Positions 1 to 64,000 of a stretch of 64,000 nt of DNA are shown piece by piece (position 1 is the stretch's first letter; the number at the start of each line of letters is the position of its first letter). This DNA comes from Patiria pectinifera (taxonomy: Eukaryota > Echinodermata > Asteroidea > Valvatida > Asterinidae). The notes beneath the pieces were generated by a model, which did no database searches, was not told the DNA's origin, and was given only the letters and a program-made list of their open reading frames with translations. The stretch lies in contig CM057147.1 of NCBI GenBank assembly GCA_029964075.1, positions 17,629,513-17,693,512 on the forward strand, written 5' to 3'. Made by a program: the position numbers and the translations under genes.

Positions 1-919
1 ATTTGATCGACTATATACTTGGTACACACTTAGACCACTACCCATAAATGGTCCTAGAAGAAATTTGTCATCGTGGCATCATGAGGTGTCAGGTTACATC
101 ACATTAAAGATGCATTATTTCCCTATTGGTTTTGTACACGTTTTTCTTCAAACTGAACTTCGGAAGTACAAGTCTGATTGGGTTAAAACTTGGTATGCAT
201 ATTGACATGGATGTGTTATAGATGGAAATTGAAGTGACATCATCATCAAATGTCATGTGAAGTCCCTTAAATCGGCATTTTATTCCTTTGTCTATGATCT
301 ACAGAACTAAAATGTTCGATTCTCCATAGGTTTTGTACAGGCGTTTTCCTTCAATTAGTACATTTTGGCTTTTTCATAGATCTGATTGACTTCAGACTTG
401 GCAGACACACATATCACCAGCCCCAGATGGTCTTAGAAGGTTGTCGTCATGTTGACGTCATCAGGTGTCATGTGAGGAGAAAACTGGGCAAACCCATATG
501 GGCTAGGAAATGGGTTGTATGTATAGGTCTGATTGCGTTGAAACTTTGCATGCCCATTCACATTGGGGTGTCTTTCATATGAAAATATTAGGGAAAAGGC
601 TGGACTGGCCCATGTGGGAAAATACGGGCTGACCCATGTGGGCGTCATATGGGATAAATCTGGGTACGCTCATATGGGCAAAATACGGGCATTGGCCCAT
701 ATTGGGATCTGTTATACATGTATTTGATAATATAGCTGAAATCATCGTGATGTCCTTAGCTGTCATGTGAGGGCGCTCTCACTTTGTATCATTTCTAGCC
801 AAATATCTCCACAGTTATGTATGCGTCCGATTGGGTTGAAACTTAATTTGCATTCACACAAACTTGGATTAGTTATACACCTGAATATAGGTGAAGTCAA
901 GAGGACATCATCGGTCGTG
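1..919. repeat. Degenerate tandem repeat block, Helitron-body type
   Basis: No gene is visible. The block repeats a diverged unit of roughly 300-350 bases carrying the phrase GATTGGGTTGAAACTTGG (near 177, 530 and 826), followed some 60-80 bases later by a GACATCATC-like stretch and GTCATGTGAGGGCGC. The same phrases resume at 3659, right of the inserted block at 920-3657, so this was once one continuous repeat. It resembles the TGACGTCA arrays at 8.4-10.9 kb, but most palindromes have decayed to GACATCATC or GACGTCATC forms. Confidence 0.6.
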
Positions 920-933
920 CCCCTACGAAATAC

Positions 934-1260
934 TCTTATAAGAATCTTATAAGAATCTTATAAGAATCTTATAAGAATCTTATAAGAATCTTATAAGAAT
1001 TTTGTAAGAATCTTATAAGAATCTGAGAACCTTCTTATAAGAATCTTATAAGAATCTTATAAGAATCTTATAAGATTCTTATAAGTATTTTATATGCAAA
1101 TAAGTAAGATCTTATAAGATTCTTATAAGATTCTTATAAGAATCCCGGCATGGCCAACAAAATACTCTTATAAGAATCTTATAAGAATCTTGTCAGAATC
1201 TTATAACAATCTTATAAGAATAGTCACAGAATCTTATAAAAATCTTTTAAAATTTTTAAA
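934..1260. repeat. TTATAAGAATC tandem array (left)
   Basis: About 20 copies of the 11-base word TTATAAGAATC run head to tail, with decayed copies toward 1260 and a spacer CCCGGCATGGCC near 1143. The words TTATAAGA and TCTTATAA make the array locally self-complementary. Confidence 0.85.
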
Positions 1261-1953
1261 ATCTTACAAGATGATGTTAAACATCTTATAACATTTTAAA
1301 AATATTGTAATACTTTTCTTATAAACCTACATCATAAATAGACATGCTCGTTACTAAACATCTATGAAAACCCATGACTAACAAAAATATCTTGTGTTTG
1401 CTGATGAAATAAATATTTTAAAAAAAATGACACCTCAACAATTAATGGATGCCAGGACAGTAAAAGTAGGCTAAAAGAGTTAATTTAATAATTACAGTTT
1501 GTTTCAGGACAAAACAACACAGGAAACTGATCATATAATTAACAGCTTTCAGAGGAAAAGTTGAAATACAATAATTATTTTCGTTTGGTTTTACCACACG
1601 TTAAATAAAGTGATCAGAACCAGTCATCTGATTTATAAAATACATGTATTCTAAAAAAGGTACTTAACATCTTCCAAAATGCATACATGTACATGAGTTC
1701 GTTTCTGCATTCAGTATTGGATGTTGAACAATAGAGGACAATGGGGTCCCCAATTCCCGAGAGGTCCCATATTTACAATCGTGTACAAAACATGTGGGAG
1801 ATCGGTCTCCCTGAAAAGTCAGAGTACAAACAAAAAAGAGACATATAGGCGTCCTCGATTGCAGGAGATTTAAAACTTTCAATGTAGTGAAGGGTCTTTG
1901 TTCTCTGCGGCATGGACGTCTCCAACATAATACATCAGATCATATGTCCTGGT

Positions 1954-2640
1954 TTACAGCACGGTAGCAGTGGCCAGCAAAGCGAACTCGTCGTTGAGCA
2001 ACAATAGCAGAGATGTAGGTGGAATGTCTCCGTAAATCTGTTTCTTTAGTCCTGTGCTCACACCATGAGATGTTCTCCACCCTCTTAGAAGCATGGTGTA
2101 TGTGCCATCAAGGCGATCTTGAAGCTCCTTCTTCATGGTCCAGGTTTCAGCTCCATAGAGAAGAATACTCTCCACACGGGCTCTGAAGAAGGCCAGCTTT
2201 GTCGATTGTGCTAAACTTGATAGCCGGATGTTATGAAGCTTGTAACAGGCACTCCAAGCTATTCCTTTGCGAGTGAAGAAGTCCTTCTTACTGTCGGCAA
2301 CATTACCTGAAATCACTGACCTCTCTAAGTTGGGTGCCGTCACTGGTGTATATTGGGTAGTGGCTCTTCTCATTGACGGTCATGTACTCGGTCCTCTTTG
2401 CATTAAGAAACAGGCCGACCTTGGCTGCAGCATTCTTGAGAGATGTTAACAGGTCTTGAGCATCACACAGATGATCAGCCGTGAGGGCCAGATCATCCAC
2501 GTAGTCAAGATCAGTGAGATGCAGGCTTTGATGATGTCTTGATTTCTTCTGCTTGATGGTTAACCGTTAGACCTTTGTCGTGGATGCAATCCAGACTTTG
2601 CCTAAGGATGTCGTCCACCATGTAATTGCAATTTTGCTCT
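1954..2640 (-). pseudogene. Non-LTR retrotransposon reverse transcriptase fragment
   Basis: The minus strand encodes part of a LINE reverse transcriptase. Catalytic motif YVDD is seen at 2492-2503 in the context DYVDDLALTADHL. Next comes the post-catalytic segment with NAKRTEYMTVNE and LREVSDF (to about 2303), then in another frame GIAWSACYKLHN, ESILLYGAETWTM and the C-terminal part to 1954. A frameshift near 2303-2370 splits the two halves, and the N-terminal endonuclease and finger regions are missing, so the copy is dead. The YxDD box plus LLYGAETWT is characteristic of non-LTR elements; I do not assign the clade. It lies inside the TTATAAGAATC-bounded block. Confidence 0.85.
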
Positions 2641-3417
2641 ATCTGAAATGAAAAACAGAATACTTGGAATTAATTAATATATACAAATGTAATGTAAAAA
2701 CAAGGTTTCATTTTTTTTTTAGAGTATTAGCTTATGACCAGAAGTTGCTTAATAAACTGAGCGTTAAGCGTCATTAAGTTGACTTATTTTTTTTCAATTC
2801 CTTTTCCATGCTTAAGTTTAAATTTGTCATTTGAAAGACACCTGATTCATGTAATGCAGTCAAAGCAGTACATTTTTATTAACACATAAAGAATTAAATA
2901 ATGTCCTAATTGTACACAATGTATTATACCTGCCTTTACATGTACATGTACATGAAGACTTACCAGTTGCAGTGCAAAACATCATGTTTAATTGCAAACG
3001 GCTTGAGAGCGTTGACTCTTGACAATTCTTGACAGCAATCTTTCCAGAGACTTCCATGCAGACATCGGTCCAGCACACATGTATTTTGGATGTCATGTAC
3101 AGGTTAAGTGTGTACATGAACAAAAAATTATGTCCAAAGGCCATGTCACTTTTGTCAGGGAATATATCCACAATTTTGACCCAGTTTTATACAGTTTTTG
3201 TCCTCAGTTGCAAGCCAGTGTATGTGCACTCAACACTGCTGCACTTAATACTGACTGCACATTTCAAATTTCCCACACTGACTGTTTATCTCTGGAATGC
3301 AAGGTCACTGTGTCATGTGACCTACTTGTGGCCCATTAGCAGCCAGCTTATGTTACATAATACTTCCTGACAAAGTTTCTTATGGAGACCCCCTACCAAG
3401 TTCTTACTCAAGGGGTT

Positions 3418-3648
3418 TCTTATAAGAATTCTTTAACATTCTGACTGAAACTTGGGTCTCTTATAAGAATTCCTCAGGAACAATAAGAAGGATGATCAAA
3501 AGAAATTCTGCCTTAAAAATATGTTATAAGAATCTTACCATATTCTTACTCACTTGTAAGAATCTTTAAGAATCTTATAAGATTCTTACTCATTTACAAG
3601 AATCTTATAAGATTCTTATAAGAATCTTATAAGATCTTATAAGTTAAA
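3418..3648. repeat. TTATAAGAATC array (right, mixed orientation)
   Basis: Copies of TTATAAGAATC and its complement GATTCTTATAA alternate, mixed with TTACTCA-type spacers. The array mirrors the one at 934-1260 and closes the inserted block. Confidence 0.75.
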
Positions 3649-3657
3649 ATCGTACGG

Positions 3658-4100
3658 GTCATGTGAGGGCGCCCTACCATGGCATCATTTGCCGCCCTAT
3701 ATGTATGCATGGGTCCGATTGGGTTGAAACTTTCTTTGCCCTCATATTGGGAAGTGCTATGTGTGAAAATGTAAGTGGCGTCATCATCCCTTCTGTGGTC
3801 GTCATATGAAGGCGCCCTAACCTTGCATACTGGAATGTGCTATGTGGAACATATAGGTTAAGTCGTGATTACGTCATCAGTTGTTTTGTGGGGCGCCCGA
3901 ACAGTGCATCATAAGTCGTGATTATGTCATCAGTTCTCTTGTGGGGGCACCCTAACAGTGCATCATGGCCCTCTATCTCTGCAAGTATGCGACCGATTGC
4001 GATGAAATTTTACATGCACTAATTGAAGTCATCTTCTCATGTCCTTGTCACATAAAAAAAAGCCGAAACAGCTTGTGTTTGCCCACAAACACATCTCTAG
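3658..4100 (+). mobile_element. Helitron-like 3' end with hairpin and CTAG
   Basis: The degenerate tandem block resumes here and ends with stem TGTGTTTG (4074-4081), loop CCCA, stem CAAACACA (4086-4093), three bases, then CTAG (4097-4100) followed by T. Stem-loop plus CTRR followed by T is the known layout of Helitron 3' ends. The sequence after it is T-rich, as after the other such ends in this window. Confidence 0.6.
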
Positions 4101-4204
4101 TTTCTTTTTCTTTTTTTCTTCCTTCTTTTTTCTTTTCTTTTTTTCTTTTCCGGGGGGGGGGCAAGTGCCCCCTTGCCCCCCCCCCCCCGCGACACCCATG
4201 CTTA
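4101..4204. repeat. T/C-rich tract and G/C homopolymer hairpin
   Basis: A pyrimidine-rich run of about 60 bases leads into a G run and a C run around GCAAGTGCCCCCTTGC (4152-4190). These can pair. This is probably the remnant of a G-run transposon end, like those at 27.6 and 30.4 kb. The glycine- or lysine-rich reading frames here are artefacts of base composition. Confidence 0.5.
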
Positions 4205-4434
4205 GCTCCCTGGGGAGTATACAGCTCGATGCTGCCATTTCGGCACAAAGCAGCTAAATCAACCACAACAACAATCTCTGCCCTGACAGGTACCCATTTA
4301 CTCCTGGGTGGAGAGAAGCAATGAGTTACAAAGTGCCTTACCCAAGGGCACACGCACCACAACCCCAGTCCGGGCTTCGAACCCACAACCTACAACCTGC
4401 AGAGTTACCCGCAGAACCACTAGGCCACAGCATT
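4205..4434 (-). mobile_element. tRNA-derived SINE
   Basis: Read on the minus strand, an A-box-like TGGCCTAGTGG is followed by the B-box GGTTCGAAGCC, then a conserved body containing CCCTTGGGTAAGGCACTTTG and CTCCACCCAGGAGTAAATGG. The same SINE sits at 42555-42802 upstream of the equivalent TANGO2 exon, so it inserted before the gene duplicated. A related copy lies at 38690-38880. Confidence 0.75.
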
Positions 4435-4469
4435 AACTGGTTTTAAAACTTCATTCCTTTGTTTTCCAG

Positions 4470-7347
4470 GTATACATACATTCTCAAACCACACAATCAA
4501 CACGTCATGGCCAAGGACAGATTATGTACGAACAGAACTCGAGAAAATCGTCCAAAAGGCACACAGCCTTTCCAAAGAAGAACTAACAGGAGAGTTAATG
4601 GAAATGATGGCACGCGATGCACCGTAAGTATACAATGTATATCTTTCTTGTTGACCCTAAAAAATGTTGTGCAAGTTGACGTCTTTAAATTTCTCAAAAA
4701 GTATCCAACATCAGCATTTCATGTTGGAGTGTATTGTTTGTACCCTTCTTTATAATCACAGCAAAAATTTGATAAAATCCATTCATGCAAACCAGAATTA
4801 CAACAGATCATAAATGGCAAAGTCTTTTTTATCCGTTCCAGTTTGATTTACCAGCCATATGGTTGTGAAGGCATAGCGTATATCGTTGATTTAAGCAAAG
4901 CTAATCCGATTACGTACGTAGACGCTGTAACAGAGCAGTGAAATTCATGCACCCCCCAAAAATGGCCTTTTGAACGTTGTGTTTCTTCAGAAAATATGCT
5001 CAGTATGACTGAAATGTTAAACTATAACAGAAGAAGAAATTCTAACTTCATGTCAGTGAAAAAAAATCGCCGTCATCGATGCCGAAACGTCAATACTAGT
5101 TACTGGTAAAGCTGACCTTCGAGTCTGGAAGAAATCGTTCGAAAATTTCCCCAAATCTATGTAATTATATCAATTTCTAGGGATTTCCTCAAGTTGTTGT
5201 TTCTCGAGTAGTTGAACACTTAAATGATCTAAGTATATTCCGAACTTCAGCTTTAATAATCTGTTGTTGCAAACGTCAGTGTTACACCTTGAACTACATG
5301 TATCTCCAAGGAAAATTTTGACGAGGATCGCCTGCCAACGTGAACATGTCTGTGTACATGTAGTTTCATTCAAAATAAAGTGTTACGTAACCTTTAGAAA
5401 TCACTATTAGCAACCACACAGCTGTTACACAGTTAATGAAAAGACCCATTGCAGAGTGCCGGTTGAGCGATTTCAATGCAATGTGTAATTCCCATTGGAA
5501 TGGTTGAAAAACACATCCTTTTATAATCTGTTACAGTTTTGGTTTTCATGAATGGGTTTCCATGACATTTTCACTGATTATACACAAGAGCATGATTAGT
5601 ATGCTCAAAATGAAATACTCGTGTTAGGTACTTTTTGAGAAATTAACGATATCTGCTTGCACAACTTTGTTTTCGGTCACCCTGTACATCATCATTTATT
5701 ATTAGTTTGTGTGCATTTCCGTTTGCATATTCAGTACTAGAATTATGTAGATGGATTTCTGTGTCATCAGCTTTTGTGTTTCATTCAGTCTGGGCATGGA
5801 GTGAGCAATGTGCTGCCACTACATTAGGTTTAACAGTTCAGATGCAATTAGTATGACGTTGTAAGTAGGCATGCAAGTTTTTGTCAGATCAGCTGATTTT
5901 TTGTTACTTCACGCTTATGCCTCTCACTGCTGGGCCCAGGTTCCATTCCCGGCTCGGGTCACATGTGGGTAGAGTTGTTTATTGATTCTCTCCTGTGCCA
6001 CGAGGGTTTTTCTCATGGGTCTCCGGTTTTCCTCCCTCCGCAAAAATCAACACTTTCGATCTCTGGCTGTGATCCGTGGTCAGACATGGGTCGTATGGCA
6101 GCTGCCTTTAAGCTTTACATGCCTTCGGCTCGACCACGTTGTAGCCGCGTCCTTTGCAATTCAGCTTCTGCTACGAGTAAGGACAAGTAGCATCCCCCTC
6201 CTGTTAAAAATTGACGAACACAGTGTAAAGTCTTATTATACTTGGAATTTTCTTTTTTGTTGTTATTTCCCAGTTGCATGCCTGCATGAAAAATGTATGC
6301 TGTATTAAAGATTTGTAATTGGGGTTTCAAATCTAGAGACTACATATATTTAGATATAACAGCAGCTACCTCTCTCAGATCTCAATACACCGTGTGCCCA
6401 TATGAGCGTTGCAGATGGACCAGGAATGTTCCATGTTTTTAGTGTCTTCCTAAAATACAAATCACTGTTGTGCAGTTACGGGTACTACAGAAACCGGGTA
6501 CCTTATTGAAGTAAAAAAACACGGGTACCCAGGTATCCGTAAAAGAAACCCAACCCCAAAGTTCAAATCCTGGAAGTTGTCTGAAGGTCTTTTCGGTCTT
6601 TAAAGGTAGCGTTACGGTTTAAACTGCAACTGTCAAGAGCGTCATCTGACGTGCCTTAAAATGCACACAGCCTGGTTTTCATTAAAAAAATTCCCCACAA
6701 ATGGCATTCAAAATCTTCCTTTTTCATTGTCTGAGAAGTTGCTAAGTAATTTGAAAAGTTTGCTATGGGTACCCTGATCCCGTAATCTGGAACCGGTTCC
6801 TGACATCAACAGTCGGGTACTCGGGTACCCGGCTCAGATGCACAGCCCTAATACAAATACATGTTTTTGGCTCGTCAGGCTTGTGTCCAGCGCAGACATT
6901 TCTGCAGAAGACATGGACATCTCTAAGTTCAAAGAAATGCTGAAGGAATTGGTGTTCATCAAGTCAAACACATGTGGAACAAGGTATGTACTCCTATTTA
7001 AAACAGACATTATTTATGCATTGCATTTGAAGTTTGTATGAGGGGGAAGGGGGCTGGATTACAGGGGGGTGTGCCCATTTTCTGTTACACATGTTAACTA
7101 TGGTTGCTGATAGGACTTACAAATGTTCAGTTGGGGGGAGACAACGGGGGGGGGGGACTGGGGGGGACAAATTGTTCTGAGTTTTTTTTATTCTTTCTTT
7201 CTTTTTTACATTTTTTTCAGGACCACAACTGTTATCCTTATTGATGCAGCAGGAAATGCTTCATTCACTGAAAGGACACTGAAAGAACCAATCGATCCTA
7301 CCCACCCGGAATGGGAACAGCGGAATCACACATTCTCCCTGCTTTAA
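4470..7347 (+). CDS. TANGO2-like paralogue, 3' exons only
   Basis: Three exons, 4470-4623, 6879-6983 and 7221-7347 (TAA at 7345-7347), match exons 5, 6 and 7 of the complete TANGO2 gene at 38284-46679 in length (154, 105, 127), phase and splice sites (CCAG/GTAAGT, CAG/GTATGT, TCAG). They encode the C-terminal ~128 residues, including [21 protein letters not shown] and VILIDAAGNASFTER. Exons 1-4 are not seen between base 1 and 4469. They may lie left of the window, or this may be a partial duplicate. About 17 of 128 residues differ from the other copy, many conservatively. By hand, 9 of 12 base differences in the first exon change the residue, which hints at relaxed constraint. All frames are open. 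Confidence 0.85.
5925..6190 (+). repeat. SINE-like dispersed repeat
   Basis: The block begins near GGTTCCATTCCCGGCTC, a B-box-like sequence. It continues through CTCTCCTGTGCC, CGGTTTTCCTCCCTCCGC and ATGGGTCGTATGGC. The equivalent copy is at 44282-44528, so it predates the duplication. There is no open frame of interest. Confidence 0.5.
6462..6849. mobile_element. Non-autonomous hAT-like element, GGGTACC subterminal motifs
   Basis: The 388-base insertion is flanked by the direct repeat AATACAAA (6454-6461 and 6850-6857; a ninth base T also matches). The paralogous intron has the uninterrupted site AAAATACAAATACATG near 45220, so this is a true insertion with its empty site. Both ends carry GGGTAC(C) words, for example CCGGGTACC near 6493 and GGGTACTCGGGTACCCGG near 6815. 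The right end GCACAGCCCT is the inverse of an AGGGCTGTGC-type hAT terminus. There is no transposase. Confidence 0.75.
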
Positions 7348-7489
7348 ACCCTTGCCGGCCCTTTCAAATCCAGCGGAAGGTCTAGCAGGATACTCGCGTG
7401 ATTGAGGAAGGTAGAGCCCAGCCACTTTAACTATGCATTGGGATTTTAACACACGTTGGCTCAGGGTAGCTTATATTAAGTTAACAACA

Positions 7490-7826
7490 AACACCCATTC
7501 CAAAATTTGTATCCTTGTGGAGACATTTCTTTGTTCCCGTGTAGTAAAGTGTTCAATTTTGAAAGTGAATTTTCAAAATGCTCTTATTTTAACCAGAATA
7601 AGTTTCCTGGGCTGAAATTTGGAATTAATATCCCTTTTCTAAAACTCTTCCATCTGCGACAAATAAACACACCTTGGAAATTCCTAGTTTTTGAGTAAAA
7701 CCCATATATCTATTTCGTGAAAACCTTGTGGAGACCTATTCATCTATAGAAATTGCCCTGTGGAGACCTTTACAATGTTTTGTTAACTATTGTGTGTGAG
7801 TCTCCACAAGGCAGCGAATTTGTGGT
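7490..7826. mobile_element. MITE with CCTTGTGGAGAC inverted ends
   Basis: CCTTGTGGAGAC (7513-7524) and its inverse GTCTCCACAAGG (7800-7811) bound the core. The second TANGO2 copy reads straight through at 46811-46835, so the insertion lies just 3' of the TANGO2-like stop codon, with outer limits near 7490 and 7826. A possible short CAC duplication marks the site. A second family member is at 53310-53600. Internal CTTGTGGAGACC words repeat near 7727 and 7758. Confidence 0.7.
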
Positions 7827-8097
7827 CACGTTTTCTTGTGAACAATTTATTTCATATAGATCTACCACTCCTTTTGACACGCAGTCCGTGGTGATGGCGC
7901 ATTTGGACAGCTAATCTTGCTGGGTCACTGAATCAGGCAAATTTGTCCCAAATTTTAAGACATTTATTTTAAATCAGCTAATTCCTTAGAGATGCAACCA
8001 TGCTGGCAGTTTCCATTTTTAACCGTAATGTACTTTTATGCAATTATTATTATTTTTTGGGAGGGGGGGGCATTTAAAAATTTTCGAAATGCCTTGC

Positions 8098-8358
8098 TTG
8101 ATTATTGGCTTTTTCGCAAAATTGCGAAAAAGCCTTTCTTTTTGTTCTGGTTTTTTTTGTGGCTTTTTCGCAAAATTTGCGAAAAAGCCTTTCTTTTTGT
8201 TCTCATTTTTTTTTTTGGCTTTTCCGCTTAAATGCGGAAAAGCCTTTGTTTCTGTACTTATTTTTTTTTTCTTTTTTATGGCTTTTCCGCAAAGTTGCGG
8301 AAAAGCCTTTGTTTCTCTACGAATTTTCTTTCTTTTTTTTTTTTTCTTTTTTTTCAAC
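8098..8358 (+). repeat. Four tandem GGCTTTTTCGC hairpin modules
   Basis: Four near-perfect hairpins with 11-12-base stems occur in a row near 8106-8135, 8161-8190, 8217-8246 and 8279-8308. The first two are GGCTTTTTCGC...GCGAAAAAGCC and the last two are GGCTTTTCCGC...GCGGAAAAGCC. They are separated by T-rich spacers ending TTTCTTTTTGTTCT or TTTGTTTCT. Single or paired copies occur at 19424-19452 (+), 23560-23583 (-) and 29495-29582 (-), always beside a T-rich tract and the phrase ATAGACTTTGT. Confidence 0.85.
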
Positions 8359-9997
8359 CAAAATGCCATAGACTTTGTGCACGTTTTTTCTAGCAAACAC
8401 TTTTGGCATAAAACAAAGTCATATGACATCAAAACTTAACATAGTCACAGAACATATAGCAAAGGTCGTTCGCGAAGATAGACGCAATGATGACGTCATC
8501 ATGGGTCATGTGACGTCATCGCAACGTTGCATATTTCAAAGCCGTATATCTACAGAACGGTATGTCCGATTGGCTTGAAACTCAGCATGTGGTTAGACCG
8601 GGAAGTGTTATAGATAAAATTTGAGATGACGTCATCATGACGTCATCGTGTGATTTTATATTTAATTTTGAATTTTTGAAGACTTTTGCCATATCTCACT
8701 AACGCAATATGATAAATTCGAAATTCTTTTTGTATTAGGTTCGCTGGGCAATAGATATATGCACAAAATTTGGAAAAATGCGTGACGTCATGATGACGTC
8801 AGCAAAAGTGCGATTTTTGAAACACATATAAGGGAATGTCCGATCGTCATGAAACTTGGTGGGTGGGTAGATAATAACACTAGTACACAAAATGTTGAAT
8901 GACGTCACGATGACGTCATCGGTCGATTTTTAAGGTTTTTTTTTAATATTGCTTATTTTATTCTGCTTACAAAGTTTAACATTTTTATTAATCCGATTGT
9001 TTTCAAACTTGGTACAGACTAAAACCACAATAAAATAATGAGCACTGCCAAGTATTGTTACGATGACGTCGTCATTAGACATGTGACATCATCGTTAACT
9101 TGTATATTTTAAGCCCCTATATCTCACGAACAGTACGTCAGATTGGGTTGAAACTTGGTATGGGGGTAGGCCGGGATGTGTTACAAATAAATATTGAGAT
9201 GACGTCATCATGACGTCATCATGTGATTTTATACAGATTTTTGAAGTTTTGGACCTTTAAGCCATATATCACGAACCCAATATATTAAATTTAAAATTCT
9301 TTTTGTATTAGGTTTGTTAGGCAATAGGTATATGTACAAAATTTTGAAAAATGTGTGACGTCATGATGACGTCATCAAACATGCGCTTTTTTGAAACACA
9401 TATATAAGATAATGTCAGATCGTCATGAAACTTGGTGGGTGGGTAGATAACACTAGTACACAACATCTTTAATGACGTCACGATGACGTCATCAGTATAT
9501 TTTTACGATTTTTTAATATTGCCAATTTTATTCTGCTTCGGAAATTTAACACTTTCATTAATCCGATTGTTTCAAACTTGGAACAGACTTAAACCACAAT
9601 AAAATAATGAGCACTGCCAAGTATTGTTAGAATGACGTCATCATTAGACATGTGACGTCATCGTTTGTATATTTTTAGCCTCTATATCTCATCAACAGTA
9701 ATTTAGATTGGGTTGAAACTTGGTATGGGGGCAGGCCGGGATGTGTTACAAATAAATATTGAGCTGACGTCATCATGACGTCATCTTGTGATTATATATA
9801 TGTATTTTATATATAAGACTTTTGCCGTATCTCACAAATGCAATATGCCAAAATCAAATTTCTCTTTGAATGAGGTTTGTTAGACAAAACATAAATGCAC
9901 ACAGTTTTGCACCAAACCAAAAACATGACCCCAATTTAAAAAAACACATATTGCGGAAAAGCCCTATGCTCTGTTGCAAACAGACATAGACCTCTAG
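8359..9997 (+). mobile_element. Helitron-like unit with TGACGTCA array
   Basis: The unit starts at AAAATGCCATAGACTTTGTG. It holds about three internal repeats of ~570 bases, with the landmark GATTGG(G/C)TTGAAACT at 8566, 9139 and 9706. Each repeat carries several pairs of the exact palindrome TGACGTCA. It ends with a hairpin TCTGTTGCAAACAGA (9969-9984), then CTAG at 9994-9997 followed by T. A second copy of the start phrase follows at 10035, so units are arranged head to tail. No Rep/helicase frame exists, so it would be non-autonomous. Confidence 0.6.
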
Positions 9998-11112
9998 TTT
10001 CTTTTTTTTTTTCCCTCTTGGGACTTCCAACCAAAATGCCATAGACTTTGTGCACGTTTTTTCTGATCGGCACTTTTTGCATAAAGCATACTCATATAAC
10101 ATTGAAACTTTACATAGTCAAAGAACATATAGCAAAGGTCTTTCCCGAAGATAGACGCAATGATGACGTCATCATGGGTCATGTGACGTCATCTTAAAGG
10201 TGCATACTTTAGGGCCCTATATCGCGAGAATGGTAAGTCCAGTTTGGTTCATACTTGGTATGTAGGTAGACCGGGATGTGTTATAGGTAAAAATTGGAGT
10301 GACGTCACGATGACGTCATCGTGTGATTTTATAAGAATTTTTGAAGTTTTGGACCCTCAAACCATATCTTATCAACGGAACATGGTAAATTCAAAATTCT
10401 TTTTGCAATGGGTTTGTTAGGTAATGCATACTTGGACCAAAAAAGTGAAAAGTGCATGACGTCATGATGACGTCATCAAAAATGTGATTTTTGTATTTCA
10501 CATATAAGGGTAAGTCTGATCGTCTTGAAACTTGGTGGATATGCAGATACAGTTACTAGTATGCGAAATCCGAAGTGACGTCATGATTACGTCATCGCTT
10601 GATTTGTTATAATTTTTTTAAACTTTGACATTTTCTTCTACTTGCAAAATTGTACATGAAATAGGATCATTATTAACTTTAAACTACGCACAGTACAAGG
10701 CCCTTCGGTAAAGTTGGTCTTAAACAAGTCACATCATAATGACGTCGTCATTAGTCATGTGACCTCATCTTACAAATTATAATTTAAACATTTTATACCT
10801 ATCGTTCTAGCAAGCCAATTGGGCTGAAACTTGGCAAATATACAGTTATGTGTATGTTATATTTAAAATAAAAAATACGTCATGTTAACGTCATCATTAT
10901 TTTTTTAATTGATTTTTAATGTATATTATTTTCAAAGTTTCATTACGTTTTTCAATTGACAAGTTCGGAATTATCTTGAATCCGATCAATTACAAACTTT
11001 GAAACAAATTTAAAAGAACCAACCTATAGCCAGATTTTCCAGAAATTTAAAGGAGACTTTTTAGTCTAAAAACGGACGAAGTCACGTAATTCCCGATTTT
11101 GGGCAATAATGC
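9998..11112 (+). mobile_element. Second Helitron-like unit, 3' truncated
   Basis: After a T-rich tract the phrase AAAATGCCATAGACTTTGTG recurs at 10035 and the sequence then follows 8400 onward. TGACGTCA pairs lie near 10165, 10300, 10457 and 10575. From about 10700 the repeat decays, and no CTAG end is seen before the inverted repeat at 11113. Confidence 0.55.
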
Positions 11113-11275
11113 GCACGTAGAGCAAGTATTCCTTTCGCCAACAGAGGGCAGCATATACATTTAATGGTTAGTTTTGTTTAGCATTTGGCAGCTATAAATG
11201 CAATGCAAGTTAAACATTAAATGTATCTGCTGCCCTCTATTGACGTAAATTATATACTCACTTGGCTGTACTGTA
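11113..11275. mobile_element. Inverted-repeat MITE
   Basis: Arms of about 28 bases, AGAGGGCAGCATATACATTT (from 11142) and the near-perfect inverse ending at 11242, flank a 45-base spacer. Weaker complementarity continues outward to roughly 11113 and 11275. Stretch 11276-11440 shows nothing recognisable. Confidence 0.6.
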
Positions 11276-11452
11276 CGCACTTGGCTATTGCCACTCAACC
11301 GTGTGTGCATGGCTATCGCCGTTGAAATGATTTGCCGCCCTGTATATTTTTCTGCTATAAAAGTTAACTACGCCAATGTTATTGATTGCAATGATCTATA
11401 GCCCTCTACCCGTCTATTTTATTTACTTTTTTATTAGTAGAAAATGTCGTTA

Positions 11453-12644
11453 TTAGGTGTTGGGCCTCAGCCCAAAACCTATTGTTATTGTAAGAATTTA
11501 CTATTATTAATGTTCTCCTCAGCATATTCTTCTCCAGAACTGTCTGTCAAAATGAAAACATATATGAACTTCAATTGTCAATACATGAATGCGCAACCAA
11601 CTGAAGATGTGCTTTTTTGCAATTACGTCATCATGACGTCATCATGGGTCACGTGACGTCACTTTAAAAAATAATGAATTTAATCTTTGAAATTCAATAT
11701 AAAATCAACCGTCAGAGACCGCAACTTGAATTTTGCGGGAATCGACATGATAACATATGATCTTCATTTTATCTTCTGCGCGTAAAATCACGTGACCCTT
11801 CCTTCCGGTCGAAACCGGAAGTGCCTAATAATTTGAAAGTGGAAAAAGATATGAACTTGCTTTCAACGGTGTTGATGTCTACCTGGATTGACCTTTCAAA
11901 AAAATAATTGGTGACGTCATGAAGAGTTGGAGCGCCCTCTGGCGGCAGGTTAAAAAACGCGAAAAACGCATTTTCACTTGATGTCTGTGGCGAAGTTTGC
12001 GGTAATCGCTTCAAAATTAATGTACATGATGACCATAATGCAGACAACACCTGTGCGCGAAAAAAATTGATTACGTCATCAGACCGGAAGTTACAATAAA
12101 AAGACCTTTAAACCTTTAAAAATTGCAAAAAAATCAACCGTGATAGATATAATCAAGATTTGGCTAACTATAGCACAGGTAAAATAGCTCTTGAACTTTC
12201 TGGTAATGACGTCTCAATGACGTCATCAAGTATCATATTACAAGCAATCAAAGATTTCTAGATTTAATCTTTGAAAATCAATATAAAATCAACTGCTACA
12301 GATTACATTTTGTTTTTTATAGCAATCGATACAATATTGCAGGGTCTTCATTTTTGGTATTAAGTGCAAAATCACTTGACCCTTCCTTCCGGTCGAAACC
12401 GGAAGTGCCTTATTATTTGAAATTGGCAGAAGATGCGAACTTGCTTTCAAAGATATGAGTGTCTGTCTAGGCAGTACTGTACAAAAAATTTACAGGTGAC
12501 GTCATCAAATGTTAGAGCGCCCTCTGGCGGCATGTTGAAAAATTCAAACATGGATTTAAACATGCATATTTTGAGATGATGTGTGTGGCAAAGTCTGCAG
12601 TAATCCATGGCCCAACACCATGTGGTTGTTCATACAACCTCTAG
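11453..12644 (+). mobile_element. Helitron-like repeat, family II
   Basis: The left end is the hairpin TAGGTGTTGGGCCTCAGCCC. The body has ACGTCATCATGACGTCATCA, CCTTCCTTCCGGTCG...AACCGGAAGTGCC and GCGCCCTCTGGCGG, and its second half is a diverged partial repeat of the first. The right end is CAACACCATGTGGTTG, a bulged hairpin, then CTAG at 12641-12644 followed by T. Other copies are at 17708-19339 (+), 21590-22311 (-) and a partial one at 12660-13090. The only open frames are short and overlap the repeat. Confidence 0.6.
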
Positions 12645-12659
12645 TGTATTTTTGTGTTT

Positions 12660-13090
12660 GTTGACTATTCTCCTTTGTAAAAATTTGCAAATTCTTCTCC
12701 GGAACTGTTTGTCAAAATGAAAACATATATGAACTTCAATCGTCAATAGATGAATGCACAAGCCACTGACGATGTGCTTTTTTGCAATTACGTCATCATG
12801 ACGTCATCATGGGTCACGTGACGTCACTTCAAAAAATAATACATTTAATCTTTGAAATTCAATATAAAATCAACCGTCAGAGACCGAAATTTGAATTTTG
12901 CGGGAATCTACATGATAATTCACGATCTTCAATTTATCTTGTGCGTGTAAAATCACATGACCCTTCCTTCTGGTCGAAACCGGAAGTGCCTAATAATTTG
13001 GAAGTGGAAAAAGATATGAACTTGTTTTTATCAATGTAAGTCTGTGGGTGGGTTGAACTTTTAAAAAAAAATGATCTTACCGCTAAAGAC
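12660..13090 (+). repeat. Partial family II repeat copy
   Basis: This segment repeats 11505-11920, including TCTCCGGAACTGTTTGTC, the GTCATCATGACGTCATC block and GAAACCGGAAGTGCC. It abuts the CTAG end of the previous unit, so family II units also sit head to tail. Bases 13091-13280 hold nothing recognisable. Confidence 0.65.
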
Positions 13091-13280
13091 CATATAAACG
13101 ACGTTGGAGTCAGAATAAATAAATGTAACAAAAAGAGGGCGCTCTTTCATCTCACCGACTTTTTTGGGGGAAAAAAACCCGATTATTTCCATAATGCATT
13201 GCCAAATATAGGCATTGCGAAACAGGAAATAACTTGCATTACTTTTGTGGACTTTTTTCGCTACACAATTTTCGCTTACT

Positions 13281-15290
13281 TTTAGTCATATTTGCGCACA
13301 TTTAGATTTTGAATGATGACAAATATAGTATAGGCCTACACGTTGCATCGTGGCTGTGTATAACAAACCAGGCAATTTCTGCACAAACCTATGGGACTGT
13401 GCACCAGTTGAAACTTTTATACGATTCCTCCTCATTGCATAACGAATTTGAGCGATCATGTTTTCTTCATGTTCGTACATTATTGCATGTGTATAACTTA
13501 ACACTAAACATAGTTGTTAGTGTTACGCCCCAACTTAATTGACCATGCTCCCAGCTTTGGCTGGGATCGTCCGAACCGTGTCAGTTCAGTTGAGACACTT
13601 TCGATAGGATGAAACATGCAAAACTATAGTTAGGCCAGCTTGACGCTCTATGATAGCTGACAAAATTCTCCACACATTTCACGAGGCAAATGCAAGGTTC
13701 TCAGTACTTCATCATTCAAGTTGAGGCCTCAATTCAATTTTTAAATGTAACTTTTCTTAAAAATTTTGCACCTGAAAAGCCAAATTGTTAGATTTGAATC
13801 CTAAGACTAGACTGGTACATGTCCAACTGTTTGAAGAGACTGACCCCATCAGTAGTCTGGGGGCATGCCTGATGGAGAAAATATGCCACAGAGATTAGGA
13901 ACTACATGTTTCTTTTGACACAGTTGATTGATGCAGTATTAAAACATGGCTGAAGGAAGCAGATGCTACGAATCTAGAACACATAAAGCAGATGATCCTT
14001 TTCTCTCGGAAAGTGTGCTTCATTTATTCAACCTTTTATTTTTCAAACTTGATGCAGTAATTAGTGTTACATTAGCTGCTGAATGGAAAACCTCACTTTT
14101 CGCGGTATTTTGCAATGCTCTTTATGTTGACGTAGGAATGTGACATTCATTGTACACACATGGAGTAAAAACTCACAATTTTATATCATAATCTGAGAAG
14201 TTCGTGTAGGCACACCAAATTTTTGTAGACGTTTCAGTTGAACACTAATTAGTCGCTATTATTAGCCCATTATGTAACCTTGTTTTGACTGCACTATATA
14301 ATGTGTTTTTCTCGGCTGTGTGTGCCAATGCACCTGTAAAAGCACGTGTACTACACAGATCAGAAACTCATGATTTTATTTCTTTAAAGGAAACTACCAT
14401 CTGCAAGACAATAATTACCATCATTTGTAGGATTTATTCTTTCATTTTCCTTTGAGTATCCGAATCTAAACTTGGAGTGATTTTCAAACAACGGTGTCTC
14501 ATCCCCTTCATGCATAATTCAGAAGCCACAATTAATTACTAAATCGCCTTCCCCTCTCCGATTTCTGGCTCCGCCCCGGCTGTAGCACATTGTAACTAAA
14601 AAGTAATTACCAGCGTCATTGCAATGTATCAAAATGTATTTTATTTTACAAAATGGCTTTCATGCAGTGAATGGAACAGACGCAGGTATCACAGTACTGT
14701 GTATACACACCGTACTTAAACATCCGCCATTGAACTCCATGTATTTACATGTACAATGTACATGTATTACCCTGCTACACACTCCTAGCCTCTTTGTAGC
14801 AGACACGTCGTTCACCAAATTTGTTGTTGCTTTGCTAAAATTCAACACTCAACACCAGCTTTAGGCGCATTATGTTTGTGCAGCAACCTATTGCAAGCTT
14901 GTGATGTTGATCTTTTCTTATGGTCATTTGCATAATAAGTGCGTTGGAATTTCATAAAGGTGCGTTATCAAAGCCTCAAATCCAAGGCCACAGGCAGAAC
15001 TCTAGTTCATAGCTATACAGCAGTGGCTTGCAAGGACCTGTTTAAACCCTGTGAACCAATATTTTGTGTTTTTCTTGATCAATTTCGTTACTTCCCTGTC
15101 ATAAAGTCTGAATCAAAGTCCGAGTATACCAAGTGCGAGTCTGTGTGCGCTATATCTGAGTCTCAGTCTGAGTAGGAGGTTGAGTTTTGATGGAGAGAAA
15201 AATATATATATAGATGTCATGTGATTTGGCTTGTATTATGAACTCATGTACAGACCCGAATGTTGTATCCTGATGTTATCTCAAAATCCA
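13281..15290. repeat. ~2 kb tandem duplication, copy 1
   Basis: This unit aligns with 15291-17706. Shared landmarks are AAACCAGGCAATTT (13364 and 15391), GACTAGACTGGTAC (13805 and 15850), CTGTAGCACATTGTAACT (14579 and 16898) and CAGACCCGAATGTTGTATCC (15251 and 17571). The offset grows from ~2.03 to ~2.32 kb, partly because copy 2 has a MITE insertion. No exon with splice signals and a long frame is visible. Confidence 0.75.
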
Positions 15291-17706
15291 TTAATTTACA
15301 TCGTGAGCCCAAGAGAAAATGTTGCAGGCTTTATTGATTAAATGTTCCATACAATTTGGGAAATCGGTTATATTTTGGTATGTCAATAGCAAACCAGGCA
15401 ATTTGTGCACAAACCTTTGGGACTGTGAACCAGTTAAAATGTTCATGTGATTCCTCCTCATTGCATAAAGAATTGATCGAGCGATCATCTTGTCTTCATG
15501 TTCGTAGATTATTGCATGTGTATAAATAGCCGTTAATGTTACGCCCAAACTTGACCATGCATGCTCCCAACATTGTCTGGGACCGTCCAAACCATGTGTT
15601 CGAGTCCAGTTGAGACACATTTTGGGCCCATATGGCCGTGAGTGCCGAAAACATAAAAAACTAAAGTTAGCCCAGCTTGACTCACTCTTAATAGCTGACA
15701 AAATTCTCCAATCATTTCACGAGACAAATGCAAGCTAGGTCCTCAGTGTTTCACCATTCAACTTTGAGGTCTCAATTTAATGTATTAAATGACACTTTTC
15801 TTCAAAAGTTTGCACCTGAAAAGCAAAATGATTAGATTTGAAACCTAAGACTAGACTGGTACACGTCCTACTGTTTGAAGAGACTGACTCCATCAGTGGT
15901 CTGGTGGCATGACTGATGGAGAAAATGTGCCACAGAGATTAGGAACTACACGTTCATGTTTATTTTGACACAGTTTATTGATGCCATATTAAAACCTGTC
16001 CGAAGTAAGAAGAATTGACAAATCTAGAACACATACGGCAAAAGACGATCTTTTATTTTCTCTCGGAAAGTATGCTTCATTTATTCAACCGTATTTTTCA
16101 AGTTCAACATCAGAACACAATACTTTTTCCATGCCAGATTAAAACTCACAACGGTAGCCACAGCTTTATAAACAATTATTGTGTTGTCGATGCAGTAATT
16201 AGTGCTACCATAGAAAGAATTCCATACAAGGCCACCACAAATCTGGTGAAGACACACTATTTTAGGAGTGCAAACATTCTTTAATAATACTATAACCTTT
16301 TCTCTCATGGCCCATAGACTTTGTGCAGGAGGTCTGAGTGCCGGCCTTGTATGGAATTCTTTCCGCTACCATAAGCTGCTGAATGGAAATCCTCACTTTT
16401 CGCACTATTTTGCAACACATTTAGAGATATTGACATGGGAATGTGACATTCAGTGTACACACACATGGAGTCAAAACTCACAAGTTTAATGCATAATCTA
16501 AGAGATCATTCGTCTAGGCACACCACATTTTAGTAGAGGTTTCAGTCGAACACTAATTAGTTGCTATTATTAGCCCATTATATAACCTTGTTTTCACTGC
16601 ACTATATAATTTGTTATTTTTGGAGGCGGGACCACTGCCTCTTTAAAAGAGCGTGTACGTAGGTCGAAAACTCATGATTGTATTATTACCTTAAAAGAAA
16701 CAACCATCTGCAAGAAAATAATAACCATCATTTGTAGGATTTATTCTTTCCTTTTCCTTTGAGTATCTCAATCTAAACTTGGAGTGATTTTCACACAACG
16801 GTGTCTGTCCCCTTGATGCACTCTTTCAAATAATTCAGACGCCACAATTAATGACTAAAACGTCTGCCCCCATCCGATTTGTGGCTCCGCCCCTGCTGTA
16901 GCACATTGTAACTAAAAAGTAATTAACAGCGTCATTGCAATGTATCAAAATGTATTTTATTTTACAAAATGGCGTCCATGCAGTGAATGGAACGGTATCA
17001 CAGGTTCTGTGTATACCACCGTACTTAAACATCCGTCATTGAACTCCATGTATTTACATGTTTAACCCTGCTACCCACTCCTAGTGCCTTTGTTGCATAC
17101 ACGTCGTTCGCCAAACTTGTATTTTGCTTTGCTAAAATACAATATTCAACACCGGCTATAGGCGCATGCTTGTGCAGCAACCTATGGCAAGCTTGTGACG
17201 TGGATCTTTTCTTAAGGCAATTTGCATAATAACTGCGTTTGTATTCCATAAACGTGCTTTATCAAAGCTCCAAACCGATCAAGGCCACAGGCAGAGTTCT
17301 AGTTCATAGCTATACAGCAGGTGGCTTGCAAGGATCCCATTTAAACTGTATGAACCAATATTTCCTTCTGTTTTCTTGATTAATTAAAATCAACTTCGTT
17401 GAGTCCCAGTTCTAATGTCTTTGTCGAAGTCCAAGTATACCAAGGACGAGTCTGTGTGTCCTATATCCGAGTCTCAATCTAAGTAGGAGGTTGAATTTTG
17501 ATTGAGAAAAAAAAGTATGTTGATGTGATGTGATTTGCCATGCGCATGCCGGTATCGAGACCTCATATACAGACCCGAATGTTGTATCCAGAATCCATCA
17601 TCTCAGACTCCATTGACTGATATCGTGAGCCCCATGGAAAATGTTGGAGCCATGTTTATCGAGAAATTGCTCCATTTAGTGGGAAATCTGTTGTTTTTTG
17701 GTTTTG
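15291..17706. repeat. ~2 kb tandem duplication, copy 2
   Basis: This is the second tandem copy of 13281-15290, carrying the 152-base MITE at 16213-16364. It is cut at 17707 by the left hairpin end of a family II element. A third, partial copy is at 34250-35050. Confidence 0.75.
16213..16364. mobile_element. MITE with 9-bp target duplication
   Basis: The ends are GAAAGAATTCCATACAAGG... and its inverse. They are flanked by an exact 9-bp direct repeat GCTACCATA (16204-16212 and 16365-16373). The tandem copy has the empty site at about 14058-14075. A 9-bp duplication is typical of Mutator-like elements. The phrase CATAGACTTTGTGCA near 16314 resembles a phrase at the start of the Helitron-like units. 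Confidence 0.85.
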
Positions 17707-17707
17707 T

Positions 17708-19339
17708 AGGTGTTGGGCCTTGAGCCCCACACCTATTGTTATTGTACGAATTTACTATTTTTGTTTTCCTCAGCAAATTCTCAGCAAATTCTTCTCCAGA
17801 ACTGTTTGTCAAAATGAAAACATATATGCACTTCAATTGTCAATATATGAATGCACAACCCATATAAATGTGCTTTTATGCAATAACGTCATCAGGACGT
17901 CATCATGGGTCAGGTGACGTCACTTCAAAAAATAATAAATTTAATCTTTGAAATTCAATATAAAATCAACCGTGAGAGACCGGAACTTGAATTTTTCGGG
18001 AATCGACATGGTAATATATGCTCTTCATTTTATCTTGTGCGCGTCAAATCACGTGACCCTTCCTTCCGGTCGGAACCGGAAGTGCCTAATAATTTGAAAG
18101 TGGAAAAAGATGTGAACTTGCTTTCAACGATGTTAGTCTGTGGGTGGGTTGACCTTTCAAAATATATGATCGGTGACGCCATGAAGTTTTCGAGCGCCCT
18201 CTAGCGGCAGTTTAAAAACGTAAGAAACGCATTTTCACCTGATGTCTGTGGCGAAGTTTGCGGTAATCGCTTCAAAATTAATGTACATGATGACCTTAAT
18301 GCAGACAAGACCTGTGCGTGAAAAAAATTGATTACGTCATCGGATCCAAAGTTACAATAAAAAGACCTTGAAACCTTCAAAAATTGCTAAAAAATCAACT
18401 GTGATAGATATTATCAAGATTTGGCTATATATAGCACAGTTTAAATAGCTCTTGAACTTTCACGTCACAATGACGTGATCAAGTAACATATTACAAGCAA
18501 TCAAAGATTTCTAGATTTAATCTTTGAAAATCAATATAAAATCAACTGCTACAGTTTTTATGGCAATCGATACAATATTGCAGGGTCTTCATTTTTTGGT
18601 ATTAAGTGGAAAATCACTTGACCCTTCCTTCCGGTCGAAACCGAAAGTGCCTTATTATTTGAAATTGGCAGAAGATGTGAACTTGCTTTCAACGATGTGA
18701 GTGTCTGCCTAGCCCCTAGGCAGTATAAAAAAAAAGTGACGTCATCAAATGTTAGAGCGCCCTCTGGCGGCATGTTGAAAAAGTCAAACATGGATTTAAA
18801 CATGAGTTGATGTGTGTGGCATGACATGAACACTCCTCCGAGTAAGACCAACCCGACCAACTATGTAGGCTTCTCGGGTAGGGACACATCATTTGGGGGA
18901 GCCTGCCCTAGGGGATTAAGATACTTATAAGCACTTATTCTATAATTGGTTCCTAAAAGGAGCGAAGGTCACTCTGCCTGAGAGATTTCAAGCATTATAT
19001 TTGGTTGCTAAATTTAATCTGTCGGCCAACAAATTGCATTATCATATTGACGTACCTGAACTTGTTTTATATGTTGAAACTTGAAAATCCGTGAATAAAT
19101 GGCTGAGAACGATCTGTTACTGTTAATTGCTAGCATAAAACCGCGATTCACCAGAAAGTATAGTTCCAGAAATCAGTGTGGCTAACAGGTGGTATTTCAT
19201 TTAACCACAAGTCATTATCTCGCTGGGACTGTGGAGCAGAGAGGGGAGTTTGGTTTACTTAAGGGCTCCCCAGGGGCTTTCAACAGTGTCCTCCATGGTT
19301 GCGGTAATCCATGGCCCAACACCGTGTGACAACCTCTAG
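17708..19339 (+). mobile_element. Helitron-like repeat, family II, with internal insert
   Basis: The left hairpin is TAGGTGTTGGGCCTTGAGCC. The body matches 11453-12640 to about 18810. Unrelated sequence (about 18830-19290) then intervenes before the family end CCATGGCCCAACACCGTGTG and CTAG at 19336-19339 followed by T. The insert shows no gene. Confidence 0.55.
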
Positions 19340-19620
19340 TTTTCGTTAAGATTTTTTTTAGCTGTTTCGGTGACACACTGAAACAGCTCTTGTTTTCGTT
19401 AAGATTTTTTTCTTCTTTTTTTTGGCTTTTTTGCAATTTTGCGAAAAAGCCATTCTTTCTGTTCTCATTTTTTTTTTTTCGTCTTCATCTTCTTTCTTCT
19501 TTTGTCGCCGAAACCCCATAGACTTTGTGCAAGTTTTTTCTGGCCTCCACTTTTGGCATTAATCTTTGTCATACATCATTCTAAGTTTGCAGATGTGTCC
19601 CGAAGATTGACGTCATGGTG
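19340..19620 (+). repeat. Hairpin modules after a CTAG end
   Basis: Directly after the CTAG end comes TTTTCGTTAAG, then the hairpin AGCTGTTTC...GAAACAGCT (19361-19389). TTTTCGTTAAG recurs, followed by the GGCTTTTTTGC...GCGAAAAAGCC hairpin (19424-19452), and then CCCATAGACTTTGTGCAAG. The order T-rich tract, hairpin, ATAGACTTTGTGC matches 8098-8380. Confidence 0.7.
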
Positions 19621-19697
19621 ACATCATCGACTAATTTATTATAGATTTTTGAATATTTAATTTTTCCTATAGACTTTGAACACAGAAATTAAGAAAA

Positions 19698-20448
19698 CTA
19701 GAGCTGACTGTTTGCAAACAGAACACAGGGCTTTTTCGCATTTTACAAATATTTATGTTTCGTTGGTCCTTTTGCAATCACTTTTCAGAGTGCATCATGC
19801 AGGTAAAGGTTGTTCAAAATGCTTAGAATAATTCCTAAAATATAATTTTATCACATGACGTCACATGGCCTTCAATGACGTCATCTTTGAAACCCTTCTC
19901 AATGCACATCTTGTCATTGTGGCCTTGATTTGAACCAAGTTTAATGTCAATCCGATGAAAAAAGTGTACAATTTTTTGAAGCAGAATAAAATTATAAATA
20001 TTTAAAAAATCATAAAAAAATGATGACTTCATCGTGACGTCACTTTGGATTTTGCATACTAGTACGATTATCTACCTACCCACCAAGTTTCATGACAATC
20101 GAACCTTTTCTGATATGTGTTTTGAAAAATCCCATTTTGATGACGTCATGATGACGTCACACATTTTTCAAAATTTTGTGCTAATACCTACATTGTATTA
20201 CCTAACAGACCAAATACAAAAAGAATTTTGAATTTTGCATGTTGCGTTCGTGAGATATGGCTAAAAGGTAAAAAAATTCAAATATTCATATAAAATCTCA
20301 GGATGACGTCATCATAACGTCACCTCATTTTTTACCTACAACACATCCCGGTCTAGCCACATACCAAGTTTCAAGCTAATCGGACTTACAGTTCTGTAGA
20401 TATAGGTTTTCAAAATATGCACGTTAATTGTCAAAAATCAATAAAAAA
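19698..20448 (-). mobile_element. Helitron-like unit, minus strand
   Basis: On the minus strand the unit ends with the perfect palindrome CTGTTTGCAAACAG (19708-19721) and then CTAG (19698-19701) before T. The body to the right carries inverted copies of the TGACGTCA units, such as CCACCAAGTTTCATGA and ACATCCCGGTCTAGCC. It stops where another minus-strand end begins at 20449. Confidence 0.6.
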
Positions 20449-20504
20449 CTAGAGTTTGAGGACAAACACACGGTGTTGGGCTAGAGGTTTGGCTTTTTCA
20501 CATT
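20449..20504 (-). mobile_element. Helitron-like 3' end, minus strand
   Basis: Read on the minus strand, the hairpin CAACAC-CGT-GTGTTTG is followed by TCCTCAAACT, then CTAG (20449-20452) before T. This is the family II end in inverted orientation. The rest of the unit is replaced by a simple repeat. Confidence 0.5.
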
Positions 20505-21003
20505 GTTGATTGTTGTTGATTGTTTTGTTGATTGTTAGTGTTGATTGTTGATGTTGATTGTTGGTTGTTTATGTTTATGTTGATTGTTGATTGTTGATTG
20601 ATGATGTTGATGTTGATTGTCAATTGAATTTGACGGGGGTTGTTCATGTCGATTGTTGATTGTTGATAATTGATTTGTGTTGTTGATTAACAATTATTGA
20701 TGTTGATTGTTGATGATTGTTGATGATGGTTGTCGATGTTGATTTTGATTTTTTGTTGTTGATTGTTGATTGTTGATGTTGATTGGTGATGTTGATTGTT
20801 GATTGTTGATGTTGATGTTAATGTTAATGTTGATTGTTGATTGTTGCTGTTGATTGTTGCTGTTGATTGTTGATGTTGATTGTTGATTGTTGATGTTGTT
20901 TGTTGATGTTAATGTTGATTGTTGATTGTTGATGTTGCTGTTGATTGTTGATGTTGATTGTTGATGTTGATTGTTGATTGTTGATGTTGAGGGTTGAGGG
21001 TTG
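20505..21003. repeat. GTTGAT-type simple repeat array
   Basis: About 500 bases consist of TTGATTGTTGATG-like words with a 3-base backbone (TTG/GAT) and irregular higher-order order, ending in GAGGGTTGAGGG. Strand asymmetry is strong, with G and T far above C. Confidence 0.9.
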
Positions 21004-21589
21004 AAAAGTAGCGTGTGGAGTAGTTATAAAGAGGATAGTTAAAAAGAGTCAGGTGAGGATCTGCACGCGCGTATGCTGCTGTACTGTAAACTTATCTAGT
21101 ACAATTGTTACAGAAACCCATGAAATAGCTCATATCTCTAAAAGTAAAGGTCGCACACCATTGGTGCAATACAAGATATTGCTCGCCATATCCTCTTTAC
21201 CCCAATGCGCATGTTTTTAGAAAAAAACACCCAATTTAAAAAGTGCCCAATTGGGCGCTTTTGCCAGCCCAATTTTTGAGTATCATAAGAGGGGAAGTTC
21301 CCTTTTACGCAATCGCAGCACATTGTTTTTCAGGATTTTCCCTTTGTAAGCAATTATCCCCATTTGCTGTACACACAATGTATGTGGCATTAAATGAGCG
21401 TTTCAATGCGTAGGCGTGTTCAACTTCAAACTTCAAGGGGGCTGCAGGGCATCTTCTAGTAAATTTATTGTAACGAAACCTTGGGAAGTTTGAGACCTAT
21501 TATTAAAGTGCCATTTAAAGCACAAAACTGGATTATATCTCTGACAGTTGATTTTTTAGCAATTTTCAAAGGAAAATTGGTCTTTTCAT
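21004..21589. other. No gene recognised
   Basis: This AT-rich stretch has no splice-flanked frame. The inverted words CCCAATTTAAAAAGTGCCC and TTGGGCGCTTTTGCC near 21230 are short. It appears to be spacer. Confidence 0.5.
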
Positions 21590-22311
21590 TGTAACTTCCG
21601 GTCTGATGACGTAATCATTTTTTTTTTCGCGCACAGGTCTTGTCTGCATTAAGGTCATTTTGTATATTCATTTTGAAGCAATTACCGCAAATTTCGCCAC
21701 AGACATCAACTGAAAATGCGTTTTGGATATTTTTAACCTGCCGCTAGAGGGCGCTCGAACGTTTGATGGTGTCACTGATCATTTTTTTGGAAAGATTAAC
21801 CCTAACTCCCTAGGGCATGTGCAAAATCGTATTGAATTTGGAGGATTCAGGACTGTTAGGGTTAACCCACCCACAGGCTAACATCGTTAAAAGCAAGTTC
21901 ATATCTTTTTCCACTTTTGAATTATTAGGCACTTCCGGTTTCGACCAGAAGGAAGGGTCATGTGATTTTACGCACACAAGATTAATTGAAGAACATGTAT
22001 TATCATGTCGATTCCCGCAGAATTCAAGTTCCGGTCTCTCACGGTTGATTTTATATTGAATTTCAAAGATTAAATGTATTATTTTTTGAATTGACATCAC
22101 GTGACCCATGATGACGTCATAATGACGTAATTGCAAAAAAGCACATCTTCAGTGGGTTGTGCATTCATGTATTGACAATTGAAGTTCATATGTGTTTTCA
22201 TTTTGACAAACGGTTCTGGAAACGAATGTGTCGTGGAGAAATAAAAAAAAAATTAAAAAAATAGTAAATTCTTACAATAACAATAGGTGTTGGGCTCAGG
22301 CCTAACACCTA
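21590..22311 (-). mobile_element. Family II repeat, minus strand, truncated
   Basis: This is the inverse of 11453-12100. It contains CGGTCTGATGACGTAATCA, GGCACTTCCGGTTTCGACC and the terminal hairpin AGGTGTTGGGC...GCCTAACACCT at 22286-22311. A short insertion around 21800-21855 breaks the homology. Confidence 0.6.
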
Positions 22312-22679
22312 ATTAGGTGATGATGTCATCATGACCGTCAATGACGTCATAGTCTTGGCATAATTTGTGTATGAGGGTCTTCCTTGGCTGTAACTTTGAT
22401 GACGATTCCAGATCGCCAAGTTGCACAAATGGTGGCTTGAAAACGTGTACAAAGTCAATGGGCTAAAAATCCCACTGCAGAAAAACTGCACCTTTAAATA
22501 CGTGATTTGCCTTTAAACTGAAACATTTTTATAAAATATTACTTGATATTCTGACTCTTGGGAATATTTTCAATCAAATGAAAGAGAATAAAAAATAAGA
22601 TTTGTTTTTCCTTCTCGGCCGAAGTTCAGAACTACTCAGTAAGATATATCAGTGTTGTATAGGAAAAGACTGTTGCAGA
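22312..22679. other. Repeat-like spacer
   Basis: A TGATGTCATCATGACCGTC block at the left is followed by AT-rich DNA with no recognisable gene. Confidence 0.4.
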
Positions 22680-23590
22680 AAGCTGTGTACAAAGTCTTAT
22701 TATAACTTCCTGTCTGATGACGTCATACGCCTAAAACTTCGCACACGTCTTAAGGGGGTCAAGGTCATCATATACGCCAATATTTAGGCGATTCCGACAA
22801 ACTTGGCCACAGACATCTATTCAAAATACATTTTTGAAAATTTTCAACCTGTCGCTAGAGGGCGCTCGAAGATTGCATGACGTCATCGGTAGATGATTTG
22901 AAGAATACTATCATCCAAGAGACGAACACCGTTGAAAGCAAGTTCATATCTATTACAATTTTTAAATGATAAGCCACTTCCGGTTTTGGCCTTTTTCGAC
23001 CGGAAGCAAGGGTCACATGATTGCACGCACACTGAATGAAATAAAGACCTCAACCTACTCTACCACTTGACGGCAACAGAATGCTGCGGACGCGTACGGT
23101 TGATTTCTTATGCATTTTTAAATATTAACAGTGTCACAATTTAATTGCCTATAAATAAACACCGGATGAGGTCATCATGACGTCATCATTACACAATGTT
23201 GTTTGAATTAGGGTCTTTGCTTGGACAAAGAGTGGTGTAAATGAATTACTGGCAAAGAGTCGAAATGCCCTTTGAAAATCGACAATTTTTTCTTAAATTT
23301 CTGTGTACAAATTCTGTGGGAAAAATTAAATATTCAAAATTCTATAATGAATCGCGTGATGACGTCAGCATGACGTAATGAATCGGCACACATCTGCAGG
23401 TGAAGTATGTGCCAGGTTTGAAGGGAATCGGAATTGTTTTAAGGCCAAAGGTGGCGTGTAGAAAAAACGTGTACAAAGTCTATTGGATTTTGTGCAAAAA
23501 AGAAGTGGAAGAAGAAGAGAAAGAGGAAGAAAGAAAAAAATCAGAACAAAAAGAAAGGCTTTTTCGCAAAATTGCGAAAAAGCCAAAAAA
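22680..23590 (-). mobile_element. TGACGTCA repeat block, duplicated at 28690-29590
   Basis: The block carries ACTTCCTGTCTGATGACGTC, CTAAAACTTCGCACACGTCT, CGCTAGAGGGCGCTCGAAGA and CAATTTAATTGCCTAT. It ends with the GGCTTTTTCGC...GCGAAAAAGCC hairpin (23560-23583). The copy at 28690-29590 is very similar and in the same orientation. It looks like the start of a minus-strand Helitron-like unit directly abutting the 3' end of the next at 23592. Confidence 0.65.
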
Positions 23591-23591
23591 A

Positions 23592-24540
23592 CTAGAGATC
23601 TATGTCTGTTTGAAAACAGAACACAGGGCTTTCCCGCTTATTACTTTTGTATGACTTCATGCTTTTAGCCAATATATATGCATTCATTTTATTTTTTTTG
23701 TTTGTTCAAAGTTCATAAAGCGTGCGGCCCATGATGACCTGATTATACGAGTGTAGTCAGTGCCCAATATTAAGAGTGATCTAGTGCCGTGTGAAGTTGA
23801 TCTGAGTTAAGACGATGTCAAATTGTGTAAGATGAAGGAAATATAAAAAAGTGAAACAAATAATAAAACATGAATTGATGACGTAATTGTGACACCATTT
23901 TATTGGGAGTTGCATAGTTAAAATATTATCTACCTTCATCGTGTTTTTAATGAAGATGGGACCTTCCTAAAAATGTGTGTTTTAAAAATTCGATTCTCAT
24001 TTGTGCAAATGTCTGACCTGACTAACCCTTTACAGCGAGAATTTTGAATTTAGCGTGTTGATTCCGTTTGTGGTAATGACCTTTAAAATGTCACAAATCC
24101 ATGTAGAATTTGATGATGGCGTCATCATGACTTTCTTTGTGTTAATTACAATAAATTATGTTACGGTCACACGATATATTGACTTCCATATAGAAGTTGG
24201 TGTCACAACGAACAGAAATCTTATCGATAGTGTTTGTGAATTTGGACTAAAGGTATTACTACGCATTTGCGGTCACAAGAATCAGGGAGAAGATCTCAAA
24301 ATAAATACATTTTTTGGTGATTGATTTGGACAATTTTGAAAAAAAAACACAATTAATTGAAATTGTTTTTCATTTGAAGGTAAACGTATTACGCTATATA
24401 TTTTTTTGGGGGGGGGCTGTCTGAAGTTGAGTTTAGACTAGGGTGTTCAAAACTAATTGTTTTGAAAGAAAGCAATATTTAAGGGGTGAAGAAGGAAGGG
24501 CATATATTTTTGTACAAGTTAGTGTTGAAAAAGATAAGCA
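23592..24540 (-). mobile_element. Helitron-like unit, minus strand
   Basis: On the minus strand it ends with the hairpin CTGTTTTCAAACAG, then CATAGATCT and CTAG (23592-23595) before T. The body to the right is a strongly decayed version of the array, with few intact TGACGTCA palindromes. The right limit is uncertain. The open frame at 24055-24324 lies in this decayed repeat and is not convincing as an exon. Confidence 0.45.
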
Positions 24541-24563
24541 TGTATTTATTTTTATTTTTTTAG

Positions 24564-24698
24564 TATAGGTTTGCCATATGGTTCGACCTAACAACCTTTG
24601 TGTATGCTGGGACCTCCAAGAAGTGTGAAATGTACATAGAAACTCTTCTACGAAACTATGTCCAAAGCAACACTGATCACAAACTTATCACTAAATAA
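24564..24698 (+). CDS. Candidate terminal exon, unrecognised protein
   Basis: After a pyrimidine tract and TTTTTTAG (an alternative TATAG lies 5 bases downstream), an open frame of 44 codons ends in TAA at 24696-24698. It contains RFAIWFDLTTFVYAG, SKKCEMYIETLLRNYVQ and the C-terminus DHKLITK. The composition is protein-like, with an amphipathic, aromatic-rich segment. The following kilobase looks like a 3' UTR. I do not recognise the family and found no convincing upstream exon in the repeat-filled DNA to the left, so it may be the last exon of a gene with long introns or a chance frame. Confidence 0.35.
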   Translation, partial: YRFAIWFDLTTFVYAGTSKKCEMYIETLLRNYVQSNTDHKLITK

Positions 24699-25267
24699 GT
24701 AACAGTGCTTTGGAAAAAAATGAGTCTGGAATCATGCACTGAAAGAGCTTGTTGCCTGCATTAGGTGAATGACTGCTAGTGACATGCATGTTTATGTTAA
24801 ATCCATTGTTTGGTACCTGAATGGTAAAGTTGTTATCTTCCAGTTCCTCAACTACGGTGCAGAAAACAACTAAAATACATCAGTGTTGTGGAACATAATC
24901 ATGTTCAATTTGTATTTATGATGATACAAATACATGCTACGTGTAAAATACAACTGGCAGTGTACAACTGCTAATCTTTATGTTTGTATGAACACATTCA
25001 GTTTTAGTTTGATTGTTAAAATGGGGGGGGGGCCCTTGGGCTTATTAAACTATGTTTGTGTACTGAGATAATTTCTTGTGGCATGCCCCAGATAGGTGTG
25101 GAGACATGCTTTAAAATTCTGAAGGTTTTTTTGCATTCTAGAGTATGTTTCTGGGAACAGTTTTCCCTCTTCAATATTTCAGCTGTAAATGTGTAGTCTT
25201 CATGTTATCCATCAAAGCACTTTATAAATGCTCAGTAACATTTATCAGGGACAGTTTGTACATGTAT
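24699..25267 (+). other. AT-rich stretch, possible 3' UTR
   Basis: No gene is visible. If the frame at 24564-24698 is a terminal exon, this would be its 3' UTR. A G run occurs near 25023. Confidence 0.3.
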
Positions 25268-25570
25268 GCACTTATCTTACTTTTAGATGAAATTGTCTTT
25301 TCCACTGTTTTTTTTTAAATTGTGTTAAGACATTAGGTATATTGTCAATTGTTAAGGATTTTGATAGTGCTTGTACAGTGACGACATCTATCAACAGATG
25401 ATGTACACATTTTAATGTTGGTCAATTATTTTTAAAGCCATTGTCACATATATGCCCTTTCCAATGTAGCAACCAACAAGTCATCAGCCAAGCATGTTCA
25501 AAATACTTAACAAAGAATAAGTTTAATTTGACTTTTATATCTTTTGAGGGGGGGGGTGTGGAGCGTTGTG
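25268..25570 (+). repeat. Direct repeat, copy 1
   Basis: The segment from ACTTATCTTACTTTTA through CAACCAACAAGTCATCA to the G run near 25550 is repeated at 26460-26770 in the same orientation. The two copies flank the LINE fragment. Confidence 0.7.
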
Positions 25571-25619
25571 AGCATTATGCATGCTGGTAGAGATGGGCTG
25601 AATCTAAAGTAAGTTAATA

Positions 25620-26440
25620 TACATAAGCTTTTACTTATACTGTGAGTAATCCTTTACATAAGGCAAACCAGAGGCTTTATTTTCTCAGGAAGTTAAGTTC
25701 TTTTAATGTTCGTGATTCGATTTTGCATTTATTTTACCAGAGTGTTGTCCAGTCAATCATTTCTTTTAGTTGCATTGTATGGTACAATAACTTAACTGTA
25801 AATAACCGGAAGAAAATTGAGCGGATCACAAAAACTGCAAGAAAAATAATTGGTCTGGAAGTGAAACAGGTGAACGAAATTGTGGAAACAAACTATCTCA
25901 CGAAACTGCAGACTATAACTCAGGACCCAGCTCATCCTCTGCATTCATCTATACAGTCACTCCCATCAGGAAGATTACGGGCGCTCCTCACACACACAAA
26001 CCGGTTCAGATTTTCTTTTTTACCAAGTGCCATTCACCTCTATAATTCTAATTTTATCAGATAAATACTGTCTGTTTGCAATTTTTTACAATTCAGATTA
26101 GACCTTTTTTTAATAAATAACCTAGCATGTCAGCATGCAGAATTGAATACTTTTTTATAACAATAGGCCTATAGCTTTTTGTTTTCAAGCTTTTCTTTTT
26201 TTAAAGTAGGCATTTTTGCTGGTGGTTTTATACTTATTAACTTTTCATTAACTGAAGTTTTCGACTTATGTAAATTTTTAAGTGTCTAAATATATGTATA
26301 ATGTTTTTATGTGCACATTGGGAAGAAGAATTTCACTTTTAAAATCTTTTAATTATATTGTATCTTTTAATTATATTATATCTTTTGTATTGTATTGTAT
26401 AGTATTTCCAAAAGATTTAACAATTACAAAGGATATATCA
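25620..26440 (+). pseudogene. 5'-truncated non-LTR retrotransposon, RT C-terminus and tail
   Basis: An open frame from about 25642 to the TAA at 26062-26064 encodes the region after the catalytic domain of a non-LTR reverse transcriptase. Recognisable parts are KANQRLYFLRKL, SCIVWYNN, ARKIIGLE and the end motif LPSGRLRALLTHTNRF then LPSAIHLYN. This C-terminal layout is typical of CR1/L2-like LINEs. About 375 bases of 3' tail follow, ending in TTGTATTGTATTGTATAG words. The catalytic core is missing, as in 5'-truncated insertions. Confidence 0.8.
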
Positions 26441-26459
26441 GATATGCTAAGGATAAGCA

Positions 26460-26775
26460 GGACTTATCTTACTTTTATATGAAATTTGTCTTTTCCACCG
26501 TTTCTAAAGTGTTAAGAAATTAGCTATATTGTCATTGTCAAGCATTTTGATAGTACATGTGCTAAAAAAGGTGACAACATCTATCATGTAGACATTTCAA
26601 TAATTGGTACTGAAATATTGTTACATATTTGCCATTTCTAGTGTATCAACCAACAAGTCGTCAACCAAGCCTGTTCTTCAATAAAATACTTTACAAAAAA
26701 TAAGTCAAATTTGACTTCGATTTTTTTGAAGTGATTGTTTCTTTTGTTTGGGGGGGGGTGGAGTGTAATGAGACT
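26460..26775 (+). repeat. Direct repeat, copy 2
   Basis: This repeats 25268-25570 with roughly 80 percent similarity by eye, including CAACCAACAAGTCGTCAACC and the G run at 26751. Confidence 0.7.
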
Positions 26776-26924
26776 AATCATCTGAGTACGTACTCATTTG
26801 AATAAATATTATGATCGTGTGACGTTTGAATAAAATAAGTTAGTGCAGTCATACAAAAACACTTTGTGCAACAGCAATGAAATTTATTTTTCCGCATTAT
26901 ATTTTTTTAATTGAGTATTTTTTG

Positions 26925-27185
26925 GTAACGCACTGTCCTTATTTTGATCCTGTAAAAGTGTTCAGATCAGGCTTTAGATCTGTGCCGGTCGTTACGCTGC
27001 TTTGCATAGCTCAGCCTGTGCGCCCGTACAACCGTTAAAGTTACTACAGGCGAATGGGGCCGGGGGCGCCATTCACTTTATACCGTGTGCCGCATTTTTT
27101 TGTAACGCGCTATCGTTTAGGATAATTAGATCAGGCTCTGTCTTACACAGCCTACCTGTGCGCCTGTACAACCGTTAAAGTTATG
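26925..27185. repeat. Short tandem duplication
   Basis: The block GTAACGCACTGTCC ... CCTGTGCGCCCGTACAACCG (to 27045) recurs as GTAACGCGCTATCG ... CCTGTGCGCCTGTACAACCG (to 27185), an offset of about 140-170 bases. No gene is seen. Confidence 0.6.
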
Positions 27186-27435
27186 TACTGCCCTCTTTTG
27201 GCGAGAATGAAGGGGCGTAATGTACATTGTACGACGTTTCAAAGCCACATGTACGTGCTATACATTGTGGAAGTCCAGTGCATGTTTTAAAGCGCTCTGC
27301 CGCAACTTGCGCAAGGGTATTTTTTTGCCCACGCCGCGTCAACTGTTTGAACATTTTGACAAGGTGGGAACTTGGCACTGTTGAGGCAAATGTTTACGCT
27401 ATCATTTAGTGGGCAATTCAAGATTATATCTGTAC

Positions 27436-28630
27436 CAGTGTTGGAGCAAAGGCTTTGACCCTCAAGGCCAAGGCCAAGGCTTTGACCCTCAAGGCCAAGG
27501 CTTTGACCCTCAAGCCTCGAGGCCAAGGCCAAGGCTTAACCCTCAAGGCCAAGGCCAAGGCCAAGGCCCTGTTTTATAAAATGACCACTGATATAGAACT
27601 AATTATAGTCACATGAGTGACACATCATCACGCAAGGGCGGACCCAGAACACAATTTGGGAGGGGGGGGGCAAAGAAATTTTGGTCCCCCCCCAAAAAAA
27701 AAGTGGGTCAAAAAATTACGGCTTGGGCTTCGGGGCCCGCTAAAGGGCCCCGAAAAATGTTTGGATTCCAGATGCTCTGTGGTGCGTTTGACCATTTTAA
27801 CCGATGTTTTTTTAGGAAAAGATGGTGGTGTACTCATTGCCTGCCTTTATTACGACGTCACATAAAAAAAATAGTTTCTTTTTTTTGGGAGCGGGGCATG
27901 GCCCCTTTTGGCCCCCCTGGATCCGCCCTTATCATCACGAATTGCTCGTTACGAAGAACAACATTTCTTTAATTGCAATGAACATGCTCGCATAGGCCTA
28001 CACCGTTTTATGACTGCACTGTATCTATTAAAGTATAAGTTCAGGTCTTCAATATGGTTTAACTAAACATAATAACGATTTACTTCTATATTGACACTCA
28101 ATTCTCCCAAGTGAAACAAAAGGGGGATCCAAGAAACTGATTTGGGAAATTTTTATTTGCTGGCCCAACATGGTCAGAAATATCAGCACTATCTAAAACA
28201 GATACATGCAAATCTGTAGCACTTATCAGGGAGACATACAACCAATCAGATCTATTCCATAGTCATATGCAATTAAAGTGATCATCTCATTAGCCCCACA
28301 AGTGTACGGAATATTTTTGCAGCAAATCTACTACAACGGTAACAAAATGTAATGGTACAAAAGTGGAAGTGTGCCCAATACAAATCTATAGGGTGCTTCC
28401 CTCCTCCATGGTAATACGAATAAAATGGTAACAGCAACATTTCGAACAGATTTATCTGGAAAATGCAAAAATCTATGGGCCTTGAAGAGCCTTGACTCAA
28501 AATTGCAAGGCCCTGAACCCTCAAGGCCAAGGCTTTTGCCCTCAAGCCTCGAGGCCAAGGCCAAGGCCCTAAAATCCAGCCTTAAGGCAGCCTTAAGGCC
28601 AAGGCCCAGCATCAAGGCACTACATCACTG
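27436..28630. mobile_element. Non-autonomous hAT element, AAGGCC subterminal arrays
   Basis: The ends CAGTGTTGGAG (27436) and the inverse CATCACTG (to 28630) are flanked by the exact 8-bp direct repeat ATCTGTAC (27428-27435 and 28631-28638). Both features are diagnostic of hAT elements. Each end carries an array of AAGGCC / CTCAAGGCCAAGG words (27445-27572 and 28478-28618), inverted relative to each other. There is no transposase. The element contains the nested insertion 27633-27930. Confidence 0.85.
27633..27930. mobile_element. Nested 298-bp TIR element with 9-bp TSD
   Basis: CAAGGGCGGACCCAG at the left and CTGGATCCGCCCTT at the right are inverted. The exact 9-bp direct repeat ATCATCACG (27624-27632 and 27931-27939) flanks them. 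G and C runs near the ends can pair. A second copy is at 30437-30689. A 9-bp duplication points to a Mutator-like mechanism. It sits inside the hAT element 27436-28630, so it is the younger insertion. Confidence 0.85.
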
Positions 28631-28689
28631 ATCTGTACAGATTGATTTGTTAAAAAAAATTGAAAAAGGAAAGGTCTTTTCAACGGAAC

Positions 28690-29590
28690 TTCCGGTCTGA
28701 TGACGTCATATGCCTAAAACTTCGCACACGTCTTAAGTGGGTCAAGGTCATCATATACACCAATATTTAGGCGATTCCGACAAACTTGGCCACAGACATC
28801 TATTCAAAATACATTTTTGAAAATTTTCAACCTGTCGCTAGAGGGCGCTCGAAGATTGCGTGACGTCATCAGTAGATGATTTGAAGAATACTATCAGCCA
28901 GAGACTAACACCGTTGAAAGCAAGTTCATTTTTATTACCACTTTTAAATAAAAAGCCACTTCCGGTTTTGGCCTTTTTCGACCGGAAGCAAGGGTCACGT
29001 GATTGCACGCACACTGTATGAAATAAAGACCTCAACCTACTCTATCACTTGCCGGCAACAGAAAGCTGCGGACGCGTACCTTTGATTTCTTATGCATTTT
29101 TAAATATTAAAAAGTGTCACAATTTAATTGCCTATCAATAAACACCAGATGACGTCATCTTGACGTCATCATTCCACAATGTTGTTTGAATTAGGGTCTT
29201 TGCTTGGACAAAGAGTGGTGTACATGAATTACTGGCAAAGAGTCGAAAATGCCCTTTGAAAATCCACTTTTTTTCAAATTTCTGTGTACAAAGTCTATGG
29301 GAAAAATTAAATATTCAAAAATCTATAATAAATTAGTCGATGACGTCAACTTGACGTCAATTTTCGGGACACATCTTTGCTATAGGGACTATGCTTATGC
29401 AAACTTTGAATAATGTATGACAAAGTTTAATGCCAAAAGTGGGGTTTAGGCGACAAAAAGAAGAAAGAAAAAAAAATGAGAACAGAAAGAATGGCTTTTT
29501 CGCAAAATTGCGAAAAAGCCAAAGAAAGAAAAAAAAAACCAGAACAAAAAGAAAGGCTTTTTCCTAAAATTGCGAAAAAGCCAAAAAAAA
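28690..29590 (-). mobile_element. TGACGTCA repeat block, second copy
   Basis: This is a close copy of 22680-23590, same orientation. Near the right end are two GGCTTTTTCGC-type hairpins (29495-29520 and 29555-29582; the second has CCTAAAATTGCG in place of the full stem). The phrase CATAGACTTTGTAC is present inverted near 29287. Confidence 0.65.
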
Positions 29591-29604
29591 GGGAAAAAAA
29601 AAAC

Positions 29605-29700
29605 TTTAACGAAAACAAGAGCCGCGTCGCCGCACCACTTTTTGGGCAAGCTCCATACCAGAAACCGGAGACCTTTTTTTTTTTTTTGGCCTTAGGTTCT
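29605..29700. repeat. GCCGCGTCGCC / CTCCGGTTTCTGGTATG repeat
   Basis: The block GAGCCGCGTCGCCGCACCAC ... CATACCAGAAACCGGAGAC ... GGCCTTA also occurs at 56189-56262 and inverted at 55888-55940. Here only one end is present. Bases 29701-30155 hold no recognisable gene. Confidence 0.6.
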
Positions 29701-30155
29701 TCGGAATTAAATGTCTAAAAAAAAGAACTTCGTTCTCTTCCCGAGGGAATTTGTCATCTTTAATGATTTTGGTTGATTTCAGATCTAAAATCGCTTGTAA
29801 TTTCATATTTAATCATGTCAGAATAACGTCACAGTGATATTGAGATCGATGTCTCATTCAAAAGTGATTAACTTTTAGGGCCTATATTTCTAGGAAAAGA
29901 GCAATTCGGAAAAAATATTATCCTTCGACTCAGGTAAAACTCAAAATAGAATGTGAACTCATCTTAATTTAAGGCAGAGTAAAAAACGTTCCGGTTGATC
30001 GTCCCCGCCTGCTTTCTTTGTCGAGGCTACATCAATTTGTATTTAATTTCAGGCATAACATAAAAAAGGAGAGGTTTCAGAAGTTCGGATGCTCGTAAGT
30101 TATAATGTTCAATAATCATTTTTAATAATGTTTTGTGGTCATCAACTATTAGACA

Positions 30156-30436
30156 CGGGCGCGGATCGGGGGGGGGGCGGTAAGGGGTTAAACCCCCCCC
30201 CCTCTCAGCTCTGTCAAAATTTGGTGTTTTTTTAATAGAAATTCATAAAAAATAATGATAAATCCCCCCCCCCCCCCGCTCTGACACCCCCAAAAAATGA
30301 TACTGGTATTAATATTTTGTAGATACGCCAATAGATACATCCAAAATACGGACAGATGGTTGCGGGGGTATTGTACACTATCGTCGGATTTCAATTCAAC
30401 AGCGCCCCCAATGAAAGTATGGTACGAGCCCCTCCC
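30156..30436. repeat. Fragments of G/C-run elements
   Basis: GGGCGCGGATCGGGGG near 30158 and long C runs near 30196 and 30266 mark broken ends of elements like 27633-27930. No gene is visible. Confidence 0.45.
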
Positions 30437-30689
30437 CAAGGGCGGATCCAGAACACAATTTTTTTGGGGGGGGGGCCAAAAAAAAAAAATTTGGATTCTA
30501 GATGCCCTGTGGTGCGATCTGAGGCAATTTCTGACCACTTTAACCAATGGGTTTTTTTAGGAAAAGATGGTGGTTTACTCATTGCCTGCCTTTATTGCGA
30601 TGTCACATAAAAAAAAAAATTGGTCTCGTTTTTTTTTTGGGGGGGGGGCCATGGCCCCCTTTGGCCCCCCCCCCCTGGATCCGCCCTTG
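30437..30689. mobile_element. Second CAAGGGCGGATCCAG TIR element
   Basis: CAAGGGCGGATCCAG (30437-30451) and CTGGATCCGCCCTTG (30675-30689) are perfect inverted ends. The inner sequence aligns with 27633-27930, for example GAAAAGATGGTGGT and CTCATTGCCTGCCTTTATT. The flanks are C-rich, so the target duplication cannot be read. A right-end fragment of a third copy (CTGGATCCGCCCC) ends at about 30776. Confidence 0.8.
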
Positions 30690-31222
30690 TCCCTCCCCCC
30701 CCCATGAAAAAAACTGTCTACATTTCAACATTGATTTGCTGATGAACCCCCAGCAAAAATTCCTGGATCCGCCCCTGAGACAACTGTATACCTAGAACTA
30801 TCAAATAAAAAGGGCCTTCTCCTTTTTAAGACACATATCGCACCGTGTAAGCTTAAAATGCTCAATAAAAAATCAAAAATATGAAAGGCCCTCATCCATC
30901 TGTTTTTGAAAAAAAAAACACTAAAAAACGGACGACCAACTGGTGTCAAGAACAAAATTGGAATTGTTTCTCAGTCCCTGGTTCATATCTTGTCATTTTT
31001 GCAATAAATGACCTTCATTGAGATGACATATGAAGACAAAACGTGGCGTCGGGTTGCAACATTTGTTCCCTTTTTTTCTTTTCTTTTCTTGGCACATTGG
31101 AGGATTTTTAATATTCCTCCATGCGCGCCTGGTGCCGGTGGCGGCTGCCTTGTGATATAGCTGCGTACGGTACATACAGTGCAGCTGTTGTAGTAGTAAC
31201 ATTTATTTCAATGATGTCATTC

Positions 31223-32826
31223 ATTACAATTATGTACAAACATACGGAAGCGTAGAAGGGCCAAAAGAAATTAAGAATTTTTTTTTTCCTATCTCGCCGC
31301 GGCGAGTTACTATCTCGCCGCGGCGAGTTACTATCTCGCCGCGGCGAGATAATAACTCGCCGCGGCGAGACAGTAACTCGCCGCGGCGACTTACTGTTTT
31401 GCATCGGCGAACGTCAGGCACGACGAATAGCGATACCATTTGGGATCTATGGAACGCCAAAGAGGCATTTAATGTGATCATCAAATCGGTGATGCACTTT
31501 ATCGACAGGCAGTGGAGTTTTGCAATCGGTGATTGACTGTCACAATCGGTGATGGATTTTCGCGAGTGGTGATGGATTTATGTAATCTGTGATCAACTTC
31601 TGGCAAAACTAACAACCTAATCACCCACACAGGGCTGGGTTCTAATTTCTTTAGTTAGTACGTCCGATGAATGAAATAATATATGTAATAATAAAGTTGT
31701 CCTTTCTTTTTTTGTTAAGAATAAATTAAGAAAGAAAACAAAGTTCAATAGGCGGCAACAGGTGATTTATCCACTTTGAATGCCAGATCCATTAGCGTAC
31801 GGGATGAGGATGACCCTGCCAACTATTCAACATTATGATTGCATCTCTCAGAGGGCGGGGAAAGTAATTACTGTAATGTACCGTCTTTCGATCGTTACGA
31901 CCGATTTGAATGAAATAGCTCAAATTACCGTTACACAGACATTTGGATGTTCGCGGGTTAACTCTTTAAAATCATTTACTCCCGTTTTGAAGGCCGTATC
32001 TCAGAGATCATGATCCTACTATGTACTAAAAAATCGTTTTGATATGTTCAGTATTTTTCATTACAATTTGAAAAATAGGCTTTGAGTTCGTCATTTTTCA
32101 ATACTTTCAAGCGTCACGAATATTAATAAGCTCTATCCATATGGAATGCAGTTACAAAGTTTACGACTCCCTCCCTCACGAGTTCTCCACCCCCCAAAAA
32201 ATGTTAACCTTTTTGGTTGTTTTCGATTGGTCTATACCAAGACCCACGGGGAGTCACGCAGAGTCACGCTAATTAATATGATAATAACGCGCACGTCATA
32301 TTTACGTCAACGTTGCGGCAAAACCGGCCATGGTATAGCGTTCCGATTGACCGTGTGTTTTAGTTAGTTATCCCGCGAGCGCGAGTGGAACACGGATTAA
32401 TGTAGAGCATCTATAGTGGGTCGGCCGAGTGGTATGTGGGACACTAGACTAGGGCGGGAATGGGGCGGGTATCCGGTGAAGGAACCCTGTCTCACGGCCT
32501 TTCAGCTCGGATGAAATTTTGGGTCGCCCCTCCATTGTAACCTCAAGCCCCCCCCCCCCCCCACGTCCCTTAGGATGAAAACCCTGGCTACGCCGATGCC
32601 TCTTTGGCGTTCCATAGGACCCGGAGGGATCGCAATTGTTGTGCCCGACGCTCACCGATACAAAATAGTAATTTGCCGCGGTGACATAGTAACTCGCCGC
32701 GGCGAGATAGTAACTCGCCGCGGCGAGATAGTAACTCGCCGCGGCGAGATAGGAAAAAAAAAATCTTAATTTCTTTTGGCCCTTCTACGCTTCCGTACAA
32801 ACATGTATACATTTTGTAATTATTTA
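31223..32826. mobile_element. Foldback element with CTCGCCGCGGCGAG arrays
   Basis: Long inverted ends of roughly 230-240 bases pair 31223-31465 with 32595-32826. Shared parts are CGGAAGCGTAGAAGGGCC, AGAAATTAAGA, an array of the perfect 14-base palindrome CTCGCCGCGGCGAG at ~20-base spacing (about five on the left, 31294-31390, and three to four on the right, 32675-32752), and the inner GGAACGCCAAAGAGGCAT. The interior shows no transposase. It holds a G/C-run element remnant near 32520-32605. No clear target duplication was found. Confidence 0.8.
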
Positions 32827-33118
32827 ATACAGCTACAGGTAGCTCCCGAATTTGACAAAAGAGGGCGCTGTTGCGTGGCACGAGCATGGAAGTGCGAACT
32901 TGAAGGTTGAGTTCCGTCAGATTTAATTGGATGAAATCGCCGACTCCGGAAACAAAGTATGAAGTGACATTTGTTTGCTGAGGAATGTGACTTGATAAAG
33001 GAGAACTTTGGGTAATTAATAGTAAGTTCTTTATTTCCCTACTTTTGTAGTAGTTTTAGTACTACAATCTTGCGAAACTCGTCGTGTCACTTCTCAATTC
33101 TCATTTAGTGGTACGGTA

Positions 33119-33235
33119 GCTTGAGTAACTCCGGCTGACATGTTCCATATTCATTCACATGCATGACATGTGAATGAATATGGAACATGTCAGCTGTGAA
33201 TGAATATGGAACATATCAGCTGGAGTTACTCAAGC
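33119..33235. mobile_element. Palindromic MITE at a TA site
   Basis: GCTTGAGTAACTCC... (33119) and its inverse ...GGAGTTACTCAAGC (33235) are flanked by TA on both sides. The inner stem TGACATGTTCCATATTCATT pairs with two tandem inverse copies, so one arm has been duplicated. TA flanks suggest a Tc1/mariner-type MITE. Confidence 0.7.
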
Positions 33236-33650
33236 TAATTGAGTGGGAAAGATTCCCACATCTGGCAATCTCTAATTTTTCCCTGCAGTGACCTACAGAC
33301 CTATCAGCCACCAGAAAGCGATATACATGTAGGCCTAGGCCTATGTCCTAAAAAGTCAAATTTAGCAGGGAAAATATTGAAGTATTTACTGAGAAAACAC
33401 TTAGACATTTTCAGACCAGTCTCATAGGTTTGTGCACTGGGTGACATTGACAAGTGATGGCCACTTTTGCCACTCAAACATTACCCACGATCCAGTTCGG
33501 GGAAATGTTCCTGTGGAACGTAGCCAACATCTAGTATCATTTTGTATTCACTAGGCCTATGTTAGGTATTAATGATTTTGGCATTTAAATTAAGTTAATT
33601 GTCATTTGCGCTTTGAACATTTCAACATTTATTTCGTGTTGGTAAAAGGT

Positions 33651-34068
33651 TAGCCCCATAAATGTGGCCTATTTACTGGACTACCTCCGTAAACATAGAC
33701 CACACATCCACATGTACAAAAACATGTCGAATTTGCCAAATTTTGATTTTCACATTAAGGCTTAGTTTGAAGGTTTTTTTGCTTTAGAAGCATACTCACC
33801 CTCTTTTTAGGCTAATCAGAAAGTGCTGCCTTTTTCAGATGTATATTTTTTGGTGAAATTTCATGTTGAAATTTTGATACGAAAACGTGTAAAAATGAAT
33901 CTGGAAATTTCACGAAAAATTCATCTGAAAAAGGCAGCACTTTCTGATTAGCCTATAAAGAGGGTGAGTATGCTTCTAAAGCAAAAAAACCCTTCAAACT
34001 AAGCCTAAATGTGAAAATCAAAATGTTTACGGAGGCAGTCCAGTAAATAGGCCACATTTATGGGGCTA
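33651..34068. mobile_element. 418-bp foldback element with perfect 9-bp TSD
   Basis: TAGCCCCATAAATGTGGCC (33651) and the inverse GGCCACATTTATGGGGCTA (to 34068) bound an almost fully palindromic element. Its arms pair over about 180-200 bases, including TTTTTCAGATG and its inverse around the centre near 33875. The exact 9-bp direct repeat GTAAAAGGT lies at 33642-33650 and 34069-34077. A deletion of about 50 bases in the right arm makes the arms unequal. Confidence 0.9.
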
Positions 34069-34249
34069 GTAAAAGGTATACATTTACACCAATAAATAAT
34101 AATATAAATTACATTATTTACACAAGTAAAACATTAATTAATCTGCTAATTACCATCACGAAAACCTTCTGAGGACTTAGGCTGAGGTCCTCAGGTTAAA
34201 ATCCTCAGGGATAACCAGCTACATACATGTAAAGCTGTTTTACAGATGA

Positions 34250-35050
34250 ATGTACACACCCAGACTGGGAGTAGGCTAGTCTGAGGAGCAGACATCCACG
34301 TGTGCAGAGCCACACAAACCAATGTCTGAATGATATATCCTAGCATGCAAATTGTATGCGACCCTGCGCGCCAGCCAATCGGAGTCGACTTTAGAAACTG
34401 ACGCCGTTTCGATCAGAATTGTGGACTAAGCTGTCGAGTGGTCAATCTGTCTGCCAAATTTTTGTAATACAGTAACTGGTTACGGCCCGGAAGACCTGAT
34501 ACAAGGCGCCCGCTGAATGGTCAGAATCTCGAGGTCAAGACCAATATGCGAGTCGTAAGGTCAAAAGTTGGTGTGATATGCTTGAGCGAATTTTACCGAC
34601 TCAACCAGAACCAGAAGACGCAGTCTGTTAAATGCATAATTAATCGCGGAATCTGTTTCCATAGACTGGGACCTTGTGTGCAGAACAAACATGCAAAATT
34701 AAATCTTGCCAACTTTACTCACCCTTTAGCCAACAAACGTCTCCAAAATTTTCATGAGGCAAAGACAAGGTCCTCAGTATTTCACCAAGTTCAAGTTTGA
34801 GGTCTCAATTCAATTTTTAACGTGAGACTTTTCTTCAACAATTTGAAGCTGAGAGTGAGGGCCAAGTGATTTTGATTTGAAGCCTAAGACTAGACTGGTA
34901 CATACATGTATATCCAACTTCTTGAAAGGATTGACCATTCAGTAATGATATCTGGTGGCATGATTATGGAGAGAATGTGTAGAAATAGGGACTCAAGTTA
35001 CGGTACCGGGTGTTTCTTTTGGCACGGTTGATTGATGCAGTACTAATGGG
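34250..35050. repeat. Third, partial copy of the 13-17 kb duplicated unit
   Basis: TTCATGAGGCAAAGACAAGG, GAGGTCTCAATTCAATTTTT and AAGCCTAAGACTAGACTGG match 13675-13820 and 15715-15860 in order. Divergence is higher than between the two tandem copies. Confidence 0.65.
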
Positions 35051-36822
35051 GTGTTGGACTGGTTGTTCCATGTGGCAGTCTATTGTCTTGTATTGCATGT
35101 TTTCATTATCTTAAGTTTTGGGACTCTCGTAGAACACAGTATTGAGTGTCGCACATTTTCGAACTAGTACACACTACATGTGCGCAGCCATTGTAGCCTG
35201 ATTTGCATGGACACATGTGCATATGGAGTCCGTGCGCAAACGAGAGAGGGCGCTTTTTACCACTTTTTGAGAGCCCAGTGCACAGGACATGTCATGAACG
35301 CTTATGGCGTGAAGCAGGCACAACTCATTTTATTCTGATGTGCACATAGCCATATCTTCTTCACATGAGGGTCATGTATCGTCGACGATGCGTTCCAATG
35401 TTTCTCCCAGTGGTCCGTACTTTTGCATGGAGTCCATACACCTTGTTGGGGTCGCACACCCGTCCAAATTTCATTAAGAACAACAAAATGTGCCCATAAA
35501 GCATAGATTATCAACTTTGCTACCTTTCATCCATAAACAAAAAAAGGAAAACCACAAAAAAAATTGCCAAAAGATAAGTCGCGGCGTGACAGCGGAGCTT
35601 GCTTTGAAATTCAAGGGCAATCCCTTGCATCTATTACTTCCCAGAGCGTTGGGCCGTGCTACAACACTGCCAGCAGCTGCCAACCAACAAAACCGCAGTC
35701 CTCGCATAATCATCAGAAAACATCACTCCATTCATCAGAGCATTCCATCTGCCGTCAGCATTCCTGCAGCTGTGGGATTTTGCATCAATTTCTCTGTGGT
35801 ATGGTTCATGTTTATTCACTTTTTCTTCCTGTAGTTAAAATTGACGAACAAATGTAAAAGCCAATTTTGAGGTGGCTCCACGTCTGCGCGCATGCCGCAC
35901 GCTTTCTTGAAGACGAGGTGCGCGCCCGTTTTGATAACCCTACCGGTATTGGTCGAGGGAGCGCGGAGTGTGTGCGTATTACCTGAGCACGACTTGCTCG
36001 AGCCTGGTGCCACCACAGAAAATGGCTGTCACTTCATTACACTGCATTAGTCTGTAAAGGGTGCATGCCATGTAATTTTTTTAATGCAATCCTTGAAAAT
36101 GCACCTTTGAGTCCCATTTAACATTATTTACATTTTTTTTTTTTGGCCATTTTAAAGGGTATTTTGGTGCTTTTGGGGGTTTTTATGCTCAGACAAGTTG
36201 TGATATCAATCATTCCGGATGGAAAGTGCTATTTCAACACAAAATATTATTTTGCTGTCGTAAATTTTCTTCTCGATTTGGTGATCCGTTGTCGTTTAAG
36301 TTCCTTGCAGTAAGCCAATTGAGCAAGCCTCTCTCACGAATGTTTTAAATAAGCAAATGTTGGATTTACAATTAGAACAAAAAAACTGAACAGTGTCTTC
36401 CTGGAATGACATCACAGCAACAGCGCCCTCAGTTGTCCGGAAAAGCATGGAAAGTTTCAAATGAAAGACAAAATGAAAGAAGTGCACTTTTCAATCAAAT
36501 TTACCAAAAGGGATGTCAAATATGTAGTTATACATTTAAGAAAAAAAAGAGTAGAAAGTTGCACAAAGTGTGTTCCTCAAAAAAATTCTTTACATGCCTC
36601 TTCAGTCAATAATTTGGCTCGTATCCTCCACCCTATTCACCAGCACTGGGATAGCTAATTTCTGATATGGAGGAAATGCAACTTATTATGGGTAGTTTAC
36701 TGCACGATCAATGTTATGTATACATTCTGTGTGGCATGCAAAACTGGGGACTTACAGTTACAGAGCTGGTAAAATCAATTCAATATGAACTTGAAGGTTT
36801 AAACTGTCACCAGCACCAGATA
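35051..36822. other. No gene recognised
   Basis: Open frames up to about 114 codons exist near 35490-35860 on both strands, but they lack splice support or a recognisable motif. The segment may include decayed mobile DNA. Nothing else is supported. Confidence 0.4.
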
Positions 36823-37505
36823 CGACAATACTTCCATTACCTTGAGACGCAAACCACCTGTACCAGTAGTTGGAGAATCTTTTAAGAAAAATATGATACC
36901 AAGATCTCTTGATTCGGTGGAGTAGTTTTTGCTGCAGAGCCTATTTTGTGAAGCACACTGTATCTTTCATGGGGGGATTATTACATAACAGTATTATTAA
37001 TCCCTCATTCCAAGTGGAGTGCGATGGCCTACCGGACTCACGTTCTGGTGTTTCAGAGGCAAAAGTGACGTGGGTTCGAGCCTGCCGGCGGACACTTGTG
37101 CTCTTAAGCAAGGCACTTAACCATTTTTGCTTCGTCCTTCGGATGGGACGTTAAGCCGTAGGTCCCGTGTGTTGTATAAATGCACGTAAAAGAACCCAGT
37201 AAACACTTATTACTAAGAGAAGGGGTTTGGCCCGGTGTTTCTGGCCTCCTGTATAAACTCCCACATGGAGTATTTAGGAGAAGAACCAACCAAGAGCCAA
37301 GAACAATTAAGTCTGAATTCGCAGGCCCAGTTTAGTAATTCATCGGGTCAAAACGACTCCCGACTTTGTTTCACAAAATTGGCTCTAGAACAAAAACTAC
37401 TGGACCGAATCGGGCGATCTTGCTATCATTTTTCTTTTAAGAGAATTCCCCATGCATTGGTAGAGGTTGTTTGAGTTTCAGGGTAGCGAAAATACGTAGT
37501 TGTTT
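36823..37505. mobile_element. Inverted-repeat element containing a SINE
   Basis: The left arm 36823-36965 (AATACTTCCATTACCTTGAG ... GATTCGGTGGAGTAGTTTTT) is the diverged inverse of 37370-37500 (TACTGGACCGAATCGGGCGA ... CAGGGTAGCGAAAATACG). The right outer edge is followed by GGGCCACCCTGTA, a common DNA-transposon end. The spacer carries the SINE at 37015-37290. Confidence 0.6.
37015..37290 (+). mobile_element. tRNA-derived SINE
   Basis: A-box-like TGGCCTACCGG (37025-37035) and B-box GGTTCGAGCCT (37073-37083) are at tRNA-like spacing. They are followed by the conserved SINE body GCTCTTAAGCAAGGCACTTA, CCTTCGGATGGGACGTTAAG, GGTCCCGTGTGTTG and GCACGTAAAAGAACCCAGT. The body is of a type widespread in marine invertebrates. 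Confidence 0.8.
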
Positions 37506-38283
37506 TTTTTGGGCCACCCTGTATACATGTAGGACTATAACAAAATAATGACTTAATGTTATGTATCAATAAATAAATCATTTTAATGCTATGGATATAT
37601 TGGTCTAATGTCTTGTGGTGAAAAGACACTGGGGGGGGGGATGGCAAAATAAAGAACCAATGATTTCCTTTTTAATTTTCTTTTTTTTTTCGTTTTCATT
37701 TCTGTAATTTTAATTTGGTTTCTCTCTTAATATTTGTTAGATTTTTTGTCTTCTCTTGTTAACATACCAGTACATGTGTATGTAGTACGTTTACTGAAAT
37801 TGCAAAACAAAACTATGTACAATGCATACATGTGCAATCTATAAAAATTACCACAAGCTATCCAGCATGCTTGGAATTGACAAATTTGTTAAATTTGAAC
37901 ATCAATAATTTGCCACTAACGTACAAATAGTCCGCCCCCCTGCAGCAAAACATTTTAGGCAATAATTTTTTACAGAACTCAAACTTCTAAGAGAAATTTG
38001 GAAAACAAAATTGTGAGCTTCCCCCCAAGGCTGTATGAGAATCCAGGAAGCTCTAGGAAACGTTTTTAAAAATTAAATCATTGATGGGGAGTTGCCGAAA
38101 CTAAGGCACGAGAGGTCGTAATTTTAACACTTCTTTTACAGGTCTCGTTGATTACAAGCACTGCACCAACAACGACTGATAGAGAGTTAAATAAACTGTA
38201 ACTGGTTTAACCTTCATGTCGTGTGCCAACTCGTCATTCCCTCAAGAACTCTGCAGAGACCTAAAAGACGCTACAGTGCACAT
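37506..38283 (+). promoter_or_regulatory. TANGO2 upstream region and probable 5' UTR
   Basis: No other gene is seen. A pyrimidine tract and CTTTTACAG at about 38132-38140 followed by GTCTCGTTG suggest the 5' UTR exon starts near 38141 and runs into the coding exon. No TATA box is assigned. The promoter itself cannot be located from sequence alone. Confidence 0.3.
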
Positions 38284-41200
38284 ATGTGTCTGACGGCGTT
38301 CGTGTTAAACCCAGACCCCGGGGATGGCGGATATCGTCTCATACTCGTCTTCAACCGAGATGAGTTTTACGAGAGACCCACCAAACCCGCCGAGTTTTGG
38401 GACAGGAATTCCAACATAATAAGTGGTAAGATTGAGAAATTTGAGCGTTGACAATAGAGGGCTCTCTCACTGACCCACATGACCTGGCTTACATCTGGGT
38501 ACTGGAAAGTCAGCGTTGCCATTGTAGTAGGCAAAGACCAGTAGGTAGTAGGCAAGCCTTCAAAGCTCTGATGGATGGCAAAAATTGTAAGAAAAATGTT
38601 GTGCCAACACCCAGGGCTGGGTCGGCAAATAAGAAAGTAAATGCGGTCCATCAGGCTGGCGTTTATCTCCGGTTTCAGTAGCATGAAACGACTGAGAATA
38701 TTTCCATTCCCCCTGGACATGATGCTATTAATACTCCTGGGTGGAGAGAGAGAGAGACAAGTTGGGGTGAAGTGGCTTGCCCAAGGACACAACATAAAGC
38801 CAGTAGTTGATTCAAACCCCTGACCCTCTGATCATGAGTAACAAACCCTAACAATAGACCACACTCCCCCTTGGCTACAGGGCTTTAACTTTTGGTCTTA
38901 ATATTTCCGTTTTTCACATTTCCGTATGTTTTTCAGGTCAGGATATGTTTGTAGGCAAGGAGGGAGGTACCTGGCTAGGTATGAGCCGATCGGGCCGGCT
39001 GGCAATGCTTCTGAATATCCTGCAACCTGACGGGATTAACCCTGATGCTAAAGGAAGAGGTGAGTGTGTTGAACAGGTGACCCGGCCACCTGCCCGTCAA
39101 TCAAAGATAATGCATTGACCAATTAGATCGTCAGTTTTTGTCAGGTGACCACAACAACTCAGTCAAACTCTGTCACAGGCACTGTGAGAAATGTACACAA
39201 ACCAGTGGAGGGTGGGGCTCACAGCAAATTCTGGAAACATCGACTGGTGTTCAGGGTTCGACCTTAACTTTGTTTCACTAGCCAGCCGGGCTACTGAGAG
39301 AGACTCTCAACTAGCCCGCGGGCATTTTCACTAGCCCGCTTGTTTTCTTTTATAGAGTGTCTCATAAACAACAATGTGCATACACGTAAAACGTGTATCA
39401 TGAGACAATTTTGTCAGTGTTTTAATAAACAGATCTTAATAAAATTTGACACAAATTGATACAGGTTTGCTTTCTGAATTTAATTTATTCCTGCCCTTTC
39501 ATCTTTGCCGTATCCCAATAATTTTTGACTCGCCAGCCCGGCTACTTAAGGAATAGGTTGACTAGCCCGCTGTTTTGACTAACATTTGGCTAGCGGGCTA
39601 CCGCTAAAGTTGAACCCTGCTGGTGTGTGCCATGATGTTGTAGCACTAGGGATGCATGGCTTCCAAGGGTGTCGTGCATTTTCCAGGATACATGTAGAAA
39701 AACCCATGTCCAACACCACAGTAGTCTGCAATTGTTTTGTTGTATTGTGTCAATAAGCCAAAAACAAATAAACATGTACATGTAGATAGACTCTGAAACT
39801 TGGAGTCACTTGTCACATCTGATAGGCCCTCATCAGAACAAAATTGGGATCCCCCTAACACAAAGCTGGATAGCTCAATTGGGAGGGTACAGATACACTG
39901 TTTGTGGGATAAATATTGAAAGTTCTTTGTTGAACAAAACAATTAGTCAACTTTAGTCCAGTGCTTTTAAAGGGAATATACAACATTTGCAAACATCGAA
40001 AAATAAAACTACCAAATTTTTACAAAATACCTTACTAGGATGTTGGTAAATGACAGTCTCAAGCATCCTGTAAAATTATCATCACCTGGTGTGAAGTCAT
40101 TTTCAAGAAAATGGTATTTTTGTAAAAATTTCATTTAGTTCATTTTTTAAAATCACAGTAAAAGCCAATGATGAATATTCCCTTTAACTGGAAATGTTTT
40201 GGGTGGTTAAAAGAAATGGGGTGGTGAACAGTTTTTGGATCTTCCCTTTTTGAAAATGTCAGGAAGTTCTGGAAATCATGAGTCCTAAAAATTTTTTAGG
40301 AAAATGAGGAAAAACCTGGTAGGGTTGGAACAATGTAGCAGAGTTTGGCACATTTCCATTATCTGGGAATGTTACCAACTCTCTTTAAAATCCAACTCTC
40401 TTATAGGATTTTCCCTTGGGACTTTTTAAAGTGTCTGGCATTGAATTGTAATTTGAAAGTTTTCAGTAAAATTTCTCAAATGGCTCTATGCACTCTTCAC
40501 TCAGGCTCCCTTGTGTCAGACTTTCTGGAAGGAAGCATGGATGGCCAGACCTACCTCCAAGGCATAGCAAAGGAGTGCGATTCGTACAACGGCTTCAATC
40601 TCATCACTGTGAAACTTGGGTAAGGAAGCCAGGCTAAGCTAAAGAAAAATCAGAGACTTAGACATCTATGTGCTTGCAATGCATTGTGAAATAAAGTGTA
40701 GGCATGGTAGGTGACGTTTGTTTACAAAATTGCATTTCTTGATCGCGTGATGCAGGTATGCAACTTTTCCTCGGATCAGCTGATTTCCTCTTTTTTTTTC
40801 ACTTCCAATGTGTGCCATTGAAAATAGAAAAACACTGTACAAAGTCTTGGAAAGATTTGAATTTCCTCTTTTTTGTGTGACTTTCCAGTTGCATGCCTGG
40901 TGATGGTGGTTTAAGGCTAACCACTCAATTCTAAAATGTATGCATATCACATATATGCATGGGTTCAACATGCTGATGTTATACTGTATAGTTTGAAAAA
41001 AAAACAACCCAAAGACAGATGTTTAGATGGATATTGTTCCTGTTTCTAGCCTAAAGGCAATGATGTCACAGGTAATATGGACAGGGGGCTGAGTGTGTAA
41101 GTACCCCTCGATTGTGAATCTGACATAGAGTGCCAATATTAAAGGGCGCTTGCGCGTCGCGCCATTGGAACCGTGTGTCCATGCAAAGGTGCATTCGTCT

Positions 41201-44200
41201 CATGTGAAGACTTCATAAGTTGGGGCACATTCAGTGCAACATTGGTTATGTGCACTCTGCACATGTGGCCACAGAATACCAACTACTCTTCCTGAAGTTT
41301 GTAAGGATTGTGTACTTTTTCAGGGGGTTAACATTTTGAAACTGTTTCTATTTTTTCATTTGGGAAGAATTTGTGCTTTACAAGCGACCAATTCCTCATT
41401 GAATATGCACAGAACTACAGTGTTTAGTTACTGGTTTTGCTATATATTCGCAATCGCAGTGTCCTGCCACTGACAGAGAGCTGCGTAATGAAGATGTTCT
41501 CTGCTTTACATTGTGTTTACTTTGACTTTTGTTTTCAGGAATAATGGAAGCGTAGACGCTAACTACTACACAAACTATGCCCCTGAGAGGAAAGACCCCA
41601 TCAAACTGACCTCAGGTTGGTGCTGATTCTTTGATGTATATGCTTGTTAATAAATTGGCTTAAAATATGGTCTGTGTTGAGTATAAACTGTCTTCATGCA
41701 AGCCACTGAAGCACACATAATGTGCACTGCACTGATTTGAGCAAGTGAAAGACGCGCACCGCGCTAGCCAGTTTTAATCTGAATGTTCACAAACGTGTAG
41801 TAAAAACGCTAAGCATGACAGGAAGGCACCTTGGGTTGGTGCAAAGAGAAAAAGGCACTCGTGGCTTACAGAGTTGGCAAAGAATTTTCTGCTAGCGCTG
41901 TTAGCACAGTATGGTGATTGTAAGCACAGAAATGAGTGGTTAGCAGAGCCATGAAATTGGGCCTTGTTGCAACTTCAAAGTGATATTAATAAGTACTTAA
42001 GAGCTTTTTTCCCAGTTGTTCTAGTAGAGTACTACATTTTGCCTCTGAAAATCCCCCTCCCCTGTTCCTTTGTGATCACAGCAACACAGCGGCAACTGTA
42101 AAATGCCATGGTCGTAGACCAACAGTACCCATTTCAGACTTGACCATAGTTTGCAGAATTTGTCAAACGCCAACTTTCTGAACTGTCTGCAACATTTTTG
42201 ATCAAACATATCATCCAAGTTTTATGGTGTTTTTTTTTAAATATCAAGAAACAAACGGTGTCCAAAAGTAACCCTAACCACCTTCGGGTATCTTTCAGGC
42301 AGTATGCTGGATCAGACAAAATTCATGGACATTCAAGTTCAAAACCTGCTGAATCCCACAGAATCCAGCACCTAGAACCATGTGGTACAGTTTAGTTCTC
42401 GCTTGATCTGATAAAATATTGCCGCTGTTGGACATTGATGGATTTAATAATAATAACAGGTTCTCATATAGTGAAAGATCAAATCTAAGATCAAAGCACT
42501 TTACATTTTTATTACCCCTGATCATTTGGCAAATGAAACATTCCAAATACCACCTCAGCTCCCTGGGGAGTATACAGCTTGATGCTTCCATGTCGGCGCA
42601 AGGCAGCCAGAATCAACCATAATAGCCATCTCTACCCTCACAGGTACCCATTTACTCCTGGGTGGAGAGAAGCAATAAGTGACAAAGTGCCTTGCCTAAG
42701 GGCACACGCACCATAACCCCAGGCTGGTTTCGAACCCACAACCTGCAGAATTACCCGCAGACCACGAATTCAATGCTCCAGACCACAAGGCCACAACATT
42801 AAATGTTTTTAAAACTTCATTCCTTTGTTTTCCAGGTATACATACATTTTCAAACCACACAATCAACACGTCATGGCCAAAGACAGATCACGTACGAACA
42901 GAACTCGAGAAAATCGTCCAAAGTGCACACAGCCTCACCAAAGAAGAACTAACAGGGCAGTTATTGGAAATGATGGCACGCGATGTACCGTAAGTACACA
43001 ATGTATATCTCTCTTTGTTGACCCTAAAAAAAGTTGTGCAAGTTGACGTCTTTAAATTTCTTAAAAAGTATCCAACATTAGCATTTCATGTTGATGGAGT
43101 GTATTGTTTGTACTCTTGTGTATAATCACTGATAATTTGATGAAAATCCATTCATGCAAACCAGAAATACAACAGATTATAAATGGCAATGTCTTTTTCA
43201 TCCGTTCCAGTGTGACTTACCAGCCATATGGTTGCGAAGGCAAGGTGTATATCGTTGATTTAAGCAAAGCTAATCTGATTACGTACTTAAACGCTATAAC
43301 AGAGCAGTGAAATTCATTCACCCCCCAAAACATGGCCTTTTGAACGTTGTGTTTCTTTAGAAAATCTGCTCAGTATGATTGAAATGTTAAATTAAAACGG
43401 AAGAAGAAATTCTAGCTTCATGTCAGTGAAAAAATCGCCATCATCAATGCCGAAACGTCAATACTAGTTACTGGTAAAGCTGACCTTCAAGTCTGGAAGA
43501 AATCGTTCACAAATTTCCCCAAATCTATGTATTTATATCGATTTCTAGGGATTTCTCCAAGTTGTTTTTTTCTGGAGTAGTTGAACACTTAAATGATCTA
43601 AGTATATTCCGAACTTCAGCTTTAATAATCTGCTGTTGCAAACGTCAGTGTTACACCTTGAACTCCATGTATCTCCAAGGAAAATTTTGACGAGGATCGC
43701 CTGCCAACGTGAACATGTCTGTGTACATGTAGTTTCATTCAAAATAAAGTGTTACGTAACCTTTAGAAATCACCCTTCGCAACCACACGGCTGTTACACA
43801 GTTAATGAAAAGACCCATTGCAGAGTGCCGGTTGAGCGGTTACCAATGCAATGTGTAATTCCCATTGGAATGGTTGAAAAACACATGTCCTTTTATAATC
43901 TGTTACAGCTCTGGTTTGCATGAATGGGTTTCCATGACATTTTCACTGATTATACACAAAGAGTATGATTAGTATGCTCAAAATGAAATACTTGTGTTAC
44001 GTACTTTTTGAAAAATTAACGATATCTGCTTGCACAACTTTGTTTTCGGTCACCTTGTACGTGATCATATACTATTAGTTTGCATGCATTTCTTGCATAT
44101 TCTGTACTAGAATTATGTAGATGGATTTCTGTGACATCATCTTTTGTGTCGCATTCAGTCTGTGCATGTAGTGAACAACGTGCTGCCACTACATTAAGCT

Positions 44201-46679
44201 TAACAGTTCAGATGCAATTAGTATGATGTTGTAAGCAGGCATGCAACATTTTCTTAGATCAGCTGATTTTTTTTTGCTTCACACGTATACCTCTCATCTC
44301 TGTGGCCCGGGTTCCATTCCCGGCTCAGGTCACATGTGAGTGGAGTTGTTCGTTGATTCTCTCCTGTGCCTGAGGGGCTTTTCCCTGGCCTATCCGGTTT
44401 TCCTCCCTCCGCAAAAATCAACACTTTGGATCTGGCTTTGATCGATGGTCATATATGGGTCGTATGGCGGCTGCCTCAGGTGCCTTTACATGCCTTCGGC
44501 TTGACTTTTTTGCTGCCGCGTCCTTTGCAATTGACCTATCACCGTTTGCGAGTTAGCCACACCCCTTAGACCACCCCATTGGATTTTTGTACGTTAAATT
44601 TTGTTTGTCTCATATTTTGCGCGTTCCGCGTCCATATCATTTAATTGGACAATATTTCACAGGCAGCGTTTATGGGATTCTACCGCGATAGGTCAATTGA
44701 GCTTCTGCTGCGAGTAAGGACGATTAGCATCCCCCTCCTAGGAAAAATTTACAAACACAGTGTAAAGCCTTATGATTCTTCAAATTTTCTCTTTTGTTGT
44801 GTTTTCCCAGTTGCATTCCTGCATGACGCTTTATGCAGTATTATAGATTTGTAATTGAGCTTTCAAATCTGGAGACTATAGCAAACAGCCATGGGCGTTG
44901 CGAAAAAGAAAAAAAAGTGGAAAAAAGTCCCCAAAAAAGAAAAGAAAAAGAGGTGTCAAGTCAAATGTTAATTTAATGGGGGGGGGGGGGGGGGGGGGCA
45001 AATGTCCCTGCCCACCCTCGAAAAAAACGATGAATCGGGAAAATGCTGGAAAATATAGGAATTTTGGTGAAAAATGTGCTTTGCCCCCCCCAGAAGAAAA
45101 TCCTAGCAACGCCCATGCAAACAGCAGCCACGTCTCCCAGATCTCAGTGCGCCATATGCCAATATGAATGTTGTAGAATGACCAGGAATGTTCCATGTTT
45201 TTAGTTGCTTCCTAAAAATACAAATACATGTTTTGACTTGCCAGGCTTGTGTCCAGCACAGACATTTCATCAGAAGACATGGATATCTCGAAGTTCAGAG
45301 ATATGCTGAAGGAATTGGTGTTCATCAAGTCAAACACATATGGAACAAGGTATGTACCCCTATTTAAAACAGACATTATTTAAAGACTTGTTTGTTTCAT
45401 CCAGATCCTGATCGAGATCGTGTGATCCAATGCCATGCGAAAACGAACAGGACCACTCTTGTGCGTCGAATCCTTTAGGCTCACACAAATGTTCTCTACT
45501 TCAGATGTTGTGCACAGAATGGCTATTTTTGTGATAAGCTGTCTATAATTTCCAGAAAAAGTAAATCAGTCGTACTATTTTTAATCACGAAAATATGTTC
45601 TCAAAAAAGGATGAAGATGTCACAAAAGCTTATTTGATGCTTCAAATCCACTAAAAAAACCCACTTTTTCTTTCCGTCCGTCGTGCACCTCGCCATGTTT
45701 GATCGAATCCACCTCGCGAGAAGGATCTGTTAAAACGTGATCCGGAGCAGCTATCAACGTGTCGGATCAGTGATCGCAATTCGGATCTGCGCAAACTAAA
45801 CAGGCCCTAAGCATTACATTTGAAATTTGTATGGCATCCTCTGCTTAGTGCTTACACAAAAAAAACATGTATGGAAAAGGTTTTCCTTTGCTAACAAATT
45901 ATGGAGGGAAAATCTACCCCCTGCGCTCTATTTAGTATTAAAAAGCAAATGGGTTTCTATTTTGTGCTACATTTTATGATGCAATTGAAACGTAGCAGAT
46001 GTTCACTGCCTAAGAAGTCAAGAAAAAAAAAATGCAGCTAAAAAATGCTTCAGTCTTCCATTTTCTATTTGTCCCCTTTCCCCTTGATTTAACCCATCAG
46101 TCCCTTTACCGCCCGAAATTACCCTGCCTATTACTCCCTGTACCACCCAGCAGCGTAGCCAGGGTTCCCGTCATTGGGGGGGAACGTCCAATTTGTTAAA
46201 TGCGTTATTTAAGGTCGCTTTAATATAGGACTAACAAGTTTCCAGTGGGTGGGGAGGGGGGGGGGGTGGGCGACTGGGGGTTGCGCCTCCCCATGGGCTT
46301 CCCCCCTAGGCAGCCCCGCTGGTTCACACTCCAAACTCTTGAGCACTCAATGGTTTTGTGAATTCTTGTGGGAATAATGTAATACAATGTAGTATACGTA
46401 ATCGTATTGTGTCTGTTTTTCTTTCCTGTTATTTCTTTGTTGTGGATGAGTGTTAAGCGCTTTGTTCTTTGTAAAGCGCTATATAAATACTTTGTATTAT
46501 TATTATTATAGGTGCTAATGGGTTCTTTTGGTGTATTTGTCATTTTTTTCAGGACCACAACTGTTATCCTTATTGATGTGACAGGAAATGTCTCATTCAC
46601 TGAGAGGACACTAAAAGAACCAATCGATCCAGCCCACCCGGATTGGGAACAGCGGAATCACACATTCTCCCTGCTTTAA
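38284..46679 (+). CDS. TANGO2: Transport and Golgi organization 2 homologue, complete
   Basis: Seven exons: 38284-38425, 38937-39059, 40505-40619, 41539-41615, 42836-42989, 45245-45349 and 46553-46679. They total 843 nt, giving 280 residues plus TAA, close to the ~276 of human TANGO2. All borders are GT/AG and phases agree. The start ATG gives M-C, with Cys2 as in N-terminal-nucleophile-like NRDE proteins. Signature segments are [56 protein letters not shown] and [20 protein letters not shown]2 proteins act in the cytosol and mitochondria. They are linked to Golgi/ER organisation and heme handling, though the reaction is unsettled. Introns contain SINEs, hAT and Harbinger-type insertions. The 3' half is duplicated at 4205-8045. 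Confidence 0.95.
38690..38880 (-). mobile_element. tRNA-derived SINE in TANGO2 intron 1
   Basis: On the minus strand there is an A-box-like TGGTCTATTGTTAGGG, a B-box-like GGTTTGAATCA, then TGTGTCCTTGGGCAAGCCAC and CTCTCCACCCAGGAGTATTA. This is the same family as the SINEs at 4205-4434 and 42555-42802, but more diverged. Confidence 0.7.
39252..39619. mobile_element. Non-autonomous hAT element, CTAGCCCGC motifs
   Basis: The ends are CAGGGTTCGACCTTAACTTT and the inverse of CAGGGTTCAACTTTAGCGGT. They are flanked by CTGGTGTT (39244-39251) and CTGGTGTG (39620-39627), an 8-bp duplication with one change. Inner words CTAGCCCGC / GCCCGGCTACT repeat near both ends. It lies in TANGO2 intron 2. Confidence 0.85.
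42555..42802 (-). mobile_element. tRNA-derived SINE in TANGO2 intron 4
   Basis: This is the same SINE copy as 4205-4434, duplicated with the gene. The minus strand has B-box GGTTCGAAACC and CCCTTAGGCAAGGCACTTTG. A 20-30-base extra piece near 42765 distinguishes it from the other copy. Confidence 0.7.
44282..44528 (+). repeat. SINE-like dispersed repeat in TANGO2 intron 5
   Basis: This is the paralogous copy of 5925-6190, sharing GGTTCCATTCCCGGCTC, TCCGGTTTTCCTCCCTCCGC and ATGGGTCGTATGGCGG. The MITE at 44533 inserted directly after it. Confidence 0.5.
44533..44694. mobile_element. 162-bp MITE, GACCTATC ends
   Basis: GACCTATCACCG at the left and CGCGATAGGTC at the right are inverted, with AATT on both sides (44529-44532 and 44695-44698). 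The paralogous intron at 6157-6165 reads TGCAATTCAGC without the insert, so the insertion is confirmed and followed the duplication. Confidence 0.8.
44890..45117. mobile_element. 228-bp hAT-like element with perfect 8-bp TSD
   Basis: Perfect 12-bp inverted ends CATGGGCGTTGC (44890-44901) and GCAACGCCCATG (45106-45117) are flanked by the exact repeat CAAACAGC (44882-44889 and 45118-45125). The other TANGO2 copy has the empty site near 6355-6370. The interior carries a long G run. Confidence 0.85.
45384..45807. mobile_element. Probable PIF/Harbinger MITE in TANGO2 intron 6
   Basis: The right end, inverted, reads GGGCCTGTTTAGTTTGCGC. The left end reads AGACTTGTTTGTTTCATCC. TAA lies on both sides (45381-45383 and 45808-45810). 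Ends of the form GGGCCTGTTT with a TAA/TTA duplication are typical of Harbinger/Tourist elements. The paralogue near 7010-7025 lacks the insert. Confidence 0.7.
46143..46330. repeat. G-run transposon remnant
   Basis: CAGCGTAGCCAGGGTTCCC and G runs at 46176 and 46250-46270 mark a decayed element in TANGO2 intron 6. Its ends could not be paired with confidence. Confidence 0.35.
46435..46512 (+). mobile_element. LINE 3' tail (AAGCGCTATATAAAT type)
   Basis: GTTAAGCGCTTTG ... AAAGCGCTATATAAATAC followed by a TAT/ATT microsatellite is the common 3' end of CR1/L2-type retroposons. It lies 40 bases before the acceptor of TANGO2 exon 7. Confidence 0.65.
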
Positions 46680-47060
46680 ACCCTCTCCGGCCCTTTAAAA
46701 TCCAGCGGGAGGTCTAGCAGGATACTCGCGTGATTGAGGAAGGTAGAGCCCAGCCACTTTTACTATGCATGGGGATTTTAACACACGTTGGCTCAGGGTA
46801 GCTTACATGAAGTTAACAACAAAGACGTTTTCTTGTGAACAATTTATTTCGTATAGATCTACCGCTCGTTATGTCACACAGTCTGTGGTGATGGTGCATT
46901 TGGACAGCTAATCTTGCTGGGTCGCTGAATCAGGCAAATTTGGCCCAAATTTTAAGACAGTTATTTTAAATCAGCTAATTCCTTTGAGATGCTACCATAC
47001 TGGCAGTTTTCCATTTTTAACTGTAATGTACTTGTAATGTACTATGCGATTTTTTTTTTA
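46680..47060 (+). other. TANGO2 3' region, end of the duplication
   Basis: This sequence aligns with 7348-8045 minus the MITE there (AGCGGGAGGTCTAGCAGGAT, CTAATCTTGCTGGGTC, CTGTAATGTACTT). Homology stops at about 47045 and 8045, which marks the right end of the segmental duplication. Confidence 0.7.
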
Positions 47061-49985
47061 ATGTTTTGATATGCCTCGCTATATAATTTCATTATCTTTA
47101 TATCATATTCCATTTTCTAGTGGAAGTTGTCAAGGCATTATTTTATGTAATTATTGATAATAGTTTTATGACCTCTATCATAATCAAGTACAGTCCCAAA
47201 GTGATCAAATGTGATAAATTGTGCAATTTAATATGAACGTGGTTTCAGCAGTATGAACAGATGTAGTAGCGTGATAGACCTTTTGAAATGTAAATTCGTT
47301 TGGTGAATACTTGAGTTATTTTAACCCTTTGAGTACTATTTTGCACATATGCCTCAACAGTACACATGTACTTTTGAATTTTTTTAGCAGCTGCAGTAGT
47401 TACTTACTGAAACTTTCCAATGGATTTGGAAAGTGCAAATCTTGTAGCAAAAGACAACCAATGTGAAAGTTTTTGGACCTGTTTTGTTTCGTATTTTTAT
47501 TGCGCAAATTTAATGGAGAAAACATTTTCAATGAGCAAAAGGTTTTGTTCATAATTTGTATAGAAAATCAATAAACTTAAAGAGTGTGTGCTAAAAAGTC
47601 ACATTATTGCAACAGCATTCTCGGTTCTCAGGAAATGGTGTGGAAATTGTAACTTGCTAAAAACAAAAGTTGTTTTCGGAAAACTAATTAAAAACTGAAA
47701 ATAAAATATAGCTGTTATTCTACCAAATGTCTGAGCTGGAAACTTGTATTGCGCCCTCTCGTGACTGATTCTAGAAAATTCCTTCATGATTCTCTTTCTG
47801 TTCACATGTTCCTAAAAATATTTCTTAACCCAGCGAGGCGCCATCATTTTATTTTAGTTATAATCCACCACAGTACCGAACTTCTTCGCTCAATTTAAAG
47901 CAAGCAGCTATACATCACAAGCCCTGTGGTTGGATCTGGACATTACAAATCCTACATGGGAGTTGGCCTGGGTCTGATCTTTGCCTCAAAAATTCTGGGT
48001 CAAAAGTTCAACCATGGTTAATCTCTTCTCAAAGTGTCTAAATAGATGGATAGAGCCCCCCTATTCGCTCAGTTTAAAGCAAGCAGCTATACTTCACTAG
48101 CCTTGTATTTGGAGCTGGACAATACAAATCCTATGGGAGTTGGCATGGGTCTGATCTTTGCCTCAGTAATTTTGGTCAAAAGTTCAACCAGGGTTAAAGG
48201 GGCATTGACGATGCTTTTTAGCTACCGATACGTCTCAATAGGGAACTTATGGAGTATGAAATCTTTTCATGAAAAAATGACGGGGTGTTTAAAAATACAA
48301 TGTCAGTACTGTTATACACTAAAGAGTTAAATCAAACTAAAAATCCCAGGGTAAACTGGCTGTACGTAGATATTAAAAAAGCTTCCATTACATGACCCAA
48401 TCCAGTTACACGTCTTAAACATGGCACCATCAAACTTGCCACCAGTTTCCTGACCTGTCCTTTCTTTCAGTTACATTTTGTGTTTATTTCAGCTCACATG
48501 AATGAATATTTCCACAGAAATATGTTTAATTTTAAAATTCATAAGTATCTGGTACATGTGGATAATGGAGCTGTTTTGTACGAACACCTTCTCTTATAGG
48601 CCCTTGTGGCTCATTATATAAATTCAGGGTCCAAAGTGTGACAATTTTCCTGTCCCTAGTCACCTCCGAACTTTGTAATTTGCCGTTCAAGTGTCATTGT
48701 GAATGGCTTCATTAAACTATGGTGTATTTGTTGGATAGGTTGTTTGTTTCGCATAATCACTCTCGGCAGAAGAGTAATTAACCCTAACAGTTTTACTATT
48801 AGTAGAGGACCATGTCCAGAGGAGGGGGGGGGGTTGGGGTTGGCCTTGACCCCCTGGGTATTTTTTGTGACAAATATTTTTTTTCAGCAATTATTTCAAT
48901 AAATGGTTTGAGAGTTTTGACATCAATGCCAAAAAGAAAACCTGCTCAAAATCCATTACAATGCGCAGTGAAAATGGGCGTATAATTTTCAGTGTGCATA
49001 ATAATGGTAAGTTTTAAAGAGAGCCCCCATTTGAAAAATAGGTACCAGCCCCCCTCCCCTTTCCCTCCCCCTCCCCCGACATCAAAAGCTGGACCATGTC
49101 CATGAAAATCCGTCACTCAAAAGCAAGAAACTTTTAAATTGATACAGGTTGTGGGATAATTGTACTATTTATCTCTAAAAACTAAAAAAACAAATAAATG
49201 CGAAATGTCCCCCAGCGAGCGCAGCTTGTACTAGATTTATAATAATTGGCAGGACTTTAAACCGTGAGCACCTGTCCTACATTGTATTACAGTAGTGTTA
49301 TTGCCTGACTATTCCATATAACCATAAATCAGTGCTCAGGCGCTAACAGGAGTAACAGGCCTACATGTATGTGTGGTACATGAAGTCTAGTGTTTCAATT
49401 CGTATGAACTTGTTGTAATACTTACTCCGGGTTTGACAGTGATAAATTAGGCCTCACAGGTGCCTGGGCAATGATAAGATATCTGCATGCAGTACATTCC
49501 CCCCCCCAAAAAAAATACCAATTATAATGACCAGTGTTGTTCTTTCATACTTCTTAAACTTGTCCTATAACTTGTGATTCCTATTCTCCAGCTCGCAGCC
49601 AAGTTTGACAATGTTGGGCCAGAGAGTATTAAGCCATCTTGTCAAATCTTCATGCACTACATATTTTTTTCAAATAGATAAAAAAAAAATAGTACAAGTT
49701 AATGAAAAATGCCATTCTTTCACACAAGACATAGGCCTACTTTTTAATTTTTTAACCTCAGAAACTTGTGACATGGATTATTGAAAACACACATTATGGA
49801 AAACACACATTTTTTAATATGAGCCCAGCTTTCGATTGACAGATCATGCCAGACATGGGCCAGACAGTAAATATCTTTGGGCACTACAAACTATTTAAAC
49901 AAATTCCAGTGAATGCACAATGCTGCTCTTTCACACAAAGCATACTTAAACTTATATGTCAACTGTGAACTGTGTTAAAGTGACA
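47061..49985. other. Intergenic, short tandem duplication at 47885-48197
   Basis: No gene is recognised. TTCGCTCAATTTAAAGCAAG through AAAAGTTCAACC(A/AGG)GG at 47885-48022 is repeated at 48063-48197, an offset of 178 bases. AT-rich DNA, a G-run remnant near 48820 and a C-run near 49500 make up the rest. Confidence 0.5.
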
Positions 49986-49993
49986 GTATTACT

Positions 49994-50640
49994 CAGTGTT
50001 GTAGTACTCATACTCGGTACTCGTACTCGAGTACTACTTGAGTACTTTTTTTGGAGTACTCGTACTCGTACTCGAATGTCAAAGTACTTGTACTCAAAAT
50101 GACGGTACTCGTTCTCGGGCAGCAAAGTACTTGTACTCGACATGTCGAAATTGTACTCCGTCATCAAAGTACTGGTACTCGAATAGCATTACTCGGGGGG
50201 AAAATGGTATAGCCTGACTTTATACACCATGGCCTTATTTTATCGATACTTTCAGTTTGAAATGGTTGATTGGCTTGAGGAGAAATCAAAGTTTCCTGAT
50301 GTTTCCTCTATGCACGTCCGGACACGCACATTTAAAAGCTAGCTAGTGGGTCTGAATATACAACTGTAGATCTGTTTGACTGGGCCTGCTGGGCCAATTA
50401 CGCACAATGAACCATTTGCCGTATGGTCATATTCGGAAATACAAGACACTACTTGTACTCGTACTCATACTCTGAAGTACAGTACTCGAACTCGTACTCG
50501 TACTAGGAAGTACAAGTACTCATACTTGGAGGCTGTTCTTGTACTCAGAGGTACAAGTACTTGTACTCGTACTCGTACTCGGCAACCTAAGTACTTGGCA
50601 GTACTCGGTACTCGGAAAAAAGTACCCGACTACTACACTG
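49994..50640. mobile_element. Non-autonomous hAT element with GTACTC arrays
   Basis: The ends CAGTGTTGTAGTA and the inverse of CAGTGTAGTAGTC are flanked by GTATTACT (49986-49993) and GTACTACT (50641-50648), an 8-bp duplication with one change. Both ends are filled with GTACTC/GAGTAC words (50006-50190 and 50445-50640). The terminus matches that of the hAT element 27436-28630 (CAGTGTTGGAG), but the subterminal word differs. Confidence 0.85.
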
Positions 50641-50648
50641 GTACTACT

Positions 50649-52290
50649 TGTTAAAATGACAGTTTTTTGCCTGCCAGTTGTGCAGCATTAATTAGGCCCT
50701 GTATCAGAAATTGGCATTTTTGTCCATATGGCTTCAGCTACTCGATGTTTGTTGCCAATTTTAAAAGCAAAAGGTGCTGGCTGCCACAAAATACTTAATT
50801 CAGAAATGACGCTACTCAATTAAAATATGTAGTTATTTTGTTGTTGTTGGAATAATTGGATTTAGAATATTTGAAACAAATGGCCTTCAGACATTAATTA
50901 AACTTATATTGCTTTGAAGAAAAGACTAGGAACTTTTTAATTAAATTATAATTCATACAAAATGTAGAATGAGGAATAAAATTATGTATTCCAACACGGA
51001 GATCAAATTTGTCATGTTTGTTCAAGAGAGGTTTGTAGTAGGTATTGTATATTTACGTCTCTGACCTTTGCCCAGCAACCTGTCCCTTCACTCAGATGAT
51101 CGTGTAGACCTTCACTATACCGGTACGACCGTGCACCTGATTATTTTGTTTTCTTCTCTTAAACTGTGGGACTGTGCTGGTTGGTATGTATGGCACCCTG
51201 AAAAAAAATTCAAAATTGATAAATATTCGCACAACAATTTATTTCATTGTGTACCTCCATTCTTGTTGTTACATGCATTATTTTTTAACTCTCATTATAA
51301 TTTTTTACCGGTCTTGTAATTTTTTTTTTATTGTAATGCATACAGTTTTTACCTCTGTTTATTTTTAAAATGTTTCCAATGGCGTAAACCTGCCCACAAT
51401 TCAGTGAAATAAACCATTTAATAATAATAATAATAATAACAATAAGTTAGTAGCTTTCCAAAGAGGCATTGCTTTGAAAGCAATGGCCTTGTGACAAATG
51501 AATAAGTTTCAATTTTTAAATTACGAGTATCGTGATTGTAATGATTGCATATTTAAAACAATAAAAATAATATTTTTTACAAAATGAAATGGAGGACAAA
51601 TGTTAAGAATTATTACTTGTATAGCTGGTTTGAAAAAAAAATGGCATAATGTCACCCTCTGGCAATTTGCCCAACTACAACTACAGTACCGGTACTGAGT
51701 ATTTCACATTTTTTTATTTACAACTAGTTCTAGAAACCTGACTTTTCTCATTTGTAACTGGAGCATGACAAATAAACCTATGGACACAATTTTTTCTCTC
51801 TTTTTTTATTTTCCTTCTTATTTTTACTTTGGTATGTATCCTGGTGTTGAAACACGTGCATACATGTACATTGTCAAAAAAAAGAAAACCAATGGTGAAC
51901 ACAATATTGTTTGCATTCACATTACATACACATTACCTCCACTGTAGTCTGTGTGTAGTGTATATATTTCACAGCTGTAATCCTTAGGATTATTCCATAG
52001 TACAACTGGAGCAGACGGTGAATTGCGCAGAACGACTGCTGTGGCAATTACAGAGATACAACTAGATACACCGGCATGTAAGGACAAACCTGCCATTCAT
52101 GTTTAGTTGATATTTGATATCTGAAAAGTCACAGTATTGTGAGCAGATGCTGCAGTGAATATTGAAGGTCTACGTGTGTACCTGTACGTTTTAATAGCAC
52201 AAGCGATTCGCCAGTTTAATGTAAGTCCAAAAAGCATTCATTTTGTGTACAATGTAAGGCTTTTCATCATCATCGTGTGCCGTCTTCGAT
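50649..52290. other. Intergenic, no gene recognised
   Basis: This AT-rich DNA has an AAT microsatellite at 51417-51440. Short hydrophobic open frames have no supporting features. Confidence 0.5.
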
Positions 52291-52299
52291 CCGAAGGTT

Positions 52300-52775
52300 G
52301 GCAACTTTGGCTGGCCATCTATTTCTCTGTCAGGTGCTTAATTTCCTCATAGGTCTTGCATCTTGTCCAGCTTTTCAGATTTTCTATCCACATCCTTATT
52401 TGCCGCCTTCCTGGTGCCCTGGTCCCATCTATGGTTCCTTCAATCATGACATTTGTCAATCTGCCAGCTCTGCCTCTCATAACATGCCCAGCATACTTCA
52501 TTTTCTTCTGAATGTTGTTGTTGTCGTATGATTAATTTACAGATTACGTTTTGTTCTCATTCTTAGTAATACATCTTCATTGGGGACTCTCTCTCTGTCC
52601 AGCTGAATTTTGGAATATCTCTGTAGCACCACATCTCGAATGCATGGATGCATTGTGTGATGTCCTTTGTCAAAGTCCAGGATTCGCATCCGTAGCAGAT
52701 TACCAAGAACACGAAGGAGTGCAAGAGTCTCAGCTTTACATACTTACTGTACATACCTATCGAGAATTCCACCAG
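52300..52775 (-). pseudogene. Non-LTR retrotransposon C-terminal fragment A
   Basis: The minus strand reads LLHSFVFLVICYGCESWTLT (52690-52760 region), HAFEMWCYRDI, then, across frame breaks, MKYAGHVMRGRAGRLTNVM, IDGTRAPGRRQIRMW and TYEEIKHLTEK. The order CYGCESWTLT, then MWCYR, then GHVMR, then GRRQ is the usual tail of a LINE reverse transcriptase protein. Frameshifts and the missing catalytic core show it is dead. Confidence 0.8.
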
Positions 52776-52879
52776 GAAACTTCATTCCTAATTCGGCTTA
52801 GACTCAAGTCGTAAGTCCATGAATTGTCCACAGATTACTAACAAAGGTCGAAACATTCGCGCAGGAACCGTTGCTCGGA

Positions 52880-53140
52880 TTTGTGTTTACGCGGCGTTTT
52901 TTTGGCACAACTTGGCGCAGGGTTTCAATGTCTTTGCCTCATTCCCCATTGCACTTTTTAGGTACAGTGAAAGTGAGGATTGTTTGCGTCGCAGAGTTTG
53001 GCATTCCACAGACACGAGCAAAGAATTTCCATTGTTCCCTTTCAACAAATGCTTGAAGATCAGTTGCCTTGGCGATTTTGACGATCTGCTCATTCGATGT
53101 CCTCCTCAGCTTCCTCTTCTTCTTTGACCTCAAACCACGG
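52880..53140 (-). pseudogene. Non-LTR retrotransposon C-terminal fragment B
   Basis: The minus strand encodes RRTSNEQIVKIAKATDLQAF, VEREQWKFFARVCGMPN and ILTFTVPKK. This resembles the post-RT tail of another LINE type (SNE...W-x-x-x-x-H/RVxRMPN pattern). It lies upstream of fragment A in reading order, where the catalytic domain would be expected, so it is a separate element or a rearranged piece. Confidence 0.55.
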
Positions 53141-53309
53141 GGTCAGATTTTTTGCTCTGTTTTTTTTTCTTTTTGGGCGGTTTTGGTTGTAGGTGTAAAA
53201 GTCTTCTTAGAAACTCTTTACATTCCCAGAATTTTGAGTTGGCTTGGCAAATTCTCCCTATTTTTTCATTTAAATCTAAGTTCTGTGACAGAGCATACAT
53301 ACTGAAATT

Positions 53310-53600
53310 TGTATCCTTGTGGAGACATTTCTTTGTTCTCGTGTACTAAAATTTTCGAATTTTAAAGGACAATTTCAAAATGCTCTTATTTTAACCAGAA
53401 TTATTTTCCTTGGCTGGAATTCGGACTTAATATGTCTTTTCTAAAACTCTACCATTGGCGATGGATCAACATACCTTGGAAAGTCACATCCATATATATA
53501 TTTCGTAAAAACCTTGTGGGGACGTATTCATCTATAGAAATTGCCCTGTGGAGACGTATACAATCTTTTGTTCCCTATCGTGTGCATGTCTCCAGAGGGC
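53310..53600. mobile_element. Second CCTTGTGGAGAC MITE copy
   Basis: This aligns with 7506-7803: TTGTATCCTTGTGGAGACAT, ATGCTCTTATTTTAACCAGA, TATTCATCTATAGAAATTGC and the closing GTCTCCAGAGG. It interrupts the LINE debris between fragment B and the piece at 53640-53745. Confidence 0.75.
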
Positions 53601-53634
53601 ACGGTGTATCAGATCTACACAAGTAAGACTATTC

Positions 53635-53745
53635 TTTGATTTGTTCGAGATCATGTCCAACAGCTTGCACCTGTACATCTGCTGTGGTTGTTTTGCTAAA
53701 CACACGCACATGGCCTTTGACTTCTTTGCACTCGGCTCCATGCCA
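53635..53745 (-). pseudogene. Non-LTR RT fragment C
   Basis: The minus strand has MEPSAKKSKAMCV and KQPQQMYRCK. This matches the segment just after the catalytic box of many LINE reverse transcriptases (G-M-x-x-x-x-K-K-[TS]-K-x-M). It probably belongs with fragment A, separated by the MITE at 53310-53600 and fragment B. Confidence 0.55.
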
Positions 53746-54000
53746 TACTTCTAATTACATGCAGCACCGACTCTGTTTTATTCTCTGCAAGGCTTTTATT
53801 CCCTCCAATATATTGTCTATATTTGTCCTTTTCAAATTTTAAATGCTAACTTTTCGTGTTGTCGATGAAGAGACAACATATTTTAATAGGCAGTTGTAAA
53901 AAGGATAGGTGTGGAAAGTAACTTGGAGAAAGGAATGCTTAAAAAATGTGGTCCTCTTCTTGTTTTGGTGTGTGCGTACACACCAAGCACACCCCTTTGG

Positions 54001-54343
54001 TGTCCGCTCATAAGTTCGACGCCTCATAGGTCCGACGCCTCATAAGTCTGACAAAATCGCATCCCCTAAAACAAATAAAGGCTCATAGGTCCGACGCCTC
54101 ATAGGTCCGACGCCTCATAGGTCCGACGCCTCATAGCTCCGACGCTTCGTAAGTCCGACAAATTAAACGCCTCGTTTTTCCGTTGTCGGACTTATGAGGC
54201 GTCGGACTTAAGAGGCGTCGGATCTATGAGGCGGAATAAATGAATTTTATACATGTACCTCATAAGTCCGACGCCTCATAAGTCCGAAATTTCGGACTTA
54301 TGAGGCGTCGGACCTATGAGGGTTCGTACTTATGATACGGCCC
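54001..54343. mobile_element. Foldback element built of CCTCATAGGTCCGACG repeats
   Basis: Tandem copies of the 16-17-base word CCTCATAGGTCCGACG run on the left (54004-54165). Inverse copies (CGTCGGACTTATGAGG) run on the right (54184-54330). The element is flanked by the exact direct repeat CACCCCTTTGG (53990-54000 and 54344-54354), of which 9-11 bases may be the duplication. A 78-base relative is at 57118-57195. Confidence 0.8.
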
Positions 54344-54354
54344 CACCCCTTTGG

Positions 54355-55295
54355 GTACAGGCCTGATATTAAAAATCTAACTTTTTTTTAATCCATAAAA
54401 GCATATACCCTCATTTATGGGGGAAACAAGTATTATATTTGATGTTATTACCAGAGGTGTTTATTCTTTAAAAAAAAATGAAAAAAAATAGGATTCTCTT
54501 GCACAATCTGATATGACATTATATATTATGCCTAATTATTACTATAATTTATGCATTTGAGAATGTAATATACGTGAAGTGGTAACTACATGTACATGTA
54601 ACCGTAGCTGGTTAATAATTTTGTTGATATAGTCATGGAGCTATTAAACAGAATAAACATGTGTCAGTAGTTCATGACTTTATACCAGTAAAAGCATTAT
54701 TAGAAAAACACAGGTTAATACTGCGTTTATGCTGCTTTATTCATATTTTCATCAATTCTCCAAAATGTTAGCACGTCTAGCCATGAAACTTCAACAAAGG
54801 TTTGTTAATGTTGTATAAACAAACTTTACGATTTCAATATAAAAATTTGTAACATTTAAGGGCCATTGTACATGTATGTTGTTACTAATGGCAAAACTTC
54901 TAGACCTCCAAAAACATACTGACAAGGTTTTTTTTTTCAAACCTTGTTTTTGTGTGAAAATGACAATTGCCGTCATCAAGAAATCTATGTTATTCTTCAC
55001 AATTCTGGTTGTCCCTAATTATTTGCAACAACTGCTTTTGAAAGAATTGTATTTTAATCTGCCATTTAGTTTACAATTAAGCAAGTCTGTGTTGTTCATT
55101 TCTGTTTTTAGACATGTTTTATGTTTGTTTCACCCCAAAATGTCCCTAAAAAATCCTGCCGCTTTTCAACAGTATAATGTCACTGGCTTGTTTTTTTTTA
55201 TTGCAACAAGGAAAAGGGCATTTCACGCTATCCAACATCTCTGTGTTGAACCTGCTTTCAGGAACCCCTTCACATTAGCAAGAATCGAACATGGC
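54355..55295. other. Intergenic AT-rich DNA
   Basis: No gene is recognised. An open frame of 145 codons at 54876-55313 is AT-rich and low in complexity and runs into a MITE arm, so it is not called. Confidence 0.5.
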
Positions 55296-55499
55296 GGAAA
55301 GATTTCCATATAAGAAGTTCACTCAACACCCTGTGTACAAACCCTATGAGAGTGGACTGAAAAATTGTAAGTGTGTTCTAAGAATTTGCTTGTATTTTCT
55401 CACTGCTCAAATTGACTTTGATGACATGAAACTGCTATCTGGGGGCTTGTTAGTCAATACATAGGGAAATTAGTGAACTTCTTGTATGGAAATCTTTCC
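55296..55499. mobile_element. MITE with GGAAAGATTTCCATA ends
   Basis: Inverted arms of about 29 bases start GGAAAGATTTCCATATAAG (55296) and end with the inverse at 55499. The flanks AACATGGC and GACATGGC look like an 8-9-bp duplication with one change. The terminus resembles that of the MITE at 16213-16364 (GAAAGAATTCCATACAAG). Confidence 0.75.
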
Positions 55500-55887
55500 G
55501 ACATGGCTTCTACATAGGTTCAGCGCTCTACACAGGTAAAAATCCAATCCTGGTCCGGACCAGGGTTGAGAGGCTCTACAGTAAAAGAAGTGTCTGTCTG
55601 ACTATTTTTGGAATAACTGCAAAACCATGAAGTCAATTTTGAAAATGTTTGGTCGTGCAGATACTCCTTATCTTTGGCCTAAACCCTGATGAGTTTCATT
55701 TAGTTTCAGTCATGCATCACTACACAATTGTAGCATGTTGTGAAAAAGGCTGCAGTTGGGATTGGAATCATTTGCCTGGCTATCAGTCATCATGGCATGA
55801 CCTCAGTTTAATGCTCAAGGGCAAATGATTCCAATCCCAAACCATATCAGCCTTTTTTTTCCGCAACATGCAGGATTTTACACAGCT

Positions 55888-56262
55888 TAGGCCAAAAAAA
55901 GTCTCCGGTTTCTGGTATGCGTGCGCGTCGCCGTAGCCATGTGCGTCGGCAAAATGAAAAAGTTTTTTTTTCAATGAAAGATGATGTCTCAAAACCGCCA
56001 AACTCACTGGTTTGACTGGAATCCCTGCAGCTGCACAATTTTAACGTGTTTTTAGATTGGGTTATGGTCGAGAATAAGCTTTATGTGGCATCTCTGGACT
56101 CCCATATATTTGCACTAAGTTTAGTTGGGTACCATTTGCAGTCATCAGCCGACATTTGAAGCAAAAAAAATCAGGTAAAAAAAAAAAAAAGAGCCGCGTC
56201 GCCGCACCACTTTTTGGGCAATCTCCATACCAGAAACCGGAGACTTTTTTTTTGGCCTTACA
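55888..56262. mobile_element. Foldback element with CTCCGGTTTCTGGTATG arms
   Basis: TTAGGCC plus AGTCTCCGGTTTCTGGTATG (from 55888) is mirrored by CATACCAGAAACCGGAGACT plus GGCCTTA (to 56262). GCGTCGCC words lie just inside each arm. A one-ended relative is at 29605-29700. No clear target duplication was found. Confidence 0.7.
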
Positions 56263-56637
56263 TAACAGCACTAAAATTGATTAAGGCAAGGAACTTGGTC
56301 ACAGTGTCCAATAATTTTGTTGTGATCAATTGACTATTGTGCAGTGATCTTGCAAGACTGAAATTAAATGAAACCCATAGAGGTTAAGGCCAAGGATAAG
56401 AAGTATCTGCACAACCAACAATTTCAAAATTGTCTTCATGGTTGTGTAGTTATTTCAAAACAGTCAGACATACACTTTTTTTAGGATATACTGTACACCC
56501 GGGTAAAAAGACCTAAATCTGCAGCTGACCCGTGTAGACATAGGTGTAAGTGTGAACGCTATGCCTTGCCAACCTGTGTTCATAAAATTCTTTTTCTTTC
56601 AAATCATCTTGGTCTCCCATGCAGGTAGGGCGTGGCG

Positions 56638-59600
56638 ATGATCGGGCTTGCCTTGTATCGAGTCCTGACCCTCGGACTCGGCGCTTTTGAAAACCTCCTC
56701 TTCAGCGGAGTCTTCTTTGGCTGGGCTTCGCTTGTCTACGTCGTCAAGCAAGAGGGTTACTTCAGCCACCTGTGCCCGCCTACAAACACGTCGACCAATT
56801 CCACCGAGAATGTAGGGATCACAATTCCTCCTGCTGGATTACCGATTAGCCCAAGCGACCCGACGCTGGCAAGTACTACCCTGGCATCGGTGGGTCCCGG
56901 CGGCGGGTTTCCGACCTGCCCGGAGCAAGATGCAGAACTCCAGCTGATGTTCACCATTGCGACATTCTGCTATGAGTTCCTCCTGTTTCCCATGGGCATT
57001 GTGCTTGATAAATTTGGCACCCTCACCATGCGGCTGTTGTCCAGGTACGATACTTAATATTCGGCAAATGCGGGACTCTTTTGGATTCCCTGGAACACCC
57101 CCCTCTCCCTTTTGGATCCGATGCTTCATAAATCCGACGCCTCATAATTCTGAAACTTCGGCATCGGGGCTATGAGGCGTCAAACTTATGATACGCCCCT
57201 TTGGATTAATATTGTGAAATTAAGTCCCCACTGCGGTCATGTGCAAAACGTTTTTCTCACATTTTGGCAAATCCCCAACATTCCATCAAAAATTCGCTTT
57301 TTATTATCATAATATTTTTTACTGTTGTTTGATTGTGACAGGTGTTCTCTTGATAGCATTTCATTTTTGTGTCACCTAAACAAAGATTTGGGAGACGCTA
57401 ACCAGTCCTTAAATCTGTATGTCCATAGACCCGTAAGTCCGTTCTGACCATACCCCCCTTGTGGGGCGATGTTCCTTTCAGGACACATCACCCCACTATT
57501 TTCACAATAGAAAAACATCACCCCAGAAGAGAATCTTTAGAAAAAGGGATAATGGGAACACAATGCTATCACCCCACAATTCCGTCTGGCTAGACCGTCC
57601 GTATATAGCCCCGTATGTACATGTATGTTAAAGTTTCGGTTCAGTTTTTGAGAATTTTTTTTTTATAACTTCTACGTGCTTTCGTGGATTTTCAGGTCAA
57701 AGGTCATGTAGGGGTCATTAGGGGTCTTTGTTCAAATATACTTCAAATGTTTCTTTGTCTACAGAACGTGATGGATTTTAATGTAGCTTGGATGGAGTGA
57801 TCCTTGGGTGGGGGTTCATCACAACTCTTCCAAATTTGGAGGTCAAAAGTCATCTAGGGGTCATTTGCAAAAAAATAATTACTTTTTTTTAAGAACATAA
57901 AACATGTAGGGATTGACTGCTGAAAAAGGTGACACATGCGATCTGCGGATCAGTTGTTTAACACAAAACCCCCAAATTCCATCGCAATATTTTCCCTCGA
58001 TATTTATTAATTTTTTTCAGTTTTCATTTTTTTTCAGAGATCCTCTTCTGATAACATTTCATTTTCTTAGAATTCCATCCACAAAAGGCAAACCCCCAAA
58101 TTCTTTTTTATTTTTAATCTGCAATTTTTTTTTCCCTCAGTGATTTTGCCATGACAGGTCATCCTTTGCTACAAAATTCCGTCCAAATTCTTTCTATAAT
58201 TGTTTCTCTTTTCCCCAGTTGTTTGATCATCGCAGGTCTACTCTTGATAGCCTTCAGTTCCAGGGAAACAGCTTTTCTCCTATTTCCCGCTACTTGTTTT
58301 CTAGCAATCGGAGGAGTAGAACTCATGTTTACTAACATGCAGGTACGTTAAAAAAACAACATCATTCTGTCTTTCTTGAATCGGGGCCAATTTCATGGCA
58401 CGCTTAAATTGCTCTACCTTTGCTCTTCAACATAGTTTTTTTTTCAATTTGTAAATTAATTTTAGTGGAAAAGATCCTGTCTTTTTTCAATGCTCTGAAA
58501 TATGTTTTGGTATTTTTGGGGGGGGGGGGCAGGGTTGCTTTTGGTCCATAATGCCAAAAAAAAAAAAACTAAGCCTGAATGATTGTCAGCCCACAAATAA
58601 TTTGAAAGTTGTACAGTCAACAGTCTATAAAAACGAAATCTTCAGGACTGGCCTGAAGGATTGAGTGACTGACATGTCTGACTGACTGACTGACTGACTC
58701 CCCGACCGCCCGACTGACTCCCCGACTGACTCCCCCCCCCCGTCGAACCGACTGACTCCCCGACTGACTGACTCCCCCCCTCCAGCACCCCGACTGACTG
58801 ACTGACTCCCCGACTGACTGACTGACTCCCCGACTGACTCCCCGACCGACTCCCCCCCTCCCCGACTGACCGACTGACTCCCCGACTGACCGACTGACTC
58901 CCCGACTGACCAACTCCCCGACTCCCCAACTGACTGACTGGCTCCCAGACTGACTGCACCCCGACTGACTGACTGACTCCCCGACCAACTGACCGACTCA
59001 CCAACCAACTGACCGACTCAACGACCAACTGACCAACTCACCGACCAACTGACCAACTCACCGACCAACTGACCGACTCACCGACCAACTGACCGACTCC
59101 CCGACTGACTGACTGGCTGACTGACTGTCACTCGTGATCTGGGCAGTGCTATCGGATAGGCTCAACCCATTATACCAATGCATGGGCTAACATCTGGCCC
59201 AGTTTGTTGACTGATGCAGGAAAAGACTTCCAGTGAATAGCCATTCTGGTTTGATCATGTGCTTTAGATTTATCTTGTCTTGTTTCCCCTTTTGTGTGTG
59301 GAGATTTCCAACCTGTTCGGCAGACGGAAGGCAACCGTCATGACATTCCTGTCTGGATGCCTGGATTCCTCAGCTTTTGTCTTTATCATCGTCAAGGTAA
59401 CAGATCAACTCACTATGTTGAGTTTACCAAGAAGTCAAAGGTACAATATATAGGAAAATGTGCAATGATATGGGGAAGCGTACCTACCAATTTAACAAGA
59501 CAATTCTTGCTCATAGATAACCAGTTCGCGCCGGAGGCCGTGTATACACGCACAAGTTTTCCGGTATTCAGAACGGATGACAGATAAACACGCAGGGGAG

Positions 59601-62070
59601 CGAGGCCGGAAATTTCTGTCAGCAACCCGCTCGCAGTGAGTGAGGCCGGAAATATGAGTGTGCTGCCCTAGGGTGATGGCTTCAACCCGCCTGGCTTGAG
59701 GTCGAGTGAAAAGTAATCCCACGCCTTGTTCCGTTCTTGTCAAAATAATCTCGGCGTGAACTGGTTAAGATAAGACTGGTCCCAAATACCCTGTGCATTT
59801 ATTTCGCCTGAAATGGTATTCAGAAGAAAACAATCATTGTGGTTTAAAAAAATGTGCCCACAGGCACTTTTTTTTTATGTAGGTTAGCAACTCAGTCCAG
59901 TTATGAGGCCCCAGAAATTGTGCATATTGTTCTCAAAAATGTATATTATCCACTGAGTTGAAACTTCAACATGTTGGTTGTTATGTAGCCTTCTTTACAT
60001 TTTGAGGGACTTTGTTACTTCAAACCAAGAATAATACATGAGGAGCGCGTCATTCCATTTATCACCTACGAACGGCGCGCTACCGAGTGTATTAACCCTC
60101 CAAGCATTCCTCATTATTGCTTGAACCACGGATCCTCTGCAAAGACTTCCCCAAATTACTGGTTACATATGTGATACGGTCCTTGCGCCTCGTGGGTAAT
60201 TTTTCATCAAAATGTGCACATATCCAGAGCGTCTTTGCTTGGGCAAAAAGCACATGTCAGCAATGAAAGTGAAGTGTCTGAAATATCTTTCTTGTTTCCA
60301 AGGGGAACCTGTGCTGAGAGTCTAATTAGAATCATTTTTTAAATATTCATTTCAGCTTCTGTATGAGAGTCTCGGGGTGCCGCTCCAGACGTCCTTCTTT
60401 GTCCTAGCAGGCATCTGCCTGACGATGTGCCTCAACACCCTCCTGCTGCCCAAGACGAGCCACATCCCCTACCCCTTACCCCCGGGCTACAGGCAGGCCA
60501 AGCCTGATACAAGGAGGGCAGGGGCAAAGAGTGATGAAGGGGTGGAAAATAAGGTGCCGATGGAGGATTTAGACGGAAAAGAAAAAGAGAGGAACGGACA
60601 GTCAGGAAAAGAAATGCATTCATCTGAAGGTTGGTAGAAATAGAAAACCCAAGGAATAATAGGGGTTCTTTCCTCAAACAAAGAACCGTAAATCTCTCCC
60701 AATATTGAATTTACATCATCCCGCCGATGCAAATTCCATATTATGAATACTCCACATTAGGTCTCAATTGTAAAATAACCCAGACTTTTGGAGGAGAATA
60801 CGACAACTCTTTGTGTCTCTTTGATCATTGAGCAGTTTTAATTTCCTTGCTCTCTCTCTCTCTCTTTTGTATAAATACCCCATTTTCAGATTTTAAAAAT
60901 TACAGAAAGTCTGAAAATATTCAAATGCATCAAGACTATGATGTAGTATACGTGGTATAGGGCAATCTTGGAGGGTACTGGATTTGTGTTGCTTAAAAAT
61001 TGCATTTCCCGTGCTATTTCGAGTTTCATTTTGAAAAAATTGATTCCTTTTTCAAATTGTAATATTTCTAGCAAAACAAAAGTGATTTACTTTTGACAAA
61101 AAAATTCACCCATGTTTAGTAAATGAACAGTTGCTTTATAAATCGTCGCGTCAGTGCAACAAGGTCGTTACTCCATTCGGCAACAAAGTCGTGTCTCGCG
61201 CGAATATGCTCCGTTGCAGCAGGTCATTTCTCGACGTCCACTGACTTTGTGTGTACATCCGGGTTATTATAAGTGAGATACAACCTTTTGACATTCTGAA
61301 ACTCGCATTTGACATACGGCCCATTTTAGGAGATACGACCTTGTTGCCCAGACAAGACAAAGTAAGTAAGATTCGAGGCTTTGCATGGTGGAATTGCTAA
61401 TGAATGAAAGGTTTGCGGAAACACCATGTGGGAATAATTTCTCAACTAAGAGAATGGTTCTGAAAAGAACCAGAGGTATAAACTCAACGTTCCAGTCAGT
61501 ATGCTCTGACCGTCTTCAGTTTTAGCAATTATTCCAACATGGTTGTTCCGCAAACTTTTTGAATTATGGGCTGCCAGACAATAACTGTTTCTTATTTCGA
61601 GCATGAAAGTTCGTTTCCTGTCCCATTATTATATCAATTAAATAAAAGATACCTTTTTGAGACTTTGATTACAAGCTTGGTCACGTGACGGGTCACGAGA
61701 GGGCCTCAGCAACACCAGTTGATAAAGACACTGTGATGGTGTCGCAAGCTCCTGATACTAAGTCTCAAAAAGGTATCTTTTATTTAATTGTTTCTTATTT
61801 ATTCCTGGTTTTTCCATGATCTGCCTCTATCAGCAGCCAGTGACAGTGAGCATGACGTAGTCCTACCCACCGATGAGGATCCTCCCTCCTCTCAGAGCGT
61901 CACCGAGGCTGCCAAGAGCGACCGCTACCCGTCCCTGTGCTCCTGTTTCTTGTCTCTACCATCCCTGTGTCTGCTTATCTGGTTCTCATTACTGCAGCTC
62001 ACCATGTTCTTCTTCCTGGGCACCATCAACCCGGGATTGGAGAGGCTCACGGACAACGATCAGAACGTTG
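56638..62070 (+). CDS. SLC43A3-like nucleobase transporter, 5' part
   Basis: Five coding exons: 56638-57044, 58219-58342, 59304-59396, 60356-60629 and 61834-62070, with GT/AG borders and consistent phases, giving 378 codons. The gene continues right of the window; family members have about 490-520 residues. An acceptor CATGCAG at 56619-56625 precedes the ATG, so the 5' UTR is split. The start ATG begins MIGLALYRVLTLGLGAFENL, the first membrane segment. GVFFGWASLVYVVKQEGYF, FPMGIVLDKFGTLTMRL, TNMQISNLFGRRKATV and HIPYPLPPGYRQ match the SLC43 family, closest by eye to SLC43A3. The loop after residue 80 has several N-glycosylation-type NxS/T sites. SLC43A3 proteins are plasma-membrane carriers of purine nucleobases; substrate here is inferred. 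Confidence 0.9.
57118..57195. mobile_element. 78-bp relative of the CCTCATAGGTCCGACG element
   Basis: CCGATGCTTCATAAATCCGA ... GCTATGAGGCGTC ... CTTATGATACG is flanked by CCCTTTTGGAT (57107-57117) and CCCCTTTGGAT (57196-57206). The target is the same CCCCTTTGG-like word as at 54001-54343. It lies in intron 1 of the SLC43A3-like gene. Confidence 0.65.
57207..58218 (+). other. Intron 1 of the SLC43A3-like gene
   Basis: No further exon is seen. Repeated ATCACCCCAC words occur near 57487, 57512 and 57568. Long pyrimidine tracts lead to the acceptor at 58218. Confidence 0.5.
58675..59128. repeat. GACTGACTCCCC minisatellite
   Basis: About 450 bases of GACTGACTGACTCCCC- and CCGACCAACTGACC-type words form a 4-base/12-base composite array in intron 2 of the SLC43A3-like gene. 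The minus strand gives long Ser/Gly/Val-rich open frames in all three phases, an artefact of the repeat. The CACT/GACT strand is C-rich. Confidence 0.9.
59397..60355 (+). other. Intron 3 of the SLC43A3-like gene
   Basis: Nothing recognised apart from direct repeats of GAGTGAGGCCGGAAATATGA / GAGCGAGGCCGGAAATTTCT near 59600-59660. Confidence 0.4.
61157..61346. mobile_element. MITE with CAACAAGGTCGT ends
   Basis: CAACAAGGTCGTTACTCC (61157) and GGAGATACGACCTTGTTG (to 61346) are inverted, 15 of 18 bases matching. The target duplication is not clear. It lies in intron 4 of the SLC43A3-like gene. Confidence 0.65.
61407..61558. mobile_element. MITE with GTTTGCGGAA ends
   Basis: AAAGGTTTGCGGAAACACCA and its inverse (to about 61558) form 30-base arms that also share CATGT(G/T)GGAATAATT. 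The centre has GGTTCTGAAAAGAACC, a perfect 6-base stem. Confidence 0.75.
61635..61790. mobile_element. 156-bp MITE with perfect 31-base arms
   Basis: CAATTAAATAAAAGATACCT... (61635) and its exact inverse (to 61790) have 31-base perfect arms containing GGTATCTTTT. TTAA sits in both arms and could be the target site, as in piggyBac-like MITEs, but this is not decided. The element ends 43 bases before exon 5, so it may affect the branch-point region. Confidence 0.8.
61831..61836 (+). promoter_or_regulatory. Tandem CAGCAG splice acceptor
   Basis: The acceptor of exon 5 reads CAGCAG. Use of the first or second AG (exon start 61834 or 61837) keeps the frame and adds or drops one alanine. Such NAGNAG acceptors are known to be alternatively spliced. 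Confidence 0.55.
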
Positions 62071-62155
62071 GTAGGTCAGGGGGGAGCTGAAGCCTGGTTG
62101 GCGTAACGGTACTTTCCTCGCCTTCCACTACTGTGACCTGCTGCCGATTTCACGA

Positions 62156-64000
62156 AATAGTGGGTTACTCACAGTTTTGGAGACATTTTTATCAAAAGCC
62201 AAAAAGTTTGGTTTTCTCAGTGGATACTGAATGTAATGAGTTGAACTCTTTAGGGAATTCAATTCTGGCCTCTAGGCACCTCGTGAAATTTATTGAGCAA
62301 TTTTTGTCGAGTTGTAATGTTTGGGTCAAAAACTGACTTTTTCGATGATGCCGGCTATGGAAAACGTTGAAGTTTTGGGGGCATTTGGTAAAAAATTAAA
62401 AAGTTTTGTTTTCTCACTGGATTCTGAATGTAATGAGTTGAACTCTTCAGGGAATTCAATTCTGGCCTCTAGGCACCTCGTGTAAACTTTTGTGCAATTT
62501 TTGTCAAGTTGGATTTTTGGGTCAAAAACTGAATTTTTTCGATGATGCCGGCTATGGAAAACGTTGAAGTTTTGGGGGTATTTTATAAAAATCCAAAAAG
62601 TTTGTTTTTCTCAGTGGATACTGAATGTAATGAGTTGAACTCTTCAGGGAATTCAATTCTGGCCTCTAGGCACCTCGTGTAAACTTTTGAGCAATTTTCT
62701 TCGAGTTGGATTTTTGGGTCAAAAACTGACTTTTTCGATGATGCCGGCTATGGAAAACGTTGAAGTTTTGGGGACATTTTATAAAAAGCCAAAAAGTTTG
62801 GTTTTCTCACAGGATACTGAATGTAATGAGTTGAACTCTTCAGGGAATTCAATTCTGGCCTCTAGGCACCTCGTGTAAACTTTTGTGCATTTTTTGTCGA
62901 GTTGGATTTTTGGGTCAAAAACTGATTTTTTTGATGATGCCGGCTATGGAAAACGTTGAAGTTTTGGGGACATTTTATAAAAAGCCAAAAAGTTTGGTTT
63001 TCTCACAGGATACTAAATGTAATGAGTTGAACTCTTCAGGGAATTGAATTCTGGCCTCTAGGCACCTCGTGTAAACTTTTGAGCAATTTTTGTTCAGTTG
63101 CATTTTTGGGTCAAAAACTGACTTTTTCGATGATGCCGGCTATGGAAAACGTTGAAGTTTTAGGGGCATTTGGTAAAAAATTAAAAAGTTTTGTTTTCTC
63201 ACTGGATTCTGAATGTAATGAGTTGAACTCTGCAGGGAATTCAATGCTGGTCTCTAGGCACCTCGTGTAAACTTTTGAGCAATTTTTGTCGCGTTGGATT
63301 TTTGGGTCAAAAACTGACTTTTTCGATGATGCCGGCTATGGAAAACGTTGATGTTTTGGGGGCATTTTATAAAAAGCCAAAAAGTTTGGTTTTCTCACTG
63401 GATACTGAATGTAATGAGTTGAACTCTTCAGGGAATTCAATGCTGGTCTCTAGGCATCTCGTGTAAACTTTTGAGCAATTTTATTTCAGTTGGATTTTTG
63501 GGTCAAAAACTGATTTTTTCGATGATGCCGGCTATGGAAAACGTTGAAGTTTTGGGGGCATTTGGTAAAAAATTAAAAAGTTTTGTTTTGTCACTGGATT
63601 CTGAATGTAATGAGTTGAACTCCTCAGGGAATTCAATTCTGGCCTCTAGGCACCTCGTGTAAACTTTTGAGCAATTTTTGTCGAGTTGTAATGTTTGGGT
63701 CAAAAACTGACTTTTTCGATGATGCCGGCTATGGAAAACGTTGAAGTTTTGGGGGCATTTGGTAAAAACTTAAAAAGTTTGGTTTTCTCACTGGATTCTG
63801 AATGTAATGAGTTGAACTCTTCAGGGAATTCAATGCTGTTCTCTAGGCACCTCGTGTAAACTTTTGAGCAATTTTTGTCGAGTTGGATTTTTTGGTCAAA
63901 AACTGACTTTTTCGATGATGCCGGCTATGGAAAACGTTGATGTTTTGGGGGCATTTTATAAAAAGCCAAAAAGTTTGGTTTTCTCACTGGATACTGAATG
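62156..64000 (+). repeat. 196-bp satellite array in an SLC43A3 intron
   Basis: At least nine and a half units of 196 bases run off the right edge. The landmark GCTATGGAAAACGTTG is at 62354, 62551, 62747 and so on, every 196-197 bases. Units fall into two types. A has CATTTGGTAAAAA(A/C)TTAAAA and GGATTCTG. B has CATTTTATAAAAAGCCAAAA and GGATACTG. The order is B A B B B A B A A B. Each unit holds a 63-codon open frame with a stop; 196 is not divisible by three, so frames do not join and it is not coding. Confidence 0.95.

Follow-up and report, generated by a model that had tools for sequence, protein, structure and literature searches.

The seven CTAG-bounded 3' ends detected in a 64-kb stretch of DNA, hereafter called the window, are very probably those of non-autonomous Helentron-type elements (Helitron2 group), or HINEs, which form several related families and are often nested. 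Elements of this kind are already known; what is unusual is the frequency with which those examined are found inside one another's starts. The tandem arrays described in a first-pass annotation of the same sequence are largely nested insertions, formed by copies located in the T-tract beside the 5' hairpin of a resident element.

CTAG ends and terminal repeats in the window

All seven positions reported in the first-pass annotation as a hairpin followed by CTAG and a T were found, with the last G of CTAG at 4100, 9997, 12644 and 19339 on the plus strand, and at 19698, 20449 and 23592 on the minus strand; the plus-strand coordinates originally given fall short of these by about 3 bases. Counting the two strands, CTAGT is found 61 times in the window, and the longer motif CTCTAGT occurs eight times on both strands, seven of which are the noted ends and the eighth of which starts at 15000. 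Among the twelve bases following CTAG, between 6 and 11 are T at the noted ends, against a mean of 4.2 at the other CTAGT sites.

The hairpin by itself is weak evidence for an end. An exact stem of at least 6 was detected upstream of 10 of the 61 CTAGT sites, only four of them noted ends, compared with 498 of 7257 sites when all permutations of the pentamer are considered, and two other permutations were richer than CTAGT. Because the scan required a gap of at least 2 before CTAG, the stems at 12644 and 20449 were invisible to it. Hairpin plus CTAG alone was rejected as a test, being too weak: the stem-loops, although present, are not discriminating by themselves. When the upstream folds of the 61 CTAGT sites were ranked by stability, six of the seven noted ends fell within the top 13; the exception was 19339, the fourth plus-strand end, for which a weak stem had already been reported. 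A scan for CTCTAGTNTNT, allowing one mismatch, returned 16 matches against 12.6 expected, a value reached by 21 of 100 shuffles, and thus gave no signal. No match was obtained from Rfam at the gathering threshold, nor from a search of IMG/VR for the exact family A end.

A stronger signal than the stem-loop, absent from the first-pass annotation, is provided by an inverted repeat located upstream of it: in the families named here A, B and C, the inverse of a palindromic 5' motif sits 13-31 nt before CTAG at the 3' ends. In an automatic test based on exact 10-mers, with simple-repeat arms excluded, the inverse repeat was present at 4 of 61 CTAGT sites and at 35 of 7217 sites of the other permutations (Fisher p = 3e-4). 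Before the exclusion the corresponding values were 7/61, two of them due to TGACGTCA arms, and 224/7217; this unfiltered version of the test was swamped by TGACGTCA and TTATAAGAATC repeat arms and was discarded. The remaining three ends were paired with a 5' motif by eye. The end at 4100 carries the inverse of the C hairpin at 19360, which belongs to another unit, the one at 23592 matches with one to two mismatches, and the one at 20449 pairs with the hairpin ending at 22313. The CAACAC...GTGTTG sequences, previously considered a hairpin class, proved for the most part to be the terminal repeat of family B, with its partner, a 5' end, more than 1 kb away. The terminal features are the following.

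8107, 8161, 8217, 8280 and 19424, plus strand: family A 5' hairpins
23584, 29520 and 29582, minus strand: family A 5' hairpins
9953, plus strand, 19729 and 23627, minus strand: family A 3' repeats
11456 and 17709, plus strand, 22313, minus strand: family B 5' hairpins
12609 and 19313, plus strand, 20473, minus strand: family B 3' repeats
19360, plus strand: family C 5' hairpin
4063, plus strand: family C 3' repeat

The family A hairpins contain the motif GGCTTTT(T/C)CGC, and a paired change is observed within the family, hairpins with TTCGC corresponding to a 3' end with GCGAA and hairpins with TCCGC to one with GCGGA. The two ends of family C are split over different units in the window; they are found on one element at two of the genomic loci described below (L050 and L057). 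A fourth hairpin family, D (AGCTGTTCCC), is present in loci L025, L051 and L063. The elements identified in the window are reported here in order of position.

3658..4100, plus strand: 3' part of a family C element, with the 3' repeat CCGAAACAGCT at 4063-4073, a hairpin and CTAG ending at 4100
8105..8310, plus strand: stack of four family A 5' hairpins (8107, 8161, 8217, 8280) with T-tracts between them
8280..9997, plus strand: innermost family A element, of the TCCGC type, with the 3' repeat GCGGAAAAGCC at 9953 and CTAG ending at 9997
9998..10834, plus strand: headless body, from local alignment of 9998-10120 to 8329 onwards and from self-BLAST
11456..12644, plus strand: family B element, with the hairpin at 11456, the 3' repeat GGCCCAACAC at 12609, a hairpin and CTAG ending at 12644
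12645..13076, plus strand: headless family B body following CTAG
17709..19339, plus strand: family B element with a weak 3' stem
19340..19423, plus strand: sequence resembling the end of a C 5' region, followed by one full C 5' hairpin (19360) and its T-tract
19424..19697, plus strand: 5' portion of a family A element, interrupted at 19697 by the antisense insertion
19698..23591, minus strand: family A element, with the 5' hairpin at 23584, the 3' repeat GCGAAAAAGCC at 19729 and CTAG ending at 19698
20449..22313, minus strand: family B element nested in the family A element 19698..23591
23592..29582, minus strand: next family A element in the array, probably one single unit, with the 3' repeat at 23627 and stacked 5' hairpins at 29582 and 29520

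The left limit of the first feature, 3658, was copied from the first-pass annotation and is not an established boundary; no 5' end was found for this element within the window. Within the stack at 8105..8310, TTCGC is present in the first two hairpins and TCCGC in the last two. The position of the outermost hairpin is supported by a diverged duplicate of the host locus within the window (4201-8038 versus 42554-47036): the 5' junction was marked at 8107 because homology to the duplicate, in a short alignment, stops within a few bases of it. No paralogous right-hand flank was found in positions 1-42000 of the window. The element at 8280..9997 includes about 2.5 internal repeats of roughly 570 bp, and no RepHel coding sequence was found in it; the headless body that follows is read, from its alignment, as an outer family A element that would resume in its own T-tract right after the CTAG. 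Left of 11456, no outer hairpin was seen that could belong to the headless B body at 12645. The B element at 17709..19339 contains extra sequence (18822-19290) without a counterpart in the 11456 copy. The interrupted A element at 19424..19697 aligns, also by self-BLAST, to uninterrupted copies near 23288 and 29277, and its continuation was not found in the window. The nested B element at 20449..22313 includes an ATTGTTG-type microsatellite (20502-20990); its flanks, once joined in silico, can be aligned to A bodies that have no interruption, though only weakly in the left part. The CTAG ending at 23592 directly precedes the hairpin at 23584.

Genomic copies and nesting

The 613.5-Mb assembly that contains the window was searched for copies of the A and C ends, and candidates were scored starting from the best, limited to the best 40 of 353 for A and the best 40 of 886 for C. 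For each family, 20 of the 39 scored matches, leaving out the window's own, were retrieved as loci designated by L numbers. Inspection of the flanks by eye revealed that 19 of 20 copies stop at CTAG in family A, and the same number in family C; the two dropped are L029 (A), which has no CTAG at the query end, and L048 (C), with no CTCTAG at the expected place. The flanks are mostly T- or pyrimidine-rich and varied, only a few pairs (L013/L022, L015/L027) sharing theirs, and the base after CTAG is a T in 17 of 19 A copies and 18 of 19 C copies.

L050 and L057 are fully nested pairs and could be read at all four junctions, the outer ones being T-rich. Each begins with a flank, a T-tract and the outer hairpin; a second T-tract then leads to the inner hairpin and the inner element, which closes with its CTAG, and after a third T-tract come the body of the outer element, the outer CTAG and the other flank. 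Neither locus shows a target duplication of more than T, although a T-tract target could mask a duplication of T. The first-pass annotation had proposed to test whether genomic copies all stop at CTAG with A|T junctions and no target duplication; the stop at CTAG was seen in nearly all the retrieved copies and the lack of duplication at the junctions of these two loci, and the junctions lie in T-tracts, not at A|T sites.

The arrangement of hairpins and ends was evaluated in 18 C loci, 20 A loci and a plus-strand pass of the window. Among pairs closer than 150 bp, 29 were 5'-5', 13 were 3'-5' and none was 3'-3'. Bodies lacking a hairpin follow CTAG at two places in the window, 9998 and 12645, and at 23 of the 37 genomic ends. 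In L050-L067, 45 hairpins were counted versus 55 ends; L050, L057 and one stack of L061 are balanced. A strict mirror order of hairpins and ends was also considered and set aside as an unclean fit, since the mixed stacks L051 and L063 fail mirror closure. The earlier description of units placed head to tail holds at 19339/19360 and 23592/23584, but many of the junctions are nested insertions. Each nest presumably represents one insertion.

Stacked 5' hairpins could also be produced by local tandem duplication, or by slippage between T-tracts, rather than by nesting. The spacing of 49-89 bp (137 in one pair) and the T-tracts joining the units, which are prone to slippage, are what such a process would leave; 16 of the 29 close 5'-5' pairs are C-C, and hairpins exceed 3' ends at L060 and L064, although both stretches were cut at 9 kb. 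Seven of the 29 pairs, on the other hand, are made of different families, and the hairpin at 29520 is 98% identical to the one at 19424 but only 87% identical to its neighbor at 29582, so local duplication is not the whole story. Headless bodies after CTAG, moreover, require an outer hairpin on their left, and hairpins and ends balance in the three stacks mentioned above. For these reasons duplication is considered an unlikely source of the stacks. Much less probable still is that the arrays consist of canonical Helitron1 elements (5' TC, 3' CTRR, A|T target) generated by read-through rolling-circle replication. Tandem Helitron arrays have been published, and the 3' ends found here, with a hairpin and CTAG, matching CTRR, followed by T, have the canonical form. 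The 5' ends, however, are palindromic hairpins in T-rich sequence with no TC start, the flanks are T-tracts instead of A-T sites, and families A, B and C have asymmetric terminal repeats. Read-through predicts in addition that complete units follow CTAG, whereas the hairpin is missing at 23/37 ends and in the window bodies.

Class assignment and the candidate autonomous partner

The placement of the nested families in the Helitron2/Helentron group, and among HINEs, follows from the combination of asymmetric terminal repeats with a Rep-helicase-endonuclease frame encoded in the genome. Asymmetric terminal inverted repeats are described as the defining feature of both Helitron2 (PMC3627910) and Helentrons/HINEs (PMC4067079), and are found here with the 5' one inside the terminal hairpin. 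A stem-loop, weak at 19339, lies between the 3' repeat and the end; insertion sites are T-rich and without target duplication, as examined at L050 and L057; and Rep, a Pif1-type helicase and an endonuclease are joined in one protein, in one frame. Against the placement, the base after CTAG is not T in 2/19 A and 1/19 C copies, and PMC4067079 classes a CTAG end as Helitron-like rather than Helentron-like. The original Helitron inference is thus retained at the level of the superfamily, by the stops at CTAG, the absence of duplication beyond T and the RepHel proteins, and revised as to the canonical layout, neither TC nor A|T being present.

A RepHel protein had not been found in the first-pass annotation. 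In the window, none was detected in the 29 frames scanned by Pfam, out of 112 frames of at least 80 codons, and tblastn with the frame protein described below gave no match in the window. The genome does encode RepHel proteins, with 148 matches to the Helitron Rep domain. Eighty ends, 40 A and 40 C with the window's own two among them, were examined for Rep matches within 20 kb: nine ends have 10 matches upstream on the opposite strand, three ends have 4 matches downstream on the opposite strand, one of these also having upstream ones, and none of the 80 has a match on the same strand. Upstream antisense Rep matches were seen for A as well as C ends, at distances of 8.5-14.6 kb.

One frame, of 3155 codons, was read as pieces of 1543 and 1611 codons and encodes PHD, a Herpes_teg_N-like stretch, OTU, DUF6570, Rep, Pif1 helicase and Exo_endo_phos domains; the combination of OTU, Rep, Pif1 and endonuclease is the Helentron domain set. 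The frame and a C end are on opposite strands, with the frame 14.6 kb upstream of that end, and three family C 3' ends (29022752, 29025839 and 29026881 of C20) lie on the N-terminal side of the frame, likewise antisense to it. A family A copy, L010, contains a 43-residue match to the N-terminal half of the protein (58% identity, E 9e-7), antisense and 3.9 kb upstream of its CTAG; no match was found at the other retrieved loci outside the frame. No 5' hairpin was seen by eye in the 1.2 kb past the stretch following one frame. The 3155-codon frame is a likely autonomous partner, no single element in the stretches read spanning hairpin, RepHel and CTAG, and the protein moving A and C copies is presumably an autonomous Rep-helicase-endonuclease of this type.

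The elements were compared with described systems. Helentrons and HINEs, which are DINE-1-like, are reported in PMC4067079 to have palindromic subterminal inverted repeats, a 3' stem-loop, T-rich targets without duplication, central repeats or microsatellites and a Rep-helicase-endonuclease partner, with OTU appearing in a figure legend. The elements in the window differ in ending with CTAG, which that paper gives for a proto-Helentron, and in having RepHel antisense to the ends, an arrangement it gives for one Drosophila element. The Helitron2 group, as described in PMC3627910, shares a hairpin at the 5' end that contains the 5' repeat, the insertion next to TTTT, a 3' repeat that precedes a hairpin and is separated from the 3' end by about 20-30 bp, and, in some members, RepHel in opposite orientation; the frame found here adds an endonuclease domain. 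Asymmetric terminal repeats are also present in FoHeli from Fusarium oxysporum (PMC5148889), where several 5' termini are combined with one 3' terminus and self-insertion is proposed as the cause, but ends and targets are different; nesting is common in the copies examined here, while for FoHeli one nested element is named and a number are described with several 5' termini. Lepidopteran Hel-2/BmHel-2 elements (PMC4344730) have the CTAG 3' end, subterminal inverted repeats and 3' hairpin, yet start with TC and have A/T flanks. Finally, Cg_HINE from the Pacific oyster (PMC7492417) has a 5' repeat with a complementary copy, a 3' repeat followed by a palindrome, and T-rich targets without duplication; it differs in its satellite-like arrays, and the words 'nested' and 'CTAG' are absent from the main text of that paper.

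Insertion next to resident hairpins

The choice of target was evaluated on 37 ends (19 A and 18 C, L031 not in the set), which are a non-random sample because they come from the top-scoring matches to two ends of the window, one of which is itself nested. The 5' region of another element is abutted by 27 of them, as a headless body in 23 cases and as a hairpin in four. Inspection of the other 10 by eye suggested a hairpin at L019 and body-like sequence at L010, L053 and L067, and the automatic count of 27 was retained. Control T-tracts, defined as 10 T in 12 and therefore stricter than the unfiltered flanks of the ends, abut an element in 0 of 58 cases between 30001 and 62000, in 14 of 52 between 1 and 30000, and in 14 of 113 over the whole window. 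Survivorship and composite copying could both raise the excess.

A tentative explanation, which we regard as somewhat short of an even chance, is that the T-tract between a 5' hairpin and its body is a landing pad preferred beyond plain T-richness, the machinery recognizing its own 5' hairpin beside the target; each insertion would renew the pad, and arrays would grow inwards like nested dolls. Slightly less probable, and rather unlikely, is that most nested copies derive from a few composites later copied whole, in which case the landing preference is overstated. Several copies do share the outer family and a near-identical insertion point (L013/L022 and L015/L027 again), and chimeric elements with several 5' termini have been proposed in PMC5148889. 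The 26 flanks with a body motif, however, were grouped at 85% into 7 outer clusters, and in two of these the inner element is A in some cases and C in others; the same outer body surrounds the A end at window position 9997 and the C end of L054, and at least eight inner/outer combinations were recognized by eye. No paper on self-targeting to a hairpin-adjacent T-tract was found in searches of open-licence papers.

Taken as nested insertions, the elements suggest the following mode of propagation. A unit starts with a palindromic hairpin in a T-tract and continues with a body containing internal repeats; its 3' end consists of the inverse of the outer hairpin arm, then a short stem-loop, then CTAG, which a T usually follows. 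The Rep-helicase-endonuclease from autonomous copies elsewhere most likely nicks and mobilizes one strand, and the end would be marked when the 3' repeat pairs with the 5' hairpin, an idea published for Helitron2 and extended here to these families. New copies would enter T-tracts, in many cases the one separating the 5' hairpin of another element from its body, so that through repeated self-insertion 5' hairpins may pile up on the left and bodies, each with its own CTAG, on the right.

An ambiguous 'Helitron-like' label can be replaced by that of a Helentron/HINE system, for which the genome also encodes a likely autonomous partner. What looks like a tandem array can consist of nested insertions, a point of importance for annotation, where headless bodies and stacked 5' ends resemble broken elements. 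The landing preference, if true, would represent a rule by which a rolling-circle transposon targets its own family; the clustering of the elements would then be easier to explain, and insertions would be kept off genes.

Sequences in and around the family B elements

Copies of family B, one of the three families of probable Helentron-type elements in the window, are found on each side of a tandem duplication.

13360-15379 and 15386-17702: tandem duplication, units of about 2 kb, 79-80% identity

Within the family B element on the plus strand at 17709..19339, about 470 bp (18822-19290) are not present in the copy starting at 11456, and may possibly represent captured or inserted sequence. On the upstream side of the 20449 family B end, the stretch 20449-20501 holds a repeat of the family A type, GTGAAAAAGCC, followed by a further CTCTAG; the two together are perhaps the remnant of a second 3' end.

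Other repeated sequences

Further repeats found in the window are reported below.

4201-8038 and 42554-47036: diverged duplicate of a gene-bearing segment, longest piece at 89%
7503-7813 and 53305-53601: MITE-like repeat, inverted ends CCTTGTGGAGAC
29612-29694 and 56184-56260: copies of an approximately 80-bp repeat flanked by A/T tracts, sharing 90% identity
929-1320 and 3512-3644: arrays of palindromic TTATAAGAATC repeats
62173-64000: satellite-like array, period of about 196 bp, up to the window end

The exons in the duplicated gene-bearing segment are reminiscent of TANGO2; a Pfam search of two frames from there produced no match. The MITE-like repeat contained in its first copy, at 7503-7813, is missing at the paralogous site near 46825. 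Comparison of the 80-bp repeat with Rfam, at the gathering threshold, revealed no match.

Genomic distribution of Rep-domain matches

Matches to the Helitron Rep domain were evaluated genome-wide, by scoring 150 of 162 candidates. Among those scored, matches are strongly concentrated on a single contig, C7, which carries 86 of the 148 and extends over 44.85 Mb of the 613.5-Mb assembly.
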